A stretch of 64,000 nt of DNA from Heterodera schachtii. Lineage: Eukaryota; Nematoda; Chromadorea; Rhabditida; Heteroderidae. Shown piece after piece: positions 1 to 64,000 of this stretch. The position numbers were made by a program, and so were the translations under genes. The DNA lies in the NCBI GenBank assembly GCA_023374025.1, contig SIJG01000001.1:2851787-2915786 (forward strand). The letters run 5' to 3'. Each line of letters begins with the position of its first letter. Within the stretch, counting starts at the first letter, position 1. The notes beneath the pieces were generated by a model. The model had not been told where the DNA came from. It saw only the letters and a list, made by a program, of their open reading frames with translations, and did not search any database.

Positions 1-1010
1 CGCCGTCCGCCGATCGGAAATCTTTTCATCAAAAAGGGCGAATAATTAATAATTTACTGTAGCCCTTCCACCGTTGGATTTTTTCAAAGGGTTTAATTCT
101 GACAAATCACCAGCCAAAACAATGCTAATATTGTTCCCACCGGGGCAAAATGTGACGGAAGCGCACACTTTGGCCCAAATTAATCGGAACAAGAAACACT
201 TTTGGCGGGCAACAACAGCCATTCGTCGGCCCTTTTGGCAGTGGCGAAAGGCGCGAATTCGAAATTGGGACGGATTTCTCAGCGCATTTCGCACTCGGAC
301 AAAGCTGTGCCAAGAAAAGGTGTTTTGCTTCATTATTGTTTCGGCTTTTCCTCCGACTTTTTTCTGGTGGTAGCGCAAATCCCTCGCCAATGCAAAGCGT
401 GCCGAACACTCTGAGCAGCGGTGTCTCTTCTCCGTGTGCTAATGGGATAAAAACGGCCAATTAGAAACATAGCAATTAGAGTATATTCTAATGGAAATGA
501 ATGAATGTGTGGCGACTCAAAACATTTTCCATTCCCTCGCCGTTCGTTTTGCCCACCGTTTTCTGAAAGTGCTGAACCAACAATTTCGCGGATGCGAAGT
601 GCGTCCCCCGCGTGCCCTCCCCCCTCCGGCGACACCCATCCACCGGACAATGAAAGCGAACCGCCGCCGCTGCGCCTAAACACAAAAAGTGCAAGGGTAA
701 TTAAATTAATAACCCAAAAAAGGGTCGCGTAAAACGAAGTTCAAAAGTGAGAGGAAATGCGTCAGCATTCAGCAAGAATTAGTCGATAACTTGAAATTTG
801 GGCGCGAATTGACATGGGTTAATAAAAATCAAAATAATTTCAATTACTACAGAACATTTGTTTTTACGAGTTTTTGGGAATTTCTCTATTTTTTTTCAAA
901 AAACGAATTATGAATTCAGGGCGGGGTTATTATACAATTTTGGTCCTTCTGTACTACAATACTTAATGCTACAGATTAGGAATATTACTGACGGTTTTTC
1001 AGGGAGTCGA
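1..1010. other. Spacer without a recognised gene
   Basis: No open reading frame here has splice-site support or a recognisable domain. Positions 500-680 are relatively GC-rich and could be part of a promoter or 5' exon of a gene lying to the left, but nothing in the sequence decides this. Positions 760-1000 are AT-rich. Confidence 0.4.
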
Positions 1011-1274
1011 CTAAAACCCTCTCAGCCGGCCTAAAAATGGACCGTTAGCAGTCGTTGTAATCCCAAAAATCGCATCCAAAGTGCCAATATTCTCTTCGCC
1101 AGCACCGCCAAAGTCCGTCCCGTGCCGCTTTTTCATGTGAAAATACATGGAGCCCCGATTTTTGAATGCTTTACAGCAAAAAGTGCATATTGGCGGCGCA
1201 CTTTTCGACGACGAAGTGCCCACCGCCAACAACAATTGGGACTCAGTTGGACGGATGTCAATTGGCAAATCCAT
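1011..1274 (-). CDS. Small single C2H2 zinc-finger protein (87 aa) or exon of one
   Basis: An intact frame from ATG at 1274 to a stop at 1011. Around residues 31-52 it carries one finger of the form C-x2-C-x12-H-x4-H (CTFC ... HMKKRH), a classic zinc-coordinating DNA- or RNA-binding fold. The rest is short and without recognisable domains; the N-terminal half is Ser/Pro/Ala-rich. It sits about 600 bp downstream of the DUF229 gene on the same strand. A complete 87-aa protein with one finger would be unusual, so this may be the terminal exon of a longer gene or a decayed fragment. No target is known. Confidence 0.5.
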   Translation of the reverse strand: MDLPIDIRPTESQLLLAVGTSSSKSAPPICTFCCKAFKNRGSMYFHMKKRHGTDFGGAGEENIGTLDAIFGITTTANGPFLGRLRGF

Positions 1275-1893
1275 CGAAAAACAAAAATAAATTTAATATT
1301 TGTTTATGGAAAAGATAAAATTTCACTGATTAATAGGGAAGGCAATTTAAGTGACGAACTATTCTGTTTGGATTTTGTTGTTTTTGAATGTGTGAAATTT
1401 AATGAAATACAATTCAATAAAAATAGTTTTTTCACACTTCTGACAAGCTCATTGCCAGCATTAAAATTGCCATCCCTACTGATTAAACAAAATCTGTTGG
1501 TTAATTAATGAATTTAACTAAATTTATTGAATGAGATATGCTTTGACGTATAATAAAAATGCAAAGGCAAAATAAAAATCGTCATAAAAACATATCACAG
1601 TGTAACAGGAGGATAATGCGGAAAGCCTCTCTGGGTAATAATTAAGATCTGGAAAAAATAAACGGAAAATAAATGTTAATTGTAAAACGTACAATGAGGA
1701 CCCAGACTTTAAATTTAGCAGTAAAAAATGAAATCTATGGAAGAATTTCCTTATTGCGCTTTTTGAGTCCGGACCCTCACATTAATATTTACCAAGTAAT
1801 GAAAAATGCCTTAAGATAACTGTACCCGGAAAAAAATTGAACACAAAAAGGAAGGGGAAAAGGAATGTAAGAAATCACCGGGGCAAAAAAGTA

Positions 1894-4800
1894 TTAAGTC
1901 TCTCCGTCGTCGATTTTGTCGTAGCAAACACAATAAGTGGCCAAGAAGTAGTTTTTGTCGATTATGCAGTGCGGTGTGTCTCCGTATTTGTTCACGTGAC
2001 TGATCGCCGTCATGTCGACGGTGATGCGGCGCTGCCCGTCGAAGAACAGCGTGGCCTATGATTTTGATTGTATTGGTTAGCAAATTCGGATTGCTCATGG
2101 TTTTTTGTTTTGAGTAACCTCGTATTTTGCATTCCCGGGCTTCGTCTGGAAACCGATCTGATATGTGGCGAACGTCGTCTTCACATTTCCCTTCAAATCC
2201 GGCACAAATCCGTCTGCGTCCTTCACCCCCGAGTACTTCATCAAATCCGAATTTGGCACGAGCCTGGGCAAAAGAAGCATTGATTTGTTATAATAAAAAT
2301 AAAATAATTCGTCCACCTTTTGGCACTGTCCAATTTAGACAACGACAGCAGGGCACACAGCTTCCTCTCCGGTTGGGTGTATTCGTTAATCACTTTTATC
2401 ACCGATTTAGCCAAAATGGCAATTTCGTGGGTCGAATTCGGCACCGATTCCCAGCCCAAGCAAGTGCACCAATGCGGTTCAATGCCGGCCTAAACATTCA
2501 GTTTTAATAGAGCGGATTTACCAAAATCAAAAATATTAACAAAGAAGGGTTTAAACATTTCAGTTGTCTATTGTCACCTGATCACACGTCCGATTAGAAG
2601 GAATTTCGCGAAAGAACGAAAGCGAACGACCGGCGGGAGGCACAGACTTTGCCTTGGAGGACGAAAGGGCGACGTCAGAAGAAGGGGGCAGGGACAAATA
2701 ATCCAACGGAAAAGGCCATCTGATTATGTGTTTTTGGAAAATATCGTTTTTCTCTCTCTTTTAAACCATCTCACACGCACTTCGCATTGAACCCCATATT
2801 ATATATATTTTGTTCGTTTGATCACCTAATTGCGTCCATTAGCGTCGCATGGACATCAAACGGCGAAGTGAGTCGCTTTTGTGCGTTCGTTTTCAGATTT
2901 GACAGAATTCTTTCAACAATTTGAGGCGAAATTCCGTCGATTGAAGGAGGAAAACGGAGGGAGAAAAATGGCAATCGCTCCTCAAGTTGTCCTGAGAATG
3001 TGATAAAATTATACCTTCAATAACTTATTGTGTTTTTTCATTCAAGATTTGTTTTTGTGTTTTGCCATATCCACAAAAGCGTTCAGAAAAATGAATTAAA
3101 AATGCAGTAAAAAAGGTGCGGGCAATTAAGTCGTATCATAAAAATAATATAAAAACTGTTTTCAACGTGTCCCATCTTTTGAATGCTTTTTCCGGTTTGT
3201 TTGCCCTTCCCTTCCCATTCCCTGCCCCCCCCCCCTTTGACCTTGGTGCGTTTGGCGAAGGTCAGAAAAGCGTGCGCCGTGGTCGGCCATTACAATTGCC
3301 ACAGCGTTCTCAAAAGCGCCCATTGTGAGCATCTTTCTCAGATGGTTCTCCAAATCGTCGTCCACTTGCTGCACTCGGTTGATGTCGTCGTGTGACAAAG
3401 ACGAGTGATGCATAACCGAAAAACGGGGAATGCCCAAGTTGGAATATCCGCGCCAGAACGATTCAATGTACCGGAACCAAACCTGAAATTTGGTGGAATA
3501 ATTGAATTTAATTCTTAAATTTAGTGAATACTTTAAAAAACAGATATAAGTGGGTTGGGAGTGTAAAATTTTAAGTAAAATAATGGAAGGAGACGTAGAG
3601 TGAACTGGTTGTATACCCAATAATAATAATAATGTTTTGCTCAATTCAAAAAAAGGGGAGCAGGTCGTTTCCCCCCCCCCCCCCAGAAAAAAAATTCCTT
3701 AAAAAGAATTCTCAGGAAATTTCTTACAATTAGTAAAACGACCGGGGGGGAAACGGCGGGGGGGGGGGGAATGAAGTGCACCCCAAAACAGCCCCCCCCC
3801 GTCCACTTGCATTGTGCTGTTTTTCATTGCCAATGCACACATGATCGCGTTCGACCGTCTCAGTGTAATGGAAAAATGTGATCGGATAGTGATCGGTTGG
3901 TCGATTTTTGAAGCCTTTTAGTCGATAAGTGAAAGTGCCTTAATTTTGAATTCATATAAAATGTTCTCTGTTTGGCTTCCCTTTGATAATAATTCACCTA
4001 AATCATGTCCGTCCTCGCCATACATTGTGGCATAACCTGCGGCGGAAAAATTACGCCACGCAAAAGGGTAAACTTCGTCAACAAAACTGGCACTTCGATA
4101 ACGTTTCCTCGTCAACGGCTAAATGCTTTTGAATGATCAAATCACTAAAAGAAGACAAAAAGTCCTAACCAATTCCTCCTCCGTTTGTGCCGTCAAAATT
4201 GGAATAAATGCCTGGGGTGTGCCATCGCCGACAATATTATACCCTGGAAGGAAAACAGTAGCTTGATTGGAATATTTTTTAAAGTACCATTAAAAACAAC
4301 AGATTTCATTTCATTCTCGAGAAATGCCGTCGTTTTTGGCAAATTCCGACGAAAAGACATTTGGGAGAGGGAATCAAATGAAAGCATGTAAACACTGAGT
4401 GGGGGAGGACCGGTCGCATTGGCACGGACGAGTCTCAACCTTTTTATTTTGTCAGCAGTCGGCACGACAACCATAAACGCATTTGACCTGCATGGAAGAG
4501 ATGAGAATGATAGAAAAAGAAATAAACACGGAAAATTAGCCAAACGGCACATAAGCAGATTTAGATGGTTTCTCAAATTTTAAACCATTTTGACGGAAAG
4601 TGATTAGTGCCCTCCATGTTTGGCACTTATTCAACAAAAAATATTATATATAATATGAGTTTCCAAAATTAATGCAAGGGAAAAAACATTTTTAGCTGTT
4701 TTCCAATAAAGTGTTTTCCAATTGAAAATTTGCATTCCTTTGTATTTTAAAATTTTTTTTATTGCTCTTTGAAACTGACCATTTCCTCCTCCCTGGTCCG

Positions 4801-5633
4801 GTACAGTCCACTTTGACAAAGTCGCCCTTCTCCACCAAATCGCCAAATTTGAACGCCTCCCGCGGTGTCCATTTCAACTCCGTGTCACTTATCTCCTCAA
4901 AAAAGCTCCACAAGCATTTGATTTTGTCCATGCCGATGCTAAGGAATAGCAAATTATTTGGCAATAAATTATCCAAATTTTTAATTTACTTTTGCGCCTT
5001 TTCTGTCGCCATTATCCGCCGGTCCTCATCAATGAAAACCCAAGGCTCCTTGTCTTTTCTGTCGTTGCAGACCAACGGAGGCTGTTTTTTGTAAAATTTC
5101 ATCACATCGGAGCCGTTCACTTCGAGTTTTGGGATTTTGCAAGCCTACACAGAAGTGGATTTAAAGTTACGGTAAAATTAATAAATTATCCAATTGAAAA
5201 TCGCATCGTCAGTTTTTTGCTTACCCCAACGTTCGTTCTGAACGCCGCACTCTTTGATCGATGGTCAGCGCCGCTTTCTTCAGAGGGATTTCCACCCAAT
5301 TTCACAATTTGCATTTCCTAAACAATTATTAAAAACTCAGAATAGTCATATAACCCGACACTCATTCATATTAAATCACGTAAACACCATAAAATAAAGT
5401 ATAGAAATTATAGGAAAGGTGCCAAATTAGGAAAATAATTAAAAAAAAAAAACCTGCAGCTCTTTGTCAGCATCATCAGACAGAGGAAAAGTGTGTGTCG
5501 GCATTTTCACTTTGACAGGCACCGAATTGTAAGGCCAACGAAAGACATTGAAGGAAAAAAATAGGAAAAAAAAGAAAGAAAGGCCGAACAGAGCCAAAAG
5601 GCGGACGAACACCTTTTGATTTTTGCGTTTCAT
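1894..5633 (-). CDS. DUF229 family protein (alkaline-phosphatase/sulfatase-fold), 704 aa, 14 exons
   Basis: Exons (minus strand): 5454-5633, 5225-5317, 4990-5144, 4780-4938, 4288-4487, 4170-4243, 3998-4118, 3811-3914, 3242-3482, 2826-2991, 2578-2719, 2317-2489, 2119-2263, 1894-2055; all phases agree. The start at 5633 gives a short basic N-terminus and one hydrophobic segment (about residues 10-30), i.e. a type II signal anchor, so the catalytic part should be lumenal or extracellular. Family hallmarks are seen in order: YMLSFDSLS, the GYATMYGEDG block, LSHDDIN, VMADHGARF, LEERLPF and the Cys-rich EPHWCTCLGW block. DUF229 proteins belong to the alkaline-phosphatase-like superfamily and are expanded in nematodes; substrate unknown. 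Intron 8 starts with GC instead of GT. The same intron contains long C and G runs. An upstream in-frame ATG at 5780 is less likely as the start. Confidence 0.9.
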
Positions 5634-5854
5634 CACCGAATTTGAGACGGAAGGGCTCAGAAAACGATGGGTGTCAATTGTGCCAAGAAAAGAAAATTGT
5701 AAAAAAAAAAAAAACAAGAAAGAAAGGAAAAAAGATAAAATGGAAATAAATAAAACCGAAAACAAATTTAAAAAAGCCATTAAATTAATGTGATTTAACC
5801 GAATAAATATAAATTATATATTACAAAAAAATGTTATAATACAAAACACACATT

Positions 5855-8106
5855 TTAATCCTGCAATTCTTCGTCATTCAATCGGGCAAAAATCTCCGAA
5901 AAAATTGGCCTTACAAACCGATCCTTTTCGGTGCACGAAATACCAACAGAAAGTAATTTGTTGAAAATACGCAGATTTCTATCTGAATTTAAGTATAAGA
6001 TGTGAATTGTTCAATTTTTTTCTTATGTTCAGGGAAAGACGAATCAACAAACCGTCGTCCGTTTTTGGCGTTCGTTTGTCCGCTAATTCAAAATAACATT
6101 TGTTTTCGGAGTTCGTATCATCTTTATGTTCTTCTTCAGTGCACATTTTAAGGACAAATTCGACAATTCCTTGTGGGTTGCGACTGGCAGAAAAAGCTCG
6201 TTGCCCTAAAATAAAAACAAAAAACATAATTTTTGTAGAAATTTGCTTCACCGGTGGACACTTCAAGAAGGACAACACCAAAACTAAACACGTCGAGTTT
6301 GGTGGTCAAAATGCGACTGAATTAAACATCTAAATAGTTTATTACCAAACTGGAGGAACCTGGTCAAGAATTCGGGAGCTAAGTAAGCGAGAGTTCCCTT
6401 CACATGAGAAGCGATCATCGGCCGCTTGTCGCCCGTATCGAGTTCAACCTGACAATGAGACATTCCTTCGTTAATTAAGATTTGGCCATTTTCTTGGACT
6501 TATTGTCCTTTTAGATCACCTGTCCGTCTCTGCTGAGCCCAAAATCGCCAAGTTTTGGCTCGAAGTGCTTGTCCAATAGAATGTTTGCGGATTTAACGTC
6601 GCCGTGAATGATTGGCATTTGGTTGATGGTGTGCAGAAAGTGCAGGCCGCGACAAACGCCCCCGCAAATGGACAGCTTTTTGGCCCAACTGAGTGGCTCC
6701 GTACCATTCGAAAAAGGAAAAATGGAAATGCTGACAATGAGCAGCAGTCAATTTGATTTTGATAAACACAAAAATTACAAAAATGGTTTCCGTTGTAAAT
6801 TACCCGGCATAGCAAACGGTCCTCAAGCGTACCATTGGACATGAATTGGTACACAAGGCAAGGCTCGGGCCCGTCCAGCGAATAGCCGTACAGTGAGAGA
6901 ACGTTGTCATGTCGAAACTTTGCCAAGGTCTTCAATTCTTGTAAACTCTGACGAATTCGCTCCCTTTGCTGCTGCAATAAATTAAATTTTGGATGTAACA
7001 GTTTAACTAATTTCTCGAAAAACGCTTTCTCTAAAACCCTAACTGCTGTATTTCTGCTTTACATACCCTTTCGTCACTTCCGCACTTCCCCTGAATTCGT
7101 TTGATGGCCACCTGAAAAAACATGTCAAACAGTGCGAAAGAATGTGTCTTCACCGGCGTGTGTTTCCACACTCCGCGATAGACCACGCCGTAGCCGCCCC
7201 TGCCGATGATTTTGTTGGGACTGAATCCGTCAGTCGCGACAGTTAAATCCTCGTAAGTCACAGCCGGAGTGTTCTGCAACCCGTTGAGCAGAGAGTCCGT
7301 TGCTTTTTCCGCCAGATTTGCTGACTGTTGGGAATTTGTTGTAGGCATTGCCGCGCCAAAGGCGGACGGCTCCCCATTGAGCGGAAACCCTCCAGCAGTA
7401 CCACCACTCGACACAGACGGTTCAGCACTGACGGAATTGGACCATAAAAGGGGAAAAATCAAAAAAAAATCTTAGAATTAAAAACACACCTTTCTTCTTA
7501 TTAGAGTAAATCACTGATGCATTCGTATTTGATTTGTGAATTGATGACGACTTTCGTCTAATAAAATAAGATAAAATTAGCGTCATAAATTTCTTTCACA
7601 AACTGTAAGCTGAGCTGGCGCAGATTCTGTGACTGAATAGACTCATCGGAGCAGAGTTTGACAAAGTGATGAAACTGTTTGTCAACTAAACAGGTGAAAG
7701 AATATCCAGCAGAATTGGTGTGTGTAAAATGACCAAATGGCAGCAAAATTTGCATGCACCGGAGAAGCCTTGTGCGGTAGAAAATTTTGTACAGGTCCAA
7801 GACCGTGTATCCTTTCGAGCCCCAAATGCGCAAAAGAGTTTCAGTCGGAGGGTCTCCGAGTTGTGTCAATCGACGACACGCATCAATGTCAATGTCACGA
7901 ATTCCGGGCATAGAAAACGCTAAACGGCGGACTTTGAAAAAACACAATTAGTGTGCTCATTACCCCATTAAATTAGGTATAAATTGCAAACCGATAGCCT
8001 CCCAACAATTTCCCGTGTCCAATGCATTCGATATTTCGCAAACAATTTTTGCGGGAAGTTGAAATACGTAAAACATATCCTTCTGAACATTCTTTTCAGA
8101 TCCCAT
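5855..8106 (-). CDS. pik-1: Pelle/IRAK-type Ser/Thr kinase with death domain, 523 aa
   Basis: Exons (minus): 7992-8106, 7604-7931, 7490-7557, 7154-7389, 7067-7111, 6804-6971, 6520-6696, 6360-6448, 6252-6316, 6053-6205, 5855-5982; phases agree throughout. Residues about 10-110 form an N-terminal death domain (LPAKIVCEI ... LLRIWGSKGYTVLDLY). A linker is followed by a kinase domain with GRGGYGVVY loop, VAIK lysine, HGDVKSANILL catalytic loop (HGD in place of HRD, as is usual for this family), DFG, APEF and DVFSFGVVLLE. The family relays signals from Toll/IL-1-type receptors or acts in IL-17-like signalling in nematodes, through death-domain assembly with adaptors. It lies about 220 bp upstream of the DUF229 gene on the same strand. 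The 5' edge of exon 4 (7389) is the weakest boundary; it was chosen on phase. Confidence 0.9.
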
Positions 8107-9737
8107 AAAGTAGAGAGGTAGCTATTTTTGGTTCAAAAAATGGCTAAAAAGACACAATAAAAAAGAAATGAAAATCTGCACGTGTTTCGACAGTAAGTGA
8201 ATTACACCACGGGAATGGTATTCCAGGAGCGCGGGAATCCATTCCTGTCGTCTCTAACCGTAATACATCGTCGCATTCTCTAAGATGAAATACATTTTTA
8301 TTTCACTTGATTTTTCTACATATTTTTGGGGATTTTTATGACTTTTGTTACTATTCGTGACTTTTTGAAGGCAAAATTTGAATTTCAGCAAAGAAAATGC
8401 CGAAAATAAAGATTCAATCGATGGTAAAAAGGCAATTGAAATCCGGCAGAATTTTTCGCTATTTTTTTATAATTTTTTAGACATACGTGTTAGAATTTTA
8501 AAGAAATTTTAAAACACAATACCTATTATAATTTAATGCTACCATCAGTAAAAGTACCAGGTAGCGGGTAACCTTGCCCGCAGCTGCGGGTAAGCCCAGC
8601 AAGAACTCTGTAGCATTCTTTATTACGGGTGCTAATCCTAGCGAGGTAATAGAAAAATTAATTTAATATACTCAGTTAAGTCCTTTGGGTGTTGGTGGGA
8701 CGCCAGTGGTGGCGCCGCCACGGTTGGCGGTGGGGCGAGTTCAGTATAAGATCAGCAGCAGACGGAGGTATCGACCTGTGCAAGGATTTTCAGCGCATCG
8801 GCAAAAAACAACCGAAGAGAAAATGGATCAGGACGAGTGCGGAAAAGTCCCGTCGCTTTGAAAATCGAGACAAATGAGCAAAAACGATTAGCAGATTTTC
8901 TGTGGTTGGACAAATTCAACAAAAGTGTCGGAGAAAAAATTCTGATTCGAACCAAAATTCCATTCCGTGCGACCGCAGGATGGACACGACAAAAGGATGC
9001 ATAAAGCAAGTTTTGGTTTCCATAATAAAGTTTTTGGTTTATGCAAATCTTTTCAGCACTGCTCGCCTCTACGAAGCGCAATGAAAATTTTGCTTTTGGG
9101 GAAAAATCCTTTCGAGTACTAATCCTGGTAAAACACAAAATGAATTTCCTCGTCGCAGACGTTTAAATTATTAAAAATTGACATGTTTTACATTTTAGTT
9201 GTTTTTTTGCATAAAATTGCCATCCAATTTTTTGCTGTTCAAGATGCAGTTACTTGAACCGAGCAGTCGGCCGTGTTGGAGGCGCAGCATGCACTGCACT
9301 TGCCTGCTTAAAGTAAGCAGCAGCAACAGTTAAAGCAGATGGACGGGCCAAAGTAAGGCGATGGTAACCGCGCATTTTCCCATCGGCCAGCGCTTCTTAT
9401 GAGAATGGCAAAAACACAATAAAGTATTTGTTGAGTTAAGAAAATTCGGTTCGGGTCTATTGCATCAATTCTGGCTATTTTTTTAAAATTGTAAACATTC
9501 TTTTAGTCTTTCGCAATCGTTCGTGTCTTCATAATCCCTTCACCCAATTATGTTCGCGTGTTATCATTTTAAGTAACAATCTTTTATCTTATATGTTCTC
9601 GACAAAAAGCATTTGATTGACAGTGTTCTGTGAAATGATAGTGATTGAATGATTGTTATCCATTTAACTTTTCACAAAACAACCAATCAGGAGAGAAAAA
9701 ATTTTCATTTCAACTACAATATTATCAATCTCTAAAT
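8107..9737. other. Intergenic spacer with dispersed-repeat copies and a possible decayed exon
   Basis: Positions 8320-8510 are related to 25055-25260 (shared blocks around a TTGACTTTTT/AAAATTTGA motif), so they belong to a dispersed repeat. Around 8775-9000 (+) one frame stays open for about 65 codons with Lys/Arg-rich content, preceded by a possible TTTTCAG acceptor near 8791. I cannot identify it and it has no clear partner exons. A CGGGTAA/CCCGCAG motif occurs in alternating orientation near 8560-8600. Confidence 0.35.
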
Positions 9738-9745
9738 AAAATTAT

Positions 9746-10084
9746 AAGTTTGGGTTCTAGTCGGTTTTACGCGTCCCATGACATTTTACACACCCAAACA
9801 ATTTACGCGCCCCATCATTCTAAGCCATTGTTCGAGTTGCTTGTGTATGAGTTGTCATGATATTTTAGGTTAATTACTGAATAGCAACAAAAAAAATATG
9901 TTTCCTCTTAGTTAGTGATGCACGGAATTCCGATTCCGAAAATTTTTTGAGCCTCGGAATTCCAATTTCCTAAAATTTGGGCTCTCGGAGTTCCATCCCG
10001 ACCATTGACACAAAATGTCATGGGACCGCGTAAAGTGTCATGGGACTCGTAAAACCGACTAGAATCAAACTTTGTAGAAAATAT
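9746..10084. mobile_element. Foldback element, unit TTTACGCGTCCCATGACA
   Basis: Two inverted arms share AAGTTTGRTTCTAGTCGG followed by copies of a unit close to TTTACGCGYCCCATGACA, left arm at 9746-9820, right arm at 10010-10084. The flanks share AAAATTAT (9738-9745 and 10085-10092), a probable 8-bp target duplication, though the AT-richness weakens it. The interior (9925-10005) holds CGGAATTCC repeats like those of the element at 17438-18134. Its right end is only 12 bp upstream of the peptidase start codon. Confidence 0.65.
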
Positions 10085-10096
10085 AAAATTATTTAT

Positions 10097-13000
10097 ATGA
10101 TGTCATTTACGGCCTTTTTTCTTATTATTGCATTGCCAATTCTATTTTCGGGAAATGAGCAAGATATGGAGGAAGAAACCGGATCGAGTAAGTTTATTGA
10201 TATAATATATTTTCTAGTCCGTGGGTAGCCCGGACAAAATTGTATTGTAATTGTCACAATCCTAATTAAGGTTCATCACACATTGAGAGAATGCTTGCAG
10301 AGTTGAAGCAATTGCTTTACGAAAAAGAAAAAGCATTACAAAACCAAATTACAAATGCAGTGTTTGCGGAGGAATTGCATCAAAAAAAGAGTATGTAAAT
10401 TTTCACTTTTTGGCCCTGCACGAGTTTGGTTCTTAACAAATATATTTCAATGTTCGAGTTTGCCCTTCATGGCTAATATATTTACTACCAATTCTTCTAA
10501 ATTTGTAGTCATGTCATACTGGTCCGATCGGGTTTTTATGATTCAAGGAACAAAGCTCAGAGGAACGGCAATTTTGTTAGACAACAAAAATTTCATTACC
10601 ACTGCGCACTTGGGGCTCGTCATGGAAGGACTTATGCGGTATGGCAACAGGGCGGGCTGAGTTATCATGCCGACTGCTGCGTTGTACATAACGCCATCGA
10701 GGACTTTGCTGTTTTACATTCGAAAGATGCATTTAACGCCGATTTACACATTGGAACGCTGACCAAAGGAGCAAATTTTTACCTAGTCGTATGTAAATAA
10801 TTGTGTATTAGTAGGTTACTCTTTATGCATGTTTTAAAAATCGGTCCCGTGGGCTTTTCATGTTTCATTCTGTCCTGTTCCAAATTTTCCCTGAAATTCG
10901 AGTCAACTCTAAAAAGCATTTAACTCTCATATTTAAGAAAAATGACAAAATCCAAACGACGGCATGCTGATGATTTGGCAAATACTTCTGCCAGCTCATC
11001 AGAGCAACAACAACAACAGTTCGCATCACTTTCCTCCAGAATAGGAAATCTCGAGAAATTGTTGCAACAACTTATAAAGGCTAATGACCCAGATAAAGAC
11101 AATGCCAATCCAATCGACCAATTAACTTTTCGCCTTGATAAGTTGGAACAATTAGTTGCTACTCTTGTTAAACAGTTTCCTAATTGTGAGACTGCAAATG
11201 TCCAAAATATGAATGGGCACAACAACGGAACAACCTCAGCCCCCCGAAACATTCCATGGGGTTGCCCCCCTCCATTTGGTCCATCCCAATTTACCCGCAT
11301 GATGAACGACGCCATCATCGACTCGGAAACGATCAAAGAAAAATCAATGCGCGCCGTGGTTGAACGTCTTCCGGAACACCTCAATGAATTGGACGTGGTG
11401 AAGCAAATTGCGGATGAATGTGGGTTGTTGGCTGAGATTGACCTCAAAAACGTGCACAGACACCCACGGATCGCGCGTGAAGGAAGCACCAGGCCAAGAA
11501 TAGTCAAAATTCCTTTTTCATCACAAAAATTCCGTAATTTATTTCTCTACAAATTTCGGTCCACCCTTTCCAAAATGCCTGTTATTCCGCATAATCTTAT
11601 TGCCCGCCGAGATATGACACATAATGAATTATCAATTCTGTATGACCTTCGTAAAAAGGCCTATGAGGCTAACCAAGCCGCCGGCATGTTTAAATACATT
11701 GTCGTCGACTTGGAGCTCAAAGCTCTTTCGAACCCTAAACCACTCAGGACAAGGGACTTATAGGGGTGCGCGAGCAAACCGCAAAAAACTATTTTAAATA
11801 CAAAAACAATTAAATGTCTACTTTTTAATGCTCGCTCGCTTCCTAATAAAATCCCTGACTTAAATTTTATAACACAAAATAAAAAACCCATTTTAGACCT
11901 AATTCTTTCAAACCCAAACCAATTAGTTTATGAAACGAATGTTATAGAAACTTTTTCAACTTCAGATCATCACATGATAGAATTTAAAATTAATGCGAGC
12001 TATTCGATCACCAAAAAAGAGAAAATTTTCATCAGAGAGTTTAAAAGAAATAATTTTCTGAGACTTAGCAATGAGATTCAGCAAAAACGAATTGACTTAC
12101 ATTTATTGAATTTATTTCATGTTGACGAGAAATATAATCTTCTCGCTAAAGAACTTTATAAATCCTTCGATAAATTTTTTCCTAAAAAAGCATTACGAAA
12201 AATTATAAAAAAAAAACTACCCACAAAAAATCAAAAAATTATACTCCGAAAAATTAAAAATACATAGGCTTATTAGAAAATACCCTGATCACGGACAAAT
12301 TAAAATAAAATACAAAATTTTAAGTAGGAATCTGAAAAGGGAATTAAAAAATATTAATGATAATAAAGAAAGCCAACTTGTCAATAAAGGCAATTTGGCT
12401 ATTTTTAAATACATCGGCAACAAATTTAATTCCGACAGAGAAATAAGATTGCTTTTCGATGACCAAGGCAGAATTTACACTGAGGATAGGCAGAAATGCA
12501 TGCTTTTTGGTAAAATATTTCAACAAAATTTTATGCAAAGAAATTGTAATATGAATTATCCCATTAATAGCAAAATAAATAGCCTTACAGATATTGAATT
12601 AAATGCTGCCTTAGTCTGGAAAGCACTTAGGAAGTTACCAAACAGAAACTCGACATCTCCAGACGGGTTACCTTATATATTGATTAAGCAATGCGCAGAT
12701 TTATTGGCACCTATCATAAGTGAACTCTTTCGAATAATTTTAGATTATGGGGAAATCCCAAACTTATGGCGTACATCTTTTATAATTCCAATTTATAAAA
12801 AAGGGGATAAATCGAATCCAAATAATTATCGTCCAATCTCTCTGACATGTACTTTATGTAGGGTTTTTGAACGACTATTAGCATGGCATATAATTAAATA
12901 TCTTGAGAAAAATAAAATTCTAACTGATGAACAATTTGGGTTTTTGAAATCCAGGTCGACCACCACACAGTTGTTGGTCTCCCTGGATTATTTCTATAAA

Positions 13001-15115
13001 TCAATAGAAAAGGGACAAAAAGTTGATATAGTATTTATAGATTTTGAAAAAGCTTTTGATTCAGTGCCAATAAATTTGTTAATTGTTAAACTTCAGAACA
13101 TAGGTATTTCTGGGAAAATACTGAAATTTCTTCAAAATTTTCTAACGTATAGATCATATAGAGTTAAAATTGGAGAGTATTATTCCGAAAGTTTTAGAAC
13201 TTATTCCGGTGTCCCACAGGGCAGTGTCCTCGGGCCTCTTCTTTTTTTGATTTTTATAAATGACCTTACTAATTTTATTCCGCCTGAAGTCGGAATTAAA
13301 TTGTATGCCGATGATGTTAAAATTTACATTTCGCATGATAATGACGCGAAAAGGGATTTACTCTCTTTAGCGTTGGCTAACTTAGCCAAATGGTCAAAAG
13401 ACAATGGCATAGCCATTGCGCATGAGAAATGCGCAGTATTATATTTAGGAAAAAATAATCCTAAACATGAGTATAAAATTGGCGAGAAAGTAATTTTAAG
13501 CGTAGATTGTGTCCGTGATCTGGGAGTTTTGGTTGATCAAAAGCTCTCATTTGGCATTCATATTTCAAAAATTTTAAAGGCGGCCTATTACAAGGCATAT
13601 CAAATTTTAAAAATATTAAAAACAAGGAATATCAGTACCTTAATACTAGCATATAAAAGCTATATCAGACCTCACCTCGAATACGCATCCGAAGTATGGA
13701 ATGTCCCCGTAAAAGAACCGAGTAAAAGAATAGAAAAGGTTCAAAAATATTTCACAAGAATCGTATACAAAAAATGTGGCCTCAAGGCGGCACCATATGA
13801 AAAAAGACTTGAAATTTGCAAATTGGAGAAATTAAGTATTCGAAGGTCGCTCACTGATATGAATATGACTTACAAAATAATTAGGGGCTTAACTCATTTA
13901 GACCCAAAAAAATATTTCGAATTTTCTTCAAGATCGCAACGAAAAACATTTAGGATTCAAAACAAAAGATTCAGTAATAAATCTCGGAATAATTTCTTTA
14001 TTCGAACAATTAATCCATGGAACTGCTTACCCAAAACAGTTATGGAAATATCAGGTTTAAATAAATTTAAAAATCTTACGAAAGAATTTTATACAAAAAA
14101 TAAGTCCTGAGTGGTGGTGGTTCATCTCATCTCATTTTTTAATTTTTATGTATGGTATGTATTGTGATATTGACTTGACTTTATTTCATTTTTTTTTTAC
14201 CTGTGTTCATTACTATGTTTTCCGCTATAAGTGCAAGTATATTTGCCTTGCGGTTTGCTCAATAAATAAATAAATAAATAAATATATTTCAATGTTCGAG
14301 TTTGCCCTTCATGGCTAATATATTTACTACCAATTCTTCTAAATTTGTAGTCATGTCATACTGGTCAGATCGGGTTTTTATGATTCAAGGAACAAAGCTC
14401 AGAGGAACGGCAATTTTGTTAGACAACAAAAATTTCATTACCACTGCGCACTTGGGGCTCGTCCATGGAAGGACTTATGCGGTATGGCAACAGGGCGGGC
14501 TGAGTTATCATGCCGACTGCTGCGTTGTACATAACGCCATCGAGGACTTTGCTGTTTTACATTCGAAAGATGCATTTAACGCCGATTTACACATTGGAAC
14601 GCTGACCAAAGGAGCAAATTTTTACCTAGTCGTATGTAAATAATTGTGTATTAGTAGGTTACTCTTTATGCATGTTTTAAAAATCGGTCCCGTGGGCTTT
14701 TCATGTTTCATTCTGTCCTGTTCCAAATTTTCCCTGAAATTCGAGTCAACTCTAAAAAGCATTTAACTCTCATATTTAAGAGTTACCCACTTGGTTCTGA
14801 AGTTCATGGTCCCCGTTTTTCCAAAGGAATAATCGGACAAATGGCAGAAAGAGAGCTAAGTGAGAAAAATATGTAATGATTATTATAAAATTTTGCTGTT
14901 TAGTAGGAACACCAGGCAGCAACCAAGGCAGTAGTGGTGGAGCCATAATCAATCTTGCCGGTGAATTATCCGGGATCTTGATTGGTTCAGACCTAAAATT
15001 GACTGTTGATGCGCCATTTTCAGATTGGATCCAATCTCTGTTCGAAATAAGACACGTTAAAATATTGGATATAAATTATATTTTCAAAGTCAATTTACAA
15101 TCTGCTTTCCAATAA
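10097..15115 (+). CDS. Secreted trypsin-fold serine peptidase, 260 aa, interrupted by a LINE
   Basis: Exons 10097-10187, 10271-10390, 14351-14631, 14781-14859, 14904-15115; phases agree. Residues 1-18 are a hydrophobic signal peptide; exon 2 encodes a charged amphipathic helix, probably a short coiled coil; exons 3-5 encode a chymotrypsin-fold domain. Candidate triad: His in ITTAHLGLVHG, Asp in IEDFAVL, Ser in GSNQGSSGGAI. The motifs resemble HtrA-like or general trypsin-like peptidase domains more than classic trypsin (no TAAHC or GDSGG). Exon 3 exists twice because of the LINE's target duplication. The upstream copy (10509 onward) has a 1-bp deletion that shifts the frame; the downstream copy is intact. 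A full protein therefore needs splicing from exon 2 across the LINE to 14351. Substrate unknown; the signal peptide suggests secretion. Confidence 0.8.
10438..10937 (+). repeat. Upstream copy of the ~500-bp target-site duplication (frameshifted exon 3)
   Basis: This segment is repeated at 14280-14780 with only two visible differences: C/A in the codon after TACTGGT (about 10526) and a missing C in GGGGCTCGTC-ATGG (about 10621). It starts inside intron 2, contains all of exon 3 with both splice sites, and ends exactly at the intron-3 acceptor (TTTAAG). The deletion truncates the reading frame, so this exon copy is dead unless skipped. Confidence 0.9.
10942..11763 (+). CDS. LINE ORF1 protein, 273 aa
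   Basis: An uninterrupted frame starting 5 bp inside the element. Residues about 20-80 contain a Gln-rich stretch and leucine heptads (LSSRIGNLEKLLQQLI; LDKLEQLVATL), a likely coiled coil for trimerisation. The C-terminal half is basic and resembles the RNA-binding, nucleic-acid-chaperone region of LINE ORF1p (ARRDMTHNELSILYDLRKKA). No CCHC knuckle is visible. ORF1p packages the LINE RNA. The intact frame contrasts with the damaged ORF2. Confidence 0.75.
   Translation: MTKSKRRHADDLANTSASSSEQQQQQFASLSSRIGNLEKLLQQLIKANDPDKDNANPIDQLTFRLDKLEQLVATLVKQFPNCETANVQNMNGHNNGTTSAPRNIPWGCPPPFGPSQFTRMMNDAIIDSETIKEKSMRAVVERLPEHLNELDVVKQIADECGLLAEIDLKNVHRHPRIAREGSTRPRIVKIPFSSQKFRNLFLYKFRSTLSKMPVIPHNLIARRDMTHNELSILYDLRKKAYEANQAAGMFKYIVVDLELKALSNPKPLRTRDL
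11812..14110 (+). pseudogene. LINE ORF2: endonuclease remnant plus reverse transcriptase, frameshifted
   Basis: From about 11812 the frame reads CLLFNARSLPNKIPDLNF, the N-terminal APE-endonuclease block, and then jumps to DLILSNPNQLV ... TSDHHMIEF, its C-terminal block: the middle of the nuclease is missing. A frame change occurs in A-rich sequence near 12235-12265. From 12395 one frame (571 aa) covers the reverse transcriptase with FIDFEKAFDSV, the VPQGSVLGPLLFLIFINDL block and the YADDVK catalytic motif, then the usual C-terminal region ending near 14110. The polymerase would be intact if expressed, but the protein as a whole is broken. Confidence 0.85.
14280..14780 (+). repeat. Downstream copy of the ~500-bp target-site duplication (intact exon 3)
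   Basis: Near-identical to 10438-10937. It carries the acceptor at 14350, the intact exon 14351-14631 and intron 3 up to its AG. Exon 4 follows immediately at 14781. Confidence 0.9.
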
Positions 15116-15575
15116 ATTGTAATTTGTTTAACCAAAGTTTTGTTCATTGTTATCTTTATTAATTTGAAAGTCTATTTCCACTTTATGAAAATGTGCTTCT
15201 TAAATTTTTAAATTTATTCGTAGAAACCACAAAACACCATTGCACACGGCGAGTCAATTTGGGCTCCCAGTACAAATAAGTATTTTTTATTTGGTAATCA
15301 CAACGCCAAAACTTTTCTAAACATAAATTTTTTGGATTTTCCCTTGTAAAAATAGAAGAGCCAATCTCGAGTTAAAAACTTAACTTTCACAAAATATACT
15401 TGGAATCACTAGAGAGGGTAATATGCCTATGCAAAATTTTAAGAAAATCTGTGCATAGAGAAAATTTTTTAGCATAGCAATTAATCTTTTTCCTGTTATG
15501 AGGTAAAAAATTTCATAATATCCATTCTAATAATTCGATGATGTACGGTAAACACGGTAGGGGAGGGTTCATTGC
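15116..15575. other. AT-rich 3' flank of the peptidase gene
   Basis: No ORF or array recognised. TTCATTGCC motifs begin near 15568 and recur at about 16000 and 16030, suggesting an older repeat into which the next element inserted. Confidence 0.4.
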
Positions 15576-15583
15576 CGCGGTTT

Positions 15584-15992
15584 GGACGACACCCAACTCG
15601 TACTAGGCCAACTCGTACTGCCCCAACTCGTACTGTTTTTTGACAAAAAATGGTCATAACTTTTGTCAAAGTCGACCAAATTAAATATTCTTGGTACCAT
15701 TCGGTAGCCCTTAATGTTCTCTATCTAACGACCAAGTTTCAAAAAATTCGATAAAGTTTGAAAAAAGTTATGCACGAAAACATTTTTTTACGATTTTTGG
15801 CCATAACTTTTTTGAAAAGCAATAAAATTTTCTTGTATTTTGCAGATAGATGGAGAACATTAAGACCTATCGAATGGTACCAAGAATGTTTAATTTGGTC
15901 GACTTTGACAAAAGTTATGACCATTTTTTTGTCGAAAAACAGTACGAGTTGGGGCAGTACGAGTTGGCCTAGTACGAGTTGGGTTTTTACCC
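15584..15992. mobile_element. Foldback element with CCAACTCGTACTG arrays
   Basis: Three copies of an AACTCGTACT unit on the left (15592-15641) face three inverted copies on the right (15942-15986). The interior is a long hairpin around a CCATAACTTTT / TTGGTACCATTCG core. The direct repeat CGCGGTTT flanks it at 15576-15583 and 15993-16000, a clean 8-bp target duplication. The outer ends are GGACGACACC and, inverted, GGGTAAAAACC. There is no coding capacity, so it must be mobilised in trans. Confidence 0.85.
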
Positions 15993-16177
15993 CGCGGTTT
16001 CATTGCCAGCGATTTTTTGCCGGGGAGGTTTCATTGCCAAAATGTTTTAATAATATTGTCGAATTAATATAATTAAATATCCTTTTTCGACATCTATTTA
16101 TGCTTTTTTGTTAACACGAAATTTTTTATTAATGAAAAAATTCTTAAAAGAAGAAATTGAAATTAGCACACAACATA

Positions 16178-16240
16178 AGGAGGACTTGAACCTGAGATCC
16201 CCCTTTTGATGACTAACTCACAGACCACTGAGACAAAACC
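16178..16240 (-). repeat. tRNA-like remnant (A and B box)
   Basis: On the minus strand the sequence has TCTCAGTGG (A-box type) and, 36 bases later, GGTTCAAGTCC (perfect B box). The cloverleaf stems are poor, so this looks like a tRNA pseudogene or SINE head rather than a working tRNA. Confidence 0.5.
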
Positions 16241-17437
16241 AACTTAATTGTATTTGGAGCCCAAAATTGATTCGCCGTGTGCAGTCAAAACGTTGTAGGA
16301 ACAAAATTTTCATAAATTCATCAAATTTGTTTTCAGTAACAGATGGTAAGACATCCTTTCTGTAACATTGGTGTACTGCGAAAGTCCGATGATAACGCAC
16401 TGATGAATGGACAGTTAGCGTTAAAGGTTTTAAAATTAGAAAATAATTAGAGACCGGACTTTTAGGCACGAAAATTTCCCAAATAGGCACCTAAAATAGG
16501 CACGAAAAATGTGAAAAAAGGCATAAAAATGAACAAAACGTCAAAAAAGGCACGAAAAATTGGAAAAAGGCAGCAAAAATCAACATTTTTCTAGCAAAAA
16601 ATTTTCCAAAAGACTTTTTGCTCTTCAGGGCTAACTTTTTTTTCTCCTATGTTATATCAACTACAGAACCGGAGAAAAAGGAATAAATTTTTGATGTTCA
16701 AATTTCAAAAACCAAGGTATAACTGTGAGTCCAACTGGTAAAATTTTTTTGGAAGTTGTAAGAAATATGATCAGAAAAATTGCAAGAAATTTCCATTTTT
16801 TTTGAAAAATAAGATAAATTGGCAATGTTTTACAATTATGTATTTAATTTGGGTTTTTAATAGGGTTAGATGGGCACCGGGTATTTGGGCAAAACCGGGC
16901 TCGGGTATTAAAAAACTGAGCGTGCGGGTCGGGTACCCGGGCTCGCCTAAATTTTTTAATGAAAATCTGCTAAAATTATAGTCATAATTCTCAATTTGAT
17001 CAAAAAAAAATAACAATATTAATTAAGGGGTGTGAAATTATCGCACTTTATTTCGGCGCTCACATGTGCCCGCGGTGTCATGAGTTCATGCCGGTACTCA
17101 AACAATTTTACAATCAGGTTGGATTGGCGATTTTCGATTTGTGGCATTCATGAAAAATGGGGGTCCCGTATTCTCGTTTATTACAGACTGTTGAGAAATT
17201 ATAGGTTCAAAAATTGAAGACACGTAACTTTTTATAGGGCAAGAAAAAATATGAAAAAATTCACGCCAATTTCCGAGATTAGTCACAAACCAATGCAATA
17301 TCAAAAACCAGAAGGCTTCGGTTCCACTTTCTCTGAATAGTATAGGTATATCGGTAAGTGTACATGGTAGCCCACTTTTTTTGAAAAACAAAAATTGAAA
17401 TTTTTCTTTTTCAAAAAAGGGGGCCTACCATGTACAC
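16241..17437. other. Repeat mosaic
   Basis: Contains an orphan end TAGAGACCGG at 16448 followed by AGGCACGAAAA units, an orphan TAGGGTTAGATGGGCAC end at about 16862 followed by CGGGTA units, and an inverted repeat arm at 17340-17435 (GGTATATCGGTA / TACCATGTACAC). No gene seen. Confidence 0.5.
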
Positions 17438-18134
17438 CAGGGATGGCACGGAATTCTGATTTCCGACATTTTTGGGGTCGGAATTCCGATTTCCGAAAAA
17501 ATTTTGGACGTCGGAATTCCGACTTCCTATTTCCGAAATTTTTGATAAAGGTCGGAAATTTTTTTTTTAATTTTTTTCAAAAAATTAACAATTTTTTACA
17601 GTTTTTGTTAATAAATTGCACTGAAATTTTCAGAAAAATTTCCCGGCGGCGCCTATCGGCACTGCCGGACCCTAAAAATAATAGTTTTCTTGAGAAATTT
17701 TTGAACTCAAAATCGCTAATGGTCATTTTTTGGACAAAATTTGTTAACAATTTGCATTAAAAATCAGAAAAATTTCCCCGGCGGCGCCTATCGGCAGCGC
17801 CGGATTCCTCCCCCGCCATGTTTTCAAAAATTTTGAAAAAACGCACCGCAAAAAAAGGTAAAATTTTTGATGAAAATCATAGAATAATTTTCTTAAAACA
17901 AAAATGTATTTAATAGATCAAAAAAGTTTTGAATCACCTTTTACTTGGTTAAGAATTTAAAATTTAGCCTATTAAGATATTTAGAAATTTTTTTATTATA
18001 TTTTATGTTTTTTGAAAAATTTCCGACTTCCGAATTCCGACGTTTTTGGGGTCGGAATTCCGACTTCCGAAAATTTTTTGTGCCTCGGAATTCCGATTTC
18101 CGAAAATTTTTGGGGCCTCGGAATGCCATCCCTG
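17438..18134. mobile_element. hAT-type MITE with CGGAATTCCGATTTCCG arrays
   Basis: The ends are CAGGGATGGCA and its inverse TGCCATCCCTG, the classic hAT terminus, and the flanks are the 8-bp direct repeat ATGTACAC (17430-17437, 18135-18142). Just inside each end lie three to four copies of a unit of the form TCGGAATTCCGATTTCCGAAAATTTTTGG. The middle contains two GGCGGCGCCTATCGGC motifs. There is no transposase. Confidence 0.9.
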
Positions 18135-18349
18135 ATGTACACTATTACCGGTATATCTCTGCAAGAGTCCTAGAATGATACCAAATTTGTCCAGTTTTGG
18201 CTTTCTAAATTTTTTCATTTTCAAACAAAATTTACTGCAAAAAATTGGGGGCCATCAAGCCATTTTTCGAAAAATATTATTGTTAAATCTTCATAAATTT
18301 GTTTCATGCATTATTTTTTATATTACCCGGAATAATTGTATGTTTTCAG

Positions 18350-20453
18350 TTGAAAAAATCTCCCGACGCAGTGCCTTTTGAAATTGTTTTTGTGCCCTTT
18401 GACCGTTCCGAGGACGAATTCCGCAATTCTCTGTGCGATTTGTACGACGATTGGCTGTACATTCCCTATGGAAGTGTTCACATTAAGTGAGAAAATTTGT
18501 AAAAAAAATCAAGGGGAAAAAGCGGGCAATAGCTTCGTTGGAAATACTAGTATTGGTTCCTAATTGTCCTCAAAATAGTTTGCCAAAGTTTCTAGGTGCT
18601 GGTCACGAATCTGCTCATTGTCAGACTTAAAATTTTGAAATGCAACATATAGAATTATAAAAAACTAAAACACACGGAAACGAATCACCGCCACCGCATA
18701 CGCACTTTTTAGCGGCGATGCTTTTACCAAAAATTTTTGGGGAACAGAGGGGTTAGGCGGTGCCATGGGCGTCGCCATGGAAATTTGAAGAATTTTAAGA
18801 TTTTTTAAAATTGATCAAAATAATGCCATGTTATTAATAAAAATTTGGTATAAAAGTTCAAAAAATAAACTTGATTTTTTCTTTCGAATGCTCATTTTCA
18901 AGGACATCCTAAATTCAAGGATATTTTTAAAATTTTCAAGTGAGAGGGCCAATTTGGTACTTGTGCAACGCCCATAAAAAATTTTTTATATTATTTTTAT
19001 AATCAATTTGTATAGGTTTTCGGGGTCGCTGATCACGAATCTGAACTCAGAATCTGCTAGTTCGAACCTCGAACCCGAATTCGAACATTTGCAAAAAAAC
19101 TTCCAATGATCGTAAAAATTCTTGCTATGGCGGTTATTGACTTAAAAGCATAAAAATCAATTTTTGAAAATTTTTTTGCACATGTTCGGGTTCGGGATTC
19201 GAAATAGCACGATTCTAAGTTCAAATTCGTGATAAGCGACCCCGAAAACCTTTAAAAATTGGTTTTAAAAAATAATATATAAAAAAATATTTATGGGGTG
19301 TAAACTCAGGGTTGGTATCATCCAGTCGTCTTCCAAGGACGGGTATGCCGATTTGCAAGTACATAATTGGGAAATTTCATGAAATCCAAGGACATTTAAA
19401 ATTTTTGCTATATGCAGTGAAACTGGTTAATATTTGTTCAAATGGCTTGTATTTTGATTTTTTCCAAATTTTTTTGTTTTCACTGATCATTTTCCTCATT
19501 TGCGACGACTTTTTCTGCTTGAAAAAACGCTTTTTTTTTGCGGCGCGCTTATTCCAAAATTTTGTGGGACAGGGGGGGGGGGGGGGTTTGGCGGCGCCGA
19601 TAAGCGCCGCCAGAAAAAAAAATTGTATTTTTAATACGATTTGTTTACAGATTTTTGTCCAAAAATGACCAAATTTGCGATTTTGGGCTAATTTTTTAAG
19701 AAAAATAGTGACTTTGTGCCATAAAATTCAAAATTCTCAACCATGAGAAAAAATTTACGACATAATCATAATTTAATCAAAAAATGAGGGAACAAATTTG
19801 TATTACCAAAAATTCATATAGAATTATGTCTGGATGAGCAGAGTTTAATTCTTTTATTTTGTACGAAGAGTTACATCTACATACCTATGTAGTAAAACTA
19901 TTTTATCATTAGGTCACTGGCCGCGAGGTTTAACATCATTAATTGGGGAGTCATTCCGGCATTGGTTGTGCTTAAGCAGGACGGCACTTTGATAACCATG
20001 GGTGGGCAAGCAGATGTTCAGGTGAGGGAGCAATACTGAAAAGGGGTGGACTCGAACAAATAAAGGCCGAAATTGCCAACTAAGCCGGTATTCAGGTCTA
20101 AGTCCAAACAGAAACTGGTAGACGTTTAAATAATGAAAAACTGAAATTTAACATTGCTTCAAAAAAAATATTGAACCCATTTTTAGACTAAAAATAGAAA
20201 ATCGTAAAATTTGAATTTTCGACTTTTTGTTCGAATTCGGGTCCGGGGACCGTAATTGGTCGAAATGGGTGCCGAATTCATGATCAGCCCGAAAACCCCA
20301 TAAAAAGTGTTTTTTATGACTTTTGAAAACACAAAAAATTTTCGAAAAAAAGGAGAGGGGGGGACAAATTGCACTATTACCCCAAAATTCATTGACTCTT
20401 CATTTTAGTATTCGTCAGCATCAGAAGCAATGGCCTACTGGCGGTCCTCGTGA
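18350..20453 (+). CDS. Nucleoredoxin/tryparedoxin-like thioredoxin fold, C-terminal exons only
   Basis: Exons 18350-18486, 19913-20021 and 20409-20453 join in phase and end at a stop. The peptide reads VPFEIVFVPFDRSEDEF ... WLYIPYG ... FNIINWGVIPALVVLKQDGT, the middle and C-terminal part of the thioredoxin-like domain of nucleoredoxins, with the cis-proline loop (VIPALV). The first exon, which should carry the W-C-x-x-C active site, was not found between 15.1 and 18.3 kb, a stretch filled by mobile elements. Either the 5' exon is further away or was destroyed, making this a pseudogene. Intron 2 holds a foldback element. The family reduces disulfides; location unknown here. Confidence 0.65.
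18968..19296. repeat. Palindromic repeat of the GGGGTCGCTGATCAC family
   Basis: Inverted arms run from CCCATAAA (18970) and back to TTTATGGGG (19294), carrying GGTTTTCGGGGTCGCTGATC, a TTCGAACC/CGAACCCGAATTCG segment and a central AT-rich hairpin. The same sequence, whole or half, recurs at about 20200-20310, 21450-21560, 21690-21850, 24105-24425, 29480-29570, 30690-30785, 32290-32360, 35495-35545 and 36040-36085. Confidence 0.8.
20044..20092 (-). repeat. tRNA-like remnant
   Basis: On the minus strand GGCTTAGTTGG (A box) and TGTTCGAGTCC (B box) occur at near-normal spacing. The arms are truncated and the stems do not fold well, so it is a pseudogene or SINE piece. Confidence 0.45.
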
Positions 20454-20920
20454 AGCATGCTATTGCTCGTTTGATGCTCTATCAGAGCTGAGCTATACTA
20501 ACGGGGGTAGCGTTGTATTGGGACGAAGAAAATATCCATCTAAGAAACGGAAGAAAATGAGTGTTAAAGTAAAATCAAAGATTTGGCATTTTCATCCATT
20601 TTTGTTTTATTGCAAAGTTTCGAAAAATAAGCAAAAATGACAAAATTTTTAAAAATTCAAAAATTATGAAAAAGTCATCAAACTTTTTTTAAATGATCAG
20701 AAAACAATTCTCTATCATTTAAAATCATAAACAAAATAAAATACCTGCTGAATAAAAATATGCTAGGTGAATAATACTGAAAATTTCAAAAAAATTCATC
20801 GCCCAGCGGATCCGAACCCATGACAAATGGTGAAGAGGAAAAAATGAATCAAATTAATAATTTTTTTCTGGTTTTTTTATCTTTTTCTTATGAGCGACTG
20901 CATCAAAAATGCCGAAAACT
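20454..20920. other. AT-rich spacer with a possible B-box remnant
   Basis: At 20797-20830 the minus strand carries GGGTTCGGATCC, a B-box-like motif. No gene recognised. Confidence 0.35.
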
Positions 20921-21112
20921 CCTTCATGGTGACCTGAAAAGCCAAAATTGATAGGGTTGCCAGAAAGAGCGCAAAATTCTCTACAATATACAAAAGATTG
21001 ACTCTACGAGTAATACCCGCAGAGCACCATAAAAGGCAATTCGTTAGGGAATTTTGTGCTCTTTCTGGCAGCCCTATCAATTTTGGCTTTTCAGGTCACC
21101 ATGAAGGAATGA
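20921..21112. repeat. Near-perfect hairpin, arms ~60 bp
   Basis: TCCTTCATGGTGACCTG at 20921 is answered by its inverse ending at about 21108. The arms (20921-20984 and 21045-21112) differ by few bases, for instance GGGTTGCC/GGCAGCCC. The loop is about 60 bp. It includes an AGAAAGAGCGCAAAATTC block related to a similar inverted block at 37030 and 37880. Confidence 0.8.
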
Positions 21113-21254
21113 TCTATTCAAGTTGTATAAAAGATTTTTTTGATCAGGCTCAAAAGTTGAATGAATAAGGTGGGATCCCTGACATTTTAAAACAACCAAA
21201 CTCGGATCAATTTGGTAACATTCGAAAGCTCTTGATGAGCTAATCCCAAAAATT

Positions 21255-22110
21255 AGTGAAGCGTGACCGGGAATTTTGGGCAAAACCGGGACCGGGACCT
21301 GAGAAGCCGGGACTGGGACCTCGGTTTTTGTCCGGGACCGTGAACGGGGACCGGGACGAACCGGGAATTTGGTAATACTGTGCTTTGTTCCCCCCCACCC
21401 CTTTTTCGAAAATAATTTTCTAAAATTTAATGTCATAAAAACAAGTTTCAGGGGTTTTCGAGGTCGCTGATGAGTTTTCTGGCCGGAGAATACAGTTCTG
21501 ACACCCATTTCTACCAAAATCGAACAGCGAACCCGGACTCGAACAAAAACTCAAAATTTAATTTTCGACAAAATTCAAAATATTAGGCTTAAGCTTAGGC
21601 CTAGGCTTCATCTTAGGCTTAGTGGGCTTAGGCTTAAGGGTTCTTTTCGGTTTTGTGACCCCCCCCTGAAATTTTCAAATAAAAACTCACTTCTGGGGTA
21701 ATTTGGGGCGCTGATCACGAATATGACATTTATTTTTCAAAATTCCGAATCTCGAACCCGAATTCGAAAAAAAAATTCTAAATTCATCAATTACAAGGAA
21801 AACCTATTTCAAGGGGTTTTCGAGGTCGCTGAAAACGATTATGACATCCATTTTGACCTAATTTAAAATGAAAATAAAATAAAACATAATCTTGAATTTC
21901 AAAATCATTTTTATTGAAAAGAAGGAATTCAAATTAAAAGCACAAAATTATCCAGATTTTTCCCAATTTTTAGAGCTTTTTTGCGACATAAATTAACCGG
22001 GACTTTTTGGCTGGGAAAAGCGGAAAAAACACGGGAATTTCCCGGTCAAAATTGGTCAAAACCTGGGACTTCGGTGCTCAGTTGTCCGTGTTTTGGTCCC
22101 AGTCCCGTTG
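21255..22110. repeat. Inverted-repeat region with ACCGGGAC units
   Basis: The left side (21262-21375) has repeated ACCGGGAC/CCGGGACC units, the right side (21990-22110) the inverted or degenerate counterpart (CGGGACTTTTTGG, CCCAGTCCCG). Between lie two copies of the GGGGTCGCTGATCAC palindrome family and a short GGCTTAGG run (21585-21640). No target duplication was found, so the boundaries are approximate. Confidence 0.5.
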
Positions 22111-22255
22111 ACACTCTTTCCAAACTAGTAAATACGATAAACAAATTAATTTTTGTAAATTTTCTTTTGTTAGTTTATCGTTATTCTACATTTTTGTTGA
22201 AATTTTTAATTTTTGAAAATTGAAATCGCTCAAAATTTCCTACTGATGCATGCTT

Positions 22256-22335
22256 TTTTAATTTTGGCTTGGCGCCGAAACGACCCTGGCGCCGAAACGG
22301 CGGAAACGGTGCGCCGAAATGATACAGACTCTCAA
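22256..22335. mobile_element. Solo right end of a GGCGCCGAAAC-array element
   Basis: The string has four GGCGCCGAAA-type units and ends GATACAGACTC, matching the right end of the complete element at 50969-51356 (ends GATACAGACCC). The left part is missing. Confidence 0.6.
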
Positions 22336-22424
22336 TTTTACGCCTAAGGAAATAACCGCTGACCAACAATGTCCAAGCCTCGAAATGTCCAAGTCACGAA
22401 ATGTCCATAAGGGTAAAAAAACAC

Positions 22425-23710
22425 CGTACCAGGTGTTTTCGACAGTGATTGGTTTCGACAGTAGTTGATTTCGACAGTAATTTTTAATTAATTTCTACAT
22501 GATTTATTGTATACATGAATTAATAGGCTCCATGACATTTCGCCAACTGGACATTTCGCCAACTAAGCCAAATTCGGACGTTTCGCCAACTAACCATAAT
22601 TCTGACATTTCGCCAACTGACATTTCGCCAACTTAACATCTCGCCAATTGACATCTCGCCAACTGAACATGTCGCCAACTAAGCCAAATTCGGACGTCTC
22701 GCCAACTCATCCAAAAAATGACATTTCGCCAACTAATTTTGCCATCTACTCTAAAATTGTTTTTTTCTCTAGAATAATAGTATAGTTTAATATAATGTGT
22801 ATCTATGAAAAAACAGGGCCCTCAGTGATTTTCCTGCTTATCATATCACTTATCAATTCATCGCAGTGACTGTATTTGATGAGACTCAGAATCCCTACGT
22901 ATCATCGTGCCTGGCAAAAAAAAAACAACTCATTCGGTTCTGTTCTGACATGAAATGTACAAAGGATTCTGATTCTCTGACCCAAGAAATAGAAAATTCA
23001 CTGCTCTGAATTGTTAAGAGAGCAGATATACATTTATATAATTTTTATTATCATTAAATCAATATAGACTAAAAAATTTGGTTATAGTTTAGTTGGCGAA
23101 ATGTCAATTGGCAAAACGTCCGAATCTGGCTTAGTTGGCGAAACGTCCGAATTTGGCTTAGTTGGCGAAATGTCACTTTTTGGGTGAGTTGGCGAAACGC
23201 CCGAATTTGGCTTAGTTGGCGAGATGTCAGTTGGCGAAATGTCAGTTGGCGAGATGTCCAGTTGGCGAAATGTCGGTACACCGAATTAATATTAATATAC
23301 AATTTGCATATACAAAATTTATAATTGAAGTAAGTAATAAAAAATAAGACTTGTATGATTTTTTTGCCAAAAATTTATCATTTTCACTTTTTCTATACAA
23401 ATATCTCCTGCTGGAATGTAGTCAAAAATACAACAAATCTATTAGATAAGATTCTCGAATCGTGTGGGAAAATCTGGTAATTAATGCCGGGTTTGACTGC
23501 CAAAATCAAACCTGCATGCTCTTAAGCAAGAATTCGAAAATCTCGAACCCCTTGCAATGTATAAGAGCCATGTTCTTATCATTTGAATTGTTAAAATTTA
23601 ACGAGATTATGTCATATAGAAAAATTTTAAAAAATAAGCTTTACTGTCGAAATCAATCACTGTCGAAACCAACACTGTCGAGATCACCACTGTCGAAAAC
23701 TAACAGCACC
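22425..23710. mobile_element. Middle element B (TTTCGACAGT arrays), nested in C
   Basis: Three TTTCGACAGT units on the left (22435-22481) and four inverted ACTGTCGAAA-type units on the right (23643-23699). The direct 8-bp repeat AAAAACAC flanks it (22417-22424, 23711-23718). Element A sits inside. Confidence 0.85.
22526..23282. mobile_element. Inner element A (ACATTTCGCCAACT arrays), nested in B
   Basis: About eight units near ACATTTCGCCAACT, some extended by AAGCCAAATTCGGACG, on the left (22533-22735), and the same number inverted on the right (23088-23275). The 8- to 9-bp direct repeat GAATTAATA flanks it (22517-22525, 23283-23291). The central 350 bp is AT-rich and non-coding. Confidence 0.9.
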
Positions 23711-24804
23711 AAAAACACGAGTCTATAGCAGTTCGTACAATGGCAATTCGTACAAATGCGTTTTGTACAATAGGCAGTTCGTACAATGGGACCTTCGTAT
23801 TTTTTTTTAATTGCTAACTTAGAAAACCCTGGACCCAAATATAATATAAAATACCAAAATAAACTAAGAATTCTATACAAGATGGCGACCAAAGTTCGAA
23901 CAAGTTTTTGGTTCCCAAGTGATCCGAATCTGTCTCTAGACAAACTTCACATAGTGAAAATGAATAAATTTATTAACATTAACAAAAAAAATCATTACGG
24001 AACATGGACAATGAACCATCAAAATTCTCGAAATCCTTCAATTTTGCTGAATGTCCGGTACTTTTTCACTTTACGCAACATAAAATTTTTTTAAATTATT
24101 TTTTTTGGAGTTTTCGGGGTCGCTGATCACCAATATGACATTCATTTCAAACAATTCCGAAACCGGACCCGAATTCAAACAAAAAATCGAAAATTTAATT
24201 TTTCGCATTTTTCGTCTAAAAATGGTTTAATGACCTTTTATTGCATGAGTGGATAGCTTTCAGTTTGTTTCCATGTTTTTAAGTCGTTTTTAGACAAAAA
24301 ATGAGAAATTGGAAACGAAAAATGAGAAATTGGAAAAATTAAATTTTCGATTTTTTGTTCGAATTCGGGTCCGGGTTTCGGAATTGTTCGAAATGAATGT
24401 TATATTCGTGATCAGCGACCACGAACGCCGTCACCAGGCCATGGATTTATTTCACCATTGTTGTTGCATTTCGCGTCTGCCAAAATTTTCATAATTACGC
24501 CGTCCTGCATGGTGTATCGCTTTTGTCACATGCGAATGAAATGGCGAGCAGCTCAGATCGGGCAGCGTCCATCGTCAGTCGGTGCTTTCATTGATTTCAC
24601 AGATGAAGTCCGGGAGGGCAGGGTGGTGGCAGAGACCTTTCTAAAATATAATATTTTTTAATTTAACCCATTAAATGCAGATGGGTTACCTCCAGTCCAT
24701 TGTTTGTATGAGCGAGGGCAAATGTGGCCTGCGAGTGCATGTTTGGACATTTCGAGGCTTGGACATTTCAAAGCTTGGACACTTTGTAGGGGCGCCGAAA
24801 TAAC

Positions 24805-26027
24805 AATTTAAAAGCAAAATTTCGCAAAAAGGAGCATGCGAAGACGGAGCTTCGTAATAAGCGACCTAGAAAGCCTTTGGAAATAATTTTTCATGATTTT
24901 TGAAAAAAAAATTTTCAAAAAGGTCGGGTACCAACGGCAATATTAATTACTAGGGCTGGGAATTTAAGTCAAATGACTTTTTTGTGACTCTAAATGGCCT
25001 TAAAATGACTAAAAAAGTGTTCTAAACTTTGTTTGAAGCTCCATCATGCATTTTTGTGACTTTTTTTTATTACTTTTTTACACTTTTTGGGCTTTTTACA
25101 TATGACTTTTTTGAGTTTTGCGACTTTTTTCGTGATTTTTTTGACTTTTTGAGGCAAAATTTGATTTTAGTGAAGAAAATATCGAAAAACACAAAGAAAA
25201 TTCCGAAAAATATTCAATCGATAAAAAGGCAATGAAACCTGAATGAATTTTTTCTTAATTGTTGGAAGAATCTCTTTTATGCCTATTTAGGTACCTGTTT
25301 ATAAAATTAATTGCCTAAAAATATAATCAAAATATTATTCTATAAATTATTAAAATGAATTCCAATCCCGCAGCGGGATCCTTTGAAATTTCCGGTCTCT
25401 AATCTAAACCTTTGCCTTTTTAGGCTTAATTTTGTACGGATTTTTTTTTTTAAATGATAAAATATGTGTCAATTAAAAAAATATGAGGAATCATATTTTG
25501 TCGATAGTAAACCCATGAGATAATGAGTATGTAAATAGCGGCAATCATCATAAGTCATAAGTAGAGACCGGATTTTGAGGCATATGCCTTTTTTTTTTGC
25601 TAATTTGCTACGGCCTAATTATGCATGAAAAACGAGTTTTTAACTTAGTTTGAAGCTTCTAGCTTGAACTTTTTGGTGCCTTTTTTTGCGATTTTGGTGC
25701 TTTTCGGGGGTTTGGTAAAAGACTTTTCCACCAGTGTAAAATATAAACTAAAGAAAATATTTCCAAAGGTCAGGAGCGGTCTCATGTTGTCTTAGAGGGG
25801 GTACCACCCCTTTTTTGTTTTTCACATCACTTTTTTCTGCACGCTTTTACCAAATTTTTGGGAAAGAAGGGGGTCCGGCGGTGCCGATAGGCGCCGCCGG
25901 TAAAAATTTTGTAATTTTAATGCTATTTGTTAACATAACAGATTTGTTCACAAAAAAAGTTGATTTTGGAATTACTAGGCTCAATTTGTTAACGGATTTT
26001 CTTTAAAAAATGATAAATAGGGCTGTG
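24805..26027. other. Repeat mosaic
   Basis: Orphan element ends occur at about 24952 (TAGGGCTGGGAATTTAAG with AAATGACT units), 25396 (CCGGTCTCTA) and 25562 (TAGAGACCGGATTTTGAGGCA). A GGCGGTGCCGATAGGCGCCGCCGG motif lies at 25876. No gene recognised. Confidence 0.5.
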
Positions 26028-26634
26028 ACTTTTAGTGACCAAAAATCTTGAAATAGTTAACTAAAATAGTGAGCAAAAATGCCAAAATAGTGACAAAATA
26101 GTGACAAAAAGTCCAAAATAATGACGAATAGTGACATAATTTTTAGCCAAAATTAAGCAAAAATAATTTTTATTCACTGATTGCAGTTGCAAATGAGGTA
26201 CATTTCCTTTCTAATATTTTCTCAGCAAAAATTGACATTTTTTAAACCAAAAATTTTGCCAAGAAAAAGGGAAATTTTTTATGAAAATTATCCAATTCTT
26301 AGTGGTATTTTTTGAAAAATTTTTTAGGTCAATTCTTAGGGGTGCCTTTTTTGAAAAAAAATTTTAGGTCGATTCTTAGGGGTGTATTTTTCGTTTTTAT
26401 TGCATTTTTGTTAAGGAATTTTCCAAAAAATGCCAAAAAAGTGAAAAAATAGTGACAAAACGCCAAAATAGTGACTTTTAACTATTTTAGTGACGAAACG
26501 CCAAAATAGTGATTTCTAGTGACCAATAGTTACATCAGAATCGAAAAATTTCAACGCAGAAATGCGTTTTTTGAGCTCCATTCTTCAAAACAATTGAGCA
26601 AAAAAATAGTTAAAACCTAAAAGTCACAGCCCTA
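26028..26634. mobile_element. hAT-like MITE with AATAGTGACAAAA arrays
   Basis: Inverted ends TAGGGCTGTGACTTTTAG / CTAAAAGTCACAGCCCTA, flanked by the direct 8-bp repeat ATGATAAA (26020-26027, 26635-26642). The outer 100 bp on each side are runs of AAAATAGTGAC units. No ORF. Confidence 0.9.
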
Positions 26635-26737
26635 ATGATAAAATATAGTTAGTAAAAAATATATGAAAATTTATTTTTAGTCGATAGGAAACCCATGAAT
26701 ACACCAATAAAAAAAATTCAAAATATTTTAATTCCTG

Positions 26738-26797
26738 TAGAGGGATTGAACCAAGGAACAGTAATAGAAAACAAAGAAGATTAGCACTAGGCCATTT
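26738..26797 (-). repeat. tRNA-like remnant
   Basis: Minus strand: TGGCCTAGTGC (A-box type) and TGGTTCAATCC (perfect B box) at plausible spacing. Stems are imperfect; probably a tRNA pseudogene or SINE head. Confidence 0.5.
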
Positions 26798-27012
26798 TCA
26801 TAGTTATTGGTGTCACTTTTATATAATATACACAGCGGCCCAATTTTGGGCTCCCAGAAATGCATGTGTGGCGAAGTGGTATTTGTAAGATAGTAAAGGG
26901 ATCGGCGCGGCCAGTTCGGCGCCCTATGTAAAATGGCTTTTTCGGCGCCAGTGTTTAAAAATCCCAAAAAATTTTCAAAAAGTTTTAATTTGCCTTTCAT
27001 TGTGCATATAAC

Positions 27013-27715
27013 TAGGGTTGTAAATTATATGGACTAATAAACGCTAAATATGGACATAAAATAGGGACTAAAAAAGCCCGAAACATTGACTAAAAAGCCC
27101 AAAAATGGCCAAATATAGACCAAAATATGGACTAAAAAATGCCAAAATATATGGTGTAAACCCTCAAAAATCCCAAAAAAAGTGTGTATATTTAATATTT
27201 GCTTAAATAAACTTAAAAAGTACAATAAACAACAAAAAATGGATTTAAAACTTAAAAATGCAAATTTTTTTAATTGTTGTTCGTTGTATAAAAAATACCT
27301 CCAAGATTGCCAAAATTTCGAAAAAATTCTCATTAAAAAAAGAAATGTTCGCAAAAAAATGGCAAAAATTTTTATTAAAAATGCCAAAATGACGACGAAA
27401 ATTCAAATTTTTCGTATTTTTGTGGGTGTAATTTTTAAAAAATTTCCAAAAAGTCTATCTTTAGGGGTGTATTTTTCGCTTTTTTTTTTTTGCATTTTTC
27501 TTGTGAAAATTTTCTAAAAATGGCCAAAATATGGACTAAAAACACAAAAATGGCGAAATATGGATTTATTCCCGAAAACCCCAAAAATATGGATTTATAT
27601 GGACTAAAAACCTTCACAAAAGCAAAATTTTAACGCAGAAATGCTATTTTTGAGCCCCTTTCTTCATAGCATATGCGTAGAAAAAATATGTTAATCCATA
27701 TAATTTACAACCCTA
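27013..27715. mobile_element. hAT-like MITE with ATATGGACTAAAAA arrays
   Basis: Inverted ends TAGGGTTGTAAATTATATGG and its complement, flanked by the direct 8-bp repeat CATATAAC (27005-27012, 27716-27723). Arrays of ATATGGACTAAAAA-type units lie inside both ends. The interior shares an AGGGGTGTATTTTTCG motif with the element at 26028. Confidence 0.9.
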
Positions 27716-28260
27716 CATATAACTTATGCCATTTTCTTTCAAAGTACCGTGCTAATGCAATGTTGAGCAATGGTGCTTACCAGGGGTGTTGCAAAGGGAA
27801 AAATAAAAAGCGAAAGGCGAAAAGCGAAACCAAAATAAAAAGCGAAAAGGCGAAAGCGAAATGCCTAAAAAAGCGAAATAGCGAAAGGCGAAAAGGCGAA
27901 ATTTTTTCCAACAATTAGATGAATTTAAAAGACTAAAAAATTCACATTTTATTGTGCTTAACTGTTTTTTATCGTAGATTTTTGTATAGAAATTTATAAA
28001 ACGCATATTTCATTTTTTGAAAATCGAGACTCAAAAAATTTACAATGTTAGCGGTACGCTTTTCAAAATGGGGGCGGCGCCGCCGGGAAAAATTTTGAAA
28101 ATTTGGATGGCTCTGTTAACAGATTTGTCCAAAAAATGATAGAGTTTTGCAATTTTGAGAGAATTTTTTTTTTGAATATTACTATTTTTGGCCCGGCGAT
28201 GCCGATAGGTAGCGCCAGGCGAATTTTAAAATTAAAAAAAAATTAAATTAAAAAAGAAAT

Positions 28261-28333
28261 CGTCAACCGGCATCGAACTCTTGACAGAAAAGAATGTCAA
28301 GGTTGCTGCACTAACCACTAAACCAGACTACAG
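28261..28333 (-). repeat. tRNA-like segment inside element J
   Basis: Minus strand: TGGTTTAGTGGTTAGTGC (A box) and GAGTTCGATGCC (B-box type) at tRNA-like spacing. It is repeated, truncated, at 36360-36400. A tRNA-derived SINE head captured by the element is the simplest reading. Confidence 0.6.
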
Positions 28334-29200
28334 GGCGCTATGTAATTTCGACACTGGGTAAATTCGACACTGAGTATTTTCGACACTAAGTAATTTCGAC
28401 ACTACGTTTTCGATATAGAGAAATTTCGACACTGAACTATTTCAAAAACTTTCACTGTTTTCCAGCATTTTTGACACTGGACCATTTCGACAGTGAGTAA
28501 ATTCGACACTATTGAGAATTTTTAAAAATAATAAGAAATTTTAAAAGTTGTTAGTATTTAGGTATGATAAATTTTCCTATTTCATTTTCTAATTCGTACT
28601 TTTTAAAAGGTTAGGTTGGTATAACTGAGTAAAATGTCAACCCCAGTGTCAGTGTTAGACAAAATAACTCATAATGCCAAATAGTGATATTTTGGGGCGC
28701 TAATTCAAAAAAACTGAAACTGATCAGCCAGTGATCATTGCCTTTTTTGTATTGGTTGTTCTGATCATTCGAACTTGCGCATCTCCAATTAACAAAATAA
28801 TGTGGCTACAAATAGATTCAAACTCACAATTTTTTGATTGTCAAATTCTTTAGCACTCACTTCTTTTCCAAAAAATTAGTTAACAATTTTTTTTGGTTAG
28901 TTGGAGATGCGCAATTTTTACCGTTTTACTCAGTTATACCAACCTAACCTTTTAAAAAGTACGAATTAGAAAATGAAATAGGACAACTTTCAAAATTTCT
29001 TATTATTTTTAAAAATTCTCAATAGTGTCGAATTTACTCACTGTCGAAATGGTCCAGTGTCGAAAATGCTGGAAAACAGTGAAAGTTTTTGAAATAGTTC
29101 AGTGTCGAAATTTCTCTATGTCGAAAACGTAATGTAGAAATTACTTAGTGTCGAAAATACTCAGTGTCGAATTTACCCAGTGTCGAAATTACCAGCCACG
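28334..29200. mobile_element. Long-armed foldback element with TTTCGACACTG arrays, nested in J
   Basis: Arms of about 300 bp (28346-28645 and 28925-29195) are near-perfect inverted copies with a unit close to TTTCGACACTGAGTA repeated seven to nine times in the outer half. The inner half of each arm is unique sequence. The direct 8-bp repeat GACTACAG flanks it (28326-28333, 29201-29208). The loop (28803-28860) holds a further degenerate A/B-box remnant. Confidence 0.9.
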
Positions 29201-29474
29201 GACTACAGATAAACAAAACCAAATTTTACTTTATTTCATAAAAATTTGGTAAAAACTAAGTTAATTTTTTGCTTTTTCTCCCACGAAAATGCATTTGTTT
29301 ATTTTAAAAACCCAATCTTTAGGGGTGTACTTTTATTTCGCTTTTTAGCAAAAAAGCGAAAAGGCGAAAGCGAAAGGCCCCAAAAAGCGAAATAGCGAAA
29401 AGCGAAACTTGCAACAGCCCTGGTGCTTACCTATTGTGGTCCCTAATCAACTTTTATGTTTTGGTTCAAAATCA

Positions 29475-29666
29475 CCAATCGGGGGGTTTTCGAGGGTGCT
29501 GATCACAATCTGACCATAGGTTTGCCTAATTCAGAACCCCGGATTTAGATTTCGATTTTAAAAAATTTCATTCGAATGATACCAAGATTGTTGGATTTGG
29601 ATGACAAAGAAAAAAGTTATAGTGTAAAAACATGTGCTGGCGCCCAACCGTGCGCGCCCAACTGAG
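29475..29666. mobile_element. Repeat half-copies upstream of sem-5
   Basis: A half copy of the GGGGTCGCTGATCAC family (29480-29560) is followed by the right half of a foldback element: the TTGTTGGATTTGGATGAC core and two GCGCCCAACCGTGC-type units ending CAACTGAGGTAGACCG at 29671. The left half is missing. It ends about 155 bp before the sem-5 start codon. Confidence 0.65.
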
Positions 29667-29828
29667 GTAGACCGTGAACTTTTCCTCGGAATCGCTTGAA
29701 ATGCACTTTTGCAACTGCATTATTGAATTCATTAATCTGCCTTTTATATTAATAGATTACCTATTTTCCAAAACATTTTCATTGTTGCTCATTTATTCCC
29801 TGTGTCCGTTTCACTTTCTCAATTTGGC

Positions 29829-31993
<2,165 letters not shown>

Positions 31994-32762
31994 GGTCGTG
32001 CCAAAACCTTTTCCATCTCCGTCCTTGTCGTCTACCGCAACCTGCCTTTCCACGGCTTTCTCACATTATTATATTTTTGTTTTGCTTGTCATTTATTTCA
32101 CTGTGTTCATTCATTTTTTTCTTCGCATTTGTAATCGCAAAAGACAAATTTCCTGTTCATGACCCCCAAATAAAATATTATTTCTAGCTTCAAAACGTGC
32201 AGAGCCTTGCTGTTAGAATAAAAACATGCTGCATATTTGGTCAAGTGATACTATTGTTTGTCCCCCCCCCCCCTTTAATTTTAATAGAAATGAGTTTTTC
32301 GGGGTCGCTGATCATGTTTCTGATATTCGGAACCCCTGCCCCGAATTCGGACAAAAGCGCGAAATTGGACTCGTAAAACCAATCAAAACCCGTACCAAAA
32401 AAGATTACTTTATTCTGAGAAAGGACTGACTTAAAAACTTTCACTTACATCAGCCACAACGATGCAATTTTGAAAAATGTACAATTACTATCGATGTTGG
32501 ATTTGGGAGCACTTCGAAAATGATTTGGTGTTAGTTCACGGATAAATACAATCGTGGTAATGTTGGGAATGCGTTTCGTTTGGTTGTTACAAATAAGAAG
32601 CAAAAGAGGCTGTGTCTAATCAGTTAGGTACTAATTGGAAAAGAAATATTCAATCAGCCTCTAATGCATGAAATTCATCTTGCGAAAAATGAATAAATGA
32701 TAATTTGGGAAATTTTCTCGACCCAAAAGCATGTTCCATCTGAACAGATCCAAGCACACAAA

Positions 32763-33943
32763 TCAGTTGAAATAATAGGACAATGCTCTCTCCTCGTAAT
32801 TGTCGTGCGCCTTCCATACCTTTCGGCAAATGCAATATCTAAAAATATCAAATAAAACACAATACCCAAAAATAACAAATAAAACAATGTTTAAGAGGTC
32901 GGCCGACCAACGCAACTTCCCCCCCCCCACATTATATGGCAAAAGCCTTGACTGCTCCTTCCTCATTTTTATTGAATAAGGGCGTCTTTTAACCCCTGGT
33001 AAAAAGCCGGTCAAATCCATCATTTCTCTTCCCGCGGAATTGGATTGGATTAAGAGTTAAAGACCGATTCGTGCATTATTCTTGACTCAAATGTTTTTGA
33101 TTAAAACACTTACCCAATCGCGGCGCCAAGAAAGAAAGTGACAAGGTTCGAGAAGACGAATCCAAAGATCACATCGAATCGCAAAAACACCGATTTTCGG
33201 CTCGCCGTCTTCTTCAGAATTGAACGGTTAGATGATTTGGATTTGAACTCAAATTCAGAGCTCTCTGGCTCGGGACTGTTCGGTGGGGTGGTGAGCGTGG
33301 AACCGATTTGCGCACCGCAGTTTTTGCTTTTGGCGCCAGACCTAAACCACACCAATACAATGGTATAAAACAATAAACCATGATTTTGATGATTTAAAGA
33401 AAAATTAATTGCCCTCAATCGAACTAAAAAGGCAATACTTCTGAGCAGCATTTCCCGTCTCTGAGCGGGCCGACCAGTCCCAGAGCCAATCGCTAGGCTT
33501 TGCTCCGTCAGCAAAGGGCAGAATGTCCTTGACCAAGCGGTATTTGACCTGCTCCAGCGACGTCTCGAACTCGACGTGCGGACTCTGCAGACTGACCGGG
33601 CTGAGTCGCGAGTCTCTGGTCACGCTATTTTCGCCTCCGCTCGCACTGTCCAACATTACGGCCTCAATGCTGCTGCACAGACTTGCCCGACTCGGGGCCA
33701 ACTCCACCCATGACTCCACTTGGTTTTCTTACAAAAAGAGAAAATTAAAAAATACAATATGACATTCCTAATTATATGTTCACCTTGGACACTGTCAGTG
33801 TCATCGGTTGCGGAAGGCAATGTTGGAGCAGAAGTTGGAGGCCCAAATGCAAGGCCAGCAGCCGCCAAATTACTACCGCTTCCGTGTCCAGTGCCCAACT
33901 TCTTTGTGTTAAATAAGTCGGGTTGACGATTGAAGAAGGACAT
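32763..33943 (-). CDS. dct-1: BNIP3/NIX family mitophagy receptor (DCT-1), 247 aa
   Basis: Exons (minus): 33784-33943, 33439-33718, 33114-33341, 32763-32838; phases agree. The protein contains SWVELAPS and [11 protein letters not shown] (the conserved BNIP3 box with BH3-like region), DWLWDWSAR, and a C-terminal transmembrane helix ([20 protein letters not shown] then GAAIG) followed by a short tail. BNIP3 proteins insert in the outer mitochondrial membrane by this helix and recruit autophagy machinery through an N-terminal W-x-x-L/I motif. The W of SWVEL is the expected anchor of that motif. It is convergent with sem-5, about 770 bp apart. A GGGGTCGCTGATCAC-family repeat lies between the two genes. 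Confidence 0.9.
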
Positions 33944-34484
33944 TGTGGCAATAATAAATGGTATGTATAAATTATAAAAGCGATTTTTGCACTAAAATTT
34001 AGAAAAAATTATAATTAAAAATAAGATATCGAGATTAATTAAAATAAACAATAAATTTGTAATAGTAACAAGCATGTGATTTATCATCAATTATTGGTTG
34101 ATATTTGTATAAATGAAGTCGAGAAGAGGAAAAGAAGCGAGGAAAAGAAGCGAGGAAAAGAAGCGAATGTGTGCGTAGAAAGGAAAGACAGGCAAACGGA
34201 GAGAGAGAGAGAGAAGAGAAACAATGGTAAACGAAGAAATAGCATATGCTTTTAATGAAACGTAACCAAGAAAAGAGAAAGGGACAAAATTCAATTACAT
34301 ATAAAAATGCTTTTGTTTCGGTGAGAAATTCACGACGAATGGTGAGGCGTCGGCAACAATTCTAAACAAAGTTACAGACTTGGTCTCTTCTTTTGGAATA
34401 TGTATTTGTCTCAGGTTCGGTTTCGAGTCTCGGTCTCGCATTTTCAGTCTCTTTCTTGATTTTCCATTATCGAGCCGAGACTAC
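33944..34484. other. 5' flank of dct-1
   Basis: AT-rich, with three tandem copies of a GAGGAAAAGAAGC unit near 34130-34165 and a GA run at 34199-34215. It may hold the dct-1 promoter on the minus strand; no defined motif recognised. Confidence 0.4.
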
Positions 34485-34944
34485 ACGGACTCGCTCAGTT
34501 CGGCATCACAGTTCGGCCCTCACGGTTCGGCCGTCACGATTCGGCCGGCACGGTTCGGCCCCAGCGTGTTTTTCCACGATAGCTTTTTATTTATAATCCA
34601 AATCCAATAATCTTGGTATCTTTCGAAAGCTCTTAACATGCTTTATTAGCCTTGCTAAAAAACAAAAAAATTTTAAGCCTGGAAAAAATTTATTAAGAAA
34701 AAACTTCAAAAATTTCGACTTTTTCGAAATTTTCATGTATAACTTTTTTGGTAATTGTCTAATCGCTAAGCAATAGCTTAGAAAAAGCTTCTAAACATGT
34801 TAAGCTTTCGAATGATACCAACAATGTTGGATTTGGATTACAAAGAAAAAAGTTATAGAAAGTTATATTGGAAAAACACGCTGGGGCCGAACCGTGCCGG
34901 CCGAATCGTACGGCCGAACCGTGCCGGCCGAACTGAGGTAAACC
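34485..34944. mobile_element. Foldback element with CACGGTTCGGCC arrays
   Basis: Units CACGGTTCGGCC (left, about 34495-34562) and inverted GGCCGAACCGTG (right, 34887-34938). The hairpin core has TTGGTATC(A)TTTCGAAAGC and CATGTTAAGCTTTCGAATG. Flanks GAGACTAC (34477-34484) and GAGAATAC (34945-34952) match at 7 of 8 positions. Confidence 0.8.
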
Positions 34945-35138
34945 GAGAATACTTGTACCAAAGCCAAATCTCACAAATGGACGCCTCTTGGTATGTAACG
35001 AATCCGAAAATCTCGGTTTCTAATGTTTAAATCAGATCGAATTTTATTCCCGGGATTGGAAACAACCCGGAGCGAGAGAACTGCAATGGAGCCAAAATTT
35101 CGTGTTTTTTTTCCCGCGGCACCATGGATGAGTTGTCT

Positions 35139-35420
35139 ATCAGGGATGTTGCAAATTGAAAAATAAAAAGCGAAATTTGCGAAAGTAAAATAAAAAGCGA
35201 AAAGGCGAAAGTGAAATGCCCAAAAAAAGCGAAAAATGCGAAACTTGCGTAAGGCGAAATTTTTTTCCAAAAATTAGATGAATTTGACAGACTTAAAAAT
35301 TCGCCTTTTAATTCTTAACTGTTCTGTTTATTTGCTTTTATTTTTATTTGATTTTATTTTTATTTATTTTTTATCTAGATTTTTATAAAGAAAATTATAA
35401 AACGCATATTTCACTTTTTG
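35139..35420. mobile_element. Orphan left end related to element J
   Basis: CAGGGATGTTGCAAATTG followed by GCGAAA-rich units and an interior (ATTTTTATAAAG ... TTTTTGAAAATCGAG) shared with 27781-28040. The right end is not present here. Confidence 0.6.
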
Positions 35421-35623
35421 AAAATCGAGGCTCAAAAATTGGTACTTCCGGGTTATGTCGCCCCTCCTCAAAAAAATTCCAAAATTCGTAATTTGGGGTT
35501 TCCAACGTCGCTGATCACGAATATGATATTTATTTTAACATCTGATGACTTTTAATCATAGATTTGACAAAATATCTATGATTTTAGAAAAATATTTAAA
35601 ATTCAATTAAATCATGAAAAGAG

Positions 35624-36015
35624 TCAGACGGGTGGCATAAAGGCAGCGATATTGCGCAAAATCTCGTCAAATTCATCAACATTTCGTCGCTTAACGTCCT
35701 GCCGCCACAAAAAATAATTTATGTGTGAAAATTGTAAAATTAATTTATGCGCTTTTCTGTCCCCAATTGGCCAAAACTGGCCAGGGGGGAGGGGGGGGGG
35801 GGGGGGTCCGATCATTCCTTGCACTCTTTTGTCCCAAATCCTCTAAACAACCACAAAAAAAATTGGCCAAAAATGCCGTATAATTTCGAATCTCTTCTTC
35901 CGCACTGCGCGAATGAATTGGGCGCTGCTGAATTTCTGAAAAATGCCGGGATTCTTCATCGGGCTCGGCAATGCCACTGCGGATCAGAAATGCGGCAGTC
36001 CACCAGCAGTAGTCG
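35624..36015 (-). CDS. Fragment of an unrecognised protein gene (two exons)
   Basis: Minus strand: 35624-35698 reads DVKRRNVDEFDEILRNI then AAFMPPV and a stop, behind a good GGCAG acceptor. About 35860-36015 reads as an open exon with DYCWWTAAFLIRSGIAEPDE and further acidic/polar sequence. Codon use is unlike the AT-rich surroundings. The two could be joined through the intervening G-run intron, but the donor is uncertain. A copy of the GGGGTCGCTGATCAC family lies on each side. No family recognised; a decayed gene caught between repeats is possible. Confidence 0.35.
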
Positions 36016-36119
36016 CGGTAAAGTACTACCATTAAAATAAATATCATATTCGTGATCAGCGACGTTGGAAACCCCAATTTTGGAATTTTTTTGAGGGGGG
36101 GCGACATAACACGTAAGTA

Positions 36120-36520
36120 CCCAAAAATTTATAATTTTTCGGTGCGCTTTTCAAAAACATTTTCGGAAACAAGGGGTGGGGGCGGCGCCGCCGGGAAAAA
36201 TTTTGAAAATTTGGATGGATCTGTCCAAAAAATGATAGATTTTTGCAATTTTGAGAGAATTTTTTTTTTGAATAATTACGATTTTTGGGCCCGGCGATGC
36301 CGATAGGTAGCGCCAGGCGAATTTTAAAATTAAAAAAAAATTAAATTAAAAAAGAAATCGTCAACCGGCATCGAAATCCTGACAGAAAATAATGTCCAAA
36401 TTTTACTTTATTTCATAAAAATTTGGTAAGAATTTTTTTTGTTAATTTTTTGCTTTTTCTCCCACGAAAATGCATTTGTTTATTTTAAAAACCCAATCTT
36501 TAGGGGTGTACTTTTTTATC
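36120..36520. repeat. Second copy of the element J interior, without the nested insertion
   Basis: Closely matches 28045-28300 and then 29214-29335 but lacks the 3' half of the tRNA-like segment and everything between. It helps to delimit the insertion in J. Confidence 0.75.
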
Positions 36521-37168
36521 CGTTTTATACCCCACCGTACATATGTACAGTATGACATATATTTATTTTCATCTTTCTTTTTTTATAATGTACTAATTCG
36601 GTACTTTTCTAGTTTGAAGGTCGATCATTTATATGAATATAATAAGTGGCTTAACCAGGGTTAGGATCGGACAAACTCTCTTTCCAAGGACATAAGGGGA
36701 AAATTCCATTAAATTCAAGGGCATTTAAAATTTTTATCATATGCGATAAAAATGATTAAATTTTATACAAATGGTTTATATTTTTCCATTAAGGACGAAT
36801 CCGAACCCTGGGCTTAACTCATTACCTAGACTCTAAAATATTTCTTTTATGAAAATGTATTACCTAAACTGACTCAAAAAAATCTGAACAAGTATGAAGT
36901 GAGAGATGGTCAAATTTTGACCAAAAAAGTCTGAAAAAATTTTTTCTATAGTAACTCAATTGAAATCGGAAAATTTCTCAAAAAATTCTTATGGGGTTAG
37001 AAAATTTTAGAACAAAGGAATGGGATAGGCCTATCTGAAAGAGCACAAAATGTTCTACAATATGCAAATGACCGCAATTTCCTACGACTTTTCCCCGTTG
37101 AGGATGATGTTGATGGGCACTCAATTCGATGTTGATCATTTCTACTGTAAAATGCAACTTAAGAAATA

Positions 37169-37774
37169 TGTGGTGAGCCGAAGTGCCAAAAATATCAATG
37201 TTCGTAATAATTAAATTTAATTATTATTTTAATTTAATTTGCTAAATAATTAATCATAACTTAGCTTAAACTTAGTCAAATTAATGAAATTTAGTATTTA
37301 ATGACAGCTCCAAGTATCCTCTACTACTTATGTAATTTTAAAAAAAAATTTGACAATTTACAAAAAAATTGTAAAAAAAATGTACGAAAAATTTTGACTC
37401 AACAATTTTGACCCTAACTTTCTTGAAATTCAATAAAATTTTTCGAAATTTATCTGAATAATAGAGAAATCTTTGGGCTATATAATTATATAAACAAAAT
37501 AAATTTGGTTGTTTCAAAAAAAAGTTATGAAGGAATTAATAGTGTCATATTTTTATGGTCATCCAAAAAATGTAAGGTCGAAAAATTTTATTGAATTTCA
37601 AGAAAGTTAGGGTCAAAATTGTTGAGTCAAAATTTTTCGTACTTTTTTGGAAATTTCATTAATTTGACTAAGTTTAAGCTAAGTTATGATTAATTCTTTA
37701 GCAAATTAAATTGAAATAATAATTAAATTTAATTATTACGAACATTGATATTTTTGTCACGTCGTCCTAGCACC
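37169..37774. mobile_element. Long palindromic MITE, 606 bp
   Basis: Arms 37185-37450 and 37580-37755 are inverted copies (ATATCAATGTTCGTAATAATT and its complement; TTGACTCAACAATTTTGACC). Direct repeat TAAGAAATA flanks it (37160-37168, 37775-37783). It has no short-unit array, unlike the others. It sits inside an older palindrome (AAGAGCACAAAATGTTCTAC at about 37033, inverse at about 37850-37895). A tRNA-type A box (CTCAGCTGGTTAAGTCG) lies in the right flank at 37823. Confidence 0.8.
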
Positions 37775-37899
37775 TAAGAAATACAGTACCTTTTGTAGAC
37801 ACCGAATATGAAGTGGGACATACCTCAGCTGGTTAAGTCGTAGAGGCTTGCGACATTTTGTATATTGTAAAGCATTTGTGCTCTTTCAGATGGATATAA

Positions 37900-40800
37900 T
37901 GATTTTTTGCAGAAAAATTTCCCAACTCCCTAGTAATTTTTAACGAAAAATTGAAAAATGGCTTGAAATCGGGAAATTTTCAGAAAAAAATTCCTAGGGG
38001 GCTGAAAAAATTTTTTCGTGAAAGATGATTATAACGGACACAAAGAGAATATATTTTGCTACAGAATGCATAAAACCGCATGTCTCTATGATTTTGCCCA
38101 TGGAGAAACGAAAGGTCGAAAATTGACTATCCTAAAAATACAGTATCCCAATGGAAAATGGCTTAAAATCGATCATTTTTGGGGTAGTCTGAATTTATGC
38201 TTACTTTCCTCGGCGGAGACGCATCATAGAGCCATCATCCGAATGCCATTTGTAGCAAATTTTGTGCTTTATCTGACCATGATATTCTTCTTCCATCAAA
38301 AAATTTTCCAACCCCTTAGGAATTTTTTTTAAGACACCTACCCCTGCGTTTACGGCATTTGATCACTAAAAATGTCAATGTAATGGAATATTGTTAGATT
38401 TATCGGATATTTTTCAAATCAGAAATAGTTGAGGATGTCTGTGAATGATGTTCATGTTGATTGGTTTAGTTTTAATGTGTGAAAATTTTCAGAGAGAGCT
38501 CAAGTCCCCTGGGAGTGTTAAAATTTTGATCATTAACCCTTTTACAAAAAAAAAAAAATTAAGAATTCAATTTTCTCATTTTCACGTGATTTTTCTGTCC
38601 TTTTCGTTTTCCCATTTGGTTTCTTCACGGCGTTCGAAAGATTTAATGTGTTTTGCCTTTTAATGGAACACAAAATTCACTTAATTGGGGCATAATAAAG
38701 ATAATAATTTGTTTGTTTGCTTATTTAAATATAGATTATGGGAAAAATTCACTTCCCAACTCAAAGTTGAATTTTTTTTAAGCCCGATAGCCTAAACATA
38801 ATTCGTTCTTTCAGTTTATAGGATCAATAATTAAGTTGTTTAAAAGATTAATTTATTTTCTCAAAAATTTGTTAACGATCAAATGATCGGACCCAATCAC
38901 TTTCAATCGCTTATTTAAAGCTCTTTAGGCGATTAGGGATTGAAAAAACTTAATTTTGAACCCGATTTTGGACAAAGGCGCAAATGTCGGACCAAAATGT
39001 CGGGACACGCGCTTATGTAAAGAACATAGGGGAGAACTCAAGCAATCGAAGTCGTTGATCAGAGTGATCAGTGACCACTGACTGATAAGTGATCAATGAT
39101 CATGCGCAGATCAAAGATCAATGCGTATTGGCAACAGACACTTTCGCGGGGCTCCTTAATATTCCCATCCATTCCAGCATTTTCTTCACATTTGTCAACA
39201 ATATCGCCAATTCTTTCTCACTTTTAACGACCTCTCCTTTCTTCGCGCCAGCTCCTTCCCCCCCCCCCCCCCCCTCACATTTCCTTCGTCTCATCGGCGA
39301 TGGACTTTGTACCTTCCCACCCCTTCCCGCGGTCCATGCGGAGAATGACGAAATGGGAGCAGAAAATGAAGGAGACAGAGAGAGAGAAGAAGCAGTTTAT
39401 GAAATTTATTTAATAATAAAATGCATTTCTTTTCATGACACACCATCCGAAAAACGAACAAATAAATAGCGAAAAACACACCTCATTTTGGCGTACTAAT
39501 TAATTTATCTCTGCTAATAGGGAAAACCGAATATATTTGATCATAAATATTTTTTTTTTTTTGAGTATACAATTGCACTATTGCATATCGATAAAGGGAA
39601 AAACAGTTTGGTATACTGCAATTTACGCGTTCAATCGGTTTTTACGCATCCAATCAATGAACATTTTCCATTTCTTAGGCCATATATTTTTTAGGTTAAA
39701 TAAAGATATGTATTAACGATTTTTGACTTATTGTAACCTATATAATTTGTTTTGACTGGCTCCTAAACTGTAATATACTGTATTTTTCCGATTAATAGAC
39801 CGTTCGATTATAAGACCCCTTTTGCGAGGGGCTGAACAATAGAAGAGACCCCGGTTCAATAATCGAAAAAATACGGTACGACAAATTTGGAGGTTAAGAT
39901 CTGATTCGGCTTTACGAAACTTTTATTAAAAATGTTTAGGAGTACAATATTCTTTATTTGCTCAGCTTTATCCGATTGTTGTGTACACCAAATGTAAGAT
40001 TGTTCACCTGCTTAGTTTGTATGTTCTATTCCAGTCGTGCTGTACGCTTTCCCCCCCCCCCCCTTTTTATAATTGAAACAAGCTTATTAAGTAGCTTTTT
40101 CTGATTGTTATCAAAAAAAAACATTGGTTGTTTTAGTATTCATGAAAAATTTCTCACTTACATACATATGCTGAATAGGGGTAGACAAAAAATCAAAGTA
40201 AGGCCGGGGCCCTTTATTTGCAAAAAAAAAAAAATCAAAAAATTTTTTTTTTGATTTTTTGCTACAAAACAGATATCTATCAAAAGAAATAACATATCAG
40301 TCCATATAATTATGATAGCTTTTTAAAGAATGAATACCTATGCTATAATTAAAAGCTTTGATAAGCAATCTTAAAAATTTTTTGCAAATCAAAAAAGGGT
40401 TGAATTTTAATTTCATTTTTTCGTCTGTTCTTTTTCTTCGGTCTCTCCCCCTTTTTGCCCCCGTTTCCCATTCTAAGCTTATTTTTATTGATTATTTTTC
40501 CTCCGTTTCTTTTCTTCGACTTTTTCACATCGTTTTGCCAATTAATCGACAATTTAAAAGCAATTTTACATTATTTAAGCCATATGCAATTTCCTGTAGT
40601 AAATTAGTTATTTTATTTGATCCTTTGTAAATTTATTCATTTTAATTCCCACTGCTTTTTCTCATTTTCATCTCTCAATTTATATATTTCAATGCCTTTC
40701 CATCCATTATTTAATCCCTCTTTTACCATCGACTTTTATTGAATTTTCTTTTGTTGATTTTAACTCGCTTCTCAGCATTGGCCCCCCTCCCTCGCCTCGC

Positions 40801-42194
40801 TTTGTCCTAACTTTGCTTTGGTTGTCCTTTTTCTAACCGAACAACTGCTGCTGCTGCACTTCTCTCCCAACTCATCTTTAGGCCTCCCTCTGTTTGCTTT
40901 GTACTCTCCCATTCTCTGACTAAACCTCTCCATTATTTGTAATAAAAAAGTGAAAAAAAGGGATGTCGTGGGTTTAAGGAGAAAGCAAAAAGGCTTAATG
41001 TCTTCTTATCGTGGAAATTCAGTTCAATGGATTGGGAAGATGACCGAGTGGGTTGGGTGGCATCAGTGAGGACAATGACAAATTATTGAGAGATAGACAA
41101 AAAGCTCCGAATTGACTTTCACTCGATGATCATTTGTTCATTTGTTTTGTTCTCGCCCAATTCCCATGTCACATTCTTCCGCTGTTCTACCCGTCCCTTT
41201 CTTCTCTTCCTCTCTTACAATTAGTGTCCTCTGACAAATATTATCCTTTCCCATCCTTCGGAGTAAAGTAAGTCGATCCTTCACCCAGAGAAGAATTTTA
41301 AAGCTAAAATAATTGATTATTTTGCCTAATTGTAGTTGTAAATCATATAATTATTTAATTCATTCTATGTAAATATTACACATTAACAAAAGTACTGCAT
41401 ATACTTGCTTGCTGTTTTACGATTTCTCGTTAAGTGAATTTGTCTGCCGCAAATTTGGCGAAAGGGGTGAAGGTACACCAATTCCCATCAATTTGTTCCT
41501 CCAAAGAACACTTTCATATATTTTTTTGACAACCAATTGATAAATTTGCTTACATATATTTGTGTGATAAATCATTCTTTCATCACTTCTTGCCAATTCG
41601 CACGTGTTTACTCCCAATTAACAGTTCAATTGGTTCAATGACGTTTCCAAATGGACACTTCGTCAATAATATTAAAACCCAAAATACTGTACCATTCGAC
41701 CCAAATTTGTTTTATAATTTTTTATAGCCATTTAAAACCAGGGCTCCCAGACCTGAGGATTTATCCTCATTTTGTGATAGGTCAATGAGGATTTTTTTTA
41801 AATGAGGATTTGAGGATTTTTATGGCTTTGAGAAATTTTGAGGCTTTTGGGGAAAATCGTCAAAATTTTTAAATTTATTGATTAATTTTAATAAATTGGC
41901 ATAATGTTTGACAATCTAAGAAAACGGGAATTGCCAATTTATCCTAGAGGAAGCAATCGCGACAATTTTTGAACATTCTTGCTTTTTAGGTACATATTGA
42001 ACGGTTAAATCCCAGTTCTGTAACTCTGTTTGAACTGTCGCCGACTCCTAAAAATTGCACCGTTCAATTTCTCTTACAATTACTGAGAGATTGCAAATTA
42101 AAAGTTGGTAATTCCTTCAATTTTATTTTTTTAGTGTTTGTAAATTGAATAAATTACGCATATTCCCTCTATATTCGCTGCCTTTGCCTGAAAA
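37900..42194. other. Gene-poor spacer
   Basis: AT-rich sequence with pyrimidine-rich stretches (39190-39290, 40430-40560, 40750-40930) and C runs at 39258 and 40052. ORFs here lack splice or domain support. At 41741 a CAGGGCTCCCAGACC end with ATGAGGATTT units looks like the orphan left end of another hAT-like MITE. Confidence 0.5.
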
Positions 42195-43977
42195 ATGGCA
42201 TTGACTCTTCCGCTACATTTTTTCGATGGCATCCGTCGTCTTCTTCCGCCCCGCGTTTCTTCGAGTCCGTCCACCAGCGATCAATATCGTCTTGCTTCTC
42301 ATATTATTGCTCATTGTTCCATCTTTGACCAGGTTATTTTTATCGGATAGGCAAAAGTTTTTTTTAGGGTTTCAGCATAAATATAAATATATTATTTAAT
42401 TTGCTTTTTTCAGGTCCGTTGGAGACGCGTCTCAAAGGCTTTTAAGCAGGCAATTGATGCCCGCATAAACAAATACACACGAATTGATGTGCGTTGTTAT
42501 CCTGGACTTTCACAACTCAGCGAAGAGGGCACGAGAGGAAGAGGTTTTGGATAAGATTAATTGTTAATTATTATTTATATGTGTATATTTAGATACATTT
42601 GAATGGCATCCCCGTGCCAATTTGATGGTTTTGGAAATGGGCCCCAATGAGTTGGGAATTGCGGTTGACGTGAAAATGAAGGCGGAGGACGTGAAGGCAC
42701 TTATTCAACTGCTGTATTCGTTCCGTTGTTCCGTTCAGCAACTTTGCATGGACAGTCCGCTAATTGAGCTATTGGTTTCCCAGGTCAGTGGAGAGGAGGA
42801 AAAATTGCAAAGGATTACTACCGGTTTTGACCCATTCATACCAAATTTTAACTGCTTCTAAAGTTAATTAAAGGACGTAATGACGGGATCGTACTAACAA
42901 AATTGTAAATTTTAAAACCAATTGTAAATGTTTAAGATCAACCGCCAGCAAATGAACATTTTGTTGGACATTCTGAAGAATTCTCGGACAGTTTGCTCAC
43001 CCACCAAACGGATGGGAAGCGCAGGACAGAGCCAACCGAACGAAGGGGCCGAGTTGGTGTGTCTGAACCATCAGCAGGACATTCCCTACGGCCCATTCTT
43101 TCCCAAGCTTAAGAAACTCACTATCACTTCTCAGGTTATCAGTGCGTTTATATGTCATCCAATTGCGTAATCATTGCCGGGGGATGGGGCGGATTCTGCA
43201 CATTTGGCTACTTTTTTTTTTTACTAGTGAACCCTTTTGTGGTAGCTTACAATTAATCCTCTCATCACTTGAGGAAACATATGTCCAAGCCCGTAGCCAG
43301 AAAAAACAGGAGGGGTGAATCCGAAGACCTTTTTTTTTGTTATTCTTTGACCTAAAGAAATTTTCTCCAGTGTTATTTTTAAATTGTCAGCGCCGAAGAG
43401 CAAAAAAACAGGAATTATAACCGTTTTTGCCAAAAAGGACTATTTTTGCCACTTTGGGTCAAAAGTTCAAAAAATAAGGTAAAATGTGACTTTGACGATG
43501 CCAATAGGTGACGCTAGGATTTTTTTTTTTTTGAAATTTTAATTCATCTTTTTACAAATGCGGAATCAGCAAAAAAAAATAAATAAATATTTTGGTGACT
43601 TTAAATTATTATTTCGTTCCTTGTTTAGTCAAATCAGCTGGAGCATCTCTCCCGGTTGCTCAGTTATGCCGTTGGTGTTGACTTCCTTTATGAGACGTCA
43701 AACATCGATTTGCTGTGCCTAAAAATTTGCATCGCCAATGGGCGCTGGTCTCAAAAGCCGCACATTCGGGTGAATAAAACATTAGTTTTGAAACACTTGC
43801 AAATGTTTGTCAATTGTTTTTCAGCTTTTCCGCCATGTGACACGATTCCGACAATGGACAGAGGCCGGGTCATTGGGCGAGCGGTACTTCCAACAGTTCA
43901 CCGGAGGAAGCGGCCATCAGAGGGAAAATGACATTGCAAATGTGAGAAAGAAAAGAGGAGAAGGCGCAAGACGATGA
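42195..43977 (+). CDS. F-box-like protein, 316 aa, 6 exons
   Basis: Exons 42195-42332, 42414-42543, 42593-42783, 42937-43134, 43629-43769, 43825-43977; phases agree. Residues about 8-75 look like an F-box-type helical motif (FFDGIRRLLPPRV ... HCSIFDQVRWRRVSKAFKQAI), including the R/V-W-R-x-V-S-K-A-F signature where F-boxes bind SKP1. The remainder, with a repeated pattern of LxxLxI segments (MVLEMGP, LKKLTIT, VDFLYETSNIDLL), may be degenerate leucine-rich repeats, as in the expanded nematode F-box families. If so it would recruit substrates to an SCF ubiquitin ligase. The C-terminus is basic. Intron 4 contains repeat-derived sequence with a GACGATGCCAATAGG motif. Confidence 0.7.
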
Positions 43978-45828
43978 AAGCACGGCAAAAAACTGTTTAA
44001 TCAAGACATTTTTGAGAGCCCAGTCAGGGGGGAGCTGGCCCCTCCCTCCCCCTTCCGGCGCCGAAAAGCGCCACCGAGAAAAAGCTCCATTTATAATGAA
44101 GTATTGTAAGAAAAATTAATAATTTTAAAAATACCGCTAACCCTCTTATTACGTAAAACCGAGGGTTTTGTATGTCCCGAAATTTGGTCACTTGATTAAC
44201 AGTTTTTTTTTCCCCATCCTTCTCTCATTGTTAGAAGTCTGTTTGCTATGGTATTTCTCCCTCTTTGTAATAGTTTGTTTGTTCAAATTGTTACAATGCC
44301 AGAACCATAATTTGCTTACCTTATTCACTTTAAAGTCATCCCTTTTCGGGATTAGCTTTCCCCAGCAAAAGCTGTGGTGATCTGGTCAGACCGTCATCCC
44401 TTCCCCCCATTTCGTTGGCTTTTCACAATAATAGCCTATGCTCACCGCACTTTGTTGCTGCTAACGATGCTGATGATCTTTGCTCTTTGTTTCTAGTTTT
44501 GTTATTCGTTGTCTTTATTTTATTGTAATTTTGTTTGCAGCTTTTCGTTCTTTTGTTGTTTCAAATACAAAAGTGAATTTTGACAAAATAGGCACTGTTC
44601 AATACGCATGGTTTTGTTCATTTTTCTTTCAGTTCGTTCATTGAATTGTTTTCAGAAATGATCATTTTGTATGCTCAATTATTTCAAAATACAATAGAAT
44701 TGTCAGGAGTCCTTTTCTCGTCATTCTCTTCCCACAACTCACAATAGTTAATTAATTATCTTTCGGGTTGTATCCCAAACAATTTTCGAGTAGAGAACTG
44801 AAAACACTATTATACAGGCTACCAGATATTTTACAACATATTCAAAATCGACTTGCTTCTCCACAGGAAATGATATAGCAACAGAGTTGCCAGATAAACA
44901 GAGATTTCTTTGCCAGCACTGCTTTTTGTTAGCCTTTTAAAATGACAAGCGAGTTAAACAATTCGTTCTCATTCCGTTTGCAAATAAATGATTTGTTCAT
45001 CCATTAAACAGTTGCTCAAATCGAAAAAACAACGAATGATATTTTGGATTTGTTATTTGAGGGGGTTAAAGCGAAAGGAAAGGGTTAAATGAAAAAGAGG
45101 GGGAAAAGCGATTGTGCCGTTGCAGCGGAAACGAAAGGAATTGAACGCTTAGAAGAAAAAGACGGAGCGAAAGAGCAGCGGAGGATGGAAAATAAACAGG
45201 CCAAAGGCATTCTTCGTCGGCCGGCGAAGGGTTCTTCCGCCGCCAGCTGTTCGCCAATTCGTTGGCGATGAATGCCCTTTCGACATGTGGCCATCTTCAT
45301 GGACTGTGGTGGAGAGGAAGCGGAAAAATGATCAGTGGAAGATAAGAAATTTGCTGACGACGCCTAAGGCACTGAAAAGGGAGGGGGGAGGGCTTTTGTC
45401 GACTTGGCCCTAACCCCTCCGATCGATCACTTTGTGCTTTTTTAGATCATTTCATTTGTTGATGTCCATTTTCACCATTCCAAAAGAGTCTTTTTGGACA
45501 AAATTGCGACCCTTTTTTGTCATTTGCTTATCTGTGCCAATTATCGAAATGAGAAAAGGAGGAATTCAGCACTAAACAATATGTGCCGTTCGTCTCGTTA
45601 AATTTAACACTTTCGGTGCCATTTGACCACCCATATATTTTGTCCATATCATTTGTTCATTTGTCCATATTGATCATTAATTAACACGGGTCAAACTTTG
45701 CCGATCCGTCCATTAATTTGGCATTGTGTCCATTTTGTTGCCCTTGGCACATCCCCCAATTGTCAGTGCTCACTTTCGATCAGTTCAGTCTGTGCTCACT
45801 TCGACTGCCCTCCGTGCAGTGGCTGTGC
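43978..45828. other. Intergenic spacer
   Basis: A degenerate GGCGCCGAAAAGCGCC motif at 44057. The rest is AT-rich. ORFs around 45085-45300 on both strands are shadows of a purine-rich stretch. No gene recognised. Confidence 0.45.
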
Positions 45829-48148
45829 ATGCCAACAACGATCAGTGTCAGTCCGGCCATCCCGGACAAACTCGTGGTCAACGGGGTCGACCTGGTCAAC
45901 CGGGACCAACTGTCCGTCTCTCAAAATCGCGAGTTGCAGCGGTACATCGATGCCAATGCGCATTTGCTCGGCTTCCTGGACAAGGACAAAGAGCAGCAGC
46001 AGACGGACGGCGGAGGCGACAAACGAACGCCACTCACAATATCAGTGACGGAGCAAAAGATCGGCCCAATCTCTCCAGGCCAAACCTCGGGAATTTCTGG
46101 TGAGAAAAGAGCGATTTGTTTGTTGGCCAACAAATGTTGTCAAATTGGGACAAAATAACACTGGCAAAGAATGCCGAATAAATAAATGCCTTCGCCCTTT
46201 TCTCTCTCCGCATTTTGCTGCCTAAAATGTGTGCCAAATCAGACAAACTCCCGCCGTCTTCCGCTGCTTCGTCCTTCTCATCGCCTGCGTATGGTCGACC
46301 TCCGTCCGCCTTCGCCGCCGCTTCACTGAATCGCGCGGGGTCGCCCTATTCAATGGGCGGTGGTTCTGAGTACGGCGGCAGACGGAAGGGCGTCAGTTGG
46401 TCGGACGTCGTGGAGGAGCCGAGGCCGACGACTCGGACACGGTCCAACTCGCCCCCGCCGGCGTCATTCATTCGCCATTCGATGCCGGTGCCGAATTTCA
46501 TGCCGAAATGATTTTCAAGAGTCTTCGCAATTTGACATATAGGCATTGGGCAAAGACAGTCCTTCGGGATATGGAACGGACGAAGGACGGCACTACCGAA
46601 ACGGCGCATCGGACGATGGCACTTTGGACGGGGGACACGACGGACGGAAAAACTATGACAGATACCGACACTCATCAGTAGGGAACGAATGAACCAAAGC
46701 GGGGAGGAACGGCTTGCTTTCTCATTTCAGCAGAATCCGTTCGATCGTGCCGATGGTTGGGTTTCGTCCAACCCGTGGACCGGCTCATTGGACCACCGGG
46801 GCGGCCGAAGCCGTGACAGAGAGCGACAAGGCACCCCTGGGAGTTTTTTCAAGACCGACCTGCCCACTTATTCGGCATTGGGACGGAGTCCGGACAATTT
46901 CAACCCATTCCAAACGCATTTGCATCGGGAGGAAGCCAAAGGGTTGAGGAAAAGTCAGGAGAGAGAGGACATTATCAAATTCCACTCTTACGGCGATCAC
47001 AAAGTGTCGGGCATTGAAATGAAACCGAAGGGATGGACAGGAGGAGAAGTGAGAAGAAAGGAGTGACAGATCACCCGAGAAAAAGGCTTAATTAATTGCA
47101 CCCACAGATTGTGACGGACCGGGAGATCATGAAAAAGTCGATTAAACCACGCCGCTTTTACTATTCACCGATCGGCGACGGTGTGGTGAGAAAATGGGAG
47201 GATCAAAAGAAGTTGATGGCCAAATGGGGGGGGGGGGGAGTGCCAACAAATAGTGAACCACCAACAATGGCTAATAAGGTTGCTGCCGACGGAATTGAGA
47301 TGAAGCGTCCACCGCCCGACCTTTCGCCGCGTCGCTACGAGTACTATCAGCGGCACGTGGAACATGACCAGGGCAAGCCGGGACTACGCGTGACGGAAAG
47401 CATTTGGCACGAAGGGGGTAACTGAGGCGGAGAAAAGTCAAAGACAAACAAACAAATGCAAAGGGAGCGGAGACGGAGGAGCGGAAGGGGCCGGGAAAGG
47501 GCCACCGCCGACGGAATTGGCAAAACGACGGACTCGGCCCAGGGGGACGCGGTGGGCCAAGGGACGACGGAAAGGGACGCGGTGGAGCGGGTAAAAGGGA
47601 CGCGGCTGAAGGAACACAACGCCACACTTTAGGAGAAGGACCGAAATGGCCGGGGTTGGACAACGACGGGGGACGGAAAAGAGAGCCGACGAAAGACGAC
47701 GGAACGAAAGAACCCCGCGGGGACGACGGGGGCCCGGCACAAAACGCGGGGCTCGGCAAATTCCCACTGTTGGACCATGGGGAGGGGCCAAAACCGGACA
47801 GGGAAAACGGAGAGAAGGACAATGGAACACGGGGGAGAGAACCCAGCGGTAAATGGGGGAAGGGTCATTAAAAGCAATTAAAGAGGAGGGTGGGGTAATT
47901 AGAGTAATGGTAAGATAAAGAGATGGGATTTTTAAGGGCTTAGCGAAGGGCCGGGCGGAGTGCCACGCGAAGGATGGACCAAAGAATTCATCACGAACCC
48001 GAGGGAGCTGATCAATCAGTACGGTACGGAGACACTGACTTCAATATTCGATTACGAAGACCATACGCCTAAAATGTACACGTCGACGCGGGAAGTTTGG
48101 TCACCCGCACCACCGAACCTCACGAAGGAAGTTGAGGAAGTGCAATGA
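45829..48148 (+). CDS. Unrecognised low-complexity protein, ~8 exons
   Basis: Exons 45829-46099, 46243-46487, 46543-46677, 46731-47048, 47108-47185, 47279-47417, about 47440-47848, about 47961-48148. The first six are phase-consistent; the last two junctions are uncertain. The N-terminus is folded-looking (LVNRDQLSVSQNRELQRYI), then Ser/Pro/Ala-rich (PPSSAASSFSSPAYGRPPS), Gly/Asp/Arg-rich, and KPRRFYYSPIGDGVV, RPPPDLSPRRYEYYQRH. Exon 7 is extremely Gly/Lys/Asp/Arg-rich. The C-terminus returns to a conserved-looking block (TKEFITNPRELINQYGTE ... TREVWSP). A scaffold or cytoskeletal protein with short linear motifs would fit, but no family is recognised. A poly-G run in the 47186-47278 segment argues that it is an intron. 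Confidence 0.6.
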
Positions 48149-48481
48149 ATGGAGGAAGAGGGGGGGGGGGGGGGGGAAAGTTGAAGATGGACGGACGAAT
48201 TCGGAAAGAAAAATCATTAAACGAATCGTTTTTAGTCGAAGGCTTTTGAGGTGTCATTTTGCAGCATTTCGCAAAATTTGCCCCTTTATTTGGCTCGAAA
48301 AATAATAAATTCGGTTTCAATTTGAATATAAATTTGGTCAAAATGAAATAAATTAAAAAACAAAGGCAATAAAATGGGCAAATGAATTCCTTAAGTTAAT
48401 TAAAATAAATATAATTAATTTATTGGCCTAGAGGAGAAATCATTTTGATTCCTTCTTTTCTTTGTTCTGCCGGCACTTCTC

Positions 48482-50800
48482 TCAAAATGACGGCAAATTG
48501 GCGAGCCGTGGGATTATTTTGGTGTAAATTTTCACTCCGCGCAGAAAAACGCCTTCGTTGAGAAATTCGTTGTGGTCGTGCAACAGAATGGGCGTGTTAT
48601 TCATCGGTGAGAAGCCAATTGCCGGGATGCCCTTCTGAAAAGGGGAAGGCAAAAGTTGCAATTGCAAATAATTCCAATTAGTTAATTGCCTCTCTCAGAA
48701 AACGCGCGTCTGTTCCACCGATGAAAATCTCTTTGGAAAAGGCGCATTTCCTAAACGCGTTCCCAATTTAGAACAAATACCCGTCGCGCAAGTGACCGAC
48801 TCACTCTTCGCTAAGCGCCGACGAAAACGCGTGCCACCACGGGGAGGAGGCGTCGGTGGGGGTCAGCGATTTGCACATTCCCTTTTGGACGAACTCAAAA
48901 GTGACGTCCGGGCCCGCCTCTTTGCACCATTTGGCGATCATTGCTTCCATTTGCTGAACCAATGACAGAAAGTCCAAAAAAATAGAACGAACATTTCCCA
49001 TTGACTCACCTGAAAGTCGTCGGTTGGCGTCACGCGCATGTCAAAATCTAACGGAAAATTAAAAACATGAATTAATTCCATGAAACAATCAAAAAAACCC
49101 CGACTACAAAGAGCATTAGTTAGTTACAATGACTTGGAATTTGGTAGACAGACAAATACCAATTAATGCCAAACCGTCGAAAACATTTTCGATTACGTTA
49201 TGAATTTCATATGACTTAAATCCACACGTTCGGTGATCATAAATTTAAACCAAATAGAACTGTTTGTGCGGAAAAACGCACATGCCACGAATTGGGCAGG
49301 GATCACATTGGTCTGCACTCCGCCCTCAATTTTGGTCAGATTTACGCTTGTGACATCGCCGAGACGCAAATTCGGGTCGGCGAGAAGCAAATGACGCTGA
49401 CGTTCACGAAAAGCATTGAAATTGGCCAAAATGGAAGTCTAAAAAATTAAATGATTAGAAAATAATTGAATGGAAAATTTATTCATAAAGAACAAATAAA
49501 AACAATATTTGCCATCCATCCCACACACACCAACTTTGGACCAGCTGTGTTTTCAACGAATCGCGAACCATGCCCAGGGGCTAAAAAAACAAATAACGAA
49601 AATCCAATTAATTAGATTTTCCAATTAAATAAAATTGAAAAAAGGTTCTTAAAACATGCGAAATAAAAAATTTGAGGATGGCGTAGTGCACGCAAAAACA
49701 ATACAAAAATACCAACCGCCAGGGCAAGTGATTTTCAGCCCTGAATAAGAATAGAATTGTAAAATTGTCCACTTGTCATAACTCACACCACGCGCATCGT
49801 TCCCCATAAAAAACTGAGTAAGTGTCCGTTTCGCTGGCCAACCCTTCGTCCAGCGCAAAACCGATGTTCAGAGAACGAAATTTGTCCGTATGAACAAACT
49901 TTTCCATTCCGTCGTGGCTGCCAATTTCTTCATCTAAAAACCCAATAAACATTCAAAAGATTTACTTTAGCAAAAAGTCTTCAGAAATTGCTCGCCGTTA
50001 GTTAAAATCTTTGGTTTGAAAAATATAGCAAAATTGCCCATTTTTGGTTGTCAATTCCAAATTTTAACTAGCGTCAATGTTCTTCTTGAAACCAACCTGG
50101 ACCCCAGAGAATGTGAACCGTCCTTAAAAATGGTTTTTGGCCATTTTCAAATAAAATTTCTCTCAACGCCTCCATGTATTGGATGCCAACACATTTCATG
50201 TCCTAAAAGCAAAATTCAAGTGCCATGTTTAACAAAAGGAAGTTGGGTCGACTTGTGCTCCTCGCCCAAAAATATTCCCATCGATGTCTTTAAACGCTTC
50301 GTAAGGCGGGTAAGTCCAATGTTCCTAGATTAAAAAAAGTGTGTTATTATAATGTTCAAATCAGGCACCGGAAAAGTCGGCACCACATCGGTATGACTGT
50401 AAAGGAGAAGGGATGGCAATGTTTGGTCCGACCCAGCGTAAGTCATCCCGACCATTGGCTTTCCAGGCACACACTAAATTTAAAAGATTAAAAGCATTTC
50501 TAAATTTCTCATTGTTGCAGTAGAGCCGAAGTTTAGATGTCTATTAGAGTTTTATGGAAGAAAGTCCCTTTTTTTTGCATTCGATTAGCAATTACTTCGT
50601 ATTCCCAGGGCATAAATCCCAATTCAGTTGCATATGTGAAGAGAAAATCACGGCATTTATCTGTAGATGATGATTTCTGACATTTGTTTTCGAGTTTTGG
50701 ACTCACGATAGTCGGGGTTGGGTTGTTCGGTGTTAATACGCAGATAATCGCGAAATTTTGTAACTGCAACAAGGGCCATTGTCTCTTCGGCTGATTGCAT
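48482..50800 (-). CDS. Aminoacylase-1-like zinc peptidase (M20A), 406 aa, 13 exons
   Basis: Exons (minus): 50707-50800, 50596-50660, 50369-50473, 50253-50324, 50097-50202, 49787-49933, 49717-49740, 49531-49580, 49282-49438, 49010-49047, 48805-48953, 48690-48750, 48482-48634; phases agree and the length equals mammalian ACY1 (408 aa). Metal and catalytic motifs in order: SHTDVVP (His, Asp with the following Glu region), GRGAQDM (bridging Asp), GPDEEIG (catalytic Glu pair), LDEG, and HDHNEFL (C-terminal His). It should hydrolyse N-acetyl amino acids in the cytosol. The start at 50800 directly follows TTTACAG, a perfect acceptor, suggesting trans-splicing or a 5' UTR intron. Exon 7 is only 24 nt. 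The last intron lacks a GT donor and appears to start with GC. Confidence 0.93.
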
Positions 50801-50968
50801 CTGTAAATTGAGGGACTGAATTCCGCGCCATATTTTTCGGGATCCTAATCAGCAATATAACAGGGATTAATCTCACAAATCAGGTCCGGCATCGGATTTG
50901 AATCCAAATTATGGCATAGAATCATAACGCCAAATAGCGTAATTTCATGTTAAAAACCTGTTTTTTGT

Positions 50969-51356
50969 GGGGACTAGGTCGTTTCGGCGCCGCCGTTTCG
51001 GCGCCAGCCCTTGTTTTTGGACTATAACTTTTTTATTTGTCAACCAAATCTAACAATTTTGGTATCATTCTAAAGCCCTTCACAAGCCTTATTAAACCTA
51101 CAAAAAACCAAAAAAAATTTTATCCTGTAAAAAAGTATAAAGAAAAAACTTCCAAAATTTTGGCTTTTTTGTAATTTCATGTTATAACTTTTTTGGTAAT
51201 TGTCTAATCACGAAGCAATAGCTTAGAAAAAGCTTCTAAACATGTTAAGCTTTCGAATGATACCAACAATATTGGATTTGGATGACAAAGAAAAAAGTTT
51301 CTAGTCTCAAAACTTGGGCTGGCGCCGAAACGGCGGCGCCGAAACGATACAGACCC
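50969..51356. mobile_element. Foldback element with TTTCGGCGCC arrays
   Basis: Left end GGGGACTAGGTCGTTTCGGCGCC, two units on each side, right end GGCGCCGAAACGATACAGACCC. Direct 8-bp repeat TTTTTTGT flanks it (50961-50968, 51357-51364). The hairpin core (TTGGTATCATTC ... GCTTTCGAATGATACC) is nearly the same as in 34485 and 54779. It ends 130 bp upstream of the clathrin/MSP start codon, between two divergent genes. Confidence 0.88.
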
Positions 51357-51486
51357 TTTTTTGTTGTCAGTCCAGGAAAAAAAATGCAGGTGAAAAGCAT
51401 ATTGTTATCGTCATTTTTTGCCCATTTGGAGACGCTTTCTCGGCATACCTTCTGTTTATTTTTATTTATTATTTTTAGGTAAAATT

Positions 51487-54335
51487 ATGACAACTTCCTC
51501 TGTAATTCCAATTCAATTTCGAGAGCTCTTTTCTGTAACTTTTCGTTAAAAACAATTTTTCATTTGATTTTTCAGTTACAAAAAGCAGCGGGCATCAACC
51601 AAGCCAACATTACATTGCAAAATGTAAGCATGGAGTCTGACAAATACATTGTTGTTCGTGAAATTGTTGGAAAATCGGTCCATGTTGTGATTTTTGACAT
51701 GGACAAGCCCAACGAAGTCATGCGAAATACAGTCAACGCAGATTTGGCATTGATGAATCCGTCCTCGAAAATTCTCGCTTTAAAAAGTAAGAAAATACGA
51801 AAATAATGAAAATCTATCATATCAAGTTGGCAATACCTTGCAACTGCTCGATCTTGAGCAAAAGGCCCAAATCAAGAAGCACATAGCAAGTGAGGAAATC
51901 GTTCTTTTGAAGTGGATAAACGAAGAAACAATTGGAATTGTAACGGGAGAATTTGTGTATCATTGGACGGTGGCAGGTGCTCCGTTTACACTAACAAATG
52001 AATTGAACAAGTTTATTTAAGGCAACAAAGACCCATTCAAAGTTTTTGAAAGACATTGCACATTGAGCAACCAGCCAATTGTCAATTGCCGTTCTGATTT
52101 CCAAGGCAAATTCCATTTTCTTGTTGGAATTTCGGCAAAGGTACTTTTGGTTGACTAAATAATTGTTTTTATATTAAAAATTCATATTTTTAGTATTAAA
52201 TGTTTTAGGAGCAACAGGTCATTGGCTCGATACAATTGTACAACAATGAAAGCAAAAAATCGCAACTGTTTGAAGGGCACACCGCGTGCTTTACCCAATT
52301 CAAAGCGGAGAACAATTCGAAACCCATCAGCCTTTTCTGTTACGCGGTGCGCAGCAAAAATGGCGTTGGAAAAGTTGGACTTTCAAATTTAAAATCCCAA
52401 ATATTAAATTGCTGAGTGAACATAAATCAGTTGCACATAGTCCAACTTTCGGAAACGCAAAAGCGTAATCAACCCTATCAGTCGAAGACTGACAACTTCC
52501 ATTTCCACACCGATGAAACGGACGATTTTCCTGTCGCAATTCAGGTAAAGAACTAAAATATATATGATAAATGGAAATTTATGTAAATTATTTGTCCCAT
52601 TTAAATTATTTTCCTTTAGCCTTCCAAATCTGGTCTTTTGTATTTGTTCACCAAACTTGGGTATGTTCATTTGTTCGACATCGAAACTGGTACAAAAATT
52701 TGCAACACGCGCATTTCGGACAAAGCCGTGCTTTTGTCGACAGAACTGAAAGAGGATGACGAAGTGCTCTGCATCGATGGGTCGGGAAAGGTCCGTCCCA
52801 CTTCAAAACGGAAATGCATATAAACATTTACAATTAGAATAGGCAATTTTAAATCTAAAAATGACTATCAATTTATTATATTTAATGACTTGCCAAATTC
52901 AGGTCATTAGTGTCGGTCTTGATAAGTCAGCAATTATTCCGTTCATATTGAAACACCATAAAAACACGGAATTGGCGCTTAAATTTGCTTCTCGTTACAA
53001 TCTTGACATTGATGGTCTCACTGTAATTGTGATTAATTTACTTTTAAGATATATTTTCCTTTTCAGTCTGACAATAACAAAAATGATCAACCCGTGGCTA
53101 TTCAAGCTCATCACCAATGCCAATCTGTACAACAGGTGATTCAAAGAAATTCATCTGTAAATGCAATGGGATTACTTATGTCTGTTTCTAACTGTTTGAA
53201 AAATTTAGTCGAGCATTTCCAATGGAGCAAATTCTGGCATTTCCAATGGGACGGCACCAATGCCATTGTTCGAGTCGACCCCGAGAAACGTGCTTGTTTT
53301 CAAAGGTGTTCTTTTAAATCCTTTCAAAAAACCTCTTTCGTTGAAGAAAACGTCGGACGCATCGGCTCCGTTTCTTTGACGGTCACAAATCGTGAAACGC
53401 GTGCCATTTACTTCAAGATCAAGTCGACATCGAGTCGCTTTTATTCAATTTGTCCGGAAAACGGAATTATCCAACCGAAAGAAAACGTCGAAGTGATTAT
53501 TAAGCCAAGTGATGACAGCCTGGCCAATTTGCAAGAGATAACGACCAAAAAGCACAAGTTCTTGATCATGGTATCAGCTGTTGTTTTCGGTTTTTATTAA
53601 ATTCCTTTTCAGTCGGCAATTGTTTCGAATTTGGCAGTGCAAGCGGAAAATTTTTGGAAAGGCAAAAAGCACTTCTCAGAAGGTGTTTATTCCAAAAAGC
53701 TGAAGACGAAGGTGAAAGTGGCATTATTATACTCAAAAAATAAATTTTAAGGTGCAAAAAACTCCTCACAATCAGCAAAATTCTGAACAACGGAAAGGCT
53801 CAACAAACAAAGGAAAATTGTCTAACAATAAGAAAGGGAAACAAATGATGGAACAAAAAGCATCAGAAACGATTGAAATCCCAAAAGCGGATTTGGGAGA
53901 GACATCACAACAGTCTGAGGGACTGTTGGAAAAGCGGTCGAAAAAGACGTCTCCAATCCCAGAGAATTTGGAAACGATCTTAGAGAGCGATCGGGAGCAG
54001 AGTCAGCAATTGGCATCACCAGCACCGGAGAGCTTTCAAGGCTTTGAGTTGGTTCCTCGTGTCGCCGAGACGTCAAACAATTCGAAAGGAGTGTCTGTTC
54101 AGGAACCGAAAGTGGAGGCCAATCGCTCCAATTCATCCGTCAATCGTTTATATGGTCTAAAAATGAATTACTGTTGTCTCACCTCTTAATTGGTATTTTT
54201 TTTAATTTAGCTCAATATTCTGCCGAAATTGCATTGTCACTGCTCGAAAAAATGTCAGCGAGGGATGCCGTGCAGTTCAGAATCGAGTTGAACAGTTTTT
54301 TGGAGAATTACGAGGCTAAATTCCTTGGCGAATGA
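51487..54335 (+). CDS. Chimera: clathrin heavy-chain N-terminal propeller + MSP domain, 704 aa
   Basis: Exons 51487-51534, 51576-51786, 51827-51976, 52022-52140, 52209-52373, 52431-52544, 52620-52790, 52903-53022, 53067-53135, 53209-53305, 53347-53570, 53613-53711, 53752-54154, 54211-54335; phases agree. Residues 1-366 align along their length with the clathrin terminal domain and linker ([71 protein letters not shown]). Here conventional clathrin would enter its alpha-zigzag legs. Instead a Gln/His/Ser linker leads to an MSP domain (about 405-525: [30 protein letters not shown]). Then come a Lys/Ser/Gln-rich low-complexity region and a helical C-terminus. No leg or trimerisation region, so it cannot form triskelia. 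A cargo-box adaptor with a sperm-protein-like module is plausible; function unknown. Confidence 0.88.
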
Positions 54336-54778
54336 GTCGGAACAAATGCTGCTGCTTTTTGCGAGGGCTAACGATCAGAACACTTCGAATACAATATCTT
54401 CCATACGTAGTACTAACCTTTTTATATTTCGGAAGGCATTCTCAAAATTATTATTTCTTTATTTTTCTCGTTTTTAATATTTCATTTTATATACTTTTTT
54501 TTTGTTTGTTTTTTATCGTCCACGCGTATCACAGTCAGTTTGAACATTGTGTAAATTGAGTTCACTGTTTTATACTAATAAAAATATTTGTTTTGATTTG
54601 AGTGACGAATTTGATTGAAAATTGCTAAAAAATATGCTTAGACTTATTTTTTTTTAATTTGTCAAAAAACAAACAAATATATCAAATATATTTTGGAGGT
54701 GAGTTTCTAAGAAAATTTTTATTTCTTACAAATTAGAGGTGTAGTTTTTGTTTATGCACTTTTGCTATCGGAACCGAT

Positions 54779-55176
54779 CAGTTGGGCCGTCACGTTTGGG
54801 CCGGCACGGTTGGGCCCCAGCATGATTTTCCATGATAGCTTTTTTCTTTGACATCCAAATCCACATTGTTGGTATCATTCGAAAGCTCTTCACATGCTCT
54901 ATTAGCTTTACAAAAACGGAGCCTAGAAAAATTTTTATTAAGAAAAAACTTCAAAATTTCGAGTTTTTCGAAATTTTCATGTATAACTTTTTTGGTATTT
55001 GTCTAATCGCGAAGCAATAGCTTAGAAAAAGTTTCTAAACACATTAAGCTTTCGAATGATACCAACAATGTTGGATTTGGATGACAAAGAAAAAAGTTGT
55101 AGAAAGTTATAGTGGAAAACTATGCTGGGGCCCAACCGTGCCGGCCCAATCATGCCGGCCCAACTGAGGTAGAGCG
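54779..55176. mobile_element. Foldback element with CGGTTGGGCC(GGCA) arrays
   Basis: Left GTTGGGCCGTCACG / GGCACGGTTGGGCC units, inverted on the right (55126-55163). Direct 8-bp repeat TTTGCTAT flanks it (54771-54778, 55177-55184). The hairpin core is almost the same as in 34485 although the array unit differs (TTGGGCC against TTCGGCC). It ends about 310 bp before the zyg-8 start codon. Confidence 0.9.
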
Positions 55177-55486
55177 TTTGCTATGATAACAAAACGCCAA
55201 AATAAGTCAAATTAGACTTTTTCAAAAAATATTTTTTATGTAGGCTCTAAAAATAAAAAGCTAGAAAATAGGCAGCTTAACAACCACCAAAAAACTTGTT
55301 TTTTGTGCGTTTCAGACCATAGGGAGCTTAGCAAAAAAAAAAAATAGACTAAAACCTAAAATCCTATCTCTACTTCCCGTATTTTTCTATAATTTGCACC
55401 AAATTTTATATAATAAGGTTAAACTGTTGTACAATATTTATCAGCCTAAGGTTTTCTTTTCAGCGGTTCACATTAACCCTTTTCGA

Positions 55487-59347
<3,861 letters not shown>

Positions 59348-60045
59348 ACAGACAGCGATGAAGGGACGGATTATGGACGGAGCAAAGCCCAGAAAAAACG
59401 GACCCAAAATTATGGACCGATTGTTTGTTGCCAAAGTTGCTTTCTGTTAATCGGTTTACTATTATTATATATCATCATATTATTTTATTATTTATTTTAT
59501 TTCCTGTAACATTCTTCTGATCAATCATTGACCTTCATTCTTCACACACTCCCAAAATGACTCGTTTAAAGTTGCCAATTGTTCTCAACACCGAATGCCA
59601 TTTTTGTACATTCTTTTTCATATGCAACCATTCGATATCGCCAAATGCTTTAATGATCAATTACATGGTGGTCATTTTGCCTAATTGATTGTTTTGTGTT
59701 AACACAGATGTAAAATCAAGAAATAAATTCGCAAATTGTCAGTGTAACTTCCAAAATTGATTCGATGGTTTCCGTTTTGTGGCGGGGCATTCATTCTTCG
59801 GTCAAATCGAAGAATATTTTAATCAAAAACTGATGGGAAACGCAGCGCGGGGGGGGGGGGCGAAGAGAGTAACCACCGCCGGTGCTATTCATCATAACAC
59901 TTATTCCGTTGCAAAATTCCACTCCTCCGTCAATGGGCTGAACAAAAACGGAAGGGGAAAAAACAAAAACAGTGAGTGGCGGGGGGGGGAGGGAAGGGAA
60001 GGAAGGGCACCAACAAAGCTTATCGCCTCGGGGGATGGCACTTGA
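59348..60045. other. zyg-8 3' flank and spacer
   Basis: AT-rich with an ATTATTATATATC stretch near 59460 and G runs at 59850 and 59981. No gene recognised. Confidence 0.4.
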
Positions 60046-60402
60046 CCTCCCTTCCCTCCTCCCCTCCCTTCCCTCCTCTCTCTCCCCTCCCCTCCCCTCC
60101 CTTCCCTCCTCCCCTCCCTCCCCTCCTCTCTCTCCCCTCCCCTCCCTCCCCTCCCCTCCCCTCCCTTCCCTCCTCCCTCCCCTCCCCTCCCCTCCCCTCC
60201 CCTCCCCTCCCCTCCCCTCCCCTCCCCTCCCCTCCCTCCCCTCCTCTCTCTCCCCTCCCCTCCCTCCCCTCCCCTCCCTTCCCTCCTCCCCTCCCCTCCC
60301 CTCCCCCCCCCTCCCCTCCCCTCCCCTCCCTTCCCCTCCCCTCCCCTCCCCTCCCCTCCCCTCCCCTCCCCTCCCCTCCCCTCCCCTCCGTTCCCTTCCC
60401 CC
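60046..60402. repeat. 360-bp CCCCT/CCCTT polypyrimidine tract
   Basis: Almost uninterrupted CCCCTCCCCT-type repeat on the plus strand (AGGGG on the minus), with higher-order blocks broken by CTCTCTC. Long open frames on both strands (PPLPS or GGEGR repeats) are artefacts of the composition. The purine strand is G-quadruplex- and triplex-prone. It lies about 240 bp upstream of the Kazal gene start. Confidence 0.95.
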
Positions 60403-60644
60403 GCCTTTGAAAATCCGAGCCGAAGAAACGGAAGTGAGCCCTGACCAAATAAATGACACTTCCTTCCATTTTTGTCCAAAATTGGATTAATTAATTGACT
60501 ACTGAACGAACAATCAATGCATTAATTACTCCAATTAGGAGAGAAAATCAAAATGGTCCAACTAATTAAGGTGTTTCTGCTGCCCCTGAGGCGTCTCTTT
60601 GGTTAATTAATTCGTCCGCCGTTAATTGCTTTGTTCGCCTGCCA

Positions 60645-63600
60645 ATGTCACTTTCAGCTGTTCATGTGCTCTGCTTCTCATTGGTCGCACTGTCCACTGC
60701 TTTATTGAGTATGTTTGTGCTGCTGCTGATCACTTCTAATCACTCCAATTAGTTTTGCCATCAATTTTTGGCACTTTTTGGCATTTCGCCCTCTCTCCCC
60801 ATTTGTTGTCTCCTCATTTTTCCATTTTGACTTTCCTCCTCCCTCCCTGGTCAGCTGCTGCTGATCTGTCCCTGTCCCCTCTTCTCCTAATCGATTGTTT
60901 GTGCCTTCGTTCTTTTCGCCCCGTCTGTGGCACTGATCAGCAAACCTACGACAACATTTGCTTTTTACACTGTGCCAAACGTTTGAACGCAGGCAAAAAA
61001 AAACAAATGCGAGTGCGGGAAGAGAAAGTGCCAACGCGTCCTTTTCAGAATTGCGATTGGCCTACGACGGCGTTTGTTGTCCCCGTGCCGAACTGTGCAC
61101 AGACTACGAGGATACGGTGTGTGACCAATTTGGTACGGTGTTTAAGGGAATGTGAAGAGAAAGGGGCATTCACTGCTGGTGGCCATTTGAATCGCGAAGA
61201 ATTTGCCCATTTGTCAGGTGTTCGGTACGACAACGACTGCGTCTTCGAGTTTCACAAATGCATTCGCCGGCGACGCATTGGTGGCGAAGCGTTGCGCGTT
61301 GTGGGGAGGGGCGAGCGAATGTGCGGGACGAAGCGGCGAGTGGCGGCGAGCGAGCAAAGAGCGGCGACTATGGCGAGCACTGCTCGCCCATCAGCAGCAT
61401 CCCTTTGGAGCAGTAACGGCACGGCGCGTGCTAATGGCACCACCAATTCGTCCACCTTTTCGTGCGATTTCCCCTGTGAAAATGCCGTGGCGCCGGTGTG
61501 CGACAGCCAAGGCCAAACGCATCAGAACAGATGCAAGTACAGACGAACGGACAAAACGGGCACTGATCAACGCCAGTGATCACTTGCCACGCTCAGATTC
61601 GACTTGGCCATCTGTCGGCTTAATTCCCGCGGCATTGTGTCCGCATTGCGAATTAGCAGGGACGGACCATGCCCAACGGGCGACCAGCAGCAGCAAATTG
61701 GTAGGGAAAAGCGGCGGCGAAGAGTGGGGGAGGAGAAACTAATTTTTTGCCAAATCAAAAACCAACGCTCATTAGCAAAAACGGAGAAACATGGAGACAA
61801 ATTGGGGGAAGACGACGCCAATGGGTCGAAGACAATTCGAACAATCGCCGAACGGACCGAAAAGGGCAGTCCCAACACAAATGATCAGCAGAAACAGCAA
61901 CAACCATCTGATCAGAGACAACAATCTTCTGATCAGAGACAACAATCCTCTGATCAGAGACAACAATCTTCTGATCAGAGACAACAATCCTCTGATCAGA
62001 GACAACAATCTTCTGATCAGAGACAACAATCCTCTGATCAGAGACAACAATCTTCTGATCAGAGACAACAATCCTCTGATCAGAGACAACAATCCTCTGA
62101 TCAGAGACAACAATCCTCTGATCAGAGACAACAATCTTCTGATCAGAGACAACAATCTTCTGATCAGAGACAACAATCCTCTGATCAGAGACAACAATCC
62201 TCTGATCAGAGACAACAATCCTCTGATCAGAGACAACAATCCTCTGATCAGAGACAACAATCCTCTGATCAGAGACAACAATCTTCTGATCAGAGACAAC
62301 AATCCTTTGATGATTCTTCTTTTTGGCCTCCTTTCTTCCATAAAGGCATTTCTTTGGAAGAAGTCAGTGAAAAATGAATGATCAGTGATTAGCGTAACTT
62401 TCATTTCTTAATTATAGGACCAAAGGCAACTGAAAGTGCCGAAAACGACGGAATGCGACTTCTGTCGGGAAGAGACGCCTTTTGGCCAAAACGTTTCGTT
62501 CTTTTGCGCATTTAATTGGCCCAATTAATTAATTAATTCTTCGCTTAAGGCGTCCCTTTGCGACAACGCAAATTCAACGCACCAAAGTAAATGAATTATG
62601 CTATCGAAAAATGATTTTTATTCTAATTGTTAAGGTTTATGTTCATTTGCGAGATGGAATTGCGAGAGAAAAAAGCGCGGGACGGAGGAGAAAATATTTG
62701 TGCATTTGGGCGAGTGCCATTTGGTAGGAAATGATGGAACAATTCACTTTTGCCGAGAGTCACTCTCGAAAAAACTCAAAAAATGCCATGGCATTTAGGT
62801 GTCGCCGGTCTTCCAACTCAAAGTAAACGGAAAAAAACAATATTTGTACCGTAACCGAATTGGCCACAGGATGAAAAATGTCCCACAAAATGCAGTCGCA
62901 AAGTGAAGGCCGTCTGCGACTCCAACGGTCTTTCCCACCCCAATTTATGCGCTTATCAAATGCACAGCTGCCTACAGCGGAAGAATGTTCGTTTAAGCTG
63001 ATCATTCATTCATTGATTGTTTGGTCTTTGATCATTTTAATTAACTTTGATAAGCGATTATCATATTTTTATGCAAATCCCTCTGATCGGCACTTTCCTC
63101 CCAGGGGCGTCCCTTCGGTTGGCTGCTTTCCCTGCGCGAATGTAAGCAGCGAAATGGTACAAAAATTGAGCCAAAGGCAACGGACAAAAAAGGCAACGGC
63201 GGAGAGAAAAATGCCATTGAATGTCCAGTGGAACCGAAATGTGAAGGGATGACGGAAAAGCAGCAGAAGGCGGAGGAGGGCGCGGAGGAGGAGGGGCCAA
63301 TTTGCGACAGCAACGGACGAACGCACAAGTGGCAATTGGGGGGGGGGGGGAAGACAAACAAAAAATAGGGGGGGGGAGACAGGGGGAGAAGCGATTGGCA
63401 TGGATGAAGCAATTCAAAGAATAGGCTGAAATGCCATGCCCATGATCGAATTACTTAATTGACATCGTCATTCATTTGGGTCAAAAAGTATACTTAAAAT
63501 GCAATGGTACCGTATGGAATTGCCGCCACCCTACCGTATTCCCAACAATCAGCTGTTACTTTTTCGTTACAATTCCCCATCACCTATTTGTGAGCTCCCT

Positions 63601-64000
63601 CCCTATCCAGGAACATTTGCATGTTTGCGCATGCCCACTGTTTGGCGGCCAAAGATGGCCAATTGTTGCGAATTGTGCCAATCGAACGATGCGAACATTC
63701 GCTGCCGAAAGTGCCAGGGGAAACATTTTCCCGCCGGGGAGACAGTCAAACGACGGACAAAACGGAGGACAAAATGGGGGGCAATAATGGCGAATGCGAA
63801 AGGAAATTGGCATTGTGCAAGCGGAACACGACAGAGCAGCAATTGCATACGGTGGATGATGGCGCACCGTATTGCGGCACCGATTTCATCACTTACCGTA
63901 CCTCTTGCGACTTTCAGGCATTTTCCATTACCGTAATCCTTTTTATTTGCCTTACGCTTCTTTTGTGTTCAGCTGGCACAGTGCAAAAGCGACAACAAAT
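60645..64000 (+). CDS. Secreted multi-Kazal (agrin/follistatin-like) protein, 3' end outside the window
   Basis: Exons 60645-60708, 60855-60992, 61049-61132, 61218-61536, 61597-61700, 61776-62362, 62418-62492, 62550-62586, 62635-62723, 62870-62986, 63105-63328, 63611-63917, 63973->64000; all in phase. Residues 1-21 are a signal peptide. Six to seven Kazal-like modules follow, with the CxxD/xxxTYxNxCxF core: RPVCGTDQQTYDNICFLHC; VCDQFGVRYDNDC; VCDSQGQTHQNRC; LCDNANSTHQSLC; VCDSNGLSHPNLC; ICDSNGRTHKNIC; YCGTDFITYRTSC. They vary strongly at the reactive-site loop, so not all need inhibit proteases; extracellular matrix or agrin-like roles are equally possible. Between modules 3 and 4 is a 133-aa SSDQRQQ repeat. 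Two introns seem to use GC donors (60993 and 63918). Confidence 0.88.
61898..62296 (+). repeat. 21-bp coding minisatellite, 19 units (SSDQRQQ)n
   Basis: Nineteen head-to-tail copies of CAACAATCYTCTGATCAGAG-A, each 7 codons, inside exon 6 of the Kazal gene. Units differ almost only at one synonymous position (TCT or TCC). Copies 2-9 alternate T/C, i.e. a 42-bp higher-order unit; later copies are runs of C. The first unit has CCA for the first Ser and the array ends with SFDD. The linker is highly polar and probably disordered. Confidence 0.95.

What the first reader, a model, noticed from the sequence alone, without database searches (positions are those of the whole stretch)
9746..55176. A system of ~15 non-autonomous elements, each with its own short-unit 'barcode' arrays near both ends
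Independent elements at 9746, 15584, 17438, 22357, 22425, 22526, 26028, 27013, 27781, 28334, 30798, 34485, 50969 and 54779 share one plan: 8-bp direct repeats outside, 10-20 bp of weakly matched end sequence, then an inverted pair of tandem arrays of a 10-30-bp unit, then a hairpin or AT-rich core. The unit differs in every case (AACTCGTACT, ACATTTCGCCAACT, TTTCGACAGT, TTTCGACACTG, TTTCGGCGCC, CACGGTTCGGCC, CGGTTGGGCC, ATATGGACTAAAAA, AATAGTGACAAAA, GCGAAAAGGCGAAA, CGGAATTCCGATTTCCG and others). hAT transposases are known to bind short subterminal repeats (e.g. AAACGG in Ac). I infer that these arrays are expanded binding sites, each matched to a different transposase. The diversity in one 64-kb window would mean a large, fast-diverging set of DNA-binding specificities.
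Basis: partly seen in the sequence, partly recalled or inferred. Interest (0 to 1): 0.9.

Follow-up and report, generated by a model that had tools for sequence, protein, structure and literature searches.

The report
Transposons with family-specific end barcodes
This stretch of what is likely a nematode genome is crowded with small jumping genes of what look like two unrelated kinds, whose ends carry short repeated "barcodes"; several of the barcodes match those flanking enzyme-coding relatives elsewhere in the same genome, so each barcode is probably the address read by the DNA-binding finger of its own transposase.

Summary
The arrays are real but belong to two superfamilies. Nine listed elements are most likely non-autonomous Mutator-like (MULE, Tm1/Phantom-like); four (17438, 26018, 27013, 27781) look like hAT; 9746 is unresolved. 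In the same genome, 39 of 42 fetched MULE-transposase loci have a flanking array and 29 of 42 show a FLYWCH finger. By one detector, inverted array pairs flank 21 of 30 MULE loci and occur in 0 of 30 hAT loci. The 61 transposase-bearing loci with a readable unit hold 46 distinct units (22 clusters at two edits). Unit distance tracks transposase distance (Mantel r 0.64, p 1e-4). Seven of 11 window units match a transposase-bearing locus better than shuffled units do; 54769 is identical to L081/L094. Three elements with cores 81-89% identical carry three different units. FLYWCH residues 26-27 associate with unit positions 12-14, but the tree-aware test weakens under conservative coding. hAT loci have arrays downstream of the domain (24 of 30). 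Tm1 of Meloidogyne is a known one-unit relative; a many-barcode radiation with one core under several barcodes I did not find described. Binding is untested.

The parts
15584..15991 (.). MULE-type non-autonomous element, unit CCCAACTCGTACTGC, arrays 15592-15635 and 15940-15983, target duplication CCGCGGTTT
   Evidence: distant member of the hairpin-core family; no significant partner unit, so classed by anatomy
17438..18134 (.). hAT-type non-autonomous element, tips CAGGGATGGCA, unit with CGGAATTCCGATTTCCG, target duplication ATGTACAC
   Evidence: unit 548+451 exact genome matches, reversed control 0; same unit beside the hAT domain in L012, L013, L025
22357..24796 (.). MULE-type element, unit about CGAAATGTCCAAG, arrays 22368-22407 and 24743-24781, duplication GAAATAAC; hosts nested elements
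   Evidence: unit match to transposase-bearing loci not significant, so classed by anatomy
22425..23710 (.). MULE-type element (approximate ends), unit TTTCGACAGTAATTGA, arrays 22437-22482 and 23643-23698; interrupted by 22526
   Evidence: unit and sequence match to L058; no exact duplication found
22526..23282 (.). MULE-type element, unit GACATTTCGCCAACTG, duplication GAATTAATA (9 bp)
   Evidence: no significant partner unit, so classed by anatomy
26018..26634 (.). hAT-type non-autonomous element, tips TAGGGCTGTGACTTTTAG, unit near AAAATAGTGAC, duplication ATGATAAA
   Evidence: related copies in L040 and L078; no transposase-bearing partner found
27013..27715 (.). hAT-type non-autonomous element, tips TAGGGTTGTAAATTATATGGA, unit near AAATATGGACT, duplication CATATAAC; about 67% identical to 26018 over 421 bp
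   Evidence: 88% copy in L072
27781..29422 (.). hAT-type element, tips CAGGG(G/C)TGTTGCAA, units AAAGCG/AAAGGCG, duplication GTGCTTAC; hosts 28334
   Evidence: core 84% identical to 35140-36540; 40 scored copies without the 28334 insertion
28334..29200 (.). MULE-type element, unit GTAATTTCGACACTGA, duplication GACTACAG
   Evidence: empty site in 40 of 40 scored matches; unit matches L058
30798..31174 (.). MULE-type element, inward unit near AAACGTCGCCGGGC, duplication ATATAAAA
   Evidence: arrays resemble L057 and L060 but unit match p = 0.10, so classed by anatomy
34485..34950 (.). MULE-type hairpin-core element, unit GTTCGGCCCTCACG, arrays 34498-34561 and 34885-34933; ends approximate
   Evidence: unit of L100; 152+185 exact genome copies, control 0+0; 23 of 24 two-strand clusters inverted
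50969..51360 (.). MULE-type hairpin-core element, unit CGTTTCGGCGCCGC; ends approximate
   Evidence: (equally close to L093 and L059)
54769..55176 (.). MULE-type hairpin-core element, unit GTTGGGCCGGCACG, arrays 54781-54816 and 55129-55164, duplication TTTGCTAT
   Evidence: unit identical to that of L081 and L094; 84+88 exact genome copies, control 0+1; core in 40 scored copies at 94-100%
23728..23789 (+). one-armed array, unit GCAGTTCGTACAATG, identical to that of L091
9746..10080 (.). inverted arrays near TTTTACGCG(G)TCCCATGACA; ends and superfamily unresolved

Best explanation
Nine of the fourteen listed elements are most likely non-autonomous Mutator-like (MULE, Tm1/Phantom-like) elements and four are likely hAT elements, and their tandem arrays are probably multiple binding sites for the zinc finger of one particular transposase family, so that the array unit would act as the address deciding which enzyme moves the element. 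Shown here: MULE-transposase loci in the same genome are nearly always flanked by arrays, each family with its own unit; unit and transposase distances are correlated; and several window units match those of transposase-bearing loci. Also shown: elements with one shared hairpin core carry different units that resemble those of different transposase families. Inferred: the FLYWCH finger reads the unit, repeats give avidity, paired changes in finger and unit split one family into families that no longer cross-react, and non-autonomous elements are re-addressed when their arrays change while the core stays.
For: Array beside the transposase gene in 39 of 42 MULE loci L039-L080, the misses being L040, L044 and L078 (my reading); these loci were the 30 best-scoring hits plus 12 I picked of the other 65. 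Inverted pairs around the domain in 21 of the first 30 MULE loci and in 0 of 30 hAT loci of the same size, one detector. FLYWCH columns readable in 29 of 42 and MULE columns in 42 of 42; both domains in single open frames of L052 and L057. L052 protein: mean pLDDT 94.2, nearest solved fold the ISCth4 transposase. Symmetric duplications of 8 bp or more in 17 of 35 two-armed elements against a mispaired mean of 0.17. Mantel MULE distance versus unit distance r 0.64, p 1e-4, 30 representatives. Seven of 11 window units closer to a transposase-bearing locus than shuffled units, p <= 0.02; among the nine listed MULE-type elements this is five. Core/array decoupling: 34485, 50969 and 54769 share a core at 81-89% with different units; L072's one-armed copy has an 85% core but another unit than 54769, while L062's has a 63% core but nearly the same unit. 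Per-repeat counts: residue 27 K with C at unit position 14 in 204 of 217 repeats, non-K in 11 of 88; residue 26 D with G at position 13 in 74 of 75, A with C there in 76 of 77, H with T at position 12 in 125 of 129. A rule noted fitted 4 of 4 of the loci with 14-bp units and 15 of 16 testable loci. hAT: array 20-500 bp downstream of the domain in 24 of 30 loci, upstream in 4 of 30.
Against: No binding or mobilisation was tested. Arrays are common here (41 merged arrays in the 64-kb window) and no randomly chosen loci were fetched as a background, so single-arm arrays count for less than pairs. Descent alone gives part of the Mantel signal, and most predicted loci are close kin of the training set. 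The residue 27-position 14 co-change ranks first of 528 pairs as coded (p 1.7e-6 or 1.0e-4 depending on how ancestral states are resolved) and first in 29 of 40 bootstrap trees (worst rank 127). It falls to rank 7 (p 0.01) if three loci with half G, half C repeats are coded C, to rank 8 (p 0.03) on the catalytic tree so coded, and to rank 30 (p 0.065) if two-repeat arrays are also dropped. Residue 26 with positions 12-13 does not stand out in that scan (median p 0.03-0.05), and on the 35-locus tree one of two well-supported D/CG pairs shows no difference in the unit. L111 (N with CG) breaks the rule. For Tm1 one Meloidogyne protein (P0099: H, T) fits and another (P0104: G, K) does not. Units of 15584, 22357, 22526 and 30798 match no transposase-bearing locus significantly. 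L078 has FLYWCH and MULE but no array in 4 kb.
Confidence: 0.72

Rival explanations
1. The arrays are passengers: short TIR repeats expand by slippage and are homogenised within an element, and units differ between families only because the families are old; the FLYWCH finger does not read them.
For: A Mantel correlation is expected from descent alone; the co-change test weakens under conservative coding; one arm has grown to about 58 copies like a minisatellite (L049).
Against: Inverted array pairs surround 21 of 30 MULE domains and appear in 0 of 30 hAT loci by the same detector, and hAT loci have arrays of their own beside the domain; core and unit are uncoupled in the hairpin family; position-specific association with the finger. 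Closest precedent: the Galileo THAP domain binds TIR sites in vitro, with further sites in the tandem repeats (PMC3688188, abstract).
Confidence: 0.17
2. All the elements are hAT and each array serves a different hAT transposase.
For: hAT domains are abundant (at least 141 matches) and have arrays downstream in 24 of 30 loci; 17438 has a hAT partner.
Against: 14-16-bp units identical or near-identical to the window's flank FLYWCH-MULE genes; 9-bp duplications and weakly matched tips in several elements.
Confidence: 0.03
3. The arrays bind a host factor or form a promoter or silencing target, and their divergence is escape from the host rather than matching to a transposase.
For: Variation in MULE TIR length, and loss of TIRs, has been discussed as possible escape from host silencing (PMC6446971, passage; it concerns length, not unit sequence). 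Not tested here.
Against: Different units on one core resemble those of existing transposase families, which host escape alone does not predict.
Confidence: 0.08

Closest known systems
Tm1, Mutator/Foldback family of root-knot nematodes (PMC3169594; outline, passages, sections 6, 8, 9 and part 1 of 11 read)
   Same: FLYWCH plus MULE transposase, about 14-bp tandem Motif C in long composite TIRs, non-identical outer tips, 8-10-bp duplications, MITE-like majority; Motif C fits the register CGC-CG-ATT-CAGTAT of the 14-bp units here.
   Different: Tm1 is one family with one unit consensus per species (39 and 22 elements) and is described as senescent; here 46 distinct consensus units (22 clusters at two edits) occur in one genome, with copies of a core at 100% identity.
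Phantom MULEs (PMC6446971, passages)
   Same: FLYWCH finger in some, MULE domain, 8-10-bp duplications; a minisatellite reported in aphid members.
   Different: No unit-by-family matching described in the passages seen.
Galileo (P superfamily, Foldback-like; PMC3688188, abstract and section 2.5)
   Same: Transposase DNA-binding domain shown to bind sites in long repetitive TIRs, with weak or absent cross-binding between some subfamilies.
   Different: THAP domain and P-type transposase, another superfamily.
hAT subterminal repeats, e.g. Hermes bound by BED domains (PMC10368747, outline and abstract)
   Same: Array-like subterminal sites near transposon ends, as in the hAT elements here.
   Different: Here the repeats are tandem arrays that differ between the hAT loci seen.
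Drosophila FB / Rehavkus (FB recalled; Rehavkus row of a table in PMC6446971 seen)
   Same: FB: tandem-repeat TIRs; Rehavkus: 9-bp duplication and minisatellite noted, MULE outgroup.
   Different: Rehavkus is listed with a PHD finger; these have FLYWCH.

Membership tests
Tm1/Phantom-type FLYWCH-MULE (transposase-bearing partners) | FLYWCH and MULE domains in one transposase | tested here: met
   L052 and L057 by Pfam; FLYWCH columns in 29 of 42 loci, MULE columns in 42 of 42
Tm1/Phantom-type FLYWCH-MULE (transposase-bearing partners) | About 14-bp tandem repeats in both TIRs | tested here: met
   39 of 42 loci with an array of 14-26-bp units; 26 of 42 with two arms that I measured
Tm1/Phantom-type (window elements) | 8-10-bp target duplication | tested here: met
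   Six of nine window MULE-type elements exact at 8-9 bp: 15584, 22357, 22526, 28334, 30798, 54769; 22425, 34485 and 50969 not
Tm1/Phantom-type (window elements) | Tm1 outer motifs A1 CGGTTAA and A2 CCTACCC | tested here: not met
   Tips differ between the two ends as in Tm1, but these motifs are absent as such at the tips of the six bounded elements; hence 'Tm1-like', not Tm1
Tm1/Phantom-type (window elements) | Mobilised by a FLYWCH-MULE transposase | not testable with these tools
   Only unit similarity with transposase-bearing loci, five of nine elements
hAT | 8-bp duplication and hAT-type short tips | tested here: met
   17438, 26018, 27013, 27781 (tip consensus recalled)
hAT | Relative with Dimer_Tnp_hAT and the same array | tested here: inconclusive
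   Met for 17438 (L012, L013, L025); none found for the other three in the 30 loci
Rehavkus | PHD-finger MULE | tested here: not met
   FLYWCH found instead, no PHD in the ten reading frames scanned

The most novel reading that the evidence does not exclude
FLYWCH fingers read array units through a short residue-base code (residues 26-27 of the second strand against unit positions 12-14). Stepwise changes in that code have split one MULE lineage into dozens of mutually insulated lock-and-key families within a single genome, and hairpin MITEs hop between them by exchanging arrays while keeping their core. hAT elements in the same genome have built the same kind of addressing system independently.
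Probability: 0.38. Interest if true: 0.92.

Novelty: new variant of a known kind. Interest (0 to 1): 0.74.

Why it matters
How a transposase and its ends stay matched while families multiply, and how MITEs find a new helper, are questions usually studied one family at a time. This genome holds tens of natural finger-array pairs at graded distances, so binding specificity, cross-mobilisation and escape could be measured directly. It also offers a natural data set for the poorly known DNA-reading mode of FLYWCH domains.

Tried and rejected
A single hAT explanation was rejected for the 14-16-bp arrays after MULE loci were fetched. 9746 could not be bounded. The first-look rule for residue 26 (noted) was tested on new loci: of 20 fetched, 17 had finger and array, one (V, L102) lies outside the rule, and 15 of the other 16 fit; L111 misses; L103, L104 and L105 were dropped because no array was found, and L103 is also another finger type. 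Registers of the new units were assigned by me after seeing them. Treekit independent-pair tests never reached six well-supported pairs, so none is significant. In the 35-locus test L060 (ambiguous register), L074 (broken finger) and all 15-16-bp and longer classes were left out. The Tm1-A cross-genus prediction, registered, is inconclusive. A single-sequence PDB search of the finger found nothing useful; the profile found 2rpr. A search inside PMC12265568 for a FLYWCH motif gave no passage and one inside PMC12594988 gave one passage without a motif. PMC7593179 was useful only as a citation of Tm1. No random-locus background for single arrays was fetched. hAT unit-transposase correlation was not computed. 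Literature searches that showed me no description of such a multi-barcode system (listings, not full texts).
Full report
Setting. The window is G000:C1:2851787-2915786 of a 178.5-Mb, 356-contig eukaryotic genome. Named proteins nearest to the L062 transposase are from Meloidogyne, Heterodera and Globodera; for L052 the nearest named ones are from the firefly Photinus and from Meloidogyne. The finger of L094 looks the same as that of Heterodera trifolii proteins P0113 and P0124 in the columns shown. Loci with a MULE or FLYWCH domain are called transposase-bearing; whether any is active was not tested.

Observation. Tandem arrays in inverted pairs are real: 9 pairs in the window by a fixed detector, one of them a join of two neighbouring elements, and none in 20 Markov shuffles. 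Ten of 14 listed elements have exact 8-9-bp direct repeats at their ends. The insertion 28334 has an empty site: 40 of 40 scored genome matches (380 first-look candidates) to the joined flanks cross the junction.

Two superfamilies. Searches of the own genome gave at least 141 hAT-dimerisation matches (150 of 238 candidates scored), at least 95 MULE matches (150 of 158) and at least 93 FLYWCH matches (150 of 161). Around MULE domains the flanks hold inverted arrays of the same style as most window elements, with units that differ from family to family. One detector found inverted pairs around the domain in 21 of the 30 MULE loci L039-L068 (an A/T-rich pair in L040 not counted) and in none of the 30 hAT loci L009-L038, which are of about equal size. 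By my reading 39 of 42 MULE loci (L039-L080) have at least one flanking array; L040, L044 and L078 do not. Arrays are frequent in this genome (41 merged ones in the window), so the pairs carry more weight than single arms. FLYWCH columns are readable in 29 of 42. L052 has an open frame of 504 codons with both domains. Its predicted structure is confident, its best solved match is the ISCth4 transposase (its placing in the IS256 family is recalled), and a profile of its relatives finds the FLYWCH1 structure 2rpr. Around hAT domains arrays also occur: 20-500 bp downstream in 24 of 30 loci and upstream in 4 of 30; upstream lies within the gene and several of the 30 are copies of one another (L015-L019 for example), so this contrast is rough. 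The window element 17438 shares its unit with three of them, and CGGAATTCCGATTTCCG occurs 999 times in the genome against 0 for the reversed control.

Mobility. Of 35 two-armed elements (26 MULE loci, 9 window elements) 17 have a symmetric duplication of at least 8 bp; mispairing left and right flanks gives 0.17 on average, at most 2.3. The unit of 34485 occurs 337 times (control 0). In the first 100 listed places there are 49 clusters, 24 hold both strands, and 23 of these are inverted, the 24 spans being 284-497 bp. The core of 54769 has at least 40 copies at 94-100% identity, five of them at 100% including the window's own (40 of 2300 candidates scored), which suggests recent activity. Of the 13 such copies on contigs C1-C21, by my reading of the listings, 9 have the exact unit GTTGGGCCGGCACG within about 300 bp and none has GTTCGGCCCTCACG.

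Barcodes follow transposases. For 39 loci reduced to 30 representatives, distance between MULE domains and distance between units correlate (Mantel r 0.64, p 1e-4, 435 pairs); within the 14-bp class r is 0.59 (15 loci). Over all 39 loci mean unit distance rises from 0.08 in near-identical transposases (12 pairs) to 0.52 at 65-80% divergence (416 pairs), the level of shuffled units (0.50). Adding the loci gives 61 transposase-bearing loci with a unit: 46 distinct consensus units, 34 clusters at one edit, 22 at two.

Window elements and partners. Of 11 window units compared with all 61, seven are closer than shuffled units (p 0.003 to 0.02; 300 shuffles each): 22425 and 28334 (L058), 23728 (L091, identical), 34485 (L100), 50969 (L093 or L059, tied), 54769 (L081/L094, identical) and the array around 15584 (L048). 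Four are not: 15584, 22357, 22526, 30798; these four are called MULE-type by anatomy alone. L079, L087, L072, L062, L073 and L058 contain further elements, whole or one-armed, with related cores.

Core and barcode are uncoupled. Cores of 34485, 50969, 54769 and of the elements in L079, L087 and L072 are 77-89% identical, yet their units resemble those of L100, of L093 or L059, of L081/L094, and (L072) of L063/L099; the L079 unit is nearest to L093, and the L087 unit is of the same style but its match is not significant (p 0.08). The element in L062 has a core only 63% identical to 54769 but nearly its unit. This is what re-addressing of a MITE would leave behind; how arrays are exchanged is not shown.

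A possible reading code. In 35 loci with 14-bp units and a readable finger, residue 26 (numbered from the first Met of L052; inside predicted strand 21-28) and residue 27 associate with unit positions 12-14: D with CG, A and V with CC, H with T then A or C; K27 with C at position 14 (23 of 24 loci), other residues with T or G (11 of 11 as coded). The exception on residue 26 is L111, N with CG, while L062 is N with TA. Counting repeats with positions 12-14 left blind, K27 loci have C in 204 of 217 and others in 11 of 88; the three N27 loci are half G, half C. In an unbiased co-change scan the pair 27-14 ranks first of 528 (p 1.7e-6, 1.0e-4, the difference being random resolution of ancestral states). 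It also ranks first on a tree of catalytic columns (p 1.1e-4, 18 loci) and first in 29 of 40 bootstrap trees, falling as low as rank 127 in one; the best p in 30 shuffles of units was 4.4e-4. Coding the N27 loci as C lowers it to rank 7 (p 0.01), to rank 8 (p 0.03) on the catalytic tree, and dropping two-repeat arrays as well to rank 30 (p 0.065). Residue 26 does not stand out in that scan. I therefore treat the code as a lead, not a result. WRKY domains, relatives of FLYWCH, enter the major groove with a beta-sheet (PMC4350883, passages, which also doubt how close that kinship is), so a strand-borne code is plausible.

Known kin. Tm1 of Meloidogyne (PMC3169594) has the same architecture: FLYWCH-MULE, about 14-bp Motif C arrays, 8-10-bp duplications in 45 of 53, MITE-like members. 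Galileo shows in vitro that a transposase domain binds sites in repetitive TIRs with limited cross-binding between subfamilies (PMC3688188). What I did not find described in the listings of nine searches is a radiation of tens of units in one genome, one core under several units, or the finger-unit association. The library holds only open-licence papers.

Limits. The loci are the best-scoring hits plus picks of mine, not a random sample. Of 74 loci fetched for a MULE or FLYWCH domain, 13 gave no unit (3 of 42, 7 of the 12 half-elements, 3 of the 20 short pieces). No physical interaction was tested.

Noticed in passing
window 10435-10938 and 14277-14781, with ORF 12395-14110 between: A reverse-transcriptase ORF (PF00078) lies between two direct copies of about 505 bp that are 99.4% identical.
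   Followed up: partly
window 22357-24796, 27781-29422, 15561-16040: Nested insertions: 22526 in 22425 in 22357; 28334 in hAT 27781; 15584 in a CATTGCCGCGG array whose unit is that of L048.
   Followed up: yes
window 35140-36540: Partial relative of hAT 27781 (core 84%) that lacks a clear right array.
   Followed up: partly
window 16455-16600 and 24960-25160: One-armed arrays (AAATAGGCACC and TGACTTTTT types), possibly hAT remnants.
   Followed up: no
L049:1-927: One MULE arm grown to about 58 copies of a 16-bp unit, a minisatellite in the making.
   Followed up: no
window 29830-32000: GRB2/sem-5-like gene (recognised by eye, no search run) with element 30798 apparently in an intron.
   Followed up: no
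window 61898-62311 and 60058-60401: 21-bp minisatellite of about 20 copies within coding-looking ORFs, and a CCTCC array.
   Followed up: no
window 21583-21636: TTAGGC-like interstitial array, the nematode telomere unit (recalled).
   Followed up: no
P0113, P0072: FLYWCH or FLYWCH-MULE regions annotated in one protein with a transcription-initiation-factor name (Heterodera trifolii) or a MATH-domain name (Globodera rostochiensis): fused gene models or captured transposases.
   Followed up: no
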